A stretch of 64,000 nt of DNA from a virus: IMG/VR virus record IMGVR_UViG_3300020442_002030, positions 1 through 64,000 of that record. One strand, written 5' to 3'. Made by a program: the position numbers and the translations under genes. The notes under the pieces are model-generated. The model saw only the letters and a program-made list of their open reading frames with translations. It searched no databases and had not been told where the DNA came from. Positions 1-64,000 of this stretch are shown here, piece by piece (the stretch's first letter is position 1; every line of letters starts with the position of its first letter).

Positions 1-11
1 AGGAGTAATAT

Positions 12-248
12 ATGGAATTTCTTAAAAAGATTGGCTCTTGGGCTAATCATCTAACAGAAATCGGTATAAGTGTTATCGCTTTAGGAGTAGTATTAGAAGT
101 ATTATTCAAAGGTGCTAATATTCCTTTCTGGCCTGAGGTATCTGTAGTGGACAACATTATGGGTATATTAGGTGGATTGAGTAACGAAGGTCTACTTGGT
201 TTAGTAGGTGCATTCGTTTTATACCACATTCTTAAAAAGAAAGCTTAA
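12..248 (+). CDS. Small two-segment membrane protein, possible holin
   Basis: A 78-residue protein with two hydrophobic stretches, roughly residues 15-33 and 60-74, and a basic C-terminus ending KKKA. The start ATG follows a clear AGGAG ribosome-binding site at 1-5. An intrinsic terminator lies 30 bases after the stop, so this is the last gene of an upstream transcript. Size, two membrane segments and a charged tail fit a phage holin, but many small phage membrane proteins look the same and no lysin gene is visible beside it. I do not recognise the family; holin is only a possibility. Confidence 0.6.
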   Translation: MEFLKKIGSWANHLTEIGISVIALGVVLEVLFKGANIPFWPEVSVVDNIMGILGGLSNEGLLGLVGAFVLYHILKKKA

Positions 249-277
249 GAATTAAAACCATAACCGGTTAAGATACT

Positions 278-307
278 AAAACCTCTCAGAAATGGGAGGT
301 TTTTTTA
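278..307 (+). terminator. Intrinsic terminator
   Basis: An inverted repeat with arms AAACCTC (279-285) and GAGGTTT (296-302) and a ten-base loop runs straight into a T tract. It lies between the stop at 248 and the promoter-like motif at 314. The second terminator in the window (17936-17966) has the same AACCTC/GAGGTT arms. Confidence 0.85.
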
Positions 308-313
308 TTTCCA

Positions 314-322
314 ATATTTATA
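314..322 (+). promoter_or_regulatory. Late-promoter-like motif ATATTTATA
   Basis: Copy 1 of 11 of the nine-base core. It lies directly after a terminator and 21 bases before the ATG at 344. Position between terminator and gene supports a promoter role. Confidence 0.6.
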
Positions 323-343
323 GTAAGATAATGTATAAAAATT

Positions 344-757
344 ATGAGTACAGATTTTCAATTATTTCCTGGTAAAGATTTAAGTGGATTGTTTAAAGAT
401 ATCTACGATAACCAGCAAAATAAAAAACAAAGAATATCAGAACTAATTGCTGAAATGAAAAAGGTAATTAGGCATTCTGGAGATATGGCAGTAATAGGTC
501 CAATCATAAAAGATTTAGTAGATACATCTGTTAGAAACGATGAATCACTAATTAAGATGGCAGCTATTGCACAAAGAATGATAGCTTCTAAGGATAAAAC
601 AATCGGTGAAGATGGATTCCTTACAGATAAAGAAAAAGAACAATTACTCCAACAATTAGAAGATGTAGTTGGTGAAGTTGCGGATGAGCAAGAAGCTAAG
701 GTTGATGAATTAACAAATGAAGTTGAGGAATTAAAACAAAAGGTAGATAATGGATAG
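344..757 (+). CDS. Helical phage protein of unknown function, likely virion-associated
   Basis: A 137-residue protein predicted to be almost entirely helical. It has a Lys-rich first third (starting MSTDFQLFPGKDLSGL) and a C-terminal heptad-like, Glu/Lys-rich coiled coil from about residue 95 to the end. It is the first gene after a terminator plus late-promoter-like motif and overlaps the gp5-like gene by 8 bases, so it is probably co-expressed with tail genes. The LFPGKDL-type N-terminus looks familiar from structural regions of uncultured marine T4-like phages, but that is recollection, not a search. No function can be assigned. Confidence 0.7.
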   Translation: MSTDFQLFPGKDLSGLFKDIYDNQQNKKQRISELIAEMKKVIRHSGDMAVIGPIIKDLVDTSVRNDESLIKMAAIAQRMIASKDKTIGEDGFLTDKEKEQLLQQLEDVVGEVADEQEAKVDELTNEVEELKQKVDNG

Positions 758-2000
758 AAGTAATCGAAGTAGGTCAAAACCAGCTAAACGTTTATTTGGT
801 AATGTATTCAAAAACGATGATGCCGAAGTATTTAAAGGTGTTGTAACTGATGTAATATTAGATGAAACAAATCCATTAGTAACTGAAGGTATAGTTGGAT
901 TAGGTAAAATTGGACACATATCATTTATCCCAATGAACAAAGGTTCAGTAGAAGGTGATGGGGGTGATAACTTCGCAGCTCCTATGGATAAAAACTTTAA
1001 CACACTACCAATCAAAAACGAAAAGGTAGATATTTTTAATACAAAGACTGGTTACTTCTACAGAAGGAGTAATGATAATATTACACCAAACATAGATACA
1101 TCATCAACACTTATCTCTGATTTCTTTAAAAGATTTGAAGAAAAAGAAAATAGTAAAGATGATTATCAATCTACATCAAATACTGGTATAGCTAATAAAT
1201 CAACATCAGATAGTGGTGAAGATAATAAATTAGGTGAAGTATTTGAAGATAAGCAAAATGATATACATCCATTGAGATATTATGAAGGTGATACTTTAGT
1301 TGAATCAAGATTTGGACAATCAATAAGATTTAGTGGATATAATAATGAAGATGGAACATTATCACCAACAATCATATTAAGAAATAGAGAAAACGATGTA
1401 TCACAAAATGATACTGAATTTGGTAGCACCACCAACGAAGATGTAAACAGAGATGGTTCTACTATTGTATTATCATCATTAAACTATAAATTAGATTTTC
1501 AACCAGGTGTTGTTGATGATGGTGGTTCATCAAACTTTGATAACAAACCAAATTCATTTACTGATTATCCATCTGAGTTAATTGGTGACCAAATATTAAT
1601 TAATAGTGGTAGAGTTATAATATCAGCAAAAGAATCTGAAATGATTTTTTATTCAAAAGGTAATTATGGGTTTATATCAGATGGTGGGTTATCAATAGAT
1701 AATAAAGGTGGTATTACCGCTAACATAGAAGATGATTCAATTTTTACAACAAATAATAAAGATTTTACAATAGAAACAGGAGCTAATGGTGAAATTCATT
1801 TAGGTAATGGTAGTGGAGAAGAACCTTTAGTTAAGGGTGACCAATTAGTTGATGTATTATCACAACTTATAGATGCTATAAATCAGATGACTCACCCAAC
1901 ACCTGCAGGTCCATCTGGTCCACCTGTTAATGCAGCAGTGTTTAGCCAAATAAAACAAAAGCTAAGTATTATATTAAGTAAGAAAAATTTCGTAGACTAA
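750..2000 (+). CDS. gp5-like baseplate spike/hub protein
   Basis: A 416-residue protein built like the spike proteins of T4-type baseplates. An N-terminal region of about 110 residues resembles an OB-fold (LVTEGIVGLGKIGHISFIP). Then follow a low-complexity linker, a segment around residues 185-210 (LVESRFGQSIRFSGYN) typical of these proteins, and a repetitive beta-rich part (GDQILINSGRVIISAK, then GEIHLGNGSGEEPLVKGDQL) suggesting a beta-helix. T4 gp5 carries a lysozyme domain between OB-fold and helix; none is seen here. It would form the membrane-piercing tip of the tail. It overlaps the preceding gene and is followed after one base by the next. Confidence 0.65.
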   Translation: MDRSNRSRSKPAKRLFGNVFKNDDAEVFKGVVTDVILDETNPLVTEGIVGLGKIGHISFIPMNKGSVEGDGGDNFAAPMDKNFNTLPIKNEKVDIFNTKTGYFYRRSNDNITPNIDTSSTLISDFFKRFEEKENSKDDYQSTSNTGIANKSTSDSGEDNKLGEVFEDKQNDIHPLRYYEGDTLVESRFGQSIRFSGYNNEDGTLSPTIILRNRENDVSQNDTEFGSTTNEDVNRDGSTIVLSSLNYKLDFQPGVVDDGGSSNFDNKPNSFTDYPSELIGDQILINSGRVIISAKESEMIFYSKGNYGFISDGGLSIDNKGGITANIEDDSIFTTNNKDFTIETGANGEIHLGNGSGEEPLVKGDQLVDVLSQLIDAINQMTHPTPAGPSGPPVNAAVFSQIKQKLSIILSKKNFVD

Positions 2001-2001
2001 A

Positions 2002-2778
2002 ATGAGTTGGGGTGTATTTCGTTCAAATATGTTAAGGTATATGAAAAACCCAACAGGAGTTTCATCATCACAAGCATATGCTAAAAAGATTACATTCGAA
2101 TATGATATGTGTATGCGTAGAGGTATTCAAGGAATAAATCTATGTTCGGTACAAAAAGGAAATACTCAAGCTATGGAATCTTTAATAGCAGTAACACTCG
2201 CACAATGTTTCGCTAATCCAGGTCCAGCATTATCACCATTAATTAAAAATTTAGGTAGTGCTTTTAAAGCATATTGGGCTGGTGCAACAATGAATCCATT
2301 TCCGATTCCACCAATCCCAGCACCTGGCGCTATACAAAATATTGTAGTAACACAAAACCTATGTATTAATCCTGGCACTTGGGTAGCTCAGTTTCCAACA
2401 CCACCAGTATTATCATCTGCGTTTTTAGTTGATTTTATTATATTAGCTGCACAAATTCACTTACTTACATTAAAGGGTATGATTTATACAACATCAATGT
2501 ATCCTGCAGCACCATCCCCTGTTCCAGCTCCTGGTGTGATTCAATGGAGTGGATATATAATACCAGGTGGTTTTGGTCGTGATGGTGATGATGATAATTC
2601 TGATGGAGAACCAAACTCAGATTGGCAACCATTAAATACTGATAACGTACCGAACTCTAAACCATTTGTTGAGGGAGCATTATTTAATTCTGGAGATGTT
2701 GTTGAGTATGATGGTAAGTTTTATATAGCTCAAAATCCTGAAAAAAACGGAGAACGATGTTGGAATGTACCATTCTGA
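2002..2778 (+). CDS. Structural protein with C-terminal chitin-binding-like module
   Basis: A 258-residue protein. The first ~190 residues are rich in Pro and Ala with hydrophobic stretches (for example FPIPPIPAPGAIQNIVV) and are not recognised. After an acidic linker (GDDDNSDGEPNSDWQP) the last ~35 residues read FNSGDVVEYDGKFYIAQNP, ending in a Trp. That matches the short aromatic CBM5/12 (chitin-binding type 3) layout of a GD-V-Y motif, a second Tyr and a final Trp. Together with its place next to the spike gene this suggests a tail protein whose end touches carbohydrate. The module call is from motif only. Confidence 0.6.
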   Translation: MSWGVFRSNMLRYMKNPTGVSSSQAYAKKITFEYDMCMRRGIQGINLCSVQKGNTQAMESLIAVTLAQCFANPGPALSPLIKNLGSAFKAYWAGATMNPFPIPPIPAPGAIQNIVVTQNLCINPGTWVAQFPTPPVLSSAFLVDFIILAAQIHLLTLKGMIYTTSMYPAAPSPVPAPGVIQWSGYIIPGGFGRDGDDDNSDGEPNSDWQPLNTDNVPNSKPFVEGALFNSGDVVEYDGKFYIAQNPEKNGERCWNVPF

Positions 2779-2798
2779 GAGTAAAATATTATTAGTGT

Positions 2799-2807
2799 AT
2801 ATTTATA
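2799..2807 (+). promoter_or_regulatory. Late-promoter-like motif ATATTTATA
   Basis: Core within TATATTTATA at 2798-2807, 18 bases upstream of the ATG at 2826. It heads the gp25/gp6 baseplate run, whose genes are joined to 15951 with almost no spacing. Confidence 0.65.
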
Positions 2808-2825
2808 TTAAAACAGAAAACAATT

Positions 2826-3383
2826 ATGGATTCGAAAAAATTAGTAAAAGTAATCAAAGCGTTAGTAGAAGCTGAGGTATCTAAAAGACAAGAAGTTTTT
2901 CTAAAGAAAACTTTTCCTAAGATTTTAGATGAAGCAGTAAAGGCAAGAATGAAAACTATTACTTCTAATAAAACAGAAGAAGTAGACCCGTTTTCATTAG
3001 CTAATGCAGTATTAGATGAAGATAGAAAAGAATCTCAACCAGTTGTTGAGAATCAAACATATACTAAGAACCCTATGTTAAACCAAGTACTAAACGAAAC
3101 TCTACAGAGTGGTGTTACTGATACGATGGATAAAACAGTTACATTTGGAACACACAACGTAGCAGCTGCTGGTGGAGGAACACCTGTAGGACAAAGTGGT
3201 ATCCAATCTTTTAGAGAGGAGATGGCTCAAAAGATGGGATTACAACCAATGGGACAACAATCAGCACCACAACCACAAGGTTTAGGAGTACAGACTGGTG
3301 TGCCTGGTTTAGATAAGATTCTTAACAGAGATAATTCAGAGCTTGTAAAAGCTATGACTAGAAAAAGAGGAGTAGGAGCATAA
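2826..3383 (+). CDS. Phage protein of unknown function preceding gp25
   Basis: A 185-residue protein. It has a helical, charged N-terminus (KKLVKVIKALVEAEVSKRQE), a middle segment DPFSLANAVLDEDRK, and a Gly/Gln/Pro-rich flexible C-terminal half. It is the first gene of the baseplate run and ends one base before the gp25-like gene. The DPFSLANAVLDE segment and position remind me of conserved proteins beside gp25/gp6 in marine T4-like phages, but this is memory only. A tail-assembly or baseplate role is likely from context; no enzymatic motif is seen. Confidence 0.65.
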   Translation: MDSKKLVKVIKALVEAEVSKRQEVFLKKTFPKILDEAVKARMKTITSNKTEEVDPFSLANAVLDEDRKESQPVVENQTYTKNPMLNQVLNETLQSGVTDTMDKTVTFGTHNVAAAGGGTPVGQSGIQSFREEMAQKMGLQPMGQQSAPQPQGLGVQTGVPGLDKILNRDNSELVKAMTRKRGVGA

Positions 3384-3384
3384 G

Positions 3385-3816
3385 ATGGCTTATGAGTTGA
3401 ATAAAAAGATTGTAATCGATACTGAAGAGTTTAACAACTTTGCAGTAGGTATTACATTACCAATACAAAGAGGTAATGAAGGATATTTCAGACAATCTTT
3501 TAGAACATTCGACCAAATCCGTTCCAACTTAAAAAATTTATTACTTACCAAAAGAGGGGAAAGAATATTTCAGCCAGATTTTGGAAGTGGGTTACATGAT
3601 TTGTTGTTCAATCCTGCAACAGAGAAATTTGAAGAGGATTTAGAAACTACAATAAATGATGCAGTAGCTAAATGGTTACCTTATGTTATAGTAGAAGATA
3701 TTAACATTGATATAAGTAAAGAAATGACTGATAATAATCAAGCTAAAGTATCTTTGAAGTTTAGACAAGAAGGAGACCAAACGTTAGATACATTAACATT
3801 TTTGGTAGAGGAATAA
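3385..3816 (+). CDS. 25: Baseplate wedge protein, gp25-like
   Basis: A 143-residue protein matching the gp25/W family in length (T4 gp25 is 132 residues) and in its core. Residues around 50-70 read LLTKRGERIFQPDFGSGL followed by HDLLFNP, the family's conserved GER...P.FGSGL signature. In contractile-tail machines this protein forms part of the wedge core with gp6 and gp53 and helps start sheath assembly. It is immediately followed by the gp6 homologue, the same order as in many contractile tails. Confident from motif plus context. Confidence 0.92.
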   Translation: MAYELNKKIVIDTEEFNNFAVGITLPIQRGNEGYFRQSFRTFDQIRSNLKNLLLTKRGERIFQPDFGSGLHDLLFNPATEKFEEDLETTINDAVAKWLPYVIVEDINIDISKEMTDNNQAKVSLKFRQEGDQTLDTLTFLVEE

Positions 3817-3817
3817 T

Positions 3818-5869
3818 ATGGCATTAAATAATCAAATAAAAAGTTTTAAAGATAAAGGTAAAGATATTAAATACCTTAATAAAGATTTCGTTGATTTTAG
3901 AACCAACCTAATTGAATTTGCTAAAACTTACTTCCCAACAACATATAATGATTTTAATGAATCATCGCCAGGTATGATGTTTATAGAAATGGCATCATAT
4001 ATCGGTGATGTATTAGGATATTATATTGATGATACTTTAAAGGAATCATTGATTACTACTGCTGAAGATAGAGAAAATATATTTGAATTAGCTAAAATGA
4101 TGGGGTATAAAGCTAAAGCAACAACTCCAGCTACAACTAAGTTAAGTGTATTTCAATTAGTACCATCAAGAAGATTAACAAACCCAATCTCATCGGGTGA
4201 TTTAGCATTTGAACCTGATACTGATTATTACCTAAGAGTAAAAGAAGGTATGGAGTTAGATGCCGATGGTGTACAATTTAGAACAACAGAACTTGTAGAT
4301 TTCGCAGATGCTGATGAAAGAGAAATAAGTGTATATGAAAGAGATGCATCAACGAATAATCCAAAGTTTTATTTGGTAAAAAAATATGTAGATGTAATAT
4401 CAGCTACGGAAAAACAAATAGAAATAACTTTTGGTACAACTCAAGAAGAATACGCAAGAATAGATATACCTGATAATAATGTTATCAGTATCTATGATGT
4501 TAGAGATGGTAACAATAACAAATACTATCAAGTACCATACTTAGGACAAGAGATGGTTTACGTTGAGTATTCAAATACAGAATCTCAAGATAAAGATTTA
4601 TCTCAATTTAAAAATACAGTACCATCAATTCTTAAATTAATAAAAACACCAAGAAGATTTAAAGCAGTATCCAATTCAAATGGAACAACTACAATTGAAT
4701 TTGGTAGTGGTGATGCTGGTAAGAATGATGAATTATTAATACCTACATTTAAAAATGTTGGATTAGGATTACCTAATTCTATTGATAAATTAGGAGAATC
4801 TTTTGACCCATCAAACTTCTTACTTACTAAATCATACGGACAATCACCAAAGAACACAACAATGACTGTAAAGTATTTAGTAGGTGGTGGTGTAGAATCA
4901 AACGTTGGTCAAAATAAAATACAAAGAATTACTAAAGTTGAGTTTGATGAAGATTTATCAGCATTTGATGATGGAGCAAGAAATCTTTACTCAACTGTAA
5001 AGAACTCATTAGCAGTAGATAATGACCAACCAGCAACTGGTGGTAGAGGAGCGGAAACATTAGAAGAGATAAGACAAAACGCTATAGCTAACTTTGGTTC
5101 ACAAAACAGAGCAGTAACATCTAAAGATTATCAAGTAAGAGCATTATCAATGCCACCTAAGTTTGGTAATATCACAAAAGCATTTTGTACAGCTGATGGT
5201 AACTTAGATGATAATTCACCTGGCTCTATACTTGCTTCACCAACGGCATTGAACGAATTTTCTAAGTTGGTGCAAGATTTACAAGCTGATGGTAAGAATA
5301 CTGATAAACAAATCAAAGAGCAAGTTTCTAAATTCTTATCAAATAAAAAAACAAATACAAAAGAAAAAAATAATCCATTCGCAGTAAACTTATATGTTTT
5401 AGGATATGATTCTAATAAAAAATTAACTTCTCTTAATAGAGCAGTAAAAGAAAACGCTAAAACTTATTTAAATGAATTTAGAATGTTAACCGATGGTGTA
5501 AATATGATTGATGGATTCATTATAAATGTAGGTTTAGATTTTGAAATAAGAGTTTATAGAGATTATAATAAAAGAGAAGTATTAACTAATTGTATAAACG
5601 CACTTAAAGAATACTTTGAAATAGATAAATGGACATTTAACATGCCAATCAACATTGGTGAAGTTGAAATGTTAATAGGAAATATAGAGGGAGTACAATC
5701 CGTAGTTAAAACAGAGTTTAAAAACTTATGTGGAGGTACTTCAGGTTATTCACCAAACGCATACGATATCAAAGGAGCAACAAAGAATAAACAAATTTAT
5801 CCTTCGTTAGACCCATCGATATTTGAAGTTAAATACCCTGATAGGGATATAAGAGGGAGAGTTGTATAA
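3818..5869 (+). CDS. 6: Baseplate wedge protein, gp6-like (baseplate J family)
   Basis: A 683-residue protein, close to T4 gp6 (660). Near the N-terminus it has the family signature SSPGMMFIEMASYIGDVLG, then a Tyr-rich continuation and LKESLITTAEDRENIFELAK. A middle/late segment (GGRGAETLEEIRQNAIANF...RAVTSKDYQVRAL) is the usual baseplate-J motif. Two gp6 copies clamp each wedge and form the ring that holds the baseplate together. It follows gp25 after one base and its stop overlaps the next start, so translation is probably coupled. Confidence 0.93.
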   Translation: MALNNQIKSFKDKGKDIKYLNKDFVDFRTNLIEFAKTYFPTTYNDFNESSPGMMFIEMASYIGDVLGYYIDDTLKESLITTAEDRENIFELAKMMGYKAKATTPATTKLSVFQLVPSRRLTNPISSGDLAFEPDTDYYLRVKEGMELDADGVQFRTTELVDFADADEREISVYERDASTNNPKFYLVKKYVDVISATEKQIEITFGTTQEEYARIDIPDNNVISIYDVRDGNNNKYYQVPYLGQEMVYVEYSNTESQDKDLSQFKNTVPSILKLIKTPRRFKAVSNSNGTTTIEFGSGDAGKNDELLIPTFKNVGLGLPNSIDKLGESFDPSNFLLTKSYGQSPKNTTMTVKYLVGGGVESNVGQNKIQRITKVEFDEDLSAFDDGARNLYSTVKNSLAVDNDQPATGGRGAETLEEIRQNAIANFGSQNRAVTSKDYQVRALSMPPKFGNITKAFCTADGNLDDNSPGSILASPTALNEFSKLVQDLQADGKNTDKQIKEQVSKFLSNKKTNTKEKNNPFAVNLYVLGYDSNKKLTSLNRAVKENAKTYLNEFRMLTDGVNMIDGFIINVGLDFEIRVYRDYNKREVLTNCINALKEYFEIDKWTFNMPINIGEVEMLIGNIEGVQSVVKTEFKNLCGGTSGYSPNAYDIKGATKNKQIYPSLDPSIFEVKYPDRDIRGRVV

Positions 5870-6927
5870 TGTATTATTTTTTAACCGCATCTAAAGACGC
5901 TAGTATATTTCTACAACAACCAACTCAAAATACTGGGTTGGATGAAATATTAGAAGTATCTAAAGTTTATTATGGTTCACTTAAAGATACTGCTAGAACT
6001 TTAATTAAATTTGATACAAATACACTATCAGCTAGTTTAGCAAATGGTGATGTAACTATGAGTGTTGCTGAATTAGTTCTTAGAGAAACTGAACCAACAG
6101 AAATCCCTTTATCATATTCGTTAGAAATAAATCCTGTTTCACAAAGTTGGGAAATGGGTAATGGTACTCGATTTGATGATATATCAACAACTGGTGTAAC
6201 TTGGAACTACAGAGATAGTGGTTCTAATTGGTTACCAACTAATGTACCAAATAGTGGTAGTGCAACTGGTTCATTCGATGGTAAGGGTGGTATGTGGTAC
6301 ACCGCATCCCAAGCTACTCGTTCTTATGATTACGAATCATCTGATTTGATTGTTGATGTATCTTCATCACTTTCATTTTGGTTAGATGGTGGATATCCAA
6401 ACGAAGGATTTATTATAAAGCACGAATCACAAAAAGAAAACAATGATATTGATTATGGACAATTAAAATTCTTTAGTAAAGAAACACATACAATATATCA
6501 ACCAAAGATTAGAATCGGTTGGGATGATAGTAGATATGAAACTGGTTCACTACAAGCGTTACCAGAAGAATACAAAGTATCATTGAAAAGATTGAAAAAA
6601 TCATATAAAGCCGGTGGAAGATACGATATAGAGGTATTCGCAAGAGAGTTGTATCCACAAAAAACTTTTCAAAACACATTTGGATACTCCACAGGCAGCT
6701 TACTTCCAACATCATCTTTCTACCAAATAAGAGACAACGAAAGTAATGATATTATTATTCCTTTCGGTGATTATTCTAAACTAAGTACATATGGAAACAA
6801 AAGTAGAATTAGTTTAGATTTAACAAATTTTGAAGTAAATAGAAGTTATAAGGTAGAGTTGAAAATAGAACGAACAGGTTCTGCTGAATACTTTGATGAT
6901 GATTATATATTTGAAGTAACTGAATAA
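5869..6927 (+). CDS. Baseplate/tail structural protein, DNRLRE-like beta domain
   Basis: A 352-residue, beta-rich, Ser/Gly/Thr-rich protein. The first ~200 residues (FLTASKDASIFLQQP, then SARTLIKF-type text, VAELVLRETEP and PVSQSWEMGNGTRFDD) resemble DNRLRE-type beta-sandwich domains found on surface and structural proteins. The rest is a second beta region. Start and stop overlap both neighbours by one base within the baseplate run. A virion role is likely; the exact position in the baseplate cannot be assigned. Confidence 0.65.
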   Translation: MYYFLTASKDASIFLQQPTQNTGLDEILEVSKVYYGSLKDTARTLIKFDTNTLSASLANGDVTMSVAELVLRETEPTEIPLSYSLEINPVSQSWEMGNGTRFDDISTTGVTWNYRDSGSNWLPTNVPNSGSATGSFDGKGGMWYTASQATRSYDYESSDLIVDVSSSLSFWLDGGYPNEGFIIKHESQKENNDIDYGQLKFFSKETHTIYQPKIRIGWDDSRYETGSLQALPEEYKVSLKRLKKSYKAGGRYDIEVFARELYPQKTFQNTFGYSTGSLLPTSSFYQIRDNESNDIIIPFGDYSKLSTYGNKSRISLDLTNFEVNRSYKVELKIERTGSAEYFDDDYIFEVTE

Positions 6928-7991
6928 TGGCATTAGATAAAGAGATAAGAGTTAAAGAACTAAACGCAAGTGGTTCATCCGCAGTGAAGTCTATCGACCC
7001 TTATGGTAGACACAACTTCTTTGCTGAGCAAATGAAAGAAGTAAACGGGTCTATGGATGGAGAGATGTTCAGTAAGTTGAAAAAACCAAAATACGATGAG
7101 GAACAACTTATACTTGCTTTAGATACTGATGTGGATGAACTAATTCCACAAGCTCCAGATGATTTACCTGATGTTGTATTACGAAGTGAATATGATGCTT
7201 TACAAGCATTATTAGATGAAGCTAACGAAACAATAGCAAGTTTAAATCAAACTTTATCTCAGTTAAGAGCAAAGATATCTGATTTAGAATCACAAATAGC
7301 TGGATTAAAATCTGAGTTAGATGCTTCACTTATTAGAGTAGCAGTAGCTGAGAATTCAGCAGAAGCAGCTTCTGATAAATTTGCACAAACCGCTTTAGAT
7401 TTACAACAAGCTATTCAAAAATCAATAGCAGAAGCAATCGAAAGAGTTTCATTGGAAGCACAAGTAGAAGGTTTGGTAGCACAGAAAGAAGCATTAGTAG
7501 CTCAAGTCGGTACATTAGAAGAACAACTAAAAGGTAAAACGGCTGAATTAGCATCTGGTGGTGACCAATCAGCTAGTGGTAAATGGACTTATAGAGTTGA
7601 ACCAGAAGGAGACCCTACTAAACCTCCATTCTTTTATCATACTTCAGAATGGAGAAGAGATAAAACGCCAGGATTGGTAAATGGTGAACAAATAATAATT
7701 CTTAACACTACTGAAAATGATATTACATATCAAATAACATATCCAACATTGGGGGGAAAAGTTCCATTAACAGGAGCAAAAACAAAAACAATAACAGCTG
7801 GAAATTCAGCATCAATACCTGTTTCGTTTGATTTATCTAAGGCATATGGTAAAAGAAATTTAGAGCCGTGGAAAAGAACTGTAGGTTGGAAGGGTAGCGC
7901 TTCTAATTATAATGGTGATATAAAAATAAGTGGTGGTGGTGATACTGTAACAATAGGTGCAAGAATTTATAAAGAAAGAGATGGTGGATAA
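6927..7991 (+). CDS. Structural protein with coiled coil and C-terminal beta domain
   Basis: A 354-residue protein. Residues 1-80 are mixed, about 85-205 form a long Ala/Glu/Leu heptad coiled coil (LNQTLSQLRAKISDLESQIA and onward). Residues 210-354 form a beta-rich domain beginning SGKWTYRVEPEGDP and containing FFYHTSEWRRDKTPG. The architecture (trimerising coil plus globular tip) suits a baseplate-attached fibre or spacer. It overlaps both neighbours by one base. I do not recognise the C-terminal domain. Confidence 0.6.
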   Translation: MALDKEIRVKELNASGSSAVKSIDPYGRHNFFAEQMKEVNGSMDGEMFSKLKKPKYDEEQLILALDTDVDELIPQAPDDLPDVVLRSEYDALQALLDEANETIASLNQTLSQLRAKISDLESQIAGLKSELDASLIRVAVAENSAEAASDKFAQTALDLQQAIQKSIAEAIERVSLEAQVEGLVAQKEALVAQVGTLEEQLKGKTAELASGGDQSASGKWTYRVEPEGDPTKPPFFYHTSEWRRDKTPGLVNGEQIIILNTTENDITYQITYPTLGGKVPLTGAKTKTITAGNSASIPVSFDLSKAYGKRNLEPWKRTVGWKGSASNYNGDIKISGGGDTVTIGARIYKERDGG

Positions 7992-10060
7992 TGGCAATTA
8001 AAAACTTTAAAGAAGTATTGCAAAAAGAAGCTCAAAGAGTTGATATCAAAGATAGAAAAATCTTTGAAAGAGGAACTTTGCCATCTTTCTTTGGTAGAGG
8101 TGAAACAGATACTATTGAGTTTATCCTTTACGATAATGGAGATAACCAATTACCACAAGGTGAAAATGGTAAGTTAGTTAGATATGTAAATATTGCAGAT
8201 ATTGAAAATATTAGAAAATATATTTTAATTGCAAGAGGTAAAACCTCTAATTCAAATGCTGAATATTTTGTAGATATTGAAAGGTTAATAAATGAAGCTG
8301 GATATAAGAACGGATTATTTAGAACACAAATTACTCTATTGAATAAAAGGGTTGGTAGTGAAGCAAATCAAAACAAAGTATGGATTCACGAAATAGCACC
8401 ATCAAGAACAGAAATTAGAGTTCTTCCAATTAAACCTGATAGTAAATTAATGGAAGATGATTTAAATAATAGATACAATATTTTTTTAAGAAATGGTGAA
8501 TTTAGAGATGATGTTGTAAATAGATTAGATGGATTTATTGATACTATCTCTACAGAAAGTGTACTAAAAAAAGTAAATAGTTTATATGGTAGTGATTGGA
8601 TTAAAAATCTACAAAAAGAATTTAAAATAGATAGCTTTGAAAGATTTATAGATACTTGTGTTATAAAATCAAAAGAAGCTATAGGGTATTATATTAGAAA
8701 TAGACAATATAAAATTACAAGTAAAGATTATGGTAAACCAATGTTGGTAAACAAAAACCAACAAAGCTTCGATATATCAACTTTAGTAAAAACATCTAAT
8801 GAAATCATTTGTGATGTTATTGCTTTTAATTTACCAAAAAGAAATGTAAATACACAAAATGTAGCATCAACTACAAAATTAGAATCGATAGATAGAATAG
8901 AAACTGTTCTACAAAAATTTGGAAAATCTAAAAAAATAGATACTGATGTTTCGGTTACTAAACGTGTAATAAAACCATTAAAAGTAACTAAAGCAAAAGT
9001 TGGTAATCTAAGTACACCAAGAAAAGTAAAAGAAAAACCAGCTCCACCAACACCTATTAAAATAGTATCTCCACCAAAAAGATATTACTTTTATCAGTTA
9101 TTAAATCTTCCCGAAAAAAGAAGAGGAATTTTTAGAAGAAGAAAAAAAGATTTTAAGGTTGTACGATATACAAAAATGGATGGAGATAGTGTATCATTTA
9201 CATTACCAGATGGTAGGTCAGCAAGAATATGTGCATTGGAAGGTAGTGTAAAAGCTGATAAAGGTGTAAGAGTAGAAAAGAAAGAATTGTGTGTAACAGA
9301 TACGCCTGTTCCAACATTTGTTGAACCTAAAGTTAAGGATGAAATCAAACCAATTGAATTGACAAAAGAACAAAAGGAACTAATTAAAAATTTACCTGAT
9401 ATCGATACAATTAAAGAAAATATAAAATTTGAGTTTCAACCAATCAAATTTGATATGGAAAAAATGAAAAGGGAAATAGCTAAAAACATAAAACTTCCTA
9501 AAATTACTTTTCCAAAGTATATTGGTGCACCTGGAGCTACAGGTGATGCAGGTGCTGCCAGAGGATTTTTCCTTAATGTAGGAAATCCTTTTCAACAAAA
9601 CAATACAGGTGGATTAAATATTAAAAGAGGTAGAAATCCTTTTGTAAAAAGAAGAAATGATAAAGTAAGTAAAAGAAAACCAACTCCAAAACCAAGAGTT
9701 AAAACACCATCTCCATTTAATAGAAATCCATTTATACCACAAAGTATAAAACCAATTAAAACAAATAAACCTGCATTAACGCAGGTAAGAAAAAGAGCGT
9801 TTCAAAATATAGTTAGTCCGAAAAAGAGTAGGGTAAAATCAAGACCATCACCAGCACCTAAAGCGGCTCCAGTAATATTTCCAAAGCCATCTAGGGGTAG
9901 GGTTTCATTACCAAAATCATCTCCAAGAAAGAAGAGTAGTATATTTAATAGACGTAAAAGTAGAACGAGAACTAAACCTACAACATTTTTAGGTAGAAAG
10001 CCGTTAACACCAAGAACTAAAAAAAGGAGTATCTTCGGTAGAAGAAGAAGAGGTAGATAA
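7991..10060 (+). CDS. Large basic structural protein of the baseplate run
   Basis: A 689-residue protein with three parts. Residues 1-290 are a charged globular region (GRGETDTIEFILYDNGDNQL near the start). Residues ~350-430 contain a small beta domain (RYYFYQLLNLPEKRRG to EGSVKADKGV). Residues ~510-689 are very basic, Pro/Ser/Arg/Lys-rich and probably disordered, with repeated RNPF and SPSPAPK-like words and a short collagen-like GAPGATGDAGAA. The next protein begins with a similar basic, Pro-rich stretch. Function unknown; a baseplate protein whose tail contacts DNA or acidic partners is a guess. Confidence 0.6.
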   Translation: MAIKNFKEVLQKEAQRVDIKDRKIFERGTLPSFFGRGETDTIEFILYDNGDNQLPQGENGKLVRYVNIADIENIRKYILIARGKTSNSNAEYFVDIERLINEAGYKNGLFRTQITLLNKRVGSEANQNKVWIHEIAPSRTEIRVLPIKPDSKLMEDDLNNRYNIFLRNGEFRDDVVNRLDGFIDTISTESVLKKVNSLYGSDWIKNLQKEFKIDSFERFIDTCVIKSKEAIGYYIRNRQYKITSKDYGKPMLVNKNQQSFDISTLVKTSNEIICDVIAFNLPKRNVNTQNVASTTKLESIDRIETVLQKFGKSKKIDTDVSVTKRVIKPLKVTKAKVGNLSTPRKVKEKPAPPTPIKIVSPPKRYYFYQLLNLPEKRRGIFRRRKKDFKVVRYTKMDGDSVSFTLPDGRSARICALEGSVKADKGVRVEKKELCVTDTPVPTFVEPKVKDEIKPIELTKEQKELIKNLPDIDTIKENIKFEFQPIKFDMEKMKREIAKNIKLPKITFPKYIGAPGATGDAGAARGFFLNVGNPFQQNNTGGLNIKRGRNPFVKRRNDKVSKRKPTPKPRVKTPSPFNRNPFIPQSIKPIKTNKPALTQVRKRAFQNIVSPKKSRVKSRPSPAPKAAPVIFPKPSRGRVSLPKSSPRKKSSIFNRRKSRTRTKPTTFLGRKPLTPRTKKRSIFGRRRRGR

Positions 10061-13000
10061 TGTTTAATAGAAGAGGAAAAAGTATATTTAATAGTAGTCC
10101 ATTAGCAAGGTCATATGGTAGTGCTTCTAAAAAAAGAAATACTAATATTGGCGCTAGGAATCTGACACCTAATGCTTTTAATCAATTAGGTACTATTAGA
10201 ACAAATGTTAGTTTTCCTCAACCAAAAGTTATCGTACCTGCTCAAGTAAAAACTCAATTATTAAGAGCTAGGGTTGAACAAAAAAAGCAACCGGTGATAT
10301 CAAAACCTGCACCAAAACCAGCTCAACCAAAACCACAACCAAAGAATCCACCTGTGGTAATAAGAAAACCAGCTCCTAAAGTAGTAACAAAAACAAGACA
10401 AGTTGTACCAGCAGCTTTAAATTTACAACCAAGAGGAGCAAGTACAGCAAATCTAATACCAGTTGGTTTATTTAAAACTAAACCACCTATTCAAGATAAA
10501 GGATTTAAAGATGTAGCTCCACGAGAACCAAAAATTCCAGTAAACTTACAAGTTGGAAATAGAACTAGAAGTGTATCTTCTGTTATTAAAAGTGAACCAA
10601 GACGTAATACAAACATCCAACCAATGGGTGCTATATTACAAGATGTTGCTGATAGAATAGAAGCAAGAGCATTAGAAAATCAGGGATTAAGTGCAGCTGA
10701 ACTTACAAATAGTAGAGGTGTAATAGAAAACAGAATTGCACAAAACCTTACTAAAAATGATTTTGGAATAAGAGAAAAAGATTTAGCATTAGCTGGTGAA
10801 GAGTTAAGAGATGCTAGAGGAAATAGATTTACAAGTGGTGTTGTTAAGTTCGACCAAGGACAGAGAGAAGTAACGGAAATAAAAACAATCCCAACAGTAT
10901 CAGGAGAAGTAGCAATTAATGTTACATCAACACCTACAGGTGCTGAAGTAATCGTAAATGGTACTAACTCAACTAAAAGAACAAATACACAATTATTCTT
11001 TTCTCAAAAAGAATTACTTGCTAAAAAAACAATTAGAGTTAGAAGAACTGGATATAATAAATCTAATATTTACTATACCATACAAAGTAAATTACAAACA
11101 AAAAGTAGAATATATTATAAACCTACTGTTATTGAACCTGATAGCGATAGAGATGTATTTGATGATATAGGTTCACCAAGTTTTATAAGAGCTGGATTAG
11201 ACCCATTAAGAGAAGGTAGATTTACTCAAGCTGGAGGAGTATTAGCTGGAGAAAGAGGTTTTTCTGTAAACAGAACTCCCAAAGAACAAGCGAGATTCGG
11301 AAGTCAAGTTAAACCAAGAGTAAAAATAGAAGAAAGAAAAAGTCAATATGTAATTGATATAAAAAAGTTTGTAAATGGAAAACAACAAAACTTTATAACA
11401 GCATCAACAGGAAAAAGTTTTACATTACCATTCGCTCTAAGTAAAGTACAGGTAGATGATGATATTGATATCGATATAGATGTGGATGATGATGTTGATA
11501 CACCACCACCAACTCCATCTCCTGAATTATTGGTGATAGCTGAAGCTGGTGATGATATTAGAGGAAAATATGCAGCTACTATCACACAAAAATATTCTGA
11601 AGTTAATAGAGTTGGTACAGATACATTTAAGTGTAAACAACCATTTGAGATTTTACTTAGAGCAAAACAACCTGATAATTATAAAATTGTAAAATTTAAA
11701 GTAATTAAAGGGAGTGCTGATAGTGATACTTCAAATGGATTCGAAACAGTACCTGCTAATGAAATTACTTTATCAGTAAACGGACCTATGACTGTTGTTA
11801 TAGATTTTGAAAAAGTAGTTCCAATCGTAGTACCATCTGTAAGATTAAGTGGTACATCATTTAAATACAATATAGCACAACCACAACAAATACCATTAGG
11901 TTATGATTCTACAAACGCAGATAAAACAACCTTTAAGTTAAATAAAACAACTCTTGTTGAGAACGATGATAGTGGTGTATTTACAATAAGTAATAAAATG
12001 TTTAACGCTGGTGTTGGTCAATACACTGGATATGTTATTCCATCTAATGATGGTTATGGTGATGGTACACCTGTTAGATTTTCTATAAATGTTGTAAATG
12101 AAGTAGAAGTAAAAACTCCTGATATTGTAAACATATCATATCCACAATTATTAAAAGGTGCAGATTTTGCAGGATACGATGTTCCATTCTCTATTCAATA
12201 TCAATCAGTAAATACAAATTTTGTAAACATTTATTTAGGTAGTAAGAAAAATCCATATGGTAAGTTCTCACCAAATCAAAGTGTAGAATTTAATGTTCAA
12301 AGTGTAATTAAAAAATTAAATGGTGCTTACAAAGAAGATGGTGATTCAATAACATTTACGATTTTATTACAACCACACAACACATCTACCAAAAAAGAAG
12401 TAATCGGTAAATTAGAATCTGTAGAGATTGAATTTGTAAAATCTGATTTAGAATTACCAAGAGGAACAACAATAGACCAACTATGTGATGCGTTTGATTT
12501 CGATACAACTTTGTTTGATGATGATACATCAAAATACTTAACGCATTTGGCTCACTTTGGTGATGGTGATAATAAACTAATTACAACTTGGGATACTGAT
12601 GACCAAACCTTCGCAGAATATGATACGAACAATTTATTAAATTTACCAGACCCAAATAATAAGAAAGATGGATTCGATGCATTAGTTCTTAAAATGTATG
12701 AACCATTACCTAAAGAAGTACAACCAAATCAGGAGTTATGGATTTCTAAAATCATAACAAGACCTGTTATTGAAGAGGTATCAATAGTTGATGATTCAGA
12801 AGAGTATTGTGTAAGATTAAAAGGACCTAACTTTATGATTAATGAGTGTGGTTCTCCTGCTGATACTGGATTTGAACTTATAGATGATTTAGTAGCTAGT
12901 GGTTCAAAATCATCAGCAAAACTTATAGATACATTTGTATCTTCATCTGGTGTTGATACTAAAAAATTAGATATTCAATATGTTTCTTCTTCATACGATT

Positions 13001-15951
13001 ATATAGAAACAGAATATGGATACTCTGTAGATGGAACTATATCTGAAACATATAGGTTTGATAATTTCGTACACTTTGGTTCAGCAGAAGAAAGAGCTAG
13101 AAACTATTTTTACAAAGTATCACTATTAGAAACTTACAAAAATAGTATTGCTACAATAGAAAGTGGTAGTGGTTCTTCAACAGGTTCGTTATCATTACTA
13201 AGAGAAAAAGAATCATTACAAAAGAAAATAAATGATGTAAAAGCTAACTTTGATGGATATGAACATTTCCTAACAGATTCTACATCATCATTAGCATATC
13301 CAAAAGAATCAGATGGAGTATCACTTCAATCAACTGGTAGTGGTGATGCAGTAGCTTGGTACAATACTTTATTAGTATCTTCATCAGCATATGATAGAAA
13401 CAATGTAGATTATTTACCTAACAATGTTCCACAATATATTAAAAACGATGATGAGCAAACTGATTTCATAATGTTCTTAGATATGATTGGGCATCACTTT
13501 GATATTCTATGGAGTTATGTTAAGGCATTAAAGAAAAATATTAAAGTTGAAGAAAAACAAAGAATCGGTATTAGTGATGATATGTTAAAACATATCCTTA
13601 AAAATTATAGTTGGATTCCACATTCTTCACAATCAACAAAAACATTATGGGAGTATGTTTTAGGGTATAAAGATTCAACACAAACCCAAAAATTAGCTAA
13701 GACTGGTAAAGAATACGAAAGTACAATATGGAGAAGGATTTTAAATAATCTTCCATATCTACTAAAACACAAAGGTACTCGTAGAGGATTAAGTGCAGTA
13801 CTTTCTACATATGGTATTCCATCATCACTTCTTACTATTATGGAGTTTGGTGGACCAAGACAAGAAGAATCACAAACTTCTACATTTACATTTGATGATA
13901 GAACATCCGCAGTAAAAATGCCTAACGATGTAGATAATTCAAAAATATTAGTAGATTGGAAATTAGAAAATGGTGTATCTTCATCACATGCGGTTGAGGT
14001 TAGATTTAAAACAGATAATGTACATACTCAATCACTTATAACCAATGAACCATATTGGAATGTTAAATTAGAACATATGCATGGTAATATGGGTAGATTA
14101 AACTTTTCATCTTCATTCGGTGAAGTAACTACCGAAAGTGGTTCTTTATTTAATAATGAATTTACACAATTAGTAATCAATGTAAACCATCATTCAGCAT
14201 CAGAAGCTGGAGCATCAGAATCTATTGAATTGGTTGCTATGCAAGATTTCCAAAGTAGAATCAGAATGGCTATAAGTTCATCTACTGAATTTACATCATC
14301 AATTAATACATTCTATAGTGGTTCTCAATTGGCATTTGGTGATGGGTTTACTGGTTCATTAGATGAAGTAAGAATATGGAGTTCATCACTATCATCATCA
14401 GTAATTCAAGACCACACATTGATGCCAGAAAAAACAAATGGTAATCACATTTCTTCATCTACAGAAGATTTAATGTTAAGATTGGATTTTGAAAAACCAA
14501 AGAATTTAAATGTATCTCAATCTATACCAAACGTAGCACCTGATACAGGTTCTAATGGAACAATCAGATACGCTGGTTCAGCAACTGGTAGTGGATTTGG
14601 TGATAATTCAACATATCCATATCATTATGAAGTATATGATAGAACTGTAACCGCTAAAGTTCCAGCTATGGGATTTGGACCTGCAGATAAATTTAGATTT
14701 GAATCGGCATCATTAGTACAAAACTTATCTTATAGACAAAGAGCTACTAAAAAATCATTTGATACTGCACCATTAGATTCAAATAGATTAGGTATATTCT
14801 TATCACCATCTAAAGAATTAAATATGGATATCATCAAAACATTACCTGATTTCAGTATTGATGATTATATTGGAGACCCATCTCACCAATATTTAGATGA
14901 GTATCCTGATTTGGTAAATTTAAAAGAATATGTCTTTGGTAGATATAACTTAAACATATACGAATATATTAATATTATAAAATATATTGATAAATCTTTA
15001 TTTGAAACAATAAAGCAAATGATTCCTGCTAGGGTTAAGGTAGTTGATGGATTATTAATAGAACCTCATATTTTACATAGAAATAAAGAAGAAAGAAAAA
15101 AACCTACTGCAGAATTAATGGAATCTAAAGAGGGGGTTGAGGATGTATCAAGAGGTTCGGTTATTGGTATTAGTTCATCGGTAGAGCAGGAAGAAGCTAC
15201 ATTAGATTTAGAAAACGTAATTGATATTCAACCAACAATACCACAATATGAAACTATTGTTAGTGAAAGTACTCAACCTGATTTAGTAATAAATTACAAT
15301 GATTATAATGCAACTGTAACAGATTCAAAAATTGAAGATTTATCTGGAAACAGATTAGATTATGAAGTAATATTAGATGCTGAATCATCTCAATCGTTAT
15401 TAAGTGAATTAGATGTATTCAATAGTCAAATAATTGGATTAGACCCAGATGGTATTAGTAGAGCTGGGTTTGGTATTGTAGCATCAAATGGATTTACTAT
15501 TAGAACAACCAGAGATAAATTTAACAATTACAAAAAAGAAAAACTTAGAGTTTGGGTTGTTAAAAAAGAAAAGAAATTTAAACAAAAAGTACAACTTAAT
15601 CCATTAGATAGTTCATTGGGTAGTATAGTTTCTGAATCAGTAGTGAGAACTAAAACTATCGTATCGTTCACATCACCATCAGGTTCATTAGCAAATACTA
15701 TTGGTAATGTTGATACAGATGGAACTGTAGTACAAGTAACACCATTGGAAGGATATTTACCAACACATTATAGAAACACATCAGATTTAACAACTGGTAT
15801 GGAAAATTTATTCTTCAAAGGTTGTAAACAAACACAAGCTACAACCTTAGATGGAACACCTCCAGTAGAGGTATTTACTACGAATCCTAACACATTAAAA
15901 GTATCAGATAGTGGTAGGGGAAGTGGTGAACCGATATTAGAGATAGAATAA
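10060..15951 (+). CDS. Giant baseplate protein, gp7-like wedge candidate with PEGA and LamG-like domains
   Basis: A 1963-residue multidomain protein. Residues 1-130 are basic and Pro-rich. About 280-345 is a PEGA-like unit (VTSTPTGAEVIVNGTNS). An acidic linker of alternating Asp/Ile/Val lies at ~465-487, followed by Ig-like beta repeats to ~850. At ~1130-1265 is a helical region typical of tail-protein-I/gp7-type wedge proteins, with LPYLLKHKGTRRGLSAVLST and YGIPSSLLTIMEFGG. At ~1270-1460 is a concanavalin/LamG-like domain (LDEVRIWSSSL). It ends the baseplate run and is the best gp7 candidate. T4 gp7 is 1032 residues, so this one is greatly enlarged by adhesive-type domains. Confidence 0.65.
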   Translation: MFNRRGKSIFNSSPLARSYGSASKKRNTNIGARNLTPNAFNQLGTIRTNVSFPQPKVIVPAQVKTQLLRARVEQKKQPVISKPAPKPAQPKPQPKNPPVVIRKPAPKVVTKTRQVVPAALNLQPRGASTANLIPVGLFKTKPPIQDKGFKDVAPREPKIPVNLQVGNRTRSVSSVIKSEPRRNTNIQPMGAILQDVADRIEARALENQGLSAAELTNSRGVIENRIAQNLTKNDFGIREKDLALAGEELRDARGNRFTSGVVKFDQGQREVTEIKTIPTVSGEVAINVTSTPTGAEVIVNGTNSTKRTNTQLFFSQKELLAKKTIRVRRTGYNKSNIYYTIQSKLQTKSRIYYKPTVIEPDSDRDVFDDIGSPSFIRAGLDPLREGRFTQAGGVLAGERGFSVNRTPKEQARFGSQVKPRVKIEERKSQYVIDIKKFVNGKQQNFITASTGKSFTLPFALSKVQVDDDIDIDIDVDDDVDTPPPTPSPELLVIAEAGDDIRGKYAATITQKYSEVNRVGTDTFKCKQPFEILLRAKQPDNYKIVKFKVIKGSADSDTSNGFETVPANEITLSVNGPMTVVIDFEKVVPIVVPSVRLSGTSFKYNIAQPQQIPLGYDSTNADKTTFKLNKTTLVENDDSGVFTISNKMFNAGVGQYTGYVIPSNDGYGDGTPVRFSINVVNEVEVKTPDIVNISYPQLLKGADFAGYDVPFSIQYQSVNTNFVNIYLGSKKNPYGKFSPNQSVEFNVQSVIKKLNGAYKEDGDSITFTILLQPHNTSTKKEVIGKLESVEIEFVKSDLELPRGTTIDQLCDAFDFDTTLFDDDTSKYLTHLAHFGDGDNKLITTWDTDDQTFAEYDTNNLLNLPDPNNKKDGFDALVLKMYEPLPKEVQPNQELWISKIITRPVIEEVSIVDDSEEYCVRLKGPNFMINECGSPADTGFELIDDLVASGSKSSAKLIDTFVSSSGVDTKKLDIQYVSSSYDYIETEYGYSVDGTISETYRFDNFVHFGSAEERARNYFYKVSLLETYKNSIATIESGSGSSTGSLSLLREKESLQKKINDVKANFDGYEHFLTDSTSSLAYPKESDGVSLQSTGSGDAVAWYNTLLVSSSAYDRNNVDYLPNNVPQYIKNDDEQTDFIMFLDMIGHHFDILWSYVKALKKNIKVEEKQRIGISDDMLKHILKNYSWIPHSSQSTKTLWEYVLGYKDSTQTQKLAKTGKEYESTIWRRILNNLPYLLKHKGTRRGLSAVLSTYGIPSSLLTIMEFGGPRQEESQTSTFTFDDRTSAVKMPNDVDNSKILVDWKLENGVSSSHAVEVRFKTDNVHTQSLITNEPYWNVKLEHMHGNMGRLNFSSSFGEVTTESGSLFNNEFTQLVINVNHHSASEAGASESIELVAMQDFQSRIRMAISSSTEFTSSINTFYSGSQLAFGDGFTGSLDEVRIWSSSLSSSVIQDHTLMPEKTNGNHISSSTEDLMLRLDFEKPKNLNVSQSIPNVAPDTGSNGTIRYAGSATGSGFGDNSTYPYHYEVYDRTVTAKVPAMGFGPADKFRFESASLVQNLSYRQRATKKSFDTAPLDSNRLGIFLSPSKELNMDIIKTLPDFSIDDYIGDPSHQYLDEYPDLVNLKEYVFGRYNLNIYEYINIIKYIDKSLFETIKQMIPARVKVVDGLLIEPHILHRNKEERKKPTAELMESKEGVEDVSRGSVIGISSSVEQEEATLDLENVIDIQPTIPQYETIVSESTQPDLVINYNDYNATVTDSKIEDLSGNRLDYEVILDAESSQSLLSELDVFNSQIIGLDPDGISRAGFGIVASNGFTIRTTRDKFNNYKKEKLRVWVVKKEKKFKQKVQLNPLDSSLGSIVSESVVRTKTIVSFTSPSGSLANTIGNVDTDGTVVQVTPLEGYLPTHYRNTSDLTTGMENLFFKGCKQTQATTLDGTPPVEVFTTNPNTLKVSDSGRGSGEPILEIE

Positions 15952-15974
15952 TTTATTTAATTTTTAAAAAAGTT

Positions 15975-15983
15975 ATATTTATA
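15975..15983 (+). promoter_or_regulatory. Late-promoter-like motif ATATTTATA
   Basis: Core within TATATTTATA at 15974-15983, 28 bases before the ATG at 16012. It opens a new run after the giant baseplate gene; no terminator is visible between them. Confidence 0.6.
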
Positions 15984-16011
15984 TATTGTAAACATATAGG
16001 GAATAAACATT

Positions 16012-16638
16012 ATGGCATATTTAGATAACACAGAAATCACAGTAGATGCTATCCTTACCAAAAAAGGTAGAGAGAAGCTAGCAACAGGTGAAGGTCTTAA
16101 TATTACGAGATTCGCATTAGGGGATGATGAGATTGATTATGGTTTATACGAACCAGCTCACCCAAAAGGTTCTGCATATTATGATGCAGCTATCAAAGCG
16201 ATTCCAGTCTTAGAGGCATCACCAGACGAAACACAAGTATTAAGATATAAATTGGTAACTTTACCAAAAGGAACAACTAAGATTCCAAAAGTGGAATTTG
16301 GTATTCCTTCTATCGCAGTAAATCAAGATAGTGGTGAGGTATCACTAAGTCCAACTACATCTCCTTCAGGTAATTCATCTGCAGGATATACTGTAGTATT
16401 AGCAAATAAAAACGCTGGTACAGTTGTAGGTAGTGGATTGGCAGTATCAGCAGGTTCGGTACCTGTATTCTTAGGCGATGAAGTAACAACTACAGCAGCT
16501 GTAGAAGCAGGATTAAAATTTACGTTTATTCCTAATCCGAACATTACTGAAACAATTAAAACAACGATAACGGTATATGGAAATGAAACAGGTGGTTCAC
16601 AAACGATTCCTGTTACGATTACATATGTAACAACTTAA
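16012..16638 (+). CDS. Virion structural protein
   Basis: A 208-residue protein beginning MAYLDNTEITVDAILTKKGR, then EKLATGEGLNITRFALGDDE and a YEPAHPKGSAYY segment. This N-terminal layout recurs, as I remember it, in structural proteins of uncultured marine T4-like phages. Residues ~100-208 are a beta-rich, Ser/Thr/Gly-rich domain. The gene has its own late-promoter-like motif and is 15 bases from the next structural gene. A tail or neck component is plausible; the exact role is unknown. Confidence 0.7.
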   Translation: MAYLDNTEITVDAILTKKGREKLATGEGLNITRFALGDDEIDYGLYEPAHPKGSAYYDAAIKAIPVLEASPDETQVLRYKLVTLPKGTTKIPKVEFGIPSIAVNQDSGEVSLSPTTSPSGNSSAGYTVVLANKNAGTVVGSGLAVSAGSVPVFLGDEVTTTAAVEAGLKFTFIPNPNITETIKTTITVYGNETGGSQTIPVTITYVTT

Positions 16639-16653
16639 AGAGGGTAAAAAATT

Positions 16654-17904
16654 ATGGCAGAAATAGCAGGACAACAAGGAGCAGCGTTAACTAATGAGTT
16701 AGCACAGTATCTACAAAACGCCGATGGTGATGTCTCTTCTGAAGAATTAGCTGGTATTATTAATGAATACCTAAGTGGTGGTGACCAGCTAGTAACAGAT
16801 GGGGGAGCCGTTGGTTCTGGAATTTACAAAAGATTTAGTGAATTTGACCAGATAACAGGTAAAGTTGAAATCGTAACAACAGGACTTTGGACTGGTGATA
16901 CGGGTTCATTAGCAGAACATCACACTGGTTCTCAAGCACAATCAGCATCAGCTGATTATTTTTATAATATTTACAACACCGCATCAAATGGTGAATTACA
17001 ATACGCAGTAGCATACGGACATATTAGTGGTAGTGGTTCAGTTGCCCTCTCAACTAACGATAACGCTAAGTTCCCAACTAAAGCAACATATATGCAGTAT
17101 CGTTCTTATCTATTAGGACAAGAAGATTCTCACTTTACATTTGCATCAGCTTCAGGTACGGGCCATAATACTGAAGATATTTTTGTAATTAATGTAGCAA
17201 GAGCAAGATATAAAGAATCAATGGATGCCGGAAACTGGTCACTTAAATTAAGTGGTTCAAGAGGAGCTATTACACTTATCGATGATAGTGGTAAGAAGTT
17301 CTCAGATACAGTAGGAAAAGCAGGTAGAGTATTTGATGTAGTAAGTGGTTCACTTAACTTAGGTTCTTCAGCAGAAGCAACGATAGATAGTAGATATACA
17401 TCAGGTTCTACAGATGGTAATAATTTTTCAGTAGGACAAGGATATGGTATCTTCTATCCAGACCAAGGAATTATCGTACTTAATCCTGGCGCAATAGAAG
17501 CAGAGATTGGATTCTCTCACCATACAGGTTCGAGTGTAACATTCTCAACAACTGGTTCAAACTTTACTGGGGTAGATGCTGATAAAAAAGCACATCACTG
17601 GATATACGCAGCTATTAAGAATGGAGCAGATTTCGAAGCAAGAAGAACTGAAAACGTATCTACATCACATTACTTTGTTAGAGCAAACAACAGAGAGTTT
17701 AACTTCTCTAACAACCCAACATTTGTAAGTGGTTCAGATAACGCATTCGCAGTATCATCTTTCAAAAGAGACCCAAGAGTTTATATAACAACAATTGGAT
17801 TATATAACAATGCAAACGAAATGTTAGCAGTGGCTAAAACATCACAACCGATTGCAAAATCGTTTGATAAAGAAGTATTAGTAAAAGTTAAATTAGACTT
17901 TTAA
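16654..17904 (+). CDS. Virion structural protein, paralogue of 17995-19263 at its C-terminus
   Basis: A 416-residue, Ser/Gly-rich beta protein with an N-terminal helical segment (residues 1-50, including ALTNELAQYLQNADGDVSSE). Its last ~70 residues contain REFNFSNNPTFVSG and then ITTIGLYNNANEMLAVAKTS. The protein at 17995 has EFNFSQNPTAV and ITTIGLYNESNEMLAVAKLP in the same place, so the two share a homologous C-terminal domain. An intrinsic terminator follows. Likely an abundant virion protein; not recognisable as sheath, tube or major capsid protein. Confidence 0.7.
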   Translation: MAEIAGQQGAALTNELAQYLQNADGDVSSEELAGIINEYLSGGDQLVTDGGAVGSGIYKRFSEFDQITGKVEIVTTGLWTGDTGSLAEHHTGSQAQSASADYFYNIYNTASNGELQYAVAYGHISGSGSVALSTNDNAKFPTKATYMQYRSYLLGQEDSHFTFASASGTGHNTEDIFVINVARARYKESMDAGNWSLKLSGSRGAITLIDDSGKKFSDTVGKAGRVFDVVSGSLNLGSSAEATIDSRYTSGSTDGNNFSVGQGYGIFYPDQGIIVLNPGAIEAEIGFSHHTGSSVTFSTTGSNFTGVDADKKAHHWIYAAIKNGADFEARRTENVSTSHYFVRANNREFNFSNNPTFVSGSDNAFAVSSFKRDPRVYITTIGLYNNANEMLAVAKTSQPIAKSFDKEVLVKVKLDF

Positions 17905-17935
17905 ACCGTAGGCACGCATTTTCAAACAAAGTAAG

Positions 17936-17966
17936 AACCTCATCAAAAGTGAGGTTTTTCTTTTTG
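17936..17966 (+). terminator. Intrinsic terminator
   Basis: Arms AACCTCA (17936-17942) and TGAGGTT (17950-17956) with a seven-base loop, followed by a T-rich tract. It closes the 16012-17904 run, and a late-promoter-like motif follows immediately. Confidence 0.88.
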
Positions 17967-17968
17967 TG

Positions 17969-17977
17969 ATATTTATA
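17969..17977 (+). promoter_or_regulatory. Late-promoter-like motif ATATTTATA
   Basis: Core directly downstream of the terminator's T tract and 17 bases before the ATG at 17995. An AGGAG ribosome-binding site (17981-17985) lies between. This terminator-promoter-SD-start order is one of the clearest pieces of evidence that the motif is a promoter. Confidence 0.7.
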
Positions 17978-17994
17978 TAGAGGAGTAATATCAT

Positions 17995-19263
17995 ATGTTT
18001 AAAGAAATACCAGCAGAAAATTCAAATGTAAGACCGTTTAGGACTCATAAGAGCTATATACATAGTTCAGGTAGTTATAATATCTATACGGCTCGTTCAG
18101 CATCTATTAGTGAATATGATTTAAGTAGTTTTAGTGATGGAGGAGCTTATGACTTAGATACATTCTTTGACCCAATCAATGAAGCAAAGAGTAATGAGTT
18201 TTATCAGAGAATGTTGTATCAATCAACATACGCAAAATACTATCACCCATCTACAAAACAATCACCATTAATCGGTGGTGGTAGAATTTCTAAATTCGCA
18301 TATGGTAATCAAAAAACACTTACAAATGTAATTGAGTTATTACCACTATCCCAATCTCAATTTGGTGAAGAAATAAAACCAGGTTCTGTAGAATTATACA
18401 TAGATACTCCAAAAGTAGAATCTAAAGTAATTAAGATTGTAGATGATGGATTTGGTAATTTAATTGAATCTACAAGATGTGCTGAGATAAAATATTTAAA
18501 TAACGAAACTGGAGAAATCCATTTCGGTAACTTTGATGGTGATGAATGGCATGGTACTACAGATTTAACAAATTTTGAAAGTGGTTCGTTAAACGTATTA
18601 ACGATTACACCAATTGGTTCAGCTGATACTAGAGCAACGGCTATGAACGCTGTATCAATTCTTACAATGGATTTTGAATGTGGTATTATTAGATTTGAAG
18701 ATGATGATAATCCATTTGGTTTAATTACGAATTGGCCTGAGTATGTAATTGGTAATGTGTTTTATTCAGATGGGTTGATTGTAATGAATGATTCTAATTG
18801 TACAACATTGAAAAATGGATATACTCTTAAATACAAAGCAACTCACACAATTTACGAATATGAATACTTTTTAGAAGTGGGAGATTGTGAGTTTAATTTT
18901 TCACAAAACCCAACAGCAGTAACAGTATTTAAAAGCGGTTCATACGATTTTGTAACAACACCAATCGTAAGTGGAGAACCAGGAAAAACAATAAAGATTA
19001 GAGAAAACTATAGTATAGATAGAGTACCATACTATAGTGGTTCGGTTACATCATCAGTTACTAACGAATATGTTAGTGGTAGTTGGGATGATTATTGGAA
19101 CTCAGGTTCAATAGATTTGACTGGTTCATATTTAGCACCATTTATTACAACTATCGGATTATACAATGAAAGTAATGAAATGTTAGCAGTTGCTAAGTTA
19201 CCAAAACCAATTAAGAACTTACCTGACTATCCAGTTAACTTCATTGTTAGAATTGATGTTTAA
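17995..19263 (+). CDS. Virion structural protein sharing C-terminal domain with 16654-17904
   Basis: A 422-residue beta-rich protein. The N-terminal ~330 residues differ from its neighbour (ARSASISEYDLSSFSDGGAY, then SVELYIDTPKVESKV). The last ~100 residues carry CEFNFSQNPTAV and FITTIGLYNESNEMLAVAKL and end FIVRIDV, parallel to the neighbour's KVKLDF ending. It has its own promoter-like motif and a good AGGAG site, suggesting strong late expression. A tail or capsid-surface protein is likely; the exact role is unknown. Confidence 0.7.
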   Translation: MFKEIPAENSNVRPFRTHKSYIHSSGSYNIYTARSASISEYDLSSFSDGGAYDLDTFFDPINEAKSNEFYQRMLYQSTYAKYYHPSTKQSPLIGGGRISKFAYGNQKTLTNVIELLPLSQSQFGEEIKPGSVELYIDTPKVESKVIKIVDDGFGNLIESTRCAEIKYLNNETGEIHFGNFDGDEWHGTTDLTNFESGSLNVLTITPIGSADTRATAMNAVSILTMDFECGIIRFEDDDNPFGLITNWPEYVIGNVFYSDGLIVMNDSNCTTLKNGYTLKYKATHTIYEYEYFLEVGDCEFNFSQNPTAVTVFKSGSYDFVTTPIVSGEPGKTIKIRENYSIDRVPYYSGSVTSSVTNEYVSGSWDDYWNSGSIDLTGSYLAPFITTIGLYNESNEMLAVAKLPKPIKNLPDYPVNFIVRIDV

Positions 19264-19274
19264 TTAAAAAACTT

Positions 19275-19283
19275 ATATTTATA
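19275..19283 (+). promoter_or_regulatory. Late-promoter-like motif ATATTTATA
   Basis: Core within TATATTTATA at 19274-19283. An AGAGGA ribosome-binding sequence follows and the ATG at 19301 is 17 bases downstream of the core. Confidence 0.65.
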
Positions 19284-19300
19284 TAAAAGAGGAAAATATT

Positions 19301-19480
19301 ATGGCTTCAATAATGGACTTATTTAAAGCATCTGAATTTTCTAAATTAGGAAAATCAAACGCAGACAAAACCCCTATCTCAGTAGATGGTGGGAAGGATA
19401 TATCTAAACCATCAAACTTAGAAAAAGCTAGAGGCGGAAAACTAAATCTAAAACCTTACTCAGATTCAGTTGAACGATAA
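19301..19480 (+). CDS. Small hydrophilic protein (59 aa), late-expressed
   Basis: An open frame of 59 codons (ATG 19301, stop TAA 19478-19480) starting MASIMDLFKASEFSKLGKSN and ending with LKPYSDSVER. It is preceded by an AGAGGA ribosome-binding site and by a perfect promoter-like motif, which is why I call it a gene despite its size. The composition is Lys/Ser-rich and hydrophilic with no membrane segment. It resembles no family I can name. A small virion or assembly protein is likely from its late-type promoter. Confidence 0.75.
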   Translation: MASIMDLFKASEFSKLGKSNADKTPISVDGGKDISKPSNLEKARGGKLNLKPYSDSVER

Positions 19481-19491
19481 ACTTTTTGACT

Positions 19492-19896
19492 ATGCCCACA
19501 TGGAAATATGAAGGTAAGCTGATTACCGAAATTTCCGATATGCCTGAAGATTCAATAGGATTTATATATAAAATCAGAAAGAAATTTACAGGCGAATTCT
19601 ATATCGGAAGAAAATCTTTATACGCACACCGAACACTACCACCACTAAAAGGTACAAAGAGAAAAAGAAAGGTAGTAAAAGAATCAAATTGGAAACAATA
19701 CCAATCATCACATGCTGAAGTAAAGAAATGGGATGGTGATGATATTGAAAAATTCATCTTACGATTCTGTAAAACAAAGAAAGCAATGACTTATTATGAG
19801 TTAGAAGAACAGATAAAACACAATGTTTTGTATGAATCTCATTGTTTCAATGATAATATTTTAGGAAAATTTTTTAGAAAAGATTTGGAAAATTGA
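19492..19896 (+). CDS. GIY-YIG nuclease-like protein
   Basis: A 134-residue protein with a GIY-YIG signature near the N-terminus: IGFIYKIRKKFTGEFYIGRK gives the paired FIY...YIG strands with a downstream Arg. A conserved-looking ESNWKQYQSS follows, and Glu106 or a nearby Glu in YYELEEQ could be the metal ligand. ATG 19492 is preferred to a TTG two codons upstream. It is a single-domain protein with no DNA-binding repeat, so it may be a free-standing homing-type or repair nuclease. It ends the late-type run and begins the replication/sugar block. Confidence 0.7.
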   Translation: MPTWKYEGKLITEISDMPEDSIGFIYKIRKKFTGEFYIGRKSLYAHRTLPPLKGTKRKRKVVKESNWKQYQSSHAEVKKWDGDDIEKFILRFCKTKKAMTYYELEEQIKHNVLYESHCFNDNILGKFFRKDLEN

Positions 19897-19907
19897 AAAA
19901 TTTTTCG

Positions 19908-19935
19908 TATATTTACATCGTATGTTGTATATTTT
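19908..19935 (+). promoter_or_regulatory. Weak promoter-like region
   Basis: The 55-base gap before 19952 holds TATATTTACA (19908-19917), one base off the late core, and TATATTTT (19928-19935). Both fit the TAnnTTT form of a Bacteroidetes -7 element. It heads the block that lacks the perfect core. Evidence is weak. Confidence 0.3.
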
Positions 19936-19951
19936 AGAAAAATAATGCTTT

Positions 19952-20626
19952 ATGAACGATATTTTTAAAGGACCTGTTTACGATTTTTTAGTAAATAAAA
20001 GTATTAATAATAAAAATGATTGGGGTGGTAATGGTGGTACATTAGATGCATCAACTTCTAAACATTTAGAAAATTCTAAAAAAGGTAATACTTTTATGAG
20101 AGAATTTTTAAAAAGTATATCACCAAAGAATATTATAGAAACTGGAACAAACTATGGTTCATTCAGTTTTACCTGTTATGAAACGCTTTCAGATTTTAAT
20201 CTATATACTTGTGATAATTATGATTTAGATGGAAGTGGATGTCCATCAGAAGAATGTATTCAATTTATAAACAATCACTATAAAGATGATAAAGTAAAAT
20301 ATTATAATTTAGCATCTTGGGATTTTTTAGATGAAATAAAAAAACTTAATATAAAGTTTGATTTGGCATGGTTAGATAGTGACCACCAATATAGATTTTT
20401 AAAAAAAGAATTAGATACTGTAGCTGAAATGGATGTACCATATATTATGGTTGATGATTTTTGGAATTTAAGAGATATACAAATGGCTGTATTTGATTTT
20501 CTAAAAGAAAATGAAGAATATAGATTTCATTCATTTAGTAACATAAGACAAGATATCGGTTCGATAGCAATATTAGTAAAAACAGGAAAAGAACAAAGTT
20601 TATATGACTCTAACTCAGAGGGATAA
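19952..20626 (+). CDS. SAM-dependent methyltransferase-like protein
   Basis: A 224-residue protein with a Rossmann methyltransferase layout. Residues ~50-65 read NIIETGTNYGSFSF (motif I, E-x-G-x-N-x-G), followed by an acidic CDNYDLDG loop. Then come FDLAWLDSDHQYRFLKKELD (motif IV with D-x-D-H) and YIMVDDFW. This resembles the Methyltransf_24 type common in sugar or peptide modification. The gene overlaps the primase gene by 23 bases. A related protein is at 35385. The substrate is unknown; a sugar O-methyltransferase is a contextual guess. Confidence 0.65.
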   Translation: MNDIFKGPVYDFLVNKSINNKNDWGGNGGTLDASTSKHLENSKKGNTFMREFLKSISPKNIIETGTNYGSFSFTCYETLSDFNLYTCDNYDLDGSGCPSEECIQFINNHYKDDKVKYYNLASWDFLDEIKKLNIKFDLAWLDSDHQYRFLKKELDTVAEMDVPYIMVDDFWNLRDIQMAVFDFLKENEEYRFHSFSNIRQDIGSIAILVKTGKEQSLYDSNSEG

Positions 20627-21548
20627 ATCGGTTATAATTAACATTTTGGATGAAGTTTTGGGTGTTGGTACATCTCTTAGAGGAGATGAACAAGCACATC
20701 ACTGTCCATTTTGTCATCACCATAAAAAGAAGTTACAAATAAATTTGAATACACAAAAGTGGCATTGCTGGGTTTGTGATGCAAAAGGTAAAAAGATTCA
20801 AACTCTTTTAAAACGTTTGCATGTTGATTCAAAAAGGATACGAAAAGTTTTTGAAATATATGGTGATGATTATATCGTTTCAGCAACTCCTACCGATGAA
20901 GAAAAGGTAGAACTAAGGTTACCATCAGAATTTAAATCTCTATTGGTAGAACCGAAAGGTTTGAATCCATTATATAGAAAGGTGGTACAATATGCAAAAG
21001 ATAGAGGTATTACTAAGGAAGATATTATTCGTTATAATATTGGTTATTGTGATGGTGGTATTTACACCAATCGTATTATTATTCCGAGTTACGATAGAGA
21101 TAATAGACTCAATTACTTCATCGCACGGTCTGTATTCTCTGAGGAAAAATTTAAGTATAAAAATCCGCCGGTATCGAAGAATGTTACGGTGTTTGAAAAT
21201 CAAATCAATTGGCAAAAACCTATTACACTTTGTGAAGGAGTTTTTGATGCGATGAGTATCAAACGTAATGCTATCCCCCTTTTGGGTAAGTTTATTCCAA
21301 AAACTCTAATGGATAATATCTATAAAAAAGGTGTAAAAGAAATAAAAATATTATTAGATAAAGATGCACAAGACCAAGCTCTTTACTATGTAAATTATTT
21401 TATGAATAACGGAATTACAGTTACGAACATCTTACCTACAGAAAAAGATGCTGGAGATATGGGATTCTCAGAAGTTAATAAAATCTTAAAACAAACAAAG
21501 AAAAGTGGATTTGAAGATATTATCTCTCAAAAACTAATGGGTATATAA
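20604..21548 (+). CDS. 61: DNA primase, T4 gp61-type
   Basis: A 314-residue primase. An N-terminal zinc-binding motif CPFC (about residue 34) with CWVC (about residue 56) is followed by a TOPRIM-type core. The core contains a glycine-rich RIIIPSYDRDNRLNYFIARS, the acidic ITLCEGVFDAM (catalytic Glu) and IKILLDKDAQDQAL (Asp-x-Asp). It would make RNA primers on the lagging strand with a gp41-type helicase, which is not in this window. T4 gp61 is 342 residues. The next gene starts on its stop codon (TAATG). Confidence 0.88.
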   Translation: MTLTQRDKSVIINILDEVLGVGTSLRGDEQAHHCPFCHHHKKKLQINLNTQKWHCWVCDAKGKKIQTLLKRLHVDSKRIRKVFEIYGDDYIVSATPTDEEKVELRLPSEFKSLLVEPKGLNPLYRKVVQYAKDRGITKEDIIRYNIGYCDGGIYTNRIIIPSYDRDNRLNYFIARSVFSEEKFKYKNPPVSKNVTVFENQINWQKPITLCEGVFDAMSIKRNAIPLLGKFIPKTLMDNIYKKGVKEIKILLDKDAQDQALYYVNYFMNNGITVTNILPTEKDAGDMGFSEVNKILKQTKKSGFEDIISQKLMGI

Positions 21549-22630
21549 TGGAACAAAAGGTAAGAGAAAGTAGTGTAGATAAGTTTTTTAATGATTATAA
21601 AATCATTGTAGCTACACATGAAAGTCAATTATTTAAAAAATTTAAAAGAGATGCTATATCAGAACATCAACAACATAGACCCATTATGTTGGATTGTGTT
21701 ACTTATGATTTATTAATAGATGATGTAGCTTATCAAGCTGCATTAAATAATGGAGCTGATTATATAGTAACTTCTAATCTATATCATATAGGAAAACCAA
21801 ATCATATTTTATATGATTGTAAGTTGTATCAAACGTTTTTTTATTTAGAAAGGGAAATGTACTTTGAAGATTTACTAAAAAAGAGTTTGAGTTTTTTAAG
21901 ATTAAAAAATTTTACATTTTTAGCAAACCATATAAGATTTGAAAGATTAGAGATATTTGATTGGTTGTATAAAAAAGGAATTTTAAATAATGGTATTGTG
22001 AATATGCCAAACCTAAACGGTGTATCTGAAGATGAAATAGATTATTGTTTAAGAAATGAACAGAAGGAAGAATATCTAAAATACAATTATGATTTTTTAC
22101 CAATTAACGCAGATTTAGTTCCAAAGAAATCTTTTACTGAAGATGCAAAACATCAAAAATGGTATGGTGAAGAGAAAGGATGGAGTGATGTTGATGATTA
22201 TGGTGAATCATATAATCCTATGTTATACTTAAATTCTTATTTTGAAATATTATCAGAAACATACTATTATATACAAGATATGAGATTAGATGAAGGAAGA
22301 ACTGTTAATCAAATTTCAGAAAAAACATTAAAACCAATACTACATTGTTTACCTCATTTCTGTTTAACTCAATCAAACTACTATAAAAAATTAGAAGAGT
22401 TTGGATTATCATTTAAAAGTAAAATATTTAAATCAGTTTGGGAATTTGATTCAATGGAAGCTGGTACAGAAAAAACAAAAAAGTTTTTAGAAGCTAATGA
22501 GTGGTTGTTTGATTTATCAAGAAAAGAATTACATGAACTATATGTAGATGCTTTTCCAGAACTAAACAACAACAAAAAAATATTGATGAAAAACTTTAAA
22601 CTAACAATACCAAAAAGAGAAGTAATTTGA
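21548..22630 (+). CDS. Putative glycosyltransferase, SEK-motif family member 1
   Basis: A 360-residue protein and the most divergent of four paralogues in this window. It shares an arginine motif (residues ~120-140, FLANHIRFERLEIFDWLYKK, in place of the NR..HR of the others) and the SEK signature ISEKTLKPILHCLPHF (S257-E258-K259). In GT-B enzymes such as GT10 fucosyltransferases a similar S/T-E-K...P...G segment binds the sugar nucleotide, which is why I suggest a glycosyltransferase. That is inference from motif layout. Start and stop overlap both neighbours; its companion SGNH gene follows at once. Confidence 0.5.
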   Translation: MEQKVRESSVDKFFNDYKIIVATHESQLFKKFKRDAISEHQQHRPIMLDCVTYDLLIDDVAYQAALNNGADYIVTSNLYHIGKPNHILYDCKLYQTFFYLEREMYFEDLLKKSLSFLRLKNFTFLANHIRFERLEIFDWLYKKGILNNGIVNMPNLNGVSEDEIDYCLRNEQKEEYLKYNYDFLPINADLVPKKSFTEDAKHQKWYGEEKGWSDVDDYGESYNPMLYLNSYFEILSETYYYIQDMRLDEGRTVNQISEKTLKPILHCLPHFCLTQSNYYKKLEEFGLSFKSKIFKSVWEFDSMEAGTEKTKKFLEANEWLFDLSRKELHELYVDAFPELNNNKKILMKNFKLTIPKREVI

Positions 22631-23388
22631 AAAACATTTTAACTTTAGGTTGTAGTTTTATGAGAGGATTTCCTGATAGAGGAAAAGAAAAAAGAGCAGT
22701 TGGTTATCACATAGGTAATAAACTAAACTTAACTCATTTAAATGGTGCGATATCATCTGGTGGTAATGATTTACTATTTGATAATTTTTTATCGATAGAA
22801 CAAAATAGGGAAACTCTAACTACGTTTGAAGATATAAAGCATGAAACCATTTCACCTGATGATACATTTGTTATAATAGGATTAACTGAACCAGCTAGAA
22901 GGTGTGTTTGGTGGGAGGGGAAGTATAGTCCAACATTTAGACCTTACGCTGAAGAGTTTTGTGATTTCAAATTACCTACAGAGGTAAACTACTATTTTTC
23001 ACAAGAAGAAATAATTTATTACAACAACATAAAAAATATAATTCTAATTTACAATTATTTAAAAGCTAAAAACTATAAATTTGTAATCTTAGAAGGTTTA
23101 AAAAATGACTTTCATTTGATGGATAAATTTGTAAGTGTGGAAACACCTACAATGTTTAATTTATTACGATTAGAACTTAAAAACATAAAAGAATCCAAAG
23201 AATGGATAGGAGAGTGTTACAGAGAATGGATAGTATCAAATTCTAAAAATCCAATGTATGCTGATGATGAAAAAACAATTTTGGATTATTCTGAATTTAT
23301 AAGATTAGATAAACACCCAACAGAAGAGGGAGCTGAAGCATTTGCTGATTACTTATTGAAAACATATACTGATAAATTTAAAATATGA
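22627..23388 (+). CDS. SGNH/GDSL-like hydrolase or acyltransferase, member 1
   Basis: A 253-residue protein of the SGNH fold. Block I is LTLGCSFMRG (nucleophile Ser10), the oxyanion Gly/Asn block is SSGGNDLLFD, and the C-terminal catalytic block is RLDKHPTEEGAEAFADYL with Asp and His. Such proteins remove or transfer acyl groups, often acetyl on sugars. The start codon is TTG at 22627 inside a TTGA overlap with the preceding stop. I accept it because the resulting N-terminus aligns with the paralogues (MKKLYTYGCSF at 27609). One of four SGNH genes in the window, sitting between two SEK-family genes. Confidence 0.7.
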   Translation: MKNILTLGCSFMRGFPDRGKEKRAVGYHIGNKLNLTHLNGAISSGGNDLLFDNFLSIEQNRETLTTFEDIKHETISPDDTFVIIGLTEPARRCVWWEGKYSPTFRPYAEEFCDFKLPTEVNYYFSQEEIIYYNNIKNIILIYNYLKAKNYKFVILEGLKNDFHLMDKFVSVETPTMFNLLRLELKNIKESKEWIGECYREWIVSNSKNPMYADDEKTILDYSEFIRLDKHPTEEGAEAFADYLLKTYTDKFKI

Positions 23389-24485
23389 TTTACACATTAG
23401 AAGTAAATTTTGGTGATGGTATCTATATACAACTGAGTGAGATTTTACATAAGGCTGGTGTTAAATTTGAAACATTAACTTATGATTTAGGAAACCAATT
23501 ACATTCTGTATCTGTAGATAATAATATTTTTGATTTTGTAAAATCAAAAGTAAATAAAGATGATACACTTATCATTGAATCATCATATTTTTTAAGTGAG
23601 GCATATGAAAAATTTAATTTTGATGTATTAGATACACTTCCATGTAAAACATTTATATTTCATTCTGAAAGTACTTTTATAGATAAACCAAATGTATTTA
23701 ATCCACACTACTCTTTAAATAATGTAAATGAAAAAATACCTAATTTTTACTTATTAAATTTTGGATTATCAAAGCATAGATGGTTAGTACATATGTTATT
23801 TGAAAGATATCACAAAATGTATAGAGATAAAATATTTTATTCTACAAATGGTGTTTTTAAACCACATAGAACTTTAGTGTATAGTTTACTAAAAGAAAAT
23901 AATCTTTTAGATAAAACGTATTATTCATATCAAGCATATAGTAATTTTGATGAAGATTATGAAACTCATTTCAAAGATATCAAAATAGGATATCCAATAA
24001 CAGAAAAATATTTTAATTCATTAAAATCAGAATTACCAATTGTATTAGATTATGATTGGGTTGGTAAAGTAGACCAATCATCTCTTACATTACCATATAC
24101 AATGAATTCATATATCTCATTAGTATGTTGTACAAATTATGTACAAACAGCTGAACTATACACATCGGAAAAAATATTTAAACCATTTTTCTCATTTCAT
24201 ATACCAATATTTTTTGGAGTTAGAGGATTGTATGGTGTATTAAAAAAATTAGGATTTTATTTGTTTGATGATTTAATTGATTTATCCTTTGATGATATTA
24301 CTGATGATGGTGAACGAATCTATAGTGCGTTTGACCAAGTCATTACAATTAACTCAATAGGAAAAAAGAGAATCCATCAATACTATAGAGAAAAACATGC
24401 TGAACTATTACACAATTTTAATTTACTTAAAACACTAAGTGATACTCAGTTAAAATATTTAAACAAAATAATTTATGGTAATTAA
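23385..24485 (+). CDS. Putative glycosyltransferase, SEK-motif family member 2
   Basis: A 366-residue paralogue of 21548, 48554 and 49885. It has the motif FKPHRTLVYSLLKENNLLDK (about residues 163-182) matching the HR motif of the others. It also has TSEKIFKPFFSFHIPIFFG (S261-E262-K263), with a following Gly-rich GLYGVLKKLGFYLFDD that parallels LGFKTFEPYINES in members 3 and 4. A GT-B-type sugar-nucleotide-binding half is inferred. Its ATG overlaps the SGNH gene's stop (ATGA), and it overlaps the nuclease-ATPase gene by 11 bases. Confidence 0.55.
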   Translation: MIYTLEVNFGDGIYIQLSEILHKAGVKFETLTYDLGNQLHSVSVDNNIFDFVKSKVNKDDTLIIESSYFLSEAYEKFNFDVLDTLPCKTFIFHSESTFIDKPNVFNPHYSLNNVNEKIPNFYLLNFGLSKHRWLVHMLFERYHKMYRDKIFYSTNGVFKPHRTLVYSLLKENNLLDKTYYSYQAYSNFDEDYETHFKDIKIGYPITEKYFNSLKSELPIVLDYDWVGKVDQSSLTLPYTMNSYISLVCCTNYVQTAELYTSEKIFKPFFSFHIPIFFGVRGLYGVLKKLGFYLFDDLIDLSFDDITDDGERIYSAFDQVITINSIGKKRIHQYYREKHAELLHNFNLLKTLSDTQLKYLNKIIYGN

Positions 24486-27400
24486 TAAAATATACCACCT
24501 TGCAGATTTACACATTAGAAATCTGAAGAGACACAAAGAATACAGAGAAGTATTTAACAAATTCTTAAAACAAGTTAAACAAGACAATATAGAAGATTCT
24601 ATCATCTATATTGCTGGTGATATCGCTCATGCTAAAACAGAGATGTCACCCGAATTAGTGCAGGAGATTAGTTGGTTTCTAACTGAATGTGCTAAACTTA
24701 GAGAGACTGTGCTAATCACAGGTAACCACGATTGTAACTTAAATAATAACTACAGACTAGATGTACTTACGCCTATTATCGAAAATCTCTCTAATCCTCG
24801 AATCCATTATCTTCGTGATACTGGTACTTACAATATCCATAATCTTACTTTTGTTGTCTATTCTATACTTGATAGCAAGGAAAATTGGCCTAAAGGAGAT
24901 ACCATTGATGGAAGGAATAAAATCTGCCTTTTTCACGGGCCTGTAAACGATTCCAAAACTGATGTTGGGTATATTGTATCATCTAATTCATTCACCGAAG
25001 AAATGTTCGATGGATTTGATATGGCTCTATTGGGAGATATTCACAAAAGACAAACTATTGGAGGAGACCATATCGCCTATGCTGGTTCTATGATTCAACA
25101 AAATCATGGTGAATCTTTAGAAAAGCATGGATACTTACTATGGGATGTACCTACTCGTACATTCGAAGAATTTAACATTCCTAATGATTATGGATTCTAC
25201 ACATTAGATGTAGATAACGGAGTTGTTCCTGATGTAGATGATATGCCTAAGAAACCTCGATTGAGAGTTAGGATATCAAATACTGACCCATCCCAAATCA
25301 AAAGGGCTTTAACTGAAATCAAAAAGAAATACAAAGTACAAGAGTTTACTGTAACTCGGATGGATACTTTAACTAAACAGAAAATCGGTGATTTCGATAC
25401 GAACTTAACCATCGGTAATGTTAGGGATGTTGAATTACAAAACGAACTCATCAAAGGATATTTGGAAAGACAATATTTGGCAGATGATGATACAATAGAT
25501 AAGATTCAGCAAATCAACAGAGATATCAATACTAAACTTACAGATGATGATGTAACTCCTAACATACAATGGATACCACAATCATTTGAGTTTACCAATA
25601 TGTTTTCGTATGGTGAGAATAACAAAGTGGACTTTACTAAAACAAAAGGTATCGTTGGTATATTCGCTCCTAATGCTAGTGGTAAATCAGCTCTCTTTGA
25701 TGCATTATCGTTTTGTGTATATGATAAGACAAGTAGAACGTATATTGCTAAGAACATTCTAAACAATCGTAAAACACACTTCAGATGTAAACTACACTTC
25801 CAAATAGATGAGATAGATTACTACATTGAGAGAAGAGCTAAGTTAATCAACCACGGAAGAAATCTAAAGGTTGATGTAGATTTTTGGAAAGATGAGGATG
25901 GATTAATCACTTCACTTAATGGTGAACAGAGAAAGGATACAAACAAATCAATTATACAATACTTAGGTAAGTATGAGGATTTCGTACTTACAACTTTATC
26001 ACTACAAGGTGATAACGCACTATTCATAGATAAATCACAATCGGAAAGAAAAGAGATATTAGCTCAATTTATGGGGGTAGATATCTTTGATAAACTATAT
26101 GGATTAGCAAGTGATGAGAATAGGGATAACGCTTCACTTATCAGAAAATTCAAGAGTGATGATTTTACGACCCGACTCGCCGATATCGAAAACGACCTTA
26201 AAACTTCTATTGAGGAGTATGGGGAAATGGAGAAGGAACAAGAAACTGCTAAAGGTAAAGAAGAGGATTTACAAAATCAAATTGTAAGATTAAATGAGAA
26301 GATTGTAAAGTTAAATGCTGATAGTGGTGTATCGATTGAGGAATTGGAAAAAAGATTAAAAATCTTAGAAAAGAAAAAAGATAAGGTAAATACCGATAAA
26401 GATTCAATACAAAACAGAATCACCCAAAGAGAAGAACTTCAGATAACATTAGAGGAGATTTTAGATAAATTTGATGAAGAAGTATTAGAAGAGGGAATGG
26501 ATTCTCTAAGCGAAGCAAGAGTAGACTTTAACAAAATAGAATCTGATTTAGATAAAATACAAATAAAATTAGATTCTTTGTATGAAAGAAAAGAACATTT
26601 AGATTCACACAAATACAATGAAGATTGTGATATCTGTATGGAAAACTCTCAAACAATATTAGAGCAAAAGGAAAAGGTAGATAGAGAATTAGATGAAAAA
26701 GAATCGGAAAATAAAGAACTAAAATCTAAATTATCTGAATTACAAATTAAAATAGATTCTTTAAAAACTTTAGAAGAAGAATGGAAAAACTTTAACGAAG
26801 CTAAAGAAAAAGAAGATAAGATAGATAGAGAGATATCTCAACTTATTAACAAGTTATCAACAATTGAGACCGAAGAATTTAAGAATTCTACACAAATCGC
26901 TCAACAGGAGCAACTTATAGAAGAATATTATAAGAACGAAAAACAGATTAAGAAAAATAAAGAAGTTAGAGATGAGATTGTAGATGTTCGTTCTGATTTA
27001 ACAAAAATAAAACAAATAATCAGAAATAATAATACCGATATTCTAAGGATGAATGGTACGATATCTGCTTTACAAAATCAAAAAGAAACAATCGAAGATA
27101 GAATTAAAGAGGTAAAAGATTTAGAAGAAACTCATAATCTATTTGAGTATTATCTTAACTCATTGGGTAGAGATGGTGTATCGTATGAGTTGATACAGAA
27201 AGCATTGCCTATGATTGAAGGTGAAGTAAATAACATCTTAGGACAAATTGTTGACTTTGGGATGCAGTTGGAGATGGATGGTAAGAACGTTAACGCATTT
27301 ATCGTTTACGATGACCAGAAGTGGGGATTAGAGATGTGTAGTGGTATGGAAAGGTTTATATCAGGTTTGGCAATTAGAATCGCTCTAATCAACGTATGTA

Positions 27401-27609
27401 ACTTACCAAGACCAAACTTCTTAGTAATTGATGAAGGGTTCGGTACATTAGATAATGAAAACTTAACATCTCTTTATATGTTATTCGCATATTTAAAGAC
27501 ACAATTTGATTTCGTTATGATTATATCACACATCGATTCAATGAGAGATGTTGTTGATAGTTTAGTAGAAATTAAAAAAGTAAATGGATTTAGTAACGTA
27601 AAATTTTAA
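24475..27609 (+). CDS. Fused Mre11/Rad50-type recombination protein (gp47-gp46 fusion)
   Basis: One uninterrupted 1044-residue frame joins two T4 functions. Residues 1-~340 are an SbcD/Mre11-type metallophosphoesterase with D11-L-H13, G48-D49, G83-N-H85-D86 and a later GDIHKR. Residues ~360-1044 are an SbcC/Rad50-type ATPase: Walker A APNASGKS (398-405), long coiled coils, a zinc hook C718-D-I-C721, an ABC-type signature (MCSGMERFISGL) and Walker B LVIDE (D986-E987) before GFGTLD. In T4, gp47 (339 aa) and gp46 (560 aa) are separate subunits that resect DNA ends for recombination-dependent replication. All motifs are intact, so the fusion should be active. Confidence 0.92.
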   Translation: MVINKIYHLADLHIRNLKRHKEYREVFNKFLKQVKQDNIEDSIIYIAGDIAHAKTEMSPELVQEISWFLTECAKLRETVLITGNHDCNLNNNYRLDVLTPIIENLSNPRIHYLRDTGTYNIHNLTFVVYSILDSKENWPKGDTIDGRNKICLFHGPVNDSKTDVGYIVSSNSFTEEMFDGFDMALLGDIHKRQTIGGDHIAYAGSMIQQNHGESLEKHGYLLWDVPTRTFEEFNIPNDYGFYTLDVDNGVVPDVDDMPKKPRLRVRISNTDPSQIKRALTEIKKKYKVQEFTVTRMDTLTKQKIGDFDTNLTIGNVRDVELQNELIKGYLERQYLADDDTIDKIQQINRDINTKLTDDDVTPNIQWIPQSFEFTNMFSYGENNKVDFTKTKGIVGIFAPNASGKSALFDALSFCVYDKTSRTYIAKNILNNRKTHFRCKLHFQIDEIDYYIERRAKLINHGRNLKVDVDFWKDEDGLITSLNGEQRKDTNKSIIQYLGKYEDFVLTTLSLQGDNALFIDKSQSERKEILAQFMGVDIFDKLYGLASDENRDNASLIRKFKSDDFTTRLADIENDLKTSIEEYGEMEKEQETAKGKEEDLQNQIVRLNEKIVKLNADSGVSIEELEKRLKILEKKKDKVNTDKDSIQNRITQREELQITLEEILDKFDEEVLEEGMDSLSEARVDFNKIESDLDKIQIKLDSLYERKEHLDSHKYNEDCDICMENSQTILEQKEKVDRELDEKESENKELKSKLSELQIKIDSLKTLEEEWKNFNEAKEKEDKIDREISQLINKLSTIETEEFKNSTQIAQQEQLIEEYYKNEKQIKKNKEVRDEIVDVRSDLTKIKQIIRNNNTDILRMNGTISALQNQKETIEDRIKEVKDLEETHNLFEYYLNSLGRDGVSYELIQKALPMIEGEVNNILGQIVDFGMQLEMDGKNVNAFIVYDDQKWGLEMCSGMERFISGLAIRIALINVCNLPRPNFLVIDEGFGTLDNENLTSLYMLFAYLKTQFDFVMIISHIDSMRDVVDSLVEIKKVNGFSNVKF

Positions 27610-28295
27610 TGAAGAAATTATATACATATGGTTGTTCTTTTACGCAAGGAATGTGGGAATATGATAATTCACAAACTGGCGAAGGTGAAGTTCAGCTTGG
27701 TAAAAAACGAATACCTTTTGAATATGGAACTCAAGAAAATTGGGGAACTCAATTAGCAAAAGATTTAAATTTAGAATATATCAATGTTGGACTTGAAGGT
27801 AGTGGTCCACTATATTCTATTAGTCAAGTTCAAAAAGATTTAGCTAAGTATGAAAAAGATGATTTGGTGATATTACAACTTAGTTATGCTGATAGAAAGT
27901 TTTCACATTTAATTCACATAAATCCACCACATTCACAAGCGGAACATAGAAATATTATAGAAAGAACAGCAGAGTGGATTAAGAAAGAAAAAACACACGA
28001 ATTAGAAAATGATTATATTTGTGGTATAATTAATGCATTAAATGGTATGGGTGTAAATTTTTATTTTTGGATAACACAAGAAATACCTGAACAATGGAAT
28101 TTTGTAAATAAGTATGATAAGCATAGATTGATATTTGATGGCAACGATACATATGTACAATGGATGCATAGTAGGGGTTCGAAGATGATGTATTATGATT
28201 GGTCGGTCAATCCCCTAAATCCAGTAGATATCCATCAAAACATAATTGGTCATACCGCTCAAAAAGAGATATTTAAAAGGCAAATACAAATATGA
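27609..28295 (+). CDS. SGNH/GDSL-like hydrolase or acyltransferase, member 2
   Basis: A 228-residue SGNH-fold protein: LYTYGCSFTQGMWEYD (nucleophile Ser10), a GLEGSGPLYSI oxyanion region, and PVDIHQNIIGHTAQKEI as the Asp-x-His block. Compared with members 1, 3 and 4 the asparagine of the third block is not obvious. It starts one base before the recombination protein's stop ends and overlaps the dehydratase gene by 4 bases. The link to nucleotide-sugar genes downstream suggests a sugar acyl ester as substrate. Confidence 0.65.
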   Translation: MKKLYTYGCSFTQGMWEYDNSQTGEGEVQLGKKRIPFEYGTQENWGTQLAKDLNLEYINVGLEGSGPLYSISQVQKDLAKYEKDDLVILQLSYADRKFSHLIHINPPHSQAEHRNIIERTAEWIKKEKTHELENDYICGIINALNGMGVNFYFWITQEIPEQWNFVNKYDKHRLIFDGNDTYVQWMHSRGSKMMYYDWSVNPLNPVDIHQNIIGHTAQKEIFKRQIQI

Positions 28296-29173
28296 GTATA
28301 AGAGTAATTGTAACTGGTGGAGCAGGATTTATTGGTTCTTCGTTTGCTAACTTATGTGTTAGTAAAGGATTAGATGTTTTGGTAGTAGATAAACTAACAT
28401 ATGCTTCTAATGTTGATGTTATCCCTAATATACCAATTTTAAAAAAAGATATATGTGATGTTACCGAAGAAGATTTAGGTGAGTATGATTTCTTAGTAAA
28501 CTTTGCAGCTGAATCACACGTTGATAACTCAATCAAAGATGGTAAACCTTTTGTAAAAACAAATATAGAAGGAACATATAATCTTTTAGAATTAGCTAGA
28601 AAAAATCCAAAGTTACAAAAATTTGTACAAATCAGTACCGATGAGGTTTATGGTGATTTAGATTTATTAGATATTGATGCATCGTTTGAACAAAACTTTT
28701 TATATCCATCATCTTACTACTCAGCAACAAAAGCATCGGCTGATATGTTAGTTTATAGTTGTGGACATACGTTTGGATTACCTTATGTTATAACTCGTAC
28801 TTGTAACAACTTTGGTATTAACCAACATAGTGAAAAGTTTATCCCCACAATCATGCGTTCTATAAAGGAGGATAAACCAATACCTGTATATGGTGATGGT
28901 AAACAAATTAGAGAATGGATATGGGTTGAGGATAATGTTAAAGAAATCTTAAAACTAATGTTGTACAAAGAAGGTACTTATAATATCGGTAGTGGTGATA
29001 CTTTACAAAATATAGATATTGTAGCTCACATAGCATTTCTTTTAGGTAAAGCACCAAAGTATGAATTTGTAGAAGATAGAAAAGGACACGATAGGAGATA
29101 TACATTAGATACAGATTTTGAAAAACCAAAAATAACAAAAACATTATTTCAATATTTGAAGGAACAATTATGA
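28292..29173 (+). CDS. rmlB: dTDP-glucose 4,6-dehydratase-like SDR enzyme (RmlB type)
   Basis: A 293-residue extended SDR. The nucleotide-binding motif is VTGGAGFIGSSF, the catalytic acid pair is in QISTDEVYGD, and the YxxxK is in SYYSATKASAD. Further RmlB hallmarks are HSEKFIPTIMRSI, VYGDGKQIREWIWVEDN and DRKGHDRRYTLD. RmlB converts dTDP-glucose to the 4-keto-6-deoxy intermediate that feeds deoxysugar pathways. It is a little shorter than bacterial RmlB (about 350). It could act on another NDP-sugar, but the motif set points to RmlB. An RmlC-like epimerase is at 44107. Confidence 0.85.
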   Translation: MSIRVIVTGGAGFIGSSFANLCVSKGLDVLVVDKLTYASNVDVIPNIPILKKDICDVTEEDLGEYDFLVNFAAESHVDNSIKDGKPFVKTNIEGTYNLLELARKNPKLQKFVQISTDEVYGDLDLLDIDASFEQNFLYPSSYYSATKASADMLVYSCGHTFGLPYVITRTCNNFGINQHSEKFIPTIMRSIKEDKPIPVYGDGKQIREWIWVEDNVKEILKLMLYKEGTYNIGSGDTLQNIDIVAHIAFLLGKAPKYEFVEDRKGHDRRYTLDTDFEKPKITKTLFQYLKEQL

Positions 29174-30003
29174 TAGGAATTATAGGACAAGGATTTGTTG
29201 GTAACGCTGTTTATCAAAAGTTTAAAAATTATTTTGATGTTTTAACTTATGATTTAGATGAATCAAAATCTAATTCTACAAAAGAAGATTTACTTTTTAA
29301 ATGTAATACTATATTTTTATGTTTACCAACTCCGATGAATACTGATGGTAGTTGTAATGTTGATATCTTACAAAGAGAATTAGAAAACATAGATTTAATT
29401 ACCGATAATCAAGAAATAAAAAAAACTATAGTGGTAAAATCTACAGTATCGCCAGGTACAACAAATAAATGGAATTCATCATATGAATCATTGGATATAG
29501 TATTCAATCCTGAATTTCTTACTGAAGCAAATGCGGTAGAAGATTTTAACAATCAAAATAGAATTATATTAGGAGGACCAAGACCAGCTACTACAGAATT
29601 AAGAAGAATGTATTCTAAGGTATTTCCAAAAGCACATATAATTAAAACGGATTCTACTCATGCTGAAATGGTAAAGTATTTAACAAATTCATTTTTAGCA
29701 ACAAAAGTATCCTTCGCTAATGAAATTTATCAGATATGTGATAAATTAAATATTGATTACGATAAAGTAGTTGAATATGCTACCTTAGATGATAGATTAG
29801 GTAAATCACATTGGAATGTACCAGGACCTGATGGTGATTTTGGGTTTGGTGGACATTGTTTACCTAAAGATTTATCAGCATTGATTTATTTAGCTATGAA
29901 TTTACATACTGAAACTAATGTTCTTAATGCCGTTGAGGAAACAAACGATGTGGTTAGGAAGAATAGAGATTGGGAGAATATGAAAGGTAGAGCAGTTGTT
30001 TAA
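29170..30003 (+). CDS. UDP-glucose/GDP-mannose dehydrogenase-like protein, C-terminally short
   Basis: A 277-residue protein of the nucleotide-sugar dehydrogenase family. N-terminal NAD motif GIIGQGFVGNAV, FLCLPTPMNTDGSCNVD, KSTVSPGTT, FNPEFLTEANAVEDF, and the catalytic-cysteine motif GFGGHCLPKD near residue 226. Family members are usually 390-450 residues; this one stops ~40 residues after the catalytic Cys, so the C-terminal UDP-binding domain is absent. It may need a partner or use a different substrate. It overlaps rmlB (ATGA) and is the last gene before the tail-fibre promoter. Confidence 0.8.
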   Translation: MIGIIGQGFVGNAVYQKFKNYFDVLTYDLDESKSNSTKEDLLFKCNTIFLCLPTPMNTDGSCNVDILQRELENIDLITDNQEIKKTIVVKSTVSPGTTNKWNSSYESLDIVFNPEFLTEANAVEDFNNQNRIILGGPRPATTELRRMYSKVFPKAHIIKTDSTHAEMVKYLTNSFLATKVSFANEIYQICDKLNIDYDKVVEYATLDDRLGKSHWNVPGPDGDFGFGGHCLPKDLSALIYLAMNLHTETNVLNAVEETNDVVRKNRDWENMKGRAVV

Positions 30004-30018
30004 CAATTCTACTTTTAC

Positions 30019-30027
30019 ATATTTATA
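30019..30027 (+). promoter_or_regulatory. Late-promoter-like motif ATATTTATA, almost touching the start codon
   Basis: Perfect nine-base core, but only three bases separate it from the ATG at 30031; the other copies are 16-36 bases away. If the core is a -10/-7 element, transcription would begin at about the A of the ATG. Confidence 0.6.
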
Positions 30028-30030
30028 TGT

Positions 30031-33000
30031 ATGGCAGTATTAAAAAAATATTCACCCTTACAGAATATACGAAACTATAAGGTCTTTATTGAAGATGGGG
30101 ATATGGATTCCGCATACTTCAATGTAACTGAATTAGAAAAAACTCTTACTGGTGGTAAGAATGCATTTCTTTTTGAGGGTAGTCCATTTCTTAGAAAGGG
30201 TTCTAAAGTTAGATTCGAAGCATTAGATGTAGAGGGTAATACTCTTTATATTGAGCCAGGTGTACAATCAGGAAAAACATTTAAAGATGGTACATCAATT
30301 GTTATGGCTATTCATATTTATGATGATACTCCGATTGGTATAGGTTCATTACAAATAGCAGCTGAATTAGAAACTTATATAGATGAAAGAGGTATAGAAA
30401 GAAAAGTACCTGAAGAATTCAGAGGAAGGCCAAATATTAGATGGACTCAAACATTTAAAATAAATCCTAAACTTCCAAATAAAACTCAAGTAAGATTTTT
30501 TAAAAGACCAACATTTTCTGTTACTGAAATAGAAAAACCTCTATTGGTAAAAACAGAAATGACATTGAACAAATCAGGTTCAGTTATTGGTATACCTGAA
30601 GTGCCAGATACGGGTTCTGATTTTTCTACTTGGACTGCTCCATCACAATATAGAATAAAATTAGAAGAAGGAAATAAGTTTACTCAATCAATGGAAGAGA
30701 ACACAACTCTTCAAATTCCTTCTTTGGGATACTCATCATCGGTATTGGAAGTTGTTAACGCAGATGAGATGTTGGTTAGAAAACCTTATCTTATTAATAA
30801 TATAGTACACGAATTCCAACCAGTATCTTATTCACTACAATTCGAATCTGTAGAAGATGCAGTTGTAACTGGTTCAAATGTTACTGCATCATACGCTGAG
30901 ATAAGATTAGAAAATCTAAAAACATTTACTGGTGATGTAGCAAGAATAAAAATATTTAGGAAATCAAGAAATGATTTAGGAGATTTCCAAGTTGTACAAG
31001 AAAATAAATTAGATGCAACTGAGCTACTAAGAGATTTTTCAGTAAATGATAGAACTGTAATTAATTATGGTAAACTAAGAAGGGAAAATATAGTATCAGA
31101 AGAAGGTGATGTTTACTATACAACATCATCGGGTGTAGAAATACACAATGATAAATTAATTAACTCATTAGAAGTAAAAGGAAATCATTCTGTAGAATCA
31201 GCTGGTACTATTGGTGAGTTTGAAATAGTAAGTGGTTCTGAGTATTCATTCAAATATAATGCTAGATACTCTGGTTCAGGAGAATCGGTAAATACAGATA
31301 CGCTTAGATTCCTAATTGTAACATCATCTAATAATAGTGGTAATCCTACAGTAACTTCTCAATCTATAGATTTACTTAGTGGTTCTATTGATAGAAACTC
31401 AGCTGGATTAGGTAATATCCAAAGAATACAAAAAAACTTTTTTGCAGAAACAACTGGTAAATGTCAAATTAGAGTAGAAGCAAATACAGCCGCATCAACA
31501 GGTAGATTTTTATTTAGTAGATTATCTCTAAAGAATGCTGAAGAATCTTCATATTCACCTGATGAATATACTGCGATTGTAGATATTCCAAGAAAGAATC
31601 CAACAGAACAATTTGATTTTAGAGTAGAGTTTTATGATATTAATAACAACTTTATTCCAATCAAAGTAGAACAAAGTGTACCATTTACAAAGGGTAATCA
31701 AGCAATAGGATTAGAAGCATCGATTAACGTAAAGAATAGTGGTATAGCAGATGCTGGTGATATCTTAAATGTTCAAGGTGGAGTGGTACAGATAGCTAGT
31801 ACAAATATTCAATCATCAACTATTGCAGGGTTAGGAGACCCAACAAACTTTTCAACTGAGTTAGCAGCTGCTACATCATCCTTAAAAATACAAACAACAA
31901 ATCTACAGATTGCTACCGCATCATTAGGAGCAGATATTACTTCATCTTTAGCTGCTGGAGCAGTATCAGCATCTAATGCAGCTCAATCAGCATCGTTAGC
32001 AGAAGATAAAGCTGATACCGCAATTGTTGGAAATCAAAATGCAGTATTGAGTGGTTCAGCAGCTGCTTCAACTGCTCAATCAAATGCTGAAACTTTTGCT
32101 ACTACGGCAGCAAACAATGCAACTCTTAGTGGTTCATTATCAGCATCGATAGCTATTACTGGAAATGAAAATGCAGTATTGAGTGGTTCAGCATTTGCTA
32201 CCATAACTGGAGATAATTCTGTACTTAGTGGTTCAGCATTCGCATCAGATGCGGTAACAAGTGGTTCGGAGTTTGCAGCTAATGCAGCTCTATCAGCATC
32301 AGCTAGTGGTTCAGTAGACCCATCTACTGGATTAATTACAAAAGCAGTTGCACCATCGAGTGATGGTTTATATTTAGGTGCATCCAATTTAGGATTTTAT
32401 GAAAGTGGTCAATGGAGAACCTATATGGATGATGATGGACAATTTTTCCTAACTGGTAGTAACAATAATAACTATTTAAGGTGGAATGGTACAACATTAG
32501 AAATTGGTGGTTCTATTGTATTAACAAATGGTTCACCTGGTGTTGATTTAACACCACTTAATGATTTTACTTCATCACAAGATAGTATAAACTCCAACTT
32601 AAACTCTGAAACATCTTCAATAAATTCTTCACTTGGAAATATAAACGCTGCAACATCATCTTACTTAGGTACTTCTACTCAATTCGATTTTGGTGGAAAT
32701 GGATTTACATTAGACCCAGTATCAATAAATGGAGCCGGATTATATTTGGGTTCTGATAAATTAGGATACTATAATAATTCTGAGTGGAAAACCTATATGG
32801 ATAATAGTGGACAATTTTTCTTAGGTGGTACAAGCGGTAATTTAACTTGGGATGGTACTAACTTATTGATAAATGGTACTGTAACAGCAAGTGCTGGATA
32901 CATAGGAACACCAACAGATGGATTCAATATTAATTCAGATTATATCGGTAATGGTAAATCTTCATTAACAGATTCGAATGATGGGGTATATATTGGAACT

Positions 33001-34344
33001 GATGGTATAGCATTAGGGGCAAGTAGTGTATTTAAAGTTACAGATAGTGGAAACATAACGGCAACAAATGCTAGTATAACAGGTTCTATTAATGCAGGAA
33101 ATGGTCAAATAGCTGGTTGGAATTTGGATGGTAATAAATTAGTTTCCAACAATGAATCAATGAGTTTAGATTCAGCAAACGAAAAAATTACGATTACCGA
33201 TAGATTAACAATACGAACAGGTGGATTATCTTCAACATCAGCAGGTTCGGTAAGTGTTACATCGCCAGCTCATACATTTAACTCCCAAACATTTAGTTCA
33301 CCAGCTGCATTTGATACAACAGAAAATGCTGATTCAAATGGTAGTGGAACAGTATCATTTACTTCAACAGGAACTTATAGTGTAACACTTACAAATCAAT
33401 TTGATGCTTCAAATACGTTTAGTGTAAGTAATGGATGGAGTGGTATGTTCCAATATAAAACTGTATTACAATTTAGAACAGCAGGTAGTGGTGGTGGTTC
33501 ATTGATAGGTGAGATAATTTTAGCTCAACAACAAGATTTTCCACCTGCTACTGGTGGTTCATATAATAAAGATTTAGATACATACACTTCTCAGCAATAT
33601 TTAAATATGACCCAAACAGGCACAATATATCTTTGGGTAGTTGAGAAGTATTTTTATCAACCTGCTGATACTTCTATTACTATAACAAAAAACTCATATA
33701 CAAAATCTACAGTAAGTGGAATTTCATTTGCAAAACAAAATACATTTTCAGAAGTTACTGAGTATGGATTTTTAGCAGCTAGAAGTGCTACAAACTTTGT
33801 TAAGTTAACCACATTAGAAAATCAAGTATTACAAGCTGAAGGTGAATCGATACTTAATGGAACAGTTAGAGTAGAAGATGATAACCAATATGATTTAGGA
33901 GACCCAAGTAATAGATGGGATGATGTATATGCAACCAATGCTACAATTCAAACATCTGATAGAAATGATAAAACTCACATTAGTGGTTCTGATTTAGGAT
34001 TAGATTTTATAAATGATTTAAGACCTGTAAAGTATAAATGGATTAGTGGAAGTAGATATCATTATGGATTAGTTGCTCAAGAAGTATCAGAATCGCTTCA
34101 ATCCTCTTCAATACATACTGATGATTTTGCAGGATATATTGAAAACGAAATATGGGAAAGTGGTAGTCACGAATGGACAATCGATTCAATAAATGAATAC
34201 GGATGGGATACTGGAAGTTTTACATATAGTAGACAATCATTAGGATTGAGATATTCAGAAATGATTTCACCAATGATTAAAGCAATCCAAGAGTTATCAG
34301 CAAAGGTGGTACAACTAGAAAATCAAATAAGCGGTTCTGAGTGA
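30031..34344 (+). CDS. Tail fibre with C-terminal intramolecular chaperone (peptidase S74)
   Basis: A 1437-residue fibre. Residues 1-~600 are beta-rich adhesin-like domains. Residues ~610-770 are Ala/Ser-rich with repeated NAVLSGSAF-like units, probably a trimeric coil. Residues ~775-960 hold two related repeats (GLYLGASNLGFYESGQWRTY and GLYLGSDKLGYYNNSEWKTY). The end is a chaperone-of-endosialidase domain with S1309-D-R-N-D-K and LRPVKYKWISGSRYHYGLVA. That domain helps the trimer fold, then cuts itself off before the Ser. It has its own promoter-like motif with an unusually close start, and is the probable receptor-binding fibre. Confidence 0.85.
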   Translation: MAVLKKYSPLQNIRNYKVFIEDGDMDSAYFNVTELEKTLTGGKNAFLFEGSPFLRKGSKVRFEALDVEGNTLYIEPGVQSGKTFKDGTSIVMAIHIYDDTPIGIGSLQIAAELETYIDERGIERKVPEEFRGRPNIRWTQTFKINPKLPNKTQVRFFKRPTFSVTEIEKPLLVKTEMTLNKSGSVIGIPEVPDTGSDFSTWTAPSQYRIKLEEGNKFTQSMEENTTLQIPSLGYSSSVLEVVNADEMLVRKPYLINNIVHEFQPVSYSLQFESVEDAVVTGSNVTASYAEIRLENLKTFTGDVARIKIFRKSRNDLGDFQVVQENKLDATELLRDFSVNDRTVINYGKLRRENIVSEEGDVYYTTSSGVEIHNDKLINSLEVKGNHSVESAGTIGEFEIVSGSEYSFKYNARYSGSGESVNTDTLRFLIVTSSNNSGNPTVTSQSIDLLSGSIDRNSAGLGNIQRIQKNFFAETTGKCQIRVEANTAASTGRFLFSRLSLKNAEESSYSPDEYTAIVDIPRKNPTEQFDFRVEFYDINNNFIPIKVEQSVPFTKGNQAIGLEASINVKNSGIADAGDILNVQGGVVQIASTNIQSSTIAGLGDPTNFSTELAAATSSLKIQTTNLQIATASLGADITSSLAAGAVSASNAAQSASLAEDKADTAIVGNQNAVLSGSAAASTAQSNAETFATTAANNATLSGSLSASIAITGNENAVLSGSAFATITGDNSVLSGSAFASDAVTSGSEFAANAALSASASGSVDPSTGLITKAVAPSSDGLYLGASNLGFYESGQWRTYMDDDGQFFLTGSNNNNYLRWNGTTLEIGGSIVLTNGSPGVDLTPLNDFTSSQDSINSNLNSETSSINSSLGNINAATSSYLGTSTQFDFGGNGFTLDPVSINGAGLYLGSDKLGYYNNSEWKTYMDNSGQFFLGGTSGNLTWDGTNLLINGTVTASAGYIGTPTDGFNINSDYIGNGKSSLTDSNDGVYIGTDGIALGASSVFKVTDSGNITATNASITGSINAGNGQIAGWNLDGNKLVSNNESMSLDSANEKITITDRLTIRTGGLSSTSAGSVSVTSPAHTFNSQTFSSPAAFDTTENADSNGSGTVSFTSTGTYSVTLTNQFDASNTFSVSNGWSGMFQYKTVLQFRTAGSGGGSLIGEIILAQQQDFPPATGGSYNKDLDTYTSQQYLNMTQTGTIYLWVVEKYFYQPADTSITITKNSYTKSTVSGISFAKQNTFSEVTEYGFLAARSATNFVKLTTLENQVLQAEGESILNGTVRVEDDNQYDLGDPSNRWDDVYATNATIQTSDRNDKTHISGSDLGLDFINDLRPVKYKWISGSRYHYGLVAQEVSESLQSSSIHTDDFAGYIENEIWESGSHEWTIDSINEYGWDTGSFTYSRQSLGLRYSEMISPMIKAIQELSAKVVQLENQISGSE

Positions 34345-35327
34345 AATTATTAGTAACAACTGGTTTCGGAAATATCATACAAGGTGGAGCTGATGTATGG
34401 ACAAATCATTTTATTGATTTAGTACTTCCACAACTTTCAGATGATTATTTTATCTTTGTAGATGGTAGAAAACCTGTTGGATTTGAAACATCTTTAACAA
34501 ATTATCATTTTCATTACGATAATCCTAAAAAATCAGAACAACTTTTAGAAGATTGTGAAGAAATCCACTTCTTACATGCGAATTATCACAAAAGAGAACA
34601 TCTTTGGAAACATAAAGATAAATGGGGTAATATATTTGTACATGCATATTTACCCGATATGTTAAAGTATGGTGATTCTACAAAACAATTTCAAACTAAC
34701 ATAGATACTAAAGCAGTTGATGATTTGATGAAGTATTGTAAACAAAGAATTTGGATAGGATTAACAGATTCACAATTATTTACAGATTATCCTGATAATA
34801 CCATAACAATTCCAAACTTTTATGAATTTAAAGAAGATTTGTTATTAGAAAAATTATCAGATTCTAAAATTGGATTTACTTCTCGTATTGAATCTCGTAA
34901 AAATGTTCATTATTTGGATAATCATAGAGGATTTGTTTTAAGTGGCAAATACGATTGGAAAAATATAGTAGAAACAAATCAGTATAACTTTAGTGGTATA
35001 AAATTTTATCAATGGGACTCTGAGATATTAGATTTATTTATGTGTAAAGATTGGAGTATCTCACATTCTTGCCACACCAATGAACCTTTTGGATATTCAA
35101 TCTTTCAAGCCGTTGATTATGGAAAACTTCCGATACTACATTCCGATTGGGGAGATGTAGATTACAAATATAGAGCATCATCAAAAGAAGAGTTTGATTC
35201 TATGGTAGAAATCATATGTAGAGATTCTTACGCAGAACTATTAGAAAATTGGATGAGATTATCTGAATGGATGCTTAAATACTCCAATAAATGGAAGTGG
35301 AGAGATGAGATAAAAAATCTATTTTAA
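34341..35327 (+). CDS. GT-B-type glycosyltransferase
   Basis: A 328-residue protein starting on GTG within a GTGA overlap with the fibre stop. The N-terminal GNIIQGGADVWTNHF matches the Gly-rich donor/acceptor loop of GT4-like enzymes. Residues ~175-190 have GFTSRIESRKNVHYLD, and near 240-265 NEPFGYSIFQAVDYGKLPIL corresponds to the E-x-F-G-x-x-x-x-E/Q region. The second Glu of the usual E-x7-E is replaced by Gln. Its coupling to the tail-fibre gene suggests it could modify the fibre itself, or merely opens the sugar cassette. Confidence 0.75.
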   Translation: MKLLVTTGFGNIIQGGADVWTNHFIDLVLPQLSDDYFIFVDGRKPVGFETSLTNYHFHYDNPKKSEQLLEDCEEIHFLHANYHKREHLWKHKDKWGNIFVHAYLPDMLKYGDSTKQFQTNIDTKAVDDLMKYCKQRIWIGLTDSQLFTDYPDNTITIPNFYEFKEDLLLEKLSDSKIGFTSRIESRKNVHYLDNHRGFVLSGKYDWKNIVETNQYNFSGIKFYQWDSEILDLFMCKDWSISHSCHTNEPFGYSIFQAVDYGKLPILHSDWGDVDYKYRASSKEEFDSMVEIICRDSYAELLENWMRLSEWMLKYSNKWKWRDEIKNLF

Positions 35328-35352
35328 TTTTTTCCGTTTTCTATATTTTTAT

Positions 35353-35361
35353 ATATTTATA
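35353..35361 (+). promoter_or_regulatory. Late-promoter-like motif ATATTTATA
   Basis: Core within TATATTTATA at 35352-35361 in the 57-base gap after the GT-B gene, 23 bases before the ATG at 35385. It appears to serve the whole 35385-52217 cassette, in which no further copy was seen. Confidence 0.65.
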
Positions 35362-35384
35362 TACAACACCATAATCTAAACCAA

Positions 35385-36164
35385 ATGTCTTTACTTAATT
35401 TAGGTTTAATAGAAAAATACATATCAAACAATCAAGTCAAAAAAAGGGATACGAATGGTAAACCTTTTACTGATATTGTACCTGTTCCATATAGATGGAC
35501 ACATGGAGCAACTGATTTACATTTAGGTGATGGTATGATTATATATTCTACCATACAAATGATGAGAGCAAAGGTATGTGTATGTTTAGGAAGTGGTGGT
35601 GGATTTATTCCTCGTATAATGACACAAGCGAGAGTAGATTTGCATGACCAAAAAATATTTACAGGTCTAAAACAGATGGAGTGGGGTGATTGTGGTACTA
35701 CATTCGTAGTTGATGCAGATAACGGAGTAGGAGGGTTTACTGATTGGACGGATAAACGTTCATTCTTTAGAAAAAACTTCGATTGTAGAGTTATCTTAGA
35801 TACCACCGAAAACGCATTTTATAACTTCTTTGTTAAGGAAGATATAAAGATAGATTACCTACACATAGATGCGGGTCATTCGTATGATGATGTTAAAAAT
35901 GATTTTACTCTTTACTCAAGTATCTTATCGGATTATGGTGTAATTTCAATCCACGATACAGATGAATCTTTTGAAAAAGAACTCATCGTAACAGAAGATG
36001 TAAAAGAAAAAAACCATCATGCTCCATTTGATGGACCTAATAAACTCATAAAAGAACTAAAAGAAAGTAACGAATGGGAACTTTTCAATTTCTTCAACAA
36101 CGGAGTGATGAAAGAAAAACCATCTACAACTGGGTTGACACTGATACAAAGATGCAGGATTTAA
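35385..36164 (+). CDS. SAM-dependent methyltransferase-like protein
   Basis: A 259-residue Rossmann-type protein. VCVCLGSGGGFIPRI supplies motif I; the internal CRVILDTTENAFYNFF and IDYLHIDAGHSYDDVKNDF (D-x-G-H) with YGVISIHDTD match the Methyltransf_24 pattern. The protein at 19952 has the same D/S-H and V-D-D/H-D features, so the two are probably distant relatives. It opens the sugar cassette behind its own promoter-like motif. Substrate unknown; sugar methylation is inferred from context. Confidence 0.65.
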   Translation: MSLLNLGLIEKYISNNQVKKRDTNGKPFTDIVPVPYRWTHGATDLHLGDGMIIYSTIQMMRAKVCVCLGSGGGFIPRIMTQARVDLHDQKIFTGLKQMEWGDCGTTFVVDADNGVGGFTDWTDKRSFFRKNFDCRVILDTTENAFYNFFVKEDIKIDYLHIDAGHSYDDVKNDFTLYSSILSDYGVISIHDTDESFEKELIVTEDVKEKNHHAPFDGPNKLIKELKESNEWELFNFFNNGVMKEKPSTTGLTLIQRCRI

Positions 36165-37012
36165 ACTTAGTAACTGTAGTTGGACATAACATCACTATGT
36201 TACCACATATGTTGGAATACTATCAGCAATTTGTGGAGAAAAAAAATATCTTTATCGTAGTTTATCGACAAGATGAAAACGATGGGATATTAGAACAAAT
36301 TGAAAACTTGGGATTGACTCCTTACAAAGTAGTAACCGAACCAAAGTTTCATTGGGAAAAAGTAACTGAACTTTATAATGAAGTAAAGATGACTAAACCA
36401 AACGATTGGTGGATTGTATCGGATGATGATGAAATTCAGATTTATCCAAAACCAATTGAAGAAATGATTGATGAATGTGAAGTAAAAGGATGGGAGTTTA
36501 TCACAGGTGGATTCTTGGATAGGATTGGAGAGGATGGGAGTTTTCCCATCGTAGATAGCGAAACTAATATATGGGAAGTATTTCCATATAGTGGTTTTTT
36601 TAGGTATCCACTTAGTGGAGCTTGTCCAAACAAAGTGTGTGTAATGAAAGGAAAGATTCAAATAACAAACGGACAGCATTATGCACACATTGATGGAAAA
36701 GATGTGTGGGGTAAAGAGGGTGTAGAACATCCACTTAGATATCCACCAGGTAGAGGTGAAGGATTTATACAAGTTCATCACTTCAAATGGGATTCAACTG
36801 TTTTAGAACGATTAAAAGAAGTTTCAGAAACAGAAGAAGATTACACTTTTTGGAAAGAATACAAAAAGATGTACAAAGCAATCGAAGTTTTCGATTGGAA
36901 AATTGATATTAATAATCCGTTATTCGGTTTAGTTAGAAATATACCGATTCAAAATGAACATTGGGATTATCAGTATTGGAATAGATTAACAAAAGGAATA
37001 TTAAAAATTTAA
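36152..37012 (+). CDS. GT-A-type glycosyltransferase-like protein
   Basis: A 286-residue protein. The ATG at 36152 gives a 13-base overlap with the upstream stop and is preferred to 36074, which would overlap by 91 bases. After VTVVGHNITMLPHMLEYY comes IFIVVYRQDENDGI, a Rossmann-like start, then WWIVSDDDEIQIYP, where the D-D-D/E cluster suits metal and sugar-nucleotide binding in GT-A enzymes. Later GWEFITGGFLDRIGEDG and an aromatic C-terminal half. Similar to the GT2-like family often found in phage and bacterial glycan clusters. Confidence 0.6.
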   Translation: MQDLNLVTVVGHNITMLPHMLEYYQQFVEKKNIFIVVYRQDENDGILEQIENLGLTPYKVVTEPKFHWEKVTELYNEVKMTKPNDWWIVSDDDEIQIYPKPIEEMIDECEVKGWEFITGGFLDRIGEDGSFPIVDSETNIWEVFPYSGFFRYPLSGACPNKVCVMKGKIQITNGQHYAHIDGKDVWGKEGVEHPLRYPPGRGEGFIQVHHFKWDSTVLERLKEVSETEEDYTFWKEYKKMYKAIEVFDWKIDINNPLFGLVRNIPIQNEHWDYQYWNRLTKGILKI

Positions 37013-37016
37013 AATT

Positions 37017-37241
37017 ATGGCAAAGAAAGCAGCAAAAGTAGAAGAAGCAAGTATCTCAGCTAATGGTGGAGGTTTTGACCCTATTTTAGAGGAAAGAAAA
37101 GTAAAAGCATTAGAAAAGATAGCTAACTCAGTAGATGCACTTACTTTATGGTTTGAAGAAATCGATAAAGAAGAATGGGGACCAAGAATGGAATGGTATT
37201 TATCGTTATGGAAAGATAAGTACATAGGTAAGGATGAATAA
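37017..37241 (+). CDS. Small hypothetical protein (74 aa)
   Basis: A 74-residue protein beginning with a Lys/Ala-rich MAKKAAKVEEASISANGGGF, then a helical ALEKIANSVDALTLWFEEID and a Trp-rich WGPRMEWYLSLWKDKY. It fits exactly between the two glycosyltransferases (4-base gap before, 8-base overlap after), which supports it being real. No family recognised. It might be an accessory protein to either neighbour. Confidence 0.6.
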   Translation: MAKKAAKVEEASISANGGGFDPILEERKVKALEKIANSVDALTLWFEEIDKEEWGPRMEWYLSLWKDKYIGKDE

Positions 37242-38658
37242 ATTAGGTATCATAGTACCTTACAGAAATCGATTCGAGCATCTTAAAAAATTCAAAAAAT
37301 CTATTATAGATTATTTGGATTCAAATTCTTATGAAAATTATGTTGTAATAATTGTAGAGCAAGATGATGCAAGATTATTCAATCGTGGAATGCTTTTAAA
37401 TATTGGATTTGAAGAAGCTGAAAAACAGGGTTGTGATTATGTAGTTTTTCACGATGTAGATATGTTACCGATTTATGTAAACTATTCATATCATAGTAAA
37501 CCTCTTCATTTAGCTACTAATTTTGTATTGGATGATGAAGAAAAAGAAAGAACAATCTTTGATGAATATTTTGGCGGAGTAACAATGTTTCCTGTTGATA
37601 CATTTAAAAAAATAGATGGTTACTCTAACAAATACTGGGGATGGGGTTATGAAGATGATGATTTACGATTTAGATGTGAAGAAAAAAATATACCTTTAAA
37701 AATTAAGAAAATTAAAAACTATAAACCGATTGGTAAATCTTTAAAGTTAAATGGAATAAACGCCTATGTAAAGGTAAAAAATACTATAGATTTTAGAAGT
37801 AGTTTTTCTATATTTATTTCTTTTTATCCAGACAAATTATATTTAAATCACAAAAAGAAATCAGATGAATTTACGGCATTTAGTATTCCTGGTTATGATT
37901 TAGCATTAGGTTACACATCGTTTTCAAGATATAATTTTTGCTTCTTTGATTCACAACTAAAACCATATTATGTTAATTCAACTATTAAAAAGAATCATAA
38001 AACAAATATGATGATAGTATTTAATTCAGTTGATAAAAAAGTAAAAATTTATCAAGATGGTGAACTGATTGGTGAAACAGAAGAATATAGAAAGTTATTT
38101 CCATATCACAAAGAAGAACATTATTATTTAGGAGTTGGTAATCCAATCAGAGAAGAAATACCTAATTTTTTTAAAGGATATATAAATTCATTTGCACAAT
38201 GGAACACACCTTTATCAGAAGATGAGGTAAAACATTATTCATCATTAGAAAGTGAGTTATTAAATCATAATTACAAAAATTATAATTCTTTGGAATATCT
38301 AAATGTATATTATGATGCAAATCATATAAAAGATTATAAACTGATAGATATTTCAGAAAATGGAAATGAAGGTGAAATTATTAATTGTGAAATAGTAGAT
38401 TTAGATATACCAAAATATACAAATGTAAAAATACCATATAGAAGAAAGGGTTTATTTAAATCATTAAAACATGATGAAAATGGATTCGATGGGCAGCAGT
38501 GGAAAGATAAATCTACAAGATATAATCAACTAAGATTTTTAAATGAAGTATCTAATCACCCATCTTTAATAAACAATGATGGATTATCTACATTAAAATA
38601 TCACACTTATGGTAAAAGTGAAGAAAATAATATAATACATATGAATGTTGGAATTTAA
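37234..38658 (+). CDS. Beta-1,4-galactosyltransferase-like (GT7) protein with inserted LamG-like domain, copy A
   Basis: A 474-residue protein with the motif series of animal-type beta-1,4-galactosyltransferases. PYRNR is at 9-13, the F-N-R-G/N-x-G-F equivalent is LFNRGMLLNIGFEEA, the metal motif is FHDVDML (D74-x-D76), then EYFGGVTMF and WGWGYEDDD (135-143). Residues ~170-385 are an inserted beta-sandwich of LamG type (FKGYINSFAQWNTPLSEDE). The GT7 C-terminal part resumes at ~410-474 with DGLSTLKYHTY (449 onward). The donor sugar is unknown. A paralogue lies two genes downstream. Confidence 0.82.
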   Translation: MNKLGIIVPYRNRFEHLKKFKKSIIDYLDSNSYENYVVIIVEQDDARLFNRGMLLNIGFEEAEKQGCDYVVFHDVDMLPIYVNYSYHSKPLHLATNFVLDDEEKERTIFDEYFGGVTMFPVDTFKKIDGYSNKYWGWGYEDDDLRFRCEEKNIPLKIKKIKNYKPIGKSLKLNGINAYVKVKNTIDFRSSFSIFISFYPDKLYLNHKKKSDEFTAFSIPGYDLALGYTSFSRYNFCFFDSQLKPYYVNSTIKKNHKTNMMIVFNSVDKKVKIYQDGELIGETEEYRKLFPYHKEEHYYLGVGNPIREEIPNFFKGYINSFAQWNTPLSEDEVKHYSSLESELLNHNYKNYNSLEYLNVYYDANHIKDYKLIDISENGNEGEIINCEIVDLDIPKYTNVKIPYRRKGLFKSLKHDENGFDGQQWKDKSTRYNQLRFLNEVSNHPSLINNDGLSTLKYHTYGKSEENNIIHMNVGI

Positions 38659-38667
38659 AATTAACTT

Positions 38668-39144
38668 ATGAAAGAACAAAAACAAATAGTAGGATTTACT
38701 GCAGGAAATTTTGATTTAATTCATCCGGGTTACGTTTATACGTTTGAAGCAGCTAAACAACATTGTGATAAATTCATAGTGTTTTTACATAGAGACCCAT
38801 CTGAACATAGAAAATCAAAATACAAACCTGTTATTCCTATACACGAAAGATATCGTACATTGATGGCTATAAGATACATCGATGAAGTTTATGTATATCA
38901 AACAGAAGAAGAACTCAGAGGATTAATAGAGTTTTTTAAACCCGATATAAGAATCTTAGGTGAAGATTATATTGGTAAATCATTTACAGGTGATGACTTA
39001 CCACCAAAGGTTGTATATACAACTCGAGCACATGGTTGGTCAACAACTAAGATGAAGGATATGATTGCTATGCAAACAATCAAACAAAATCCTGAAATAA
39101 AAGAAGCAGCAGAGTTTTTTGAAAGAAAAATGGAAATGGATTAA
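38668..39144 (+). CDS. Cytidylyltransferase-like protein (TagD/RfaE-type fold)
   Basis: A 158-residue nucleotidyltransferase. The N-terminal GFTAGNFDLIHPGYVYTFE corresponds to G-x-F-D-x-x-H-x-G-H, and the C-terminal HGWSTTKMKDM to the R-x-x-x-I-S-T-T motif. Family members make CDP-glycerol, ADP-heptose or similar. Odd points: the second His of HxGH is Tyr, and Ile of ISTT is Trp. Both could alter activity or specificity. It sits between the two GT7-like genes and overlaps the second by one base, so it may supply their activated substrate. Confidence 0.78.
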   Translation: MKEQKQIVGFTAGNFDLIHPGYVYTFEAAKQHCDKFIVFLHRDPSEHRKSKYKPVIPIHERYRTLMAIRYIDEVYVYQTEEELRGLIEFFKPDIRILGEDYIGKSFTGDDLPPKVVYTTRAHGWSTTKMKDMIAMQTIKQNPEIKEAAEFFERKMEMD

Positions 39145-40586
39145 TGAAGTTAGGAGTTTGTGTACCATATAGAAACAGAGAAGCTCATTTAAAAGAGTTT
39201 GTACCAAAAGTTGGAGCATATTTAGAATCCAAAGGTATAGATTATTGTATGTACTTTGCTCATCAAGTAGATGATAAGTTATTTAACAGAGGAGCAACGA
39301 AAAATGTAGCAGCTAAACATGCCTTTGAGGATGGATGTGATTACATTGTATGGCATGATATAGATATGATACCAGAAGAGGGAACTGATTACTCTTTTCC
39401 TGAAAAAACTCCGATTCATATAGCAACAAATATATCTCAAATGAATTACGAACTAAAATATCAAGAATATTTTGGTGGAGCAGTACTTTTTAACAAAGAA
39501 CAAGTTGAAAGAACCAATGGATACTCAAATGATTATTGGGATTGGGGTATGGAGGATGATGATTTGTTTTGGAGATGTTATTTGGAAGGATATGCTAATG
39601 TAAGAGAAATAGAAATTGGTATAGAAAACTTTTTAAGGTTTAATGGTAGTACTTCAAAGGTAACAATACCAGTCGATAGGGGTATAGCACATCTAACATC
39701 CAAATCACATACAGTTTCAGTATTGGTAAAAGCAAATCAGCAAGAAGAAAAAGTTCCTATATGGTTGGTTGGTGATTGGGATAGAAGATTTTGTGAATAT
39801 CCAATAATTAGAAGAGCTGGTTACGATTGGGGATTGAGTTATAACAATAGTAGAGCATATACATCACTACTATGGAATCACAAAAAAGAAGCTCTATATC
39901 AATGGATGAAAAGATACGAAAATTATTGGAGTTGGATAACCCTATCAGTAGATGTTGAAAATAATAAAATACATTTTTACTTAAATGGAAATGAATCAGA
40001 TGCAAGACATGGACATGGAACTCATTCACCACTTAGTTTTGATGGTAAACTAAAAAGATATGGTTCTGTACCATTTACATTAGGACACACAACTTCAGTT
40101 GGAGAAAGAGATGCTAGTAGGTTCTTTAGAGGTGATATAGCAAAAGTAATGTTATGGGATAGAAAGTTAGAAGCTGATGAAATCAAACAATTAACAAATA
40201 ATATTCCATCAGATGGATTAAAACTCCACTACGAATTTAAAAATGGTGAAGCAAAAGATATTAGTGGTAATGATTATGATGGTGAAGTGAATACAATAAC
40301 TACTGGAACGGAATTAATTAAATTATCACAACCACCAATCCCACATCGTAGAGCTGGTAGAATGTTTTGTTTACCACACAAAGATGAGGGATTAATATCA
40401 GATGATAAAGGACAAGATAGGTGGGCTAAGGGAGAAACTACCGCAAGAAATGAAAGAAGATACGTTTTAGAAATGCAGCAAGGTAAGTGGGATTATAAAT
40501 CTGATGGTATTAAACAATTAAAATATGAATTGGTTAGTATAGAGGAAATAAACCCGAATGCAAAAATGATAAATGTAAAGTTTTAA
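39144..40586 (+). CDS. Beta-1,4-galactosyltransferase-like (GT7) protein with inserted LamG-like domain, copy B
   Basis: A 480-residue paralogue of 37234: PYRNR (8-12), LFNRGATKNVAAKHA, WHDIDMIP (D72-x-D74), EYFGGAVLF and WDWGMEDDD (132-140). The insert at ~165-370 is a clearer LamG domain (FYLNGNESDARHGHG, then GDIAKVMLWDRKLEADEI). The GT7 tail returns with HRRAGRMFCLPHKDE and DGIKQLKYEL (454 onward). The same nested architecture in both copies means the insertion predates the duplication. The lectin-like domain may bind the acceptor glycan. Late or cassette expression is expected. Confidence 0.82.
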   Translation: MKLGVCVPYRNREAHLKEFVPKVGAYLESKGIDYCMYFAHQVDDKLFNRGATKNVAAKHAFEDGCDYIVWHDIDMIPEEGTDYSFPEKTPIHIATNISQMNYELKYQEYFGGAVLFNKEQVERTNGYSNDYWDWGMEDDDLFWRCYLEGYANVREIEIGIENFLRFNGSTSKVTIPVDRGIAHLTSKSHTVSVLVKANQQEEKVPIWLVGDWDRRFCEYPIIRRAGYDWGLSYNNSRAYTSLLWNHKKEALYQWMKRYENYWSWITLSVDVENNKIHFYLNGNESDARHGHGTHSPLSFDGKLKRYGSVPFTLGHTTSVGERDASRFFRGDIAKVMLWDRKLEADEIKQLTNNIPSDGLKLHYEFKNGEAKDISGNDYDGEVNTITTGTELIKLSQPPIPHRRAGRMFCLPHKDEGLISDDKGQDRWAKGETTARNERRYVLEMQQGKWDYKSDGIKQLKYELVSIEEINPNAKMINVKF

Positions 40587-40599
40587 TATATATTAATAT

Positions 40600-42033
40600 A
40601 TGAGTGAAGAGAAATTAACGGAAGGATTAGACCTACACCACGAAAATAAATGGTTTAGGGAAACTAAAAACAAATTAGATAAAGTTGGTTGTGGATTTTG
40701 TTTAGCTAAGTGGACACAAGTTACACTACAATTACAAACAGGGCATACACATTCATGCCACCATCCAAAAACACACAAAATACCTGTTACGGAAATATCA
40801 AGAAATCCATCAGCACTTCATAATACTCTTTTTAAGAAAAGAAGAAGAAAAGAAATGTTGGAAGGTAAAAGACCTAAAGAGTGTGATTATTGTTGGAATG
40901 TAGAAGATAATTCAAATCAATTTTCAGATAGGGTTTTTAAATCAAATGAAAGTTGGTCAGCTCCTCATTATGAAGAAATTAAAAACTTAGATTGGAGAAG
41001 TGATTTTAATCCACGTTATGTAGAGGTTGCATTTTCTCATACTTGTAACTTTAAGTGTTCTTATTGTGGACCTGCTTATTCAACAACTTGGCAGCAAGAA
41101 GTTGAAAAGTTTGGGGGATATCCAACATCGGATAATTTTAACTCTATAGAAAGACATATTCAAGAAGATAAATGGCCTCAAAAACAAACTGAACATAATC
41201 CATATGTAGAAGCATTTTGGAAATGGTGGCCAGATTTATATAGAGATTTACACACATTTAGAATTACTGGAGGTGAACCACTTTTATCTAAAGATACTTG
41301 GAAGGTATTAGATTATATTATTGAAGAAAAGAATCCAAATAAAAATCTTCAATTGGCAATCAACTCTAATTTAGGTATTGATGATAAATTGGTTGATAGA
41401 TTTATTGATAAAATAAACAAAATTTGTGATGAGGATAGAGTTAAAGAATTTATTATCTTTACATCAGTTGATACTTGGGGTAAGCAAGCTGAATATATTA
41501 GAACAGGTTTGGAATTTAATAGATTTTGGGATAATATAAATAAGATTCTTACAAAGTGTCCAAGAGTAAATGTAACAATCATGTCAACATACGGATGTTT
41601 ATCAGTACCAAATTACAAAAAATTAATTGAAGGTGTTTATGATTTGAAAAAAACATATGGAAGTAGAGATAGGTATTGGGCATCAGCTGTATTTTTAGAT
41701 TCATCATATCTAAGATATCCTTGGCATCAAAGTGTACAGATTTTAGATGATAAATGGCATAATGAAGTTTTAGAGCAAGCTAAATTATTGTACTTTATGG
41801 GTGTTCCTATTTTCGACCACAACTATATAGGATATTCTGATATAGAAATACAAAAAGTAAAAAGAATACATGATTGGATGACAGCCGAAAAAGACCCAAA
41901 ACATATAAAAACATCAATGCAAAACTTTTATAGATATTTTAACGCTCACGATAGAAGAAGAGATACAGATTTTATTTCAACTTTTCCTGAATTAGAATAT
42001 TTTTACGAAAAATGTAAAAAATTATGCTTATAA
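40600..42033 (+). CDS. Twitch-type radical SAM protein
   Basis: A 477-residue radical SAM enzyme. The cluster motif is SHTCNFKCSYCG (Cys near 149, 153 and 156, CxxxCxxC), followed by FRITGGEPLLSKDTW and NLQLAINSNLG, the usual TIM-barrel landmarks. An N-terminal Cys-rich region (GCGFCLAKW, SCHH, CDYCW) may hold another metal site. Similar proteins labelled twitch-domain radical SAM are known from marine T4-like phages. The substrate is unknown. Position between glycosyltransferase and epimerase genes suggests a sugar or a cassette peptide. Confidence 0.8.
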   Translation: MSEEKLTEGLDLHHENKWFRETKNKLDKVGCGFCLAKWTQVTLQLQTGHTHSCHHPKTHKIPVTEISRNPSALHNTLFKKRRRKEMLEGKRPKECDYCWNVEDNSNQFSDRVFKSNESWSAPHYEEIKNLDWRSDFNPRYVEVAFSHTCNFKCSYCGPAYSTTWQQEVEKFGGYPTSDNFNSIERHIQEDKWPQKQTEHNPYVEAFWKWWPDLYRDLHTFRITGGEPLLSKDTWKVLDYIIEEKNPNKNLQLAINSNLGIDDKLVDRFIDKINKICDEDRVKEFIIFTSVDTWGKQAEYIRTGLEFNRFWDNINKILTKCPRVNVTIMSTYGCLSVPNYKKLIEGVYDLKKTYGSRDRYWASAVFLDSSYLRYPWHQSVQILDDKWHNEVLEQAKLLYFMGVPIFDHNYIGYSDIEIQKVKRIHDWMTAEKDPKHIKTSMQNFYRYFNAHDRRRDTDFISTFPELEYFYEKCKKLCL

Positions 42034-42761
42034 AACATAGACAACCTTGGCACATAACTCAAAATAGAGTTTACGGATTTACTGATGTAAAAACCGCTGA
42101 TACAATGCAAAATGATTATACATTTTATATTGATTATGAATTAAAAGTAGGTCCACCTACAGATAAAAACTTGTATAGTAAATCAATATTTGTAAGACCA
42201 GGAATGCATTATGGTTTGATAATGAAACCTGATATTTTTAAAATAGCATGGGAGTTTTGGACAGATTTGGATGGTGAAAAAAAATATTATGATGTTTCGT
42301 ATGAAGCAGATGAAGAAACTTTCTATGATAATTACTTTGTAATTGTAAAACATTCTGTTAAACAAAAAACATTTACGATTTCAATAACAAATAAATCTAT
42401 TGGAGTTAAAAAAACATTAGTGCAAGAATACGAAGGAACATTAGCTGATTACACACATGCTCCTTTTAACTTTGGTATAGCTAACTTTGATACACACATT
42501 CCAAGAGAACATATGGGATATTGTGAGTATGAATTACATGATGTTGGGTTGTTTACACAATTACATTCAGATATATCTGTATTAGATATGATAACTGCAA
42601 ACAAAGGTTGTGGAAGAACTCCTAAGAAAATGTTAAGTAATCCTATCTTTGTATTAAATATGGATGAAACTACATTATATAAAGTTTGGGATTTAAGTGG
42701 AAATTGCTTCTACTTAGATTACAATTTAGACCTAAGTAAAAAATTGAAAAAAGCAATATGA
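42024..42761 (+). CDS. Hypothetical protein, LamG-like beta sandwich
   Basis: A 245-residue, strand-rich protein with many Tyr/Phe. The stretch FNFGIANFDTHIPREHMGY followed by CEYELHDVGLFTQLHS resembles the late strands of concanavalin/LamG domains and the inserts in the two GT7-like proteins. I infer a stand-alone lectin-like protein; this is weak. It overlaps the radical SAM gene by 10 bases and the next gene by 4, so it is probably a translational partner of the radical SAM enzyme. Confidence 0.5.
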   Translation: MLIKHRQPWHITQNRVYGFTDVKTADTMQNDYTFYIDYELKVGPPTDKNLYSKSIFVRPGMHYGLIMKPDIFKIAWEFWTDLDGEKKYYDVSYEADEETFYDNYFVIVKHSVKQKTFTISITNKSIGVKKTLVQEYEGTLADYTHAPFNFGIANFDTHIPREHMGYCEYELHDVGLFTQLHSDISVLDMITANKGCGRTPKKMLSNPIFVLNMDETTLYKVWDLSGNCFYLDYNLDLSKKLKKAI

Positions 42762-43153
42762 AAAATGTATTATTTGATACTGTTTGTCCACATGGATATG
42801 TTGTGAATGGTTACAATAAAAACAAACTAATCAACGAATTTAAAAAACACCAAAACAAAGTACATATTGATTTGGGTAATATGGATTATGTGTATCAGAA
42901 TGAAAAAGGATACAATTGTTTTTTATTGTATGGTGATTGGAGACAAATAGATAATAAAAAAGAATATCTATACATTATTGATTTAGATAACCCAAATGTA
43001 AAATTAAATAATATAAGTGATGCAATAATACGATTTCAAATAAATCACTTGGTAAAATTTAGGATAATTAATAAATCCAAAAGAAAATTAACAGAAAAAG
43101 AACAATTTACACTTCGTAAAATACAAAATAATATTGAAGAGTATGCAATATGA
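42758..43153 (+). CDS. Hypothetical protein (131 aa)
   Basis: A 131-residue protein of mixed alpha/beta composition: VLFDTVCPHGYVVNGYNKNK, then VHIDLGNMDYVY and YLYIIDLDNPNVKL, and a helical Lys-rich C-terminus. Nothing in it is recognised. It overlaps both neighbours by 4 and 11 bases, which supports it being translated. The Cys-Pro-His near the start is the only notable motif. Its place between the lectin-like protein and an SDR epimerase gives no specific function. Confidence 0.5.
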   Translation: MKNVLFDTVCPHGYVVNGYNKNKLINEFKKHQNKVHIDLGNMDYVYQNEKGYNCFLLYGDWRQIDNKKEYLYIIDLDNPNVKLNNISDAIIRFQINHLVKFRIINKSKRKLTEKEQFTLRKIQNNIEEYAI

Positions 43154-44123
43154 TAAAATTTTAATAACAGGTGGAGCTGGATACTTAGGTTCGGTGATTA
43201 CACAATCATTTTTTAACAGAGGTATGGTAGAAAAGCTTGTTATTTATGATAACTTAATGTATAATCAAACATCATCGATGAATTTTGCTCATCAAAAGAA
43301 CTTTGAGTTTGTGTATGGTGATGTTAGAGATAAGAAATTATTAAAAAAGTACGTTGATGAAGCTGATATTATCATTCCACTAGCGGCAATCGTTGGATTT
43401 CCTGCTTGTGAGAGGGATAAAGAGCTCGCAACTGCGGTGAACTATGAGCATGTAAGATATATTTGTGAATTAATTAAGGATACTGATAAAAAAATCGTAT
43501 ATCCTAACACAAATAGTGGTTACGGAATAGGAGAGGATGGTATTTGTACCGAAGATAGCCCGTTAAATCCGATATCTCATTATGGAATTACCAAAGTCAA
43601 TGCCGAAAAAGAAGTTTTAGGTGTTGGTGGTATATCACTAAGATTGGCAACAGTCTTTGGTTCATCAATGAGAATGAGGATGGACTTATTGGTAAATGAA
43701 TTTGTGTATAAAGCACTAACTGATAAGTACATCACCATTTTCGAAAAAGATTTCGTAAGAAATTACATACACATCAGAGATGTAGCACACACTTTTATGT
43801 TTATGTTAGAAAGATATGAAAAATATAGTGGAGAAATCTTCAATGTAGGATTATCAAAAGCTAATTTATCAAAAGAGCAATTAGTAGAACTTATAAAAAC
43901 ATATATTTCTGATTTTGCAATCACATATTCTGATTTCTATCAAGATCCTGATAAAAGAAACTACATAGTTAGTAACGAAAAATTAGAAAAAACTGGATGG
44001 GTCTCTATGTATAGTTTAGAAGATGGTATAGAAGAGTTGATAAAAACATATTCTGTACTAATATCAGATTTAAGTTCAAAATATAGAAATGGATTCCCTT
44101 TAGGTTATGGCAATAGGACGTAG
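43143..44123 (+). CDS. NAD-dependent nucleotide-sugar epimerase/dehydratase (extended SDR)
   Basis: A 326-residue extended SDR. NAD motif ITGGAGYLGSVI, GDVRDKKLL, active-site region YPNTNSGYG, and HYGITKVNAEKEV for the YxxxK pair. Later FVRNYIHIRDVAHTF and IFNVGLSKANLSKEQL fix the C-terminal sugar-binding part. ATG 43143 is preferred to a TTG three codons earlier. It is one of four SDR nucleotide-sugar enzymes in the window. The exact reaction (epimerase, dehydratase or reductase) cannot be told. The next gene overlaps by 17 bases. Confidence 0.8.
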   Translation: MQYDKILITGGAGYLGSVITQSFFNRGMVEKLVIYDNLMYNQTSSMNFAHQKNFEFVYGDVRDKKLLKKYVDEADIIIPLAAIVGFPACERDKELATAVNYEHVRYICELIKDTDKKIVYPNTNSGYGIGEDGICTEDSPLNPISHYGITKVNAEKEVLGVGGISLRLATVFGSSMRMRMDLLVNEFVYKALTDKYITIFEKDFVRNYIHIRDVAHTFMFMLERYEKYSGEIFNVGLSKANLSKEQLVELIKTYISDFAITYSDFYQDPDKRNYIVSNEKLEKTGWVSMYSLEDGIEELIKTYSVLISDLSSKYRNGFPLGYGNRT

Positions 44124-44712
44124 TATATATTATAAAGAAAGAAGCTGGAACGATTTCCACATTTATTCATCAAAAATCTTAACTGGTGGAGTAAAAATCA
44201 TACAACCATCTGTATATCACGAGCAGAGAGGTGAAATATCAACAACATATCATTCAGATTACTATGATAGATTGATTCCTGTAGAAGAAAGAGAAAAAGG
44301 AGTACAATTTAAGCATGATAGGTATTCAAAATCAGAGGAAGGTGTACTTAGGGGTTTACATTGGGATGATAAGACTTGGAAAATGGTATCTTGTCTGCAT
44401 GGAAAGATATATTTGGTGGTTTTGGATGTAAGAGGTGGTAATACCAACAGAAATCCACAATATGGTAGTTGGGAAACTTACATTTTATCACCATCAACAC
44501 AAACACAAGTGTTAATACCACCAGGTTTTGCTAATGGACACTATGTGATGGAAAAAAACTCTATATTCTACTACAAATTAGCATATGAGGGTGAATTTGT
44601 AGATGTAGATAAACAAAAAACAATAAAATGGAATAGTAAAAAGTTCAATATAGAGTGGCCTTGTACTAATCCAATAATTTCTAAAAGAGATAGAAATGGA
44701 AAAAATTCTTAA
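44107..44712 (+). CDS. rmlC: dTDP-4-keto-6-deoxyglucose 3,5-epimerase-like protein (RmlC type)
   Basis: A 201-residue cupin of the RmlC family (usual length ~180). HEQRGEISTTYHSDYY matches the F-x-D-x-R-G start, FKHDRYSKSEEGVLRGLHW the N-S-x-x-G-x-L-R-G-L-H region with the catalytic His. VSCLHGKIYLVVLDVR, LIPPGFANGHYVM and FYYKLAYEGEF are the later cupin strands. It would epimerise the product of an RmlB-type dehydratase, such as that at 28292. No RmlA or RmlD was recognised, so the product need not be rhamnose. It overlaps both neighbours by 17 bases. Confidence 0.82.
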   Translation: MAIGRSIYYKERSWNDFHIYSSKILTGGVKIIQPSVYHEQRGEISTTYHSDYYDRLIPVEEREKGVQFKHDRYSKSEEGVLRGLHWDDKTWKMVSCLHGKIYLVVLDVRGGNTNRNPQYGSWETYILSPSTQTQVLIPPGFANGHYVMEKNSIFYYKLAYEGEFVDVDKQKTIKWNSKKFNIEWPCTNPIISKRDRNGKNS

Positions 44713-45337
44713 TTTAGATTATCACGAAGATAGATGGGTTGATGGTAACTGGTCAGCTCAAGACTTGATAGATTTTGAAGATGATATTATAAAACATTGG
44801 GAAAATGGAGAAATCAGAGGACCAATACACCTATCAAATGGTAATGAAAAACAACTAATAAAAATATTTGAAAAAGTGGGAGTAGATGATTGGGTATTCT
44901 CAACTTGGAGGTCTCACTACCACGCTTTGTTACATGGAGTAGAACCATCTGTATTAAAACAGAAGATATTAGATGGTAAATCAATTACAATAGTAGATAA
45001 AAATTCAAAATTTTACTCATCAGCTATTGTGACTGGTACTTTACCGATTGCACTTGGGGTTGCTAAATCAATTAAGTACAATGGTGGTAATGATAAGGTT
45101 TGGGTTTTCTTAGGAGATATGGCTTTTGAGAGTGGAATCTTCTATGAAGTTCACAAATATGCAAGAAATTATGATTTACCACTTCATTTTGTGGTAGAAG
45201 ATAATGGTGTATCAACAAACACACCAACATTAGATACATGGAGTGGTATTCAGAGAGAAATACCAGAAGATGTAATTTATTATAAGTATGAATCAAAGTA
45301 TCCGCATTATGGTACTGGTAAATGGGTAGTATTTTAA
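44696..45337 (+). CDS. Thiamine-diphosphate enzyme, E1-alpha-like (PP-type) subunit, short
   Basis: A 213-residue protein resembling the TPP-binding half of 2-oxoacid dehydrogenase E1 or transketolase. STWRSHYHALLHG, AIVTGTLPIALGVAKSI, and the TPP motif from GDMAFESG (about residue 140) to EDNGVSTNTPT (Asn near 169). The usual GDG is GDM. E1-alpha subunits are normally 320-370 residues, so this is a reduced form. The matching pyrimidine-binding half is at 48016, three genes downstream. Together they may act on a keto-sugar, which is inference. TAATG overlap with the next gene. Confidence 0.78.
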   Translation: MEKILNLDYHEDRWVDGNWSAQDLIDFEDDIIKHWENGEIRGPIHLSNGNEKQLIKIFEKVGVDDWVFSTWRSHYHALLHGVEPSVLKQKILDGKSITIVDKNSKFYSSAIVTGTLPIALGVAKSIKYNGGNDKVWVFLGDMAFESGIFYEVHKYARNYDLPLHFVVEDNGVSTNTPTLDTWSGIQREIPEDVIYYKYESKYPHYGTGKWVVF

Positions 45338-46290
45338 TGACAACAAAAGGGAGAATATTAGTTACAGGTTGTAGTGGTTTAGTTGGAACTCATTTAGTTC
45401 ACAAACTATTAGATTATGGATACTCAGTTGTAGGTGTTGATTTAAAATATTCAAAACAACTACCAGATGATGATAAATTTATATTTCAAAATGTAGATTT
45501 AAGAGATTCAGATGAAGTTAATGTATTATTTGACCATTATGAGTTTCATGGAGTCATAAATTCGTTTGGAATCAAAGGTTCACCTGTTAGAGCAAAAGAA
45601 AGACCTATTGATTTCTTAGAACCATCTATAAAAGTAAACACAAACATTATTGATAACTCTGTAAAGTATAATTGTTGGTTAGTATTTATGAGTTCGGTTG
45701 GTGTTTACGAACCATCTGAAGTATTTGTAGAAGATACTGTTTGGAAAACACTTCCATCACCAAATGATTGGTTTCCATCTTGGAGTAAAAGAATACCTGA
45801 ACTTTATTTAGAAGCTTATAAAGTACAAGAAGGTTACAATAGATATACAATCGTAAGACCAGCAAATATTTTTGGTGAATACGATAACTTTGGTGAAGGT
45901 GCAACTGTAATCGGAGCAACTTGTAGAAAGGTTTACGAATCAGATGGTGAAATTGAAGCATGGGGAGATGGAACACCAACGAGAGATTTCATATACGCTG
46001 GAGATGTTGCAGATGGTTGTATTAAATGTTACGAAGATAAGTTACACATAACAACTAACTTAGGTAGTGGTGAAGAAATATCAATCAAAAGAATGATTGA
46101 AACAGTTTCTAAAGTTAGTGAGAAAGAAATAAAAATAAATTGGGATACTTCAAAACCAAATGGTGATATGAGAAGAAGAATGAGTACTAAAATACAAAAG
46201 GAATATAATCTATTACCAAAATTAGGATTTGAAGAGGGAATACGAAGAACATATAAGCATTATGAAAACATTCGATATAGTCATAGGTAA
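45337..46290 (+). CDS. NAD-dependent nucleotide-sugar SDR enzyme, active-site Tyr not evident
   Basis: A 317-residue extended SDR: VTGCSGLVGTHL, VDLKYSKQL, FMSSVGVYEPSEVF, IVRPANIFGEYDNFG, EAWGDGTPTRDFIYAGDVA and LGSGEEISIKRMI. The expected YxxxK reads L-E-A-Y-K in ELYLEAYKVQEG, so the Tyr four residues before Lys is replaced. The enzyme may use a shifted Tyr or have another role. The start is the ATG at 45337, on the stop codon of the TPP gene (TAATG), rather than five codons upstream. Confidence 0.75.
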   Translation: MTTKGRILVTGCSGLVGTHLVHKLLDYGYSVVGVDLKYSKQLPDDDKFIFQNVDLRDSDEVNVLFDHYEFHGVINSFGIKGSPVRAKERPIDFLEPSIKVNTNIIDNSVKYNCWLVFMSSVGVYEPSEVFVEDTVWKTLPSPNDWFPSWSKRIPELYLEAYKVQEGYNRYTIVRPANIFGEYDNFGEGATVIGATCRKVYESDGEIEAWGDGTPTRDFIYAGDVADGCIKCYEDKLHITTNLGSGEEISIKRMIETVSKVSEKEIKINWDTSKPNGDMRRRMSTKIQKEYNLLPKLGFEEGIRRTYKHYENIRYSHR

Positions 46291-47032
46291 TGGGTGTTCA
46301 TTTACACAAGGAGGTGGATTAAATAATTATGAAATTCACAAATTCCTTACAGGAGTAGATGAAAAAGATATGACCAAATTAGATGCTTTTATGTTTAAAA
46401 ATTCATATCCAGCTTTTTTAGGTAAATTACTAAATTGTAAATGGTATAATAACTCTTTAAGTTGTGCATCAAACGATTTAATAATTCAAAGAGGAATGGA
46501 TATAGTAAAACAATTTAGAAATAAAAAAATATTGATTATAAACCAATTATCAATACCAGCTAGGTTGGGTGTAAGAAAGGGAAACAAATATATAAGTTTT
46601 AATAATACAGAAGGACAATTAGTTTATGATGTATCAAATGGAAATTTAAAAAACCCTAAATATAGAGACCATTCAAATTATTCAAAAAATGAGATAGATG
46701 ATTTTTATAAAAAATATCTGTTAGATGTCTATGATGTATCAGCTCATTGGAAAGGAATCCGATATATGATGGAACTATATAATGGATGGTGTGAAAAAAA
46801 TAATGTTTTAAATTACTGGTTGTGTTATACTGATTACGAAGAAGTTCGTAATATAGATAGAATGATAAAACTACAACCAGAATCGGAACATACATATAAA
46901 CAATCAATATGTGCTTGGTCTGATGAAAAAAGATATCAATTAAGACATATAAAAAATATTCCTGAGGATGATTCTCATTTATCAATCGAAGGACATAAAG
47001 AATTAGCAAATATTATATACAATACAATATGA
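46262..47032 (+). CDS. SGNH/GDSL-like hydrolase or acyltransferase, member 3
   Basis: A 256-residue SGNH-fold protein. IVIGNGCSFTQGGGLN carries nucleophile Ser13, SLSCASNDLIIQRG the Asn block, and PEDDSHLSIEGHKELANI the Asp/His block. I prefer ATG 46262 (overlap of 29 bases with the SDR gene) over 46229, because it puts the nucleophile block at the same distance from the N-terminus as in the paralogues. It sits between two SDR genes, supporting a sugar ester substrate. No signal peptide is seen, so it acts in the cytoplasm. Confidence 0.7.
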   Translation: MKTFDIVIGNGCSFTQGGGLNNYEIHKFLTGVDEKDMTKLDAFMFKNSYPAFLGKLLNCKWYNNSLSCASNDLIIQRGMDIVKQFRNKKILIINQLSIPARLGVRKGNKYISFNNTEGQLVYDVSNGNLKNPKYRDHSNYSKNEIDDFYKKYLLDVYDVSAHWKGIRYMMELYNGWCEKNNVLNYWLCYTDYEEVRNIDRMIKLQPESEHTYKQSICAWSDEKRYQLRHIKNIPEDDSHLSIEGHKELANIIYNTI

Positions 47033-48012
47033 AAAAGGAAGATAAAATTTTAGTTACTGGAGCGGCGGGATTTATAGGTTCTCGTTTAATCAAAATGTTA
47101 TACGAAAATGGTTACAAGAATCTACGGACAACATCATATAGTAGAACTCTTAGAGAGTTGTATGATGGAGTGGAATTCATAAAGGGAAACTTACAAGATA
47201 GAACCTTTTGCGAGAGAGTTTCAAAAGATGTAGATGTGGTATTCCATTGTGCAGCTAATACAAGCAACGCACTGGACACGAAGGTAAATCCCCTTCTCCA
47301 CGTAACTCCTAATGTAGAGATGAATGTAAACCTTATGGAACAGAGTTGGAGAAACAAAGTTCGTAAGTTTATGTTTATTTCTTCAAATACAACTTATCCA
47401 GATGTAGGTGATGAGTATTGTACAGAAGATATGAATGTACAAACACCAAACATCTATCCTGTATATAAAGCAGTAGGTTGGATGAAACGATATGGAGAAA
47501 CACTTTGTGATTTCTTTTCAAATCAAATACACAATCCGATGCAGTGTATAATCATCAGACCTTCAAATGCATTCGGTCCGAATGATAAATACGATTTTGA
47601 AAAGTGTCACGTTACACCTGCTAATATTAGAAAAGTAGCAGATAATTTGAATCCAATTCCACTATGGGGTGATGGTACTGAAGTAAGAGATGTAATTCAC
47701 GTTGATGATATGGTAAGTGGTTTTATGAAAGTAGCTGAAGAAGTTGATACTTATGATATCTACAATGTATGTTATGGTGAGGGGCATACTGTTATGGAAG
47801 TATTAGAACTTATCAAAGAATTAGAGGGGAACGACAATCCAATCGAATTCGTAAACAACAAAGCCCCTATGATTCCTAAAAGATTATTATCAAATGAGAA
47901 ACTGAGAAAGTTGGGATGGAAACCTAAATACGATTTAAGAAGTGGATTAAAAGATGCACTTGAGTGGTACAAAGAACACCGAGATGAATATGACCCAAAT
48001 TCAAAACCATAA
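47029..48012 (+). CDS. NAD-dependent nucleotide-sugar epimerase/reductase (extended SDR)
   Basis: A 327-residue extended SDR: VTGAAGFIGSRL, GNLQDRTFCERV, FHCAANTSNALD, FISSNTTYPDVGDEY, and the YxxxK pair in IYPVYKAVGWMKRYGE. IIIRPSNAFGPNDKYD and LWGDGTEVRDVIHVDDM complete the family pattern, close to GDP-fucose-synthase or UDP-sugar epimerase types. ATGA overlap with the SGNH gene; three bases before the TPP partner gene. The exact sugar is unknown. Confidence 0.8.
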   Translation: MKKEDKILVTGAAGFIGSRLIKMLYENGYKNLRTTSYSRTLRELYDGVEFIKGNLQDRTFCERVSKDVDVVFHCAANTSNALDTKVNPLLHVTPNVEMNVNLMEQSWRNKVRKFMFISSNTTYPDVGDEYCTEDMNVQTPNIYPVYKAVGWMKRYGETLCDFFSNQIHNPMQCIIIRPSNAFGPNDKYDFEKCHVTPANIRKVADNLNPIPLWGDGTEVRDVIHVDDMVSGFMKVAEEVDTYDIYNVCYGEGHTVMEVLELIKELEGNDNPIEFVNNKAPMIPKRLLSNEKLRKLGWKPKYDLRSGLKDALEWYKEHRDEYDPNSKP

Positions 48013-48015
48013 GTT

Positions 48016-48564
48016 ATGAGCAAACCAAAATTTACACCATATGTAGATGCACTTACAGAAGCAATGAAACTTTGTATGGATAACCCATCTACAATTTTTA
48101 TAGGACAACAAATTGTTTATTATGGAAACCCAATGAGTAAAACAATTGAGGGATTGCCAAAAGAAAGAATGATTGAAACACCCGTTATGGAAGAAACACA
48201 AATGGGTATGAGTATGGGATTGGCTATGGCAGGTCATCAAGTGGTTACCTTTTATCCAAGATGGGATTTCTTAATTCTTGCATGTAATCAATTGGTAAAT
48301 CATTTGGATAAATTAGAGGCAATGTCTGATGGTGAATGGAAACCAAATGTGATTGTAAGAGTTGGTAAAGGTTCAGATAAACCACTGGATCCTGGTCATC
48401 AACATAAAGCAGATTACACCGAACCATTTAAACAAATATTAACTAATGCAACTGTGAACGAATTAAAAAATCCAAATGATATTTTACCTGCTTATAAAAA
48501 AGCACTAAGTGAAGGTGGAATACATATTTTAGTTGAATATCCTGAGTTGTATTATGCAGAATAA
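48016..48564 (+). CDS. Thiamine-diphosphate enzyme, E1-beta-like (pyrimidine-binding) subunit, short
   Basis: A 182-residue protein matching the N-terminal pyrimidine-binding domain of E1-beta/transketolase. YVDALTEAMKLCMDNPST, METPVMEETQMGMSMGLAMA-like text with the conserved activating Glu, and YPRWDFLILACNQLVNHLDK. E1-beta is normally ~325 residues; here the C-terminal domain is missing. With 44696 it makes a complete pair of cofactor half-sites. The two are separated by an SDR, an SGNH and another SDR gene. It overlaps the next gene by 11 bases. Confidence 0.78.
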   Translation: MSKPKFTPYVDALTEAMKLCMDNPSTIFIGQQIVYYGNPMSKTIEGLPKERMIETPVMEETQMGMSMGLAMAGHQVVTFYPRWDFLILACNQLVNHLDKLEAMSDGEWKPNVIVRVGKGSDKPLDPGHQHKADYTEPFKQILTNATVNELKNPNDILPAYKKALSEGGIHILVEYPELYYAE

Positions 48565-49888
48565 ATATTTTAGTAAATTTTTAGTAACTTACGATTTTTT
48601 ATTAGATGGTGATGTACAACCAAATGCTACAGATTTTTCTGATGATAGAAAAGTTTGGCAAGAAGTTTTACATGGGAGTATATCTTCACTAAATTATATA
48701 CCAACTTATTTAACGGATTTAGATGAGTATAAAAATTATAAATTATTATATTTCATAAATCCATACTCATCTTTTGATAAAGGATTTGGTGACTTCAATA
48801 AAGATTTTTTGTTAGGTTCTATACCAAACCCAACCTTAGATAAATTAATAAGTGATGATAGATTCTACATAGTTATTTACTATCCAAATGAAGGGTGGGT
48901 TGATTACCAAAGCTTAAAACATATTCATTCTTGGTTTAAAAATGAAGGAATTGATTTAAATAGATTGATTCTAATTAATTCAAATTTTAAAATAAAAGAA
49001 TGGTATTCTGAATTTGTAGATAAAGTAAGAATGAAATCCAGAATAAATGTTGCTCCACATCATTGGGCACTGGATGATGTACCAACCGAATATATTAGTG
49101 CAGTAGGTGATGAGAATCAATCGATTAATATGGAATATAAAATAGAAAATAAAAAATATGATTTTAATTTTCTAAACAGAGCTAATAGAAAACATAGATT
49201 TCTTATGATATTAAATTTATACAAAGAAAATTTGGTAAAAAATAATTTAGTTTCATATGACTTAAACTTTGATGATAGTGGAAATGATGAAGAAGAAATT
49301 TATGAAAAAAGAAGATGTGATATACAGGACTTTCACAATTATTATGATGATGATTCAGAATATGAATATATGCTCTCATTGTACAATGAGTTATATGAAA
49401 CGTTACCAAAAAAAGTTGTAGATTTTGAAGATAAGAAAAGTATTTTCGGATTACAAATGGAAACTGACATTCCGTACAAAGATTCTATGTTTACCATAGT
49501 TGGAGAATCATACTTTACAGAAAATCAAAACATAGGTTATTTATCAGAAAAGGTATTTAAACCAATAGCACATCATCACCCTTTTATAATAATTGGTGTT
49601 CCTGGTTTGTTAAAATATTTAAGAGAGTTAGGATTTAAAACATTTGAACCATATATAAATGAATCATACGATTTAGAATATGATTATATTAAAAGGTTTT
49701 TTTTAATTTTGGATGAAATAAAAAGATTATGTAATTTATCAGATGCCGAAAAGATAGAATGGATGAATGGAGTTTTACCAATTATAGAACATAATTATGA
49801 AAACCTAAAAAAAATAGAAAAAGAAAATCAAAACATAGATGTTATTGATAAGATAGCAAATGTAGTTTTTAAAAAGAATGTATCGTGA
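48554..49888 (+). CDS. Putative glycosyltransferase, SEK-motif family member 3
   Basis: A 444-residue member of the four-paralogue family. NFLNRANRKHRFLMILNLYK gives the NR..HR motif. The signature is LSEKVFKPIAHHHPFIIIGV (S331-E332-K333), followed by LRELGFKTFEPYINESYD. The start is ATG 48554 (11-base overlap) rather than 48533. Members 3 and 4 are tandem and clearly similar to each other across the C-terminal ~120 residues, including a final IEHNYENL/IKFNWNHM segment. A GT-B-type sugar transferase is inferred, not shown. Confidence 0.55.
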   Translation: MQNKYFSKFLVTYDFLLDGDVQPNATDFSDDRKVWQEVLHGSISSLNYIPTYLTDLDEYKNYKLLYFINPYSSFDKGFGDFNKDFLLGSIPNPTLDKLISDDRFYIVIYYPNEGWVDYQSLKHIHSWFKNEGIDLNRLILINSNFKIKEWYSEFVDKVRMKSRINVAPHHWALDDVPTEYISAVGDENQSINMEYKIENKKYDFNFLNRANRKHRFLMILNLYKENLVKNNLVSYDLNFDDSGNDEEEIYEKRRCDIQDFHNYYDDDSEYEYMLSLYNELYETLPKKVVDFEDKKSIFGLQMETDIPYKDSMFTIVGESYFTENQNIGYLSEKVFKPIAHHHPFIIIGVPGLLKYLRELGFKTFEPYINESYDLEYDYIKRFFLILDEIKRLCNLSDAEKIEWMNGVLPIIEHNYENLKKIEKENQNIDVIDKIANVVFKKNVS

Positions 49889-51321
49889 AACACTATCAAG
49901 TATTTGACACTTATTACAATGGATGTGAACTTCCAAATGGCACTGATTTTGGAAAGTTAAATGGGCATTATCTTGAGCATAGAGATATGTGTATTAGAAA
50001 TGAAGATTGGGGTGATGCGTATGATATTAATTCTTGGTATATTAAAGAAACGGGAAGAGTATTTCCTGTTTCATTACATGAGGATGAACGATTACAACAC
50101 ATTTTAGATTTAAAAAATATACCAATATGTGAAGTAGATAATGTAGAGGATGGTGTTTTTATATATCAATTAAATATGATGGGAGGGGAAGGATTATCTT
50201 TTCCTGATGATATTAATGAAAAATCAATATTACATTTTATTTCTGAAAAAGCATTGGAGTATATAAAAAATGGAAAATTTAAATTTGTAATAAATTATTT
50301 TGTTGAAGGTGTTTTTGAATATCATCATTTTAATAATCTACATAAACATTTAGAAGAATTAGAAATACCATCTGAAAAAGTATATTTTATTTTCGGAGGT
50401 TATAATACAGATAATTGGTATGAGGCTTTTTGTAAAAGATACAATATTAAAAATAAAATAAATATTGTTGAATTAAGTTGGGTTCGATTGCACAAATTTG
50501 AAGAATTTTTTCATATGGCTAGAGATGTGAATAAAAACAAATTTTTGAACAATGAATATGTTGTAGAAAAAAAGAAGTATGATTTTTTATGTTACAATAG
50601 AAGATTGAGATTACATAGACAATTATTTTTAGCATACTTAAAAAGATATAATTTATTGGATAATAATTTGGTAGGTTATGATTATACATTTTCAGAAAAT
50701 AAACATTTAGTAAATAGTTTTGATAGTTTTAAACATCACGATATTTGGCCATATGCTAGATTTTTAAAAAATGAGTTTAATTATTTATGGAATGAAAATC
50801 CAAAACAAATTGTTGATGTAGAAGATGTTAGCAACATTATAGGGGGAACTATTCAATCGGAAAGAAAAGAACCATACCAAAATACAATGTTTTCGGTTGT
50901 TACTGAAACATCTTTACGAAGTACCCAATATTATTTATCAGAAAAGGTATTTAAACCAATAGGACAAAAACACCCATTTGTTGTTATTGGAAGTCATTTA
51001 ACTTTACAAGAATTAAAACGATGGGGATTCAAAACATTTGAACCATATATAAATGAATCATATGACAATGAACCAAATCACTTTAGAAGATTAGAAATGG
51101 TTTTACAAGAAACAAAAAGGTTATGCAGTTTATCAGATGAAGAAAAAATACAATTCCAAAAAAACGTTTTACCCATTATTAAATTTAATTGGAATCATAT
51201 GATTGATTTATATGATAGTAATTACGAATGGTTAGAAGAAAAGATGAAAGAATTAGGTTATGAATTTGAACATAAAGAATTTATTTCAAAACATCCAGTT
51301 AGAGATATAAAGATTATTTAA
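49885..51321 (+). CDS. Putative glycosyltransferase, SEK-motif family member 4
   Basis: A 478-residue protein starting on GTG in a GTGA overlap. FLCYNRRLRLHRQLFLAYLK (NR..HR motif), then LSEKVFKPIGQKHPFVVIGS (S352-E353-K354) and GFKTFEPYINESYDNE, nearly identical to member 3 in this stretch. The N-terminal third differs, which fits a conserved donor-binding half with a variable acceptor half. It is followed by SGNH member 4, as member 1 is followed by SGNH member 1. Confidence 0.55.
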   Translation: MKHYQVFDTYYNGCELPNGTDFGKLNGHYLEHRDMCIRNEDWGDAYDINSWYIKETGRVFPVSLHEDERLQHILDLKNIPICEVDNVEDGVFIYQLNMMGGEGLSFPDDINEKSILHFISEKALEYIKNGKFKFVINYFVEGVFEYHHFNNLHKHLEELEIPSEKVYFIFGGYNTDNWYEAFCKRYNIKNKINIVELSWVRLHKFEEFFHMARDVNKNKFLNNEYVVEKKKYDFLCYNRRLRLHRQLFLAYLKRYNLLDNNLVGYDYTFSENKHLVNSFDSFKHHDIWPYARFLKNEFNYLWNENPKQIVDVEDVSNIIGGTIQSERKEPYQNTMFSVVTETSLRSTQYYLSEKVFKPIGQKHPFVVIGSHLTLQELKRWGFKTFEPYINESYDNEPNHFRRLEMVLQETKRLCSLSDEEKIQFQKNVLPIIKFNWNHMIDLYDSNYEWLEEKMKELGYEFEHKEFISKHPVRDIKII

Positions 51322-51325
51322 ATAT

Positions 51326-52117
51326 ATGGAATTAGAAAATGAAAAAACAATATATTTTGTAGGATGTAGTTACACATGGGGAGCTGGTTTAGAGTTTGAA
51401 TATTATAATGCACATAAAGGTTGGAGTATTGATAAAATAAATAAAGAAAATGATATGTCCGTAAATAGATTAGAAAATGGAACATATCATGCAGCAGAAT
51501 ATAGAAGAAAAAATAGATTTGGTAATTTAGTAGCTAAACACTTTAATGTAAATCACGAAGTTTTAAATGTTGGAAATGGTGGTAATAATGGATACACAAT
51601 ACATTTAATACAATCATCAACAATTAGTGTTGCAAAAATTCTTATTGTTCAGTTGAGTTTTTATGGTAGAAGTTGGACATTTCAAAATCAAAAAAAATTT
51701 AATACAGAAAAGTACATAAATAGTGGTAACACTTATATTACAGATAATTTTTCCAAAGAAGATTTACTAAACGAGTGCCATACTCAAATATGGAATATTT
51801 ACAAAGAAGCTTATTTCGAAAGAAAACAAAAAAATAAAGACCATCCTCAAATTTATTTCATAGCTTGGCATAAAGAATTTGGAGAAGTTTTGAAAAATAA
51901 ATTTTCAAATCATTTTATTCCAATACATATAGATGGGATAGATTACAATTCATTTGAAGATACATCTTTAGATTTTAATAATCCCAATATAAAACATAAA
52001 TATAATATGAGATTATGTGATATTTTAGATGGTTGTCCTGATACCCATTTAAGTTCTATAGGACATAAAATAGTTGCGGATTCAATTATAAAAAAAATAA
52101 AAAATGAATATATTTAA
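51326..52117 (+). CDS. SGNH/GDSL-like hydrolase or acyltransferase, member 4
   Basis: A 263-residue SGNH-fold protein: IYFVGCSYTWGAGLEF (nucleophile Ser15), NVGNGGNNGYTIHLIQ (Gly/Asn block) and GCPDTHLSSIGHKIVAD (Asp-x-His block). Like member 2 it has a basic central region rich in Lys and aromatic residues. It ends the sugar cassette and overlaps a 37-residue gene. Role as for the other members: sugar acyl ester cleavage or transfer, inferred. Confidence 0.7.
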   Translation: MELENEKTIYFVGCSYTWGAGLEFEYYNAHKGWSIDKINKENDMSVNRLENGTYHAAEYRRKNRFGNLVAKHFNVNHEVLNVGNGGNNGYTIHLIQSSTISVAKILIVQLSFYGRSWTFQNQKKFNTEKYINSGNTYITDNFSKEDLLNECHTQIWNIYKEAYFERKQKNKDHPQIYFIAWHKEFGEVLKNKFSNHFIPIHIDGIDYNSFEDTSLDFNNPNIKHKYNMRLCDILDGCPDTHLSSIGHKIVADSIIKKIKNEYI

Positions 52118-52217
52118 AAAGATACTAACTTGGTACAAAGATTGGAAGTTGGAAAGAAAGTATAAAAAAAGAATAAAGGAGCTCAAAAAGAGAGACCCGT
52201 TTATTTACAAAAAATAA
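52104..52217 (+). CDS. Very small basic protein (37 aa) ending RDPFIYKK
   Basis: An open frame of 37 codons, ATG 52104 to TAA 52217, overlapping the SGNH stop by 14 bases. It reads MNIFKKILTWYKDWKLERKY and ends KELKKRDPFIYKK: a short amphipathic Trp/Lys helix and a basic tail. I recall small proteins ending RKRDPFIYK in marine T4-like phages, so I think it is genuine; that is memory, not a search. Function unknown. It occupies what would otherwise be a 146-base gap. Confidence 0.65.
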   Translation: MNIFKKILTWYKDWKLERKYKKRIKELKKRDPFIYKK

Positions 52218-52236
52218 TCCCCTTTCTTATAATCTT

Positions 52237-52245
52237 ATATTTATA
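52237..52245 (+). promoter_or_regulatory. Late-promoter-like motif ATATTTATA
   Basis: Core within TATATTTATA at 52236-52245, 18 bases before the ATG at 52264; separates the sugar cassette from the next gene. Confidence 0.65.
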
Positions 52246-52263
52246 TACTGATAAGGTGTATTT

Positions 52264-55200
52264 ATGAGTCAACTAAGCGATTTCTTAGCAGAACAGATTC
52301 TTATGGAAGAATCTAAAATCAAAAAGACTGTGGTGGTCTATGTTGGTAGATTCCAACCCATGCACAAAGGACACTTCAAAACTTTCCAACATCTTCAGAA
52401 AAAGTTTGGAAAAGCTGATGTGTACATAGGTACATCCAACAAAACAGAAAAAGGACGTTCACCTTTTAACTTTAAAGAAAAAGTAAAAATTATGACAACG
52501 ATGTTTGGAATACCAAAATCCAAAATCGTACAAGTCAAAAACCCATATAATCCACAAGAAGTTCTTAAAAGATTTAACAAAGAAACTACGGCATTTGTAA
52601 CTGTTGTAGGGCAGAAGGATGCTAGTAGATTATCACACAAATACTTTCAAAAGTATGATGGTAATCCAACAGAAGGATATGAAGATAGAGGATACCTTTA
52701 TGTAGCACCGATGCAAGGTGGGGCAATAAGTGGTACTGAAGTTAGACAAGGATTATCGATGGGTTCTGATGACCAGAAAGAAAAGTTCTTCAAAGATAGA
52801 GCTTATGGTAAGTTCAACAAAACTATATTCCAAATGGTAACTGATAAACTTAGTGAAGGTTTGTTTGTACCAAAAGAAATTATAGAAGAATATATGATGG
52901 AGATATCCACTGGTGGTTTAGGTGGACAGGATGTGGATGATGGACCAAACTTCTTTATACCAAATTATAAAACATTCAGAAAAGTAGCAGCTGATAGAGC
53001 AGCTAAATTAGGATACACCGTAGTCAATATGATTGGTGATGAGAAGTTCGAAGATTACTATGAACATCCCGAATATCCCGATGGACCTCAGAAAGCAGTA
53101 TCTTATTTTCCAGCAGGTGTAATTGGTACGATGACTCCAAACAACCAAATTGATATCTACTCAAGTGGTGCATATTCTAATTGGTATAAGCATGTTACTC
53201 GTAAAGCTGCTATGGTAGGATATGATGTAATCAAAAAGTTAGATGTTAATAAAGATGATAAAGAACAATCAACTGATGATGCAAAGGGAGCAAAGGATTT
53301 AGAGAAAGAATTTGAATCATCACTAACTGAGATGATTAAGTTACCTGTAAAGGTTGGAGATACTATTCTAATGGGTAGATTCAAAAACAAAAAAGTAGTA
53401 GTTAAATCAATTGGTAAGGATGAGCATGGGATGCCAACTATCAATGGTAAGAAGGTTGTAACTTTCCGACTAATGAAAGAAGGATTTACAATTGAATTAG
53501 AAGAAAGTTGTGATAAACCAATGAAAGATGAAACCGAAGAACAATTTAGAACGAGATGTTTCGGAGTAAATCCATTAGCACAACCACCAAAGGGGTTAAT
53601 GAGAGTTGGTGAAGATGTGGAGGAAAGTAAGGGTAGATTAAGACCAGCTGACCTATTAAGAAGAAAAGCAGCAATGGCTGGTAAGAGAGCACAAATAGCA
53701 AGAAGAAGAGCAAGAACAATGAAGAGAAGAAAACCTCTTGCTAAACTAAAAAAGATTGCATACAAAAAAGCATACTTACAAGTTTATGATGAGTTTATGA
53801 AGGATTTATTTCCTGGTATGAAGAAAAAGGATTTATCAATTCAACAAGCAAAGGTAGTTCATAAAAATGTATTGAGAAAAAAGAAAAGAGTTCAGAAGAG
53901 AGCAAGATTCAGATTCCTTCCAGCTTTGAGAGCAAAAGAAGCAGATAAGTTTGATGGTAAAGAAGCAGCAAGAATCCCAAGAAAAAAAGGACAACATAGA
54001 CAATCATCTTCACATTCTGATTTATATACTGATGAGAATCCAAAAGGTACAATCAAAGGATTGAAGTTCGCAACAGTTGATGATGCTAAAAAATCTGTAA
54101 GTAAGATTAAGAGTAGTGGTAAATCTCATGCACACAAAATCCAAGCTGCTGTAGCTATGGAACAAAGAGCTAAAGAGATGGGTAAGAAATCACAAGCTGC
54201 AGTTTATAGAGCATACATCAATAAGATGAAAAAGAAAACCAAAGCTAAGAACGAAACTTTGGGTTATCCTTCTAAAGAGGATATGAAAAAAATAAATCAA
54301 CGATTGGATAATCAAAGAAAAAATACTGATTCAAATAAAGAGTATCAATATCATACGATAAAAGAAAATATAAATGAATCAAAACTTTTAATGGAAGGTG
54401 GTGCATACGGACATATGAACCATCCATTTGATTCAGATGTAAACCTTACATTTGGACAATTAAAAGATATTGTGAATAGAGCGTTAGATGGAACGTTAGA
54501 AAACACAAGAGAAAAAACTGATGGACAGGCATTGGCTATTAGTTGGAGAGATAACCGATTGGTTGCTGCTCGTAATAAAGGACACCTTAAAAATAAAGGA
54601 GAGAATGCCTTAGATATAAAGGGAGTATCGGACAAGTTTCAAGGAAGAGGAGGACTGAGCGATGCATACAACTTTGCGATGAGAGATTTATCTAAGGCTA
54701 TTTCCTCCTTATCAGAAAAACAAAGAGAAAAGGTTTTCAAAGGTGGAGCTTGTTTTATGAACTTAGAGGTAATTTATCCAACATCTGTTAATGTAGTACC
54801 TTATGGACAAGCACTCTTAGTATTTCACGGAACAATGGAGTATGATGAAGAGGGTGTAGCTATTGGTGAGAATCAAGGAGCTGCTAGAGTGTTAGCTGGT
54901 ATGATTAAACAAGTCAATCAAAATGTTCAATCATCATATACAATAGAAGGACCGCCGGTTGTTAAATTACCGAAATCGCAAGACCTTTCTAAAAAGAAAT
55001 CTGTATATAGTGGTAAAATAAAAAGATTACAAAAGAAATATAATCTTAAAGATACAGATGGTGTAGCAGAATACCATCAAGCTTTTTGGGAAAACTATGT
55101 AGACAAAAAATCACCTACTACATTAGATAACAAAACCAAAATGGGATTAGTTAAAAGATGGGCTTTCTTTGATAAGAAGTTTAGATTAGATTCTAAAAAT

Positions 55201-55593
55201 ATTTCCGATTCAAAAACATTAGATTGGGCAAAGAAAACCGATAAAGAAAAACATAGTAAAATAGCTAAAGATAATATTAGACCATTTGAAGATATCTTCT
55301 TAGGTTTAGGTGCAGAAGTGTTACAATTTGTAAGTTCAGCATTGACTGTAAATCCTGATTCGGCTATTAGAGATATGAAAAAACGTTTAGATAAAACAAT
55401 CAAAGATGTTAGGAAATCAGGTGATGTAAAGAAAATCCAAAAATTAAAATTAGAACTTCAAAGATTAAATTCTATTGGAGGTGCTAAAAAGATAGTACCA
55501 AATGAAGGTATTGTTTTTACATATAACGGAAAAACGTTCAAACTTACAGGAACATTTGCACCTCTAAACCAAATATTAGGTATCTTCTTCTAA
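52264..55593 (+). CDS. Multidomain protein: NMN-adenylyltransferase-like head, basic middle, ligase-like tail
   Basis: An 1109-residue protein. Residues ~20-200 carry the adenylyltransferase motif VGRFQPMHKGHFKTF with YIGTSNKTEKGRSPFNFKEK and GGAISGTEVRQGL, as in NMNAT/NadR. The middle (~430-640) is very basic (GKRAQIARRRARTMKRRK) with a helical segment SHAHKIQAAVAMEQRAKEMG. Residues ~700-1109 look like a covalent nucleotidyltransferase: EKTDGQALAISWRDN with K751-x-D753-G754 and, at the end, EGIVFTYNGKTFKLTG (E1081-G) like ligase motifs IV-V. It may join NAD-type chemistry with RNA/DNA end joining. The ligase call is motif-based inference. Confidence 0.68.
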   Translation: MSQLSDFLAEQILMEESKIKKTVVVYVGRFQPMHKGHFKTFQHLQKKFGKADVYIGTSNKTEKGRSPFNFKEKVKIMTTMFGIPKSKIVQVKNPYNPQEVLKRFNKETTAFVTVVGQKDASRLSHKYFQKYDGNPTEGYEDRGYLYVAPMQGGAISGTEVRQGLSMGSDDQKEKFFKDRAYGKFNKTIFQMVTDKLSEGLFVPKEIIEEYMMEISTGGLGGQDVDDGPNFFIPNYKTFRKVAADRAAKLGYTVVNMIGDEKFEDYYEHPEYPDGPQKAVSYFPAGVIGTMTPNNQIDIYSSGAYSNWYKHVTRKAAMVGYDVIKKLDVNKDDKEQSTDDAKGAKDLEKEFESSLTEMIKLPVKVGDTILMGRFKNKKVVVKSIGKDEHGMPTINGKKVVTFRLMKEGFTIELEESCDKPMKDETEEQFRTRCFGVNPLAQPPKGLMRVGEDVEESKGRLRPADLLRRKAAMAGKRAQIARRRARTMKRRKPLAKLKKIAYKKAYLQVYDEFMKDLFPGMKKKDLSIQQAKVVHKNVLRKKKRVQKRARFRFLPALRAKEADKFDGKEAARIPRKKGQHRQSSSHSDLYTDENPKGTIKGLKFATVDDAKKSVSKIKSSGKSHAHKIQAAVAMEQRAKEMGKKSQAAVYRAYINKMKKKTKAKNETLGYPSKEDMKKINQRLDNQRKNTDSNKEYQYHTIKENINESKLLMEGGAYGHMNHPFDSDVNLTFGQLKDIVNRALDGTLENTREKTDGQALAISWRDNRLVAARNKGHLKNKGENALDIKGVSDKFQGRGGLSDAYNFAMRDLSKAISSLSEKQREKVFKGGACFMNLEVIYPTSVNVVPYGQALLVFHGTMEYDEEGVAIGENQGAARVLAGMIKQVNQNVQSSYTIEGPPVVKLPKSQDLSKKKSVYSGKIKRLQKKYNLKDTDGVAEYHQAFWENYVDKKSPTTLDNKTKMGLVKRWAFFDKKFRLDSKNISDSKTLDWAKKTDKEKHSKIAKDNIRPFEDIFLGLGAEVLQFVSSALTVNPDSAIRDMKKRLDKTIKDVRKSGDVKKIQKLKLELQRLNSIGGAKKIVPNEGIVFTYNGKTFKLTGTFAPLNQILGIFF

Positions 55594-55617
55594 TAATTAC
55601 GTTTTTACAATTTAGTG

Positions 55618-55626
55618 ATATTTATA
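55618..55626 (+). promoter_or_regulatory. Late-promoter-like motif ATATTTATA
   Basis: Core 27 bases before the ATG at 55654 in a 60-base gap; heads the packaging run to the terminase gene. Confidence 0.62.
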
Positions 55627-55653
55627 TATACATATATAATATGTTAAAATAGT

Positions 55654-56319
55654 ATGGCAAAAGAATTCAAAAGAAAATACATGCATCCAACTCGTAGGAA
55701 ACTATCCGATATGGTTAGAACGGGTGGTGAATATGATAAAAATTCACAAATTGGATGGACTTCTAAGAAAGAAGATAGAAAAGTTGGTGATGTTTGGGAA
55801 GATGAACATTACAGATATGAAAAGAAAGATGGTTATACCTTAAAGACAGGTAAAAACTCTGAAGTATTTTCAGATATTAGAAAATATCTAGCAGAGCAAA
55901 ATAAATGTAAAGGTACAGATTGTAAGCATGTTGGTGAATTCGGACCAAACAATAAAAAATTAATTCGTAAAACTGGATTCTGTATTTCTTGTAATAAAGA
56001 AATGGAAAGAGAATTAAGAATAAATGGCATTTACGAAGAGTACGAAAAATATAAAATGTTTTCGAATGCTATGGCAGATGGTATTTTAAGATTAGATGCT
56101 ATAGAGCAAGATATAAAAGATTTGAAACAAACTTACGAACAACTAAATGAGGAAGGTGAGGTTATTGAAACTTATACTCTTCCAAGACCTGTAGAAGAAA
56201 TGAAAGCAGAAATGCGTGAGTTTGTTGAGAAGAGTAAAATAGAGTTGGAAGATATAAAACAAAAAAGAGAAGAATCCTTCCAACGAATAAAGGAGAAAAA
56301 TTATGAGCATATTCTTTAG
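55654..56319 (+). CDS. Hypothetical protein with four-cysteine zinc-site-like motif
   Basis: A 221-residue protein. The first 80 residues are basic with aromatic residues (KRKYMHPTRRKLSDMVRTGG). Residues ~88-112 hold CKGTDCKHVGEF and TGFCISC, a C-x4-C...C-x2-C arrangement able to bind zinc. The C-terminal 90 residues are a Glu/Lys helical coil. It stands two genes before the terminase large subunit, where a small terminase subunit might be expected, but nothing in it identifies it as one. It overlaps the next gene by 17 bases. Confidence 0.6.
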   Translation: MAKEFKRKYMHPTRRKLSDMVRTGGEYDKNSQIGWTSKKEDRKVGDVWEDEHYRYEKKDGYTLKTGKNSEVFSDIRKYLAEQNKCKGTDCKHVGEFGPNNKKLIRKTGFCISCNKEMERELRINGIYEEYEKYKMFSNAMADGILRLDAIEQDIKDLKQTYEQLNEEGEVIETYTLPRPVEEMKAEMREFVEKSKIELEDIKQKREESFQRIKEKNYEHIL

Positions 56320-57019
56320 TTTAATACTGAAACGATGGAGAGAATTATTTATTCTACTCCTGATTGGTATCATCCTCTTTATGAGAGGTTGTGATACAGA
56401 TTATAACGGAGACAAAGAACTTGTTGAAGTTGATGGAGAACAATTTGAATTGTTAGAACAGAAAATAGATACTGTAGTTGTAGAAAAAGAAGTGTATGTT
56501 GAAAAATACATACCAAAATATATTACAAAGGAAGTAATCAAAGAAGTAGAGATACCAATTGATGTAGATACACTAAAAATCATACAAGATTATTTTGCAT
56601 CTTACAAAGTTGTTGATACTTTACAATTAGCATACGATTTTCCTGATGAAGTTACAGATTCAGCTGGAAACAAACCATCGGGTGATTTAGGATTTGGTAT
56701 TTTAACTGATGTAATATCACAAAACTCTATACAATCAAGAGAAATCGAATGGGCTTTCAAAATTCCAACTGTTTACAACACAAAAATTGTAAAAGAATTA
56801 CCAAAAACTGAATGGTACTTAGGATTTGGTGGTGGATTTGATAAACCTAACTTTATAAACAATCTTAGAGGTAGTTTATTACTTAAAACTAAAAAACAAA
56901 AAATGTTTAGTTTAGATTTAGGAGTTTCCAATCAAATACAAGACAATCTTACTGGTAATTCTAAATTAGAGCCATTTATTGGTGGTTCTATGTATTGGAA
57001 ATTAGGTAAAAAAGATTAG
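56303..57019 (+). CDS. Membrane-anchored protein with beta-rich C-terminus
   Basis: A 238-residue protein with a single N-terminal hydrophobic segment (about 14-28, ELFILLLIGIILFMRGC). The Cys just after it could be a lipobox-type or simply a membrane-edge Cys. Then come repeated valine/glutamate strands (DTVVVEKEVYVEKYIPKYIT). The C-terminal ~80 residues alternate like outer-membrane beta hairpins (WYLGFGGGFDKPN, then FIGGSMYWKLGKKD). An AAGGAG site precedes the ATG. A spanin-like or host-envelope role is possible but not established. It ends on the terminase start (TAGTG overlap). Confidence 0.6.
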   Translation: MSIFFSLILKRWRELFILLLIGIILFMRGCDTDYNGDKELVEVDGEQFELLEQKIDTVVVEKEVYVEKYIPKYITKEVIKEVEIPIDVDTLKIIQDYFASYKVVDTLQLAYDFPDEVTDSAGNKPSGDLGFGILTDVISQNSIQSREIEWAFKIPTVYNTKIVKELPKTEWYLGFGGGFDKPNFINNLRGSLLLKTKKQKMFSLDLGVSNQIQDNLTGNSKLEPFIGGSMYWKLGKKD

Positions 57020-58599
57020 TGGCTAGTTTAAAAGATATAATTAAGATTGAATATCAGAAGTGTGCGAAAGACCCGATACACTTTATGAAGAAGTATTGTT
57101 ATATCCAACATCCTGTTAGGGGAAAGATACCTTTTCACTTATTTCAATTCCAAGAAAGAACTCTTACACAATTTGATGAGAATAGATATAATATAGTTCT
57201 CAAATCAAGACAAACTGGTATATCAACTTTGGTAGCTGGGTTTTCTTTATGGAAAATGTTGTTCAATTCAGATTTTAATGTATTAGTAATCGCAACTAAA
57301 CAAGAGGTAGCTAAGAACTTAGTTACAAAGGTAAGATATATGAATGATAACTTACCATCTTGGTTAAAACAAACTGCTATAGAAGATAACAAACTATCTT
57401 TGAGATACTCAAATGGTTCTCAGATAAAAGCAACATCAGCAGCTGGTGATGCTGGACGTTCTGAAGCACTATCCTTATTAGTATTTGATGAGGCAGCGTT
57501 CATTGATAAGATTGAAGATATATGGGTATCAGCACAATCTACCTTATCTACTGGTGGTAGTGCAGTTATCCTTTCAACACCAAATGGTGTAGGTAATTTC
57601 TTTCATAAGACATGGGTAGGAGCTGAAGAAGAGGAAAATGGATTCAATACAATTAGATTACATTGGAGTGTACACCCTGAAAGAGACCAAAGTTGGAGAG
57701 ATGAGCAAGAAAAACTATTAGGACCAAAAGGAGCAGCACAAGAATGTGATTGTGATTTTGTTTCTTCTGGTGATACTGTGATTGACCCTCAACTTCTTAT
57801 GTTCTACAAAGAAACACATATACAAGAACCAATTGAAAAGACTGGATTCGATGGAAACCTTTGGAAGTGGGAATATCCTGATTACAACAAAAGTTATATG
57901 GTTGTAGCGGATGTAGCTAGGGGAGATTCAACAGATTACTCTGCTTGTCACGTCTTTGATGTTGAACAAGCTTCACAAGTAGCTGAGTATAAAGGTAAAT
58001 TAGATACAAAAGACTTTGGAAACTTCTTAGTTGCATTAGCAACTGAGTATAACAACGCATTATTAGTAGTTGAAAACGCAAATATAGGTTGGGCAGTAAT
58101 CCAACAAGTAATTGATAGAGGATATCCTAACTTATTTTATATGAGTAAGGATTTAAAATATGTAGATGTAGAAAATCAGATGACAAACAAATATCGAAGA
58201 GAAGAAAGAGGTATGATAGCTGGTTTTAGTACTACATCTAAGACAAGACCTCTGATTATATCTAAATTAGATGATTATTTCAGAGAAAAATCTTGTATGG
58301 TTCGTTCATCACGACTTATAGATGAATTATTTACATTTATATGGAGTGGAAATAGAGCTGAGGCAATGAAAGGTTATAATGATGATTTAACTATGTCATT
58401 CGCAATCGGATTGTGGGTTAGAGATACCGCTTTGAGATTAAGACAGGAAGGTATTGATTTAACAAAACAAGCTTTGGGTAGTATTGGACAACAAACACAT
58501 GGACAAGGTGTCTATGGTGGTGGTAGTTCATTAGATAGAAACCCTTGGACACAGAAGGTTGGTGATACCGATGAGGATTTGACTTGGTTAATTAGGTAA
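57019..58599 (+). CDS. 17: Terminase large subunit, gp17-like
   Basis: A 526-residue packaging motor with a GTG start overlapping the upstream TAG. The ATPase has Walker A KSRQTGIST (62-70) and Walker B LLVFDEAAF (D157-E158). The nuclease has MVVADVARGDSTDYS (catalytic Asp), LVVENANIGWAVIQQV and GYNDDLTMSFAIG (Asp pair near 454-455). It cuts concatemeric DNA and pumps it through the portal. T4 gp17 is 610 residues; this one is shorter at the N-terminus. No small subunit was recognised. Confidence 0.95.
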   Translation: MASLKDIIKIEYQKCAKDPIHFMKKYCYIQHPVRGKIPFHLFQFQERTLTQFDENRYNIVLKSRQTGISTLVAGFSLWKMLFNSDFNVLVIATKQEVAKNLVTKVRYMNDNLPSWLKQTAIEDNKLSLRYSNGSQIKATSAAGDAGRSEALSLLVFDEAAFIDKIEDIWVSAQSTLSTGGSAVILSTPNGVGNFFHKTWVGAEEEENGFNTIRLHWSVHPERDQSWRDEQEKLLGPKGAAQECDCDFVSSGDTVIDPQLLMFYKETHIQEPIEKTGFDGNLWKWEYPDYNKSYMVVADVARGDSTDYSACHVFDVEQASQVAEYKGKLDTKDFGNFLVALATEYNNALLVVENANIGWAVIQQVIDRGYPNLFYMSKDLKYVDVENQMTNKYRREERGMIAGFSTTSKTRPLIISKLDDYFREKSCMVRSSRLIDELFTFIWSGNRAEAMKGYNDDLTMSFAIGLWVRDTALRLRQEGIDLTKQALGSIGQQTHGQGVYGGGSSLDRNPWTQKVGDTDEDLTWLIR

Positions 58600-58613
58600 T
58601 AATAAAAAATTAT

Positions 58614-58622
58614 ATATTTATA
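58614..58622 (+). promoter_or_regulatory. Late-promoter-like motif ATATTTATA
   Basis: Core within TATATTTATA at 58613-58622, 16 bases before the ATG at 58639, with AAGGAG (58627-58632) between. Confidence 0.65.
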
Positions 58623-58638
58623 GTGTAAGGAGTTAATT

Positions 58639-59055
58639 ATGGATGATATTACAAAAGCATTATATAGTAATCACTTAAACATTATCAGAAATGAAGCCGA
58701 AGAGGTTGAAGAGTATGATGTAGTGAACGAACAAGACATTAAAGAACTTATTGAATATTTAAAACATTACAAACCTGATGTAAATGAAGCAGAATATCAA
58801 GGTAGAAAAGTAAAATTGGGTAAACCAATGAGAGGTGATGTTAAAAAATTCAAAGTTTACGTTAAAAACCCAAAAGGAAACGTAGTAAAAGTGAATTTCG
58901 GACATGGTGGTTCATCCGCAAAGAAAGCAGGTCAAAAAACTATGCAAATCCAAAAGGATATACCATCAAGAAGAAAAGCATTCAGAGCAAGACACAACTG
59001 TGATAATCCTGGCCCAAGACATAAGGCTAGATATTGGAGTTGTAGAGCTTGGTAA
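58639..59055 (+). CDS. Conserved-type phage protein between terminase and portal
   Basis: A 138-residue protein. The N-terminal half is acidic and helical (NEAEEVEEYDVVNEQDIKEL). The second half is basic: FKVYVKNPKGNVVKVNFGHG and a Cys/Trp-rich end, RKAFRARHNCDNPGPRHKAR then YWSCRAW. This ending recurs, as I remember it, in structural-region proteins of T4-like marine phages; two Cys and several His could bind metal. The gene has its own promoter-like motif and a strong ribosome-binding site. T4 has sheath and tube genes in this position; this is neither. Confidence 0.7.
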   Translation: MDDITKALYSNHLNIIRNEAEEVEEYDVVNEQDIKELIEYLKHYKPDVNEAEYQGRKVKLGKPMRGDVKKFKVYVKNPKGNVVKVNFGHGGSSAKKAGQKTMQIQKDIPSRRKAFRARHNCDNPGPRHKARYWSCRAW

Positions 59056-59084
59056 TAAAGGTTATATAATTAAAGCAAACACAA

Positions 59085-60815
59085 ATGGCAGATACTTCAT
59101 TTTTCGGTAGATTAAGAAAACTATTCGCTACACAAGCAGTCGTTAGAGTCGATGCTAAAGGTAGAAGAAAAGTTTCTGATGTCGATATGAGACAAAAAAC
59201 AAACTTATCTCATCTAAGAGACCGATACACAAAATTACAAAAAGGATTTTACGAATCAGCAGGTGCAGCCCAATCAATGGCATACCAACAAGTTCGTAGA
59301 GAATTATTCAGAGATTATGATGCGATGGATAATGACCCTATTTTGGCATCAGCATTAGATATATACGCTGATGAATCAACACTAAAGAACGAATATGGTG
59401 ATATTCTTACAGTTCGTTCATCGAATGAGCAAGTACAACAGATTCTAAACAACTTATTCTATGATGTACTAAATATTGAGTTCAATCTTTGGCCTTGGGT
59501 AAGAAATATGTGTAAGTATGGAGATTTCTTCCTTTCATTGGAGATGGCTGAGGGTAAAGGTATTGTAAACGTAACTCCTTTATCTGTTTATAATACAGAA
59601 AGATTAGAAAATACAGACCCTAACAATCCAAACTTTGTAAAATTCCACGTAGAAGATGATGCATTAGGTAAAGTGGATTACGATAACTTCGAAATAGCAC
59701 ACTTTAGATTGTTAGCAGATACAAACTTCCTACCATATGGTAAAGCTATGATTGAAAATGGTAGAAGATTATGGAAACAATTATCTTTGATGGAAGATGC
59801 TATGTTGATTCATAGAATTATGAGAGCACCTGAAAAGAGAGTGTTCAAAATTGATATAGGTAACATCCCACCAAACGAAGTGGATAACTATATGCAAAGA
59901 ATCATCAACAAAATGAAGAAGATTCCATTTGTTGACCAAAATACAGGTGATTACAACCTAAAATACAATATACAAAACCTTACAGAAGATTTTTACTTAC
60001 CAGTTAGAGGTGGTGATAGTGGTACTAACATCGAAAACCTATCAGGTTTAGAGTTTAGTAACATTGAAGATATCGATTATCTTAAAAACAAACTATTCGC
60101 AGCTCTTAAAATACCAAAAGCTTATTTAGGATACGAAGAGCAGGTTAATGGTAAGGCAACATTAGCAGCTGAAGATGTTAGATTCGCAAGAACAATTGAA
60201 AGAATCCAAAGAATTGTAATTTCTGAGTTAACAAAGATTGCAATCGTTCACTTATACTCACAAGGTATTACAGATGCAGAGTTGACTAACTTTGAATTAG
60301 GATTGGTTAACCCATCAATGATATATGAGCAAGAAAAAGTAAATCTTTGGAGTGAAAAGATTAGATTAGCACAAGATATTCAAGGGTTGAATATGTTATC
60401 TAAGGAATGGGTATATGATAATATCTTTAAATTGAGTAGAGGTGAATCTGATAAACAAAGAGAAACGATGATTGAAGATTTAAAAGATAGATACAGATTC
60501 CGTTCAATCGAAGATGAGGGTAATGACCCAGCTAAAGAAGATGAGGAAGCTATGGATGTTGAAGAATCTTTGGAAAATCTTAAAAATGAGTTAAAAGATA
60601 AAGGTGGTAGACCGAGAGAAGGTAATACTTATAAGAAAGACAAACATCCTTATGGTAGAGACCCTCTTGGGGACAAAGAACGCAAATCTGCGTTGAAGAA
60701 GGAAACCAGGTTATCATCTGATAAAATTAAGAGTATAGTTAATGGTGTTTCATCAAAACGAAAGTTTCTCAAAGAGACAGATATGTTGGATGAAAATAAC
60801 ATTATAGATGAATAA
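59085..60815 (+). CDS. 20: Portal protein, gp20-like
   Basis: A 576-residue portal (T4 gp20 is 524). Family landmarks: REL-type DYDAMDNDPILASALDIYAD near residues 80-100, a helical WPWVRNMCKYGDFFLSLE, RAPEKRVFKIDIGNIPPNEV, DFYLPVRGGDSGTNIENLSG, and LKIPKAYLGYEEQVNGKATL. The last ~90 residues are charged and flexible. Twelve copies form the ring at the capsid vertex through which DNA is packaged and to which the neck binds. It follows the terminase by two genes, as in T4-type morphogenesis order. Confidence 0.95.
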   Translation: MADTSFFGRLRKLFATQAVVRVDAKGRRKVSDVDMRQKTNLSHLRDRYTKLQKGFYESAGAAQSMAYQQVRRELFRDYDAMDNDPILASALDIYADESTLKNEYGDILTVRSSNEQVQQILNNLFYDVLNIEFNLWPWVRNMCKYGDFFLSLEMAEGKGIVNVTPLSVYNTERLENTDPNNPNFVKFHVEDDALGKVDYDNFEIAHFRLLADTNFLPYGKAMIENGRRLWKQLSLMEDAMLIHRIMRAPEKRVFKIDIGNIPPNEVDNYMQRIINKMKKIPFVDQNTGDYNLKYNIQNLTEDFYLPVRGGDSGTNIENLSGLEFSNIEDIDYLKNKLFAALKIPKAYLGYEEQVNGKATLAAEDVRFARTIERIQRIVISELTKIAIVHLYSQGITDAELTNFELGLVNPSMIYEQEKVNLWSEKIRLAQDIQGLNMLSKEWVYDNIFKLSRGESDKQRETMIEDLKDRYRFRSIEDEGNDPAKEDEEAMDVEESLENLKNELKDKGGRPREGNTYKKDKHPYGRDPLGDKERKSALKKETRLSSDKIKSIVNGVSSKRKFLKETDMLDENNIIDE

Positions 60816-60837
60816 ATTCTCTTTAATAAATATTTTT

Positions 60838-60846
60838 ATATTTATA
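60838..60846 (+). promoter_or_regulatory. Late-promoter-like motif ATATTTATA
   Basis: Core within TATATTTATA at 60837-60846, 36 bases before the ATG at 60883 (the longest spacing of the set); heads the prohead-core run. Confidence 0.6.
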
Positions 60847-60882
60847 ATAGAGATTTAGTATTCTATCAAATTAGGAAGTAAA

Positions 60883-61758
60883 ATGAAAAAAATTAAACAT
60901 AGTAAGTTTAAGAATACCGGAATTCTGTTTGAACTATTGGTCAGACAGATAACTTTTGAAGTCTTAAACGGAGATAATAACGAAAACGCACAAAAAATTC
61001 TCAAAGAATTTTATAACAATAGGACAGAATTAGGAAAAGAACTAAGATTATATCAAATGCTTTCTGAAGAAAAGTATAAATCAGAGAGTAGAGCAGAAAA
61101 ATTTATTGATACTATCTTAGAAGCTAGAAAAAGAATTGATGCAAAAAAGTTAACTAAAGAAAAATACAATTTAGTTAAAAAAATTCAAGAATCTTTTGAT
61201 ATTAATCAATTTTTATCATCACCAATTACAAACTATAAGGTGATGGCTTCCATTTATAAAATATTTGAATCTCAAAACAAAGAAAATTACGATATAAAAG
61301 ATGTATTTAATTCAAAGTACACTATCGTAGAAAACTTAATAGGTGGTGAATTAGAAAATAAAGCACAACTTGTTGAGGATAAAACAATTTCAGAGTTTAA
61401 AACTCAGAATAAAGAAGAAAGATTCTTAACATATAAAGTATTGTTAGAAACTTTCAATAAAAAACATCAAAAATTAAATGAATCTCAAAAAGCATTGTTA
61501 AAAAACTATATTAACAATGTAAGTAATACTTCCAAATTTACAGAATACTATACTCAACAACTCAAAGAAGTCATTACTCAGTTGGTAAAACAACATAAAG
61601 AGGTTAAAGATAAGGTTACGAAAATAAAGTTAAAAGAAACTATCAATGTTTTGAAAAAAACAAAAATTGGTAGGGTAGTTTCAGACAATCAGGTTTCTGC
61701 TATGATGATAGCATATGAATTGATTAGTGAAATAAAAAATGTTAGAAACAAAGCTTAA
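60883..61758 (+). CDS. Helical protein of the prohead region, unknown function
   Basis: A 291-residue, Lys/Glu-rich, predicted all-helical protein starting MKKIKHSKFKNTGILFELLV, with ARKRIDAKKLTKEKYNLVKK in the middle and a final AMMIAYELISEIKNV helix. It lies between portal and prohead protease and overlaps the next gene by 20 bases, so it is likely part of head assembly. No family recognised. T4 has the small genes 67 and 68 in this position, but this protein is much larger and not similar by eye. Confidence 0.65.
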   Translation: MKKIKHSKFKNTGILFELLVRQITFEVLNGDNNENAQKILKEFYNNRTELGKELRLYQMLSEEKYKSESRAEKFIDTILEARKRIDAKKLTKEKYNLVKKIQESFDINQFLSSPITNYKVMASIYKIFESQNKENYDIKDVFNSKYTIVENLIGGELENKAQLVEDKTISEFKTQNKEERFLTYKVLLETFNKKHQKLNESQKALLKNYINNVSNTSKFTEYYTQQLKEVITQLVKQHKEVKDKVTKIKLKETINVLKKTKIGRVVSDNQVSAMMIAYELISEIKNVRNKA

Positions 61759-62197
61759 AGAATATATTCGTAATCTTGTTCAGGAAATGGAAGAAGAGTT
61801 GGAAGAGGTAACTACAACAGCCAATATTGATGGCTTCGATACTCCCTACGCTTTTACTGGTAAGAAAAAGAAGAACAAAGAAAAGAGAAAAAGAATAGCT
61901 CAACAAATGGGATATAGGATTGTAGGCGAAGGTAAGAAGATAAAAAGACCTGTAAATAGATGGTTAGAGTTGAAGAATGATGAAACGAAAACTCCAAATC
62001 ATAAATTAGCTTTAGGATTAAAAGAATTAAAATATCAATTAGCTGAAGTTGAGATGTTCTTTAGATGGTACAATAAGATTCGTTCTATGAATGAGTTAAA
62101 CAAAGATAAGTATTGGAAAAGAACAAATACTCATATTTATAAGATAAAGGAAAGGTTAATTAATATTGTTAATAGTATAAAGGAGTTAGACCAATGA
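61739..62197 (+). CDS. Prohead-region protein (152 aa)
   Basis: A 152-residue basic protein. It opens with an amphipathic LKEYIRNLVQEMEEELEE, then ANIDGFDTPYAFTGKKKK and KRIAQQMGYRIVGE, and ends with two long helices. The GF-DTPYAFTG segment followed by a Lys run reminds me of proteins in head-assembly clusters of other T4-like phages. The N-terminal L-x-x-x-I/L-x-x-x-x-E pattern is shared with the next genes. Overlaps on both sides suggest one transcript with the protease. A head-core role is inferred. Confidence 0.62.
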   Translation: MLETKLKEYIRNLVQEMEEELEEVTTTANIDGFDTPYAFTGKKKKNKEKRKRIAQQMGYRIVGEGKKIKRPVNRWLELKNDETKTPNHKLALGLKELKYQLAEVEMFFRWYNKIRSMNELNKDKYWKRTNTHIYKIKERLINIVNSIKELDQ

Positions 62198-62388
62198 AAA
62201 TATCAAAGGAAAGATTAAAAGAAATCATAAAAGATGTATTGAGAGAAGAAACAGAATATCAGAAGTTCTTTGCTAAGGCATTGAAAAAATCTGGTAAGTC
62301 TATTCCTCAAATGTCTGATGAAGAAAAGAAAGCATTTTTTAACAAAATCGATTCTGCTTGGAAGGGCAAAGGCGAAAAAAAAGGTTAA
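62194..62388 (+). CDS. Small prohead-region protein (64 aa)
   Basis: A 64-residue protein: an N-terminal amphipathic helix KISKERLKEIIKDVLREE, then YQKFFAKALKKSGKSIPQMS and a basic, Gly-rich end GKGEKKG. It overlaps the preceding gene by 4 bases and is 3 bases from the next. The N-terminus strongly resembles that of the following gene and fits a core-targeting or processed leader. The function is otherwise unknown. Confidence 0.65.
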   Translation: MKISKERLKEIIKDVLREETEYQKFFAKALKKSGKSIPQMSDEEKKAFFNKIDSAWKGKGEKKG

Positions 62389-62391
62389 AAA

Positions 62392-62577
62392 ATGAAAGTA
62401 GAAAGGTTGAAACAAATCGTTAAAGAAGAAATACTAATCCATAAGTATGGTGGTGTTTCTATTATTAATGAAGAGGTAACTAACGAAGATGAAGATAAGA
62501 TTCGTAAGATTATCAGACAAGAGGTTTCAGCAATATTTTTTGAATTATTTAAAAAACGTAGAAGTTGGGGAGCATAA
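62392..62577 (+). CDS. Small prohead-region protein (61 aa)
   Basis: A 61-residue protein: VERLKQIVKEEILIHKYGGV at the start, then an acidic NEEVTNEDEDKIRK and a helical QEVSAIFFELFKKRRS. Its stop TAA overlaps the protease ATG (TAATG), so translation is likely coupled. The leader repeats the L-K-x-I-V/I-K-x-x-x pattern of 62194. It may be an internal head protein comparable in position to small T4 core proteins, although no sequence similarity is visible. Confidence 0.62.
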   Translation: MKVERLKQIVKEEILIHKYGGVSIINEEVTNEDEDKIRKIIRQEVSAIFFELFKKRRSWGA

Positions 62578-63161
62578 TGAAAAATTTACTTATAGAAACA
62601 CAATTATTCGAAGGTAAAATAAACGAAGATTCATCAGGTAGAACTATCGTAAAGGGAATCTTGCAGAGAGCTGAAGCGCCTAACCAAAACGAAAGAGTCT
62701 ATCCTAAAGAAATTCTAATGAGAGAAGCTAAGAAGTATGAAACTCTCATTAAAGAAAGAAGAGCATTGGGTGAGTTAGACCATCCAGAATCTTCTGTAAT
62801 AAATTTAAAGAACGTATCACACAACGTTAGAGAAATCCATTGGGAAGGAAATGATTTGATGGGAACTGTTGAAATCCTCCCAACACCATCTGGTAACATT
62901 CTTAAAGAATTGTTAAAAGCTGGTATTCTATTAGGTATCTCATCAAGAGGTATGGGTTCAGTAGAACCAAGAAATAATGGTGGTGTAACTGTTGGTGATG
63001 ATTTCGAACTAATAGGTTGGGATTTTGTATCCAACCCGTCTACGCATGGTGCATTTATGACTCCAATGAACGAATCAAAACAATATGTTACTGAGGAAGT
63101 TTGTGGAGATTATTGTAAAGCACACGATTTAATAAGAGAAATAATAACGGAATTATCATGA
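62577..63161 (+). CDS. 21: Prohead core protease, gp21-like
   Basis: A 194-residue serine protease of the T4 gp21 type (S77). GELDHPESS supplies the catalytic His69, GISSRGMGS the Ser (122 or 123), and GWDFVSNPSTHGAFM the Asp149. Upstream EAPNQNERVYPKEILMREA is also typical. It is activated inside the prohead and removes leader peptides from core and capsid proteins. ATG 62577 on the preceding stop codon is preferred to a start four codons upstream. The next gene begins on its stop (ATGA). T4 gp21 is 212 residues. Confidence 0.93.
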   Translation: MKNLLIETQLFEGKINEDSSGRTIVKGILQRAEAPNQNERVYPKEILMREAKKYETLIKERRALGELDHPESSVINLKNVSHNVREIHWEGNDLMGTVEILPTPSGNILKELLKAGILLGISSRGMGSVEPRNNGGVTVGDDFELIGWDFVSNPSTHGAFMTPMNESKQYVTEEVCGDYCKAHDLIREIITELS

Positions 63162-64000
63162 TAAAATTAGGTGGATTAATAGATTTAAAACCAATTACTG
63201 AAGCAGATGTTTTCACTGCTACGAGTAAAGAAACTGGTACAACTTCTGTATTCAAATCAAAAGCAGCAAGAGATGCTGCAATCAAAGCAGGTACACACGA
63301 AAAAAGAAAAGATGATAAGGATGGTGCAGTAAAAGACCCAACCGATAAACCGAAAGTAAACATATTCAATAAAGATAAGGCAGCGAAGGGAGGTGACTCT
63401 TCTGCCGGGCAAAAAGATAAAGATGAACCTAAATCATCTGCACCTAAATTAGATAAAGATGGTGATGGAGGAATGAGTTCGGATACAGCCATCTCAGTAA
63501 AAGATTACCTAAATAAAGAATTAGGATTAGATGGAAGTGTAGATTTAAATAGTGGTGGTGCAATTGAATATATGGTAGGTGATTCAAGAAACGCAATTAC
63601 TATTGGTAATGATGAAATTGATGGAAAACCATTTTCAGTATCATTAAGTGATATAGATACTGGAGAAGATAATGATACTTATAAATCATTTGATAACCAA
63701 GAAGATGCTGTAGCATACGCTAAAGAGTTAGGACAAAAACTTAAAGGTGGAAAAGAAGAACCTAAAGATGATAGTGATAATCTTTCACAACCTAACTCAG
63801 TAAAAGGAACTGGTCAAGCAGACCCTAAAGTTAATAAAGCAGTTCGTAAAGCTGCACAGAAAGCTGGAATTACACCACAAAAGTTAGGTAAAGAAGAATA
63901 TGAAAAGAAAATGGCTCAAGCCGCATATGAAGCATTAACTGATGCTAACTTCCATACTGAAGCAAGATGGTTAGTTGCTGATTTAGAAGGTAAACCTGAA
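63158..64000 (+). CDS. Prohead-core/scaffold-position protein, truncated by the window end
   Basis: An open frame of 281 codons with no stop before 64000. It starts MIKLGGLIDLKPITEADVF, where L-x-x-L...I-T-E is a plausible gp21-type leader with cleavage after Glu. A long Lys/Asp/Ser-rich disordered part follows, with acidic KDKDEPKSSAPKLDKDGDGG. A folded region SVKDYLNKELGLDGSVD and a helical Ala-rich end KAVRKAAQKAGITPQKLGKE lead to FHTEARWLVADLEGKPE at the edge. Position right after gp21 is that of the scaffold gp22 in T4, but no clear gp22 sequence is seen. It may be a scaffold or an internal head protein. Confidence 0.7.
   Translation, partial: MIKLGGLIDLKPITEADVFTATSKETGTTSVFKSKAARDAAIKAGTHEKRKDDKDGAVKDPTDKPKVNIFNKDKAAKGGDSSAGQKDKDEPKSSAPKLDKDGDGGMSSDTAISVKDYLNKELGLDGSVDLNSGGAIEYMVGDSRNAITIGNDEIDGKPFSVSLSDIDTGEDNDTYKSFDNQEDAVAYAKELGQKLKGGKEEPKDDSDNLSQPNSVKGTGQADPKVNKAVRKAAQKAGITPQKLGKEEYEKKMAQAAYEALTDANFHTEARWLVADLEGKPE

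Follow-up and report, generated by a model that had tools for sequence, protein, structure and literature searches.

The cassette of sugar genes next to the tail fiber of an uncultivated large aquatic virus infecting bacteria belongs to a conserved locus and is no isolated acquisition: the search for the same cassette that the initial annotation had recommended finds five of its genes each in at least 41 of 45 dereplicated viral contigs chosen by a sixth, TPP-alpha, with the gene order shared by five genomes. We propose, with confidence that stops a little short of even, that the locus serves large aquatic phages of the T4 type as a late-expressed cytosolic glycan pathway, through which a branched NDP-deoxysugar would be made, decorated, and put on virion proteins. 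Clusters of sugar genes have been known in phages since the cyanophage genomes; their target may be the host or the particle, or they may have none. Here, we have computed gene families, conservation, order, promoter placement, the swapping of slots, and the absence of flippase, E2, and PF02397 genes from 20 sampled contigs.

How far does the locus reach? The 64,000-nt window (the whole stretch analyzed, from IMG/VR record IMGVR_UViG_3300020442_002030) does hold the plus-strand run of about twenty genes described initially, with 20 consecutive ORFs, all on the + strand, occupying 34341-52117, and the run does adjoin the tail fiber, whose gene the first ORF (at 34341) overlaps by 4 bases. That extent is too narrow, however, because sugar genes of the same type begin already at 19952, where a methyltransferase, two SEK proteins, two SGNH proteins, RmlB, and a short UDP-glucose dehydrogenase are interleaved with DnaG, SbcCD, and tail fiber genes.

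19952-20626, + strand: methyltransferase, weakly Methyltransf_24-like (Pfam E 3e-5, just under cut-off)
21548-22630, + strand: SEK1, SEK-family (ISEKTLKPI motif; tblastn relatives in other loci)
22627-23388, + strand: SGNH1, SGNH-type with GCSF motif (motif and alignment)
23385-24485, + strand: SEK2, SEK-family (TSEKIFKP motif; relatives in other loci)
27609-28295, + strand: SGNH2, SGNH-type (motif and alignment)
28292-29173, + strand: RmlB-like dTDP-glucose 4,6-dehydratase, STDEVYG motif (TIGR01181, E 1e-86, 290.6 bits, under the equivalog cut-off of 365)
29170-30003, + strand: short UGD-like nucleotide-sugar dehydrogenase (TIGR03026, 205.8 bits, above cut-off; two Pfam UGD domains, no C-terminal domain match)
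30020-30027, + strand: late-promoter-like motif TATTTATA, ahead of the fiber gene
30031-34344, + strand: tail fiber, 1437 aa (PHROG 7121 tail fiber, E 6e-20)

The cassette proper then follows.

34341-35327, + strand: GTB, GT4-like GT-B glycosyltransferase (invariant E-P-F-G-Y and R/K motif in alignment)
35354-35361, + strand: late-promoter-like motif TATTTATA, 3' of GTB (upstream of the methyltransferase also in L104, L174, and L176)
35385-36164, + strand: MT2, conserved methyltransferase (Methyltransf_24, Pfam E 3e-9; 23/45 loci)
36074-37012, + strand: GTA, GT2-like GT-A glycosyltransferase (Glyco_tranf_2_4 E 2e-4, under cut-off; 26/45 loci)
37017-37241, + strand: conserved 74-aa protein (54-92% identity, same place, 25/45 loci)
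37234-38658, + strand: GT7a, GT7 plus LamG (Pfam), variable slot
38668-39144, + strand: cytidylyltransferase-like protein, HldE-C/G3P-CT type (PF01467 E 8e-15; 10/45 loci)
39144-40586, + strand: GT7b, GT7 plus LamG (Pfam), conserved (invariant catalytic motifs DID and WDWGMEDDD; 29/45 loci)
40600-42033, + strand: twitch-domain radical SAM protein (NF033640, 351.8 bits, cut-off 170; 39/45 loci)
42024-42761, + strand: h245, variable slot (no family match; at a guess, possibly lectin-like)
42758-43153, + strand: h131, variable slot (no family match)
43134-44123, + strand: SDR1, NDP-sugar epimerase/reductase (Epimerase E 2e-32; invariant Y150/K154)
44107-44712, + strand: RmlC, dTDP-4-keto-sugar 3,5-epimerase family (PF00908 E 2e-35)
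44696-45337, + strand: TPP-alpha, short E1-alpha-type TPP subunit (E1_dh E 4e-14; phrog_34187 E 1e-49; invariant GD...N TPP motif)
45322-46290, + strand: SDR2 (two exchangeable alleles within the lineage)
46229-47032, + strand: SGNH3, variable slot (alignment; 6/45 loci)
47029-48012, + strand: SDR3, conserved NDP-sugar SDR (Epimerase E 7e-45; 41/45 loci)
48016-48564, + strand: TPP-beta, E1-beta-type, lacking the C-terminal domain (PRK09212 E 7e-13; phrog_34187 E 4e-25; invariant E59/E60)
48533-49888, + strand: SEK3, variable slot (alignment; family of GT-B-like fold)
49885-51321, + strand: SEK4, variable slot (model pLDDT 81; 28 viral fold matches at E <= 0.001)
51326-52117, + strand: SGNH4, variable slot (model pLDDT 81; GDSL fold matches)
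52238-52245, + strand: TATTTATA motif closing the unit, ahead of a NadR-like gene

There is good support for the notion that these genes could build an uncommon sugar, activate it, transfer it, and acylate it. Most of the initial labels are backed by family models, catalytic motifs, or predicted folds. Family scans back the methyltransferase, the two GT7-LamG proteins, the nucleotidyltransferase, the twitch radical SAM protein, RmlC, the three SDRs, and both E1-type TPP halves, with GT-A below the Pfam cut-off; the scans name by family model neither the SGNH and SEK proteins nor the first gene, GTB, which carries a GT4-like EPFGY...A.D.GK motif. The SGNH label is supported by an invariant serine and histidine and a GDSL-like predicted fold: SGNH4 has the Ser nucleophile, the Asp-x-His block (S15 and H241 are invariant), and a model whose best matches are GDSL proteins, the acyltransferase SsfX3 first (prob 1.00, E 1.6e-3). 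For the SEK family, a divergent GT-B-like fold is predicted, weakly matched in the PDB, where the top hits of the SEK4 model are mostly GT-B but at E of at least 0.01 (viral glycosyltransferases match at about 1e-4) and where the family's sequence profile matches nothing. Each aligned enzyme family, of 21-61 sequences, keeps its catalytic residues, which argues against chance ORFs. The gene ends, initially said to overlap throughout, do so at 13 of the 19 cassette junctions and not at the other six; because the rest of the window has 18 of 34, overlap is not distinctive of the cassette.

Recurrence was judged in contigs chosen by their TPP-alpha gene, mostly fragments with unassigned hosts (parent contigs reach 288 kb). 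All 45 of these loci have RmlC, and SDR1, SDR2, SDR3, and TPP-beta are in 41-44 (TPP-beta in 42/45). The order from the tail genes through the fiber is identical in five genomes, GTB lies directly after the fiber in G001, G003, G004, G015, and G017, and the series fiber-GTB-MT2-GTA is kept in five genomes other than this one. Within that frame, slots are exchanged between closely related phages (GT7a, lectin, SEK, SGNH, and SDR2): GT7a is only 42% identical in G017, where its neighbors are at least 90% identical, and h245 and h131 are 37% and 27% identical there. GT7b and MT2 have no match among 50,697 phage records. A recent host-derived island is disfavored, in that close TPP-alpha homologues among genome contigs come from only two MAG contigs, one of which (L166) bears the entire phage cassette, and a search of 395 Bacteroidota genomes gave nothing further at E <= 1e-18 (the phage TPP lineage has no relative at that threshold in the 394 others). 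The initial annotation had missed this recurrence in dozens of phages, along with the upstream part (RmlB and UGD among others), the swappable slots, and the TPP chemistry.

When might these genes be expressed? The T4-type late promoter TATAAATA is absent in sense orientation, the sense-strand motif being its reverse complement, TATTTATA. Eleven of 12 plus-strand copies of the latter lie inside intergenic DNA, which makes up 2.6% of the window (binomial p about 4e-17), and shuffled intergenic DNA would be expected to hold 0.45 copies. The copy initially placed ahead of the run is real, but it stands at 35354-35361, after the first cassette gene, and no other occurs on the + strand of the window between 35361 and 52238. 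Cassette and structural genes have the motif in common, and this, together with position, fits late, virion-linked expression.

The chemistry is suggested by the TPP pair, separate E1-alpha-like and E1-beta-like subunits, both short, with a TPP motif and a catalytic Glu. None of the 20 sampled genomes encodes an E2 acyltransferase (PF00198; controls positive in 10/14), so the pair stands outside any phage-encoded dehydrogenase complex; its linkage is to 4-keto-deoxysugar genes, with RmlC in every locus and RmlB in the window and three sampled contigs. Two-subunit enzymes resembling E1 belong to the pathways of paulomycin, avilamycin, and kibdelomycin, where they are proposed, or have been shown, to attach C2 branches derived from pyruvate to deoxysugars, their partners being a 4,6-dehydratase, 3,5-epimerase, methyltransferase, and ketoreductase (PMC4802897, PMC12247030, PMC4753412). 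By analogy with the avilamycin and paulomycin octoses, a split E1-type pair beside RmlC suggests a C2-branched deoxysugar. In subunit makeup and gene partners, the alphaKADH2 enzymes (AviB1/AviB2, Plm8/Plm9, and KbDH) are comparable, being E1-alpha/E1-beta-like pairs encoded with a 4,6-dehydratase, 3,5-epimerase, SDR, and methyltransferase; they come from antibiotic producers, whereas the subunits in the phages are short and group as a phage lineage. Our literature search found no phage branched-chain sugar.

A real pathway might instead make an unbranched sugar, the TPP pair being employed otherwise, as in a transketolase-like or decarboxylase step that yields an acyl or aldehyde donor. Both subunits are short, and the homologues in cyanophages carry the annotation "transketolase central region" (their identity to the proteins here is 29-44%, and in S-SM2 and P-TIM68 alpha and beta are fused). 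We consider this somewhat unlikely, since the similarity is to PDH-type E1-alpha/E1-beta and the linkage to RmlC is constant in sampled loci. A UDP-xylose pathway (UGD plus decarboxylase) is ruled out, the second SDR being RmlB-like and not UXS, and SDR1 is not favored as a 4,6-dehydratase, having NTNS at the site of the RmlB STDE.

For the branched sugar, then, we infer an identity, an enzyme order, an acceptor, and a benefit, which might be altered adsorption or particle protection. A host NDP-sugar would become an NDP-4-keto-6-deoxy sugar, here by the phage's own RmlB (orthologues are 98/76/68% identical in G017/G001/G015; close orthologues occur in only 3/20 sampled contigs, so the remaining carriers would have to draw on a 4-keto sugar from the host). 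RmlC would epimerize it, the TPP pair would put a two-carbon unit, probably pyruvate-derived, on the keto carbon, SDRs would reduce or epimerize the branched product, and methyltransferase and SGNH proteins would decorate it. Still in the cytosol, the GT-B, GT-A, GT7-LamG, and SEK enzymes could then attach it to proteins of the virion, the likeliest being the fiber or other late tail proteins of the same promoter class, with the swappable GT, SGNH, and SDR2 slots diversifying the outer sugars.

Why virion proteins and not the cell surface? None of the cassette proteins contains a membrane helix, and the pairing that would mark Wzx-dependent O-antigen or capsule synthesis is absent, flippase PF01943 being found in 0/20 genomes (controls 13/14) and an initiating transferase, searched for as the PF02397 type, in 0/20 (controls 9/14). 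These absences favor a cytosolic acceptor, short of proof. Enzymes that alter or replace host LPS or capsule, and so block superinfection by other phages, would be the usual reading of large phage sugar clusters, as proposed for cyanophage LPS clusters (PMC7824862, PMC3037559), and the variable GT slots do resemble serotype conversion. Although host machinery might be borrowed, its transport systems supplying functions that the phage lacks, the missing export genes tell against this reading, as does the promoter class common to structural genes, which would leave a lytic phage short of time to change the surface; we regard it as unlikely. Glycosylation of phage DNA (hypermodified bases) is very improbable: the SEK fold bears a weak similarity to T4 AGT and other DNA glucosyltransferases, and PF00303 proteins, candidates for a dCMP/dUMP hydroxymethylase that would supply a modifiable base, occur in 9/20 genomes, but their scores resemble those of ordinary thymidylate synthase and they occur also in G018, whose NadR flank has no cassette, the surrounding genes encode tail proteins, and multi-step decorated sugars and lectin-fused GTs seem excessive for bases. 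Neutral "stuffer" DNA acquired for headful packaging, a possibility raised for cyanophage LPS genes (PMC3037559), is scarcely credible for genes with catalytic residues so conserved and an order kept across diverged genomes, even though close relatives without the cassette exist. Glycosylation of virion proteins would be the likeliest role of the cassette.

Phage sugar cassettes are already known as a kind; what looks new is this locus, with its TPP chemistry and its swapping of slots. The cyanophage clusters (P-SSM2, S-SSM7, S-SM2, and P-TIM68) also belong to T4-type phages and line up some 20 NDP-sugar and GT genes in a row, and SDRs, a nucleotidyltransferase, and GTs are clustered here too. 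Those clusters lie near hli, phoH, and tRNAs, include a sugar kinase and phosphoheptose isomerase, and lack the fiber-to-terminase position; window scans found no such neighborhood, PfkB kinase, or phosphoheptose isomerase here, and the split TPP subunits, RmlC, GT7-LamG, and SEK slots belong to this locus. Chloroviruses and mimiviruses glycosylate their virions near-autonomously with virus-encoded sugar nucleotide synthesis and GTs, and their glycans have variable and methylated or acetylated parts (PMC9614988), but they have eukaryotic hosts and experimentally determined glycans. Moraphages, compared by description only, are aquatic phages of 200-307 kb whose structural genes are of the T4 type; Bacteroidota are their predicted hosts, and four groups of glycosyltransferases are core to them. 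The available part of that account describes no sugar pathway (PMC12619734). Mycobacteriophages are reported to carry glycans on capsid and tail-tube proteins, with no comparable pathway in the available part of the account citing them (PMC12619734).

Conserved, free of export genes, and tied both to the fiber and to a promoter class that structural genes use, the locus points to one testable chemistry. It is doubtful, but conceivable, that this is the first virus-encoded C2-branched deoxysugar pathway, its product attached to the phage's own tails and its SDR2, GT, and acyl alleles exchanged between lineages to give particle "glycotypes" like bacterial O-serotypes. If our proposal is true, the coat of large aquatic phages includes a rare sugar whose decorations can be exchanged. 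This would have implications for adsorption and for phage-phage recombination, and it would provide a source of compact C-C bond-forming sugar enzymes.

The initial annotation drew the carbohydrate cassette as about twenty consecutive + strand genes at 34341-52117. We count 20 consecutive + strand ORFs filling that interval, but as a boundary it is too narrow, because genes of the same class start at 19952. This upstream arm holds one methyltransferase, two SEK proteins (a family with an SEK motif), two SGNH-type proteins, RmlB (290.6 bits, with an STDEVYG motif) and a short UDP-glucose dehydrogenase-like protein (UGD), with DnaG and an SbcCD fusion interleaved; a 1437-aa tail fibre comes next. 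The fusion joins SbcD (phosphoesterase) and SbcC (ATPase) in a single 1044-aa protein (24475-27609) between tail and fibre genes. The UGD homologue (29170-30003) has just 277 aa, its C-terminal UDP-binding domain is not matched, and it is conserved at 64-81% in two larger related genomes, G001 and G017.

The enzyme labels fared well: Pfam and NCBIfam back the methyltransferase MT2, two GT7-LamG proteins (GT7a, GT7b), a cytidylyltransferase-like protein, a radical SAM enzyme (rSAM; of the twitch type, 351.8 bits against a cut-off of 170 in the family-model scan), the epimerase-family RmlC, three sugar SDRs and both E1-alpha- and E1-beta-like subunits of a split TPP enzyme (TPPa, TPPb), with a weak match for the GT-A enzyme GTA. 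The first gene, GTB, matched none of the family models and has an invariant GT4-type motif. A motif and a GDSL-like predicted fold, with the acyltransferase SsfX3 as top structure, uphold the SGNH label. For SEK the predicted model is confident (pLDDT 81), but its PDB matches, chiefly GT-B enzymes, have E values of at least 0.01, so only the putative label "GT-B-like" is justified; in a viral fold library it matched many unnamed phage proteins, one bearing a UDP-glucose dehydrogenase domain name. In rSAM (40600-42033), Cys34, 53, 95 and 98 are conserved in addition to CxxxCxxC, possibly as a second iron-sulphur site. In SDR2 (45322-46290) the active-site segment is unusual: relative to the normal distance from the conserved Lys, the Tyr or Phe four residues ahead is displaced by one position (WFPSWSK / KYAGWAK).

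How general is this arrangement? A TPPa scan found 136 viral relatives, of which the best 80 (65-91% identity) were kept, and 45 dereplicated loci with long flanks, chosen by TPPa, made up the recurrence set. RmlC occurs in all 45, SDR2 in 44, SDR1 and TPPb in 42 each, SDR3 in 41 and rSAM in 39; with counts of distant genes limited by the 10 kb flanks, GT7a and GT7b each occur in 29, GTA in 26, the family-less hyp74 in 25, MT2 in 23 and the nucleotidyltransferase in 10. Regions of five larger records (103-287 kb) share the order (tail genes)-SegE-DnaG-SbcCD-(RmlB-UGD)-fibre-GTB-MT2-GTA-hyp74-GT7a-GT7b-rSAM-SDR1-RmlC-TPPa-SDR2-SDR3-TPPb, to the limit of each region, with RmlB or UGD missing from some; in one (G015) the run extends on to NadR, terminase and portal. 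No cassette was seen in the flanks of NadR-gene relatives (76% and about 50%), and in some of these cassette-free relatives the fibre lies close to NadR. The cassette is thus an optional yet stable module. The product of hyp74 (37017-37241; 74 aa), constantly placed between GTA and GT7a, is among the best conserved of the locus, at up to 99% in G017. The 1109-aa NadR-like protein (52264-55593) has N- and C-terminal parts conserved in relatives, with stretches of variable length between.

Within this order, some slots are swapped. Over 53.6-63.4 kb the related locus L007 matches the window at 98% identity, but only scattered 68-78% patches are left upstream of 52134, a break 17 bases past the stop of the last SGNH gene, SGNH4. 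In G017, GT7a (42%), SDR2 (41%) and two proteins without family match, h245 (37%) and h131 (27%), sit between flanking genes at 86-99%. SDR2 of locus L008 is 42% identical to that of the window and 97% to those of L111 and L115, whereas RmlC and TPPb of L008 are just 72-75% identical to theirs (the L008 SDR1 value, mis-assigned at the locus edge, was left out), a clear case of SDR2 allele exchange. Extra DNA between TPPa and SDR2 accompanies the divergent SDR2 class in 50 of 50 loci and the window's class in 9 of 25, kinship not being controlled; in the divergent class it usually goes with an SEK gene, of which these loci carry 124 distinct variants.

A promoter-like motif, TATTTATA, has these copies:

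315, 2800, 15976, 17970, 19276, 30020, 35354, 52238, 55619, 58615, 60839 and 62134, + strand, promoter-like motif

Eleven of the 12 are intergenic, in a window that is 2.6% intergenic (p about 4e-17), and they lie mostly 24-44 bases upstream of start codons; three precede the fibre (30020), MT2 (35354) and the NadR-like gene (52238). The window scan found none within the cassette after 35354. The simplest inference is one late-class transcript starting at 35354, with GTB served by the fibre promoter. The motif also stands upstream of ORFs in phages immuto and Mel-JY01 and in contig L104; the exact copy before MT2 is missing in some relatives. Its sense-strand form, ATATTTATAT, contains the reverse complement of the T4 late consensus, TATAAATA.

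The window covers 64,000 of the 64,851 bases of its IMG/VR record, which is probably a genome fragment, and it encodes a terminase and a portal of the T4 gp20 type, so its source is a T4-superfamily phage. Among isolates, its portal protein is closest to those of Microcystis phage Mel-JY01 (49%) and Flavobacterium phage immuto (47%). Moraphages, which have four core GT groups (PMC12619734), may form one lineage with the cassette carriers. Two contigs binned in Pelagibacterales and Flavobacteriales MAGs, L166 and L167, bear this phage cassette, complete in L166 and partial in L167; both probably derive from phages.

Sugar clusters, of uncertain role, are already known in cyanophages and jumbo phages (PMC3037559, PMC7824862), so the type is familiar, but this locus appears to differ from known ones: the TPP homologue is fused in cyanophages S-SM2 and P-TIM68 and split here, and a search of 50,697 phage records returned nothing for GT7b or MT2. 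What tells most about the mechanism is the TPP pair: each half resembles an E1 subunit of the PDH type, neither the TPP motif nor the catalytic Glu varies in the alignment, and an E2 acyltransferase is absent from 20 sampled genomes. In antibiotic pathways, two-subunit E1-like enzymes have been shown or proposed to put a pyruvate-derived C2 branch on a keto-deoxysugar from RmlB/RmlC-type enzymes, along with methylation and ketoreduction (PMC4802897, PMC12247030, PMC4753412). Since the phage tool set is alike, our best guess, about an even bet, is that the product would be a branched sugar, made in a substrate order that we infer.

Where would such a sugar go? Remodelling of the host envelope is the less favoured answer: its missing functions could come from host machinery, but hydropathy finds no membrane helix in any cassette protein (one is present in the neighbouring protein at 56303-57019), the flippase PF01943 was found in 0 of 20 genomes (13 of 14 controls positive) and the initiating transferase PF02397 likewise in 0 of 20 (9 of 14 controls positive; this was the class of initiating enzyme that the search covered), and the promoter class, of structural type, also speaks against it. 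DNA is unlikely to be the acceptor. On these same grounds of helix, families and promoter, we favour transfer of the sugar in the cytosol to a protein of the virion.
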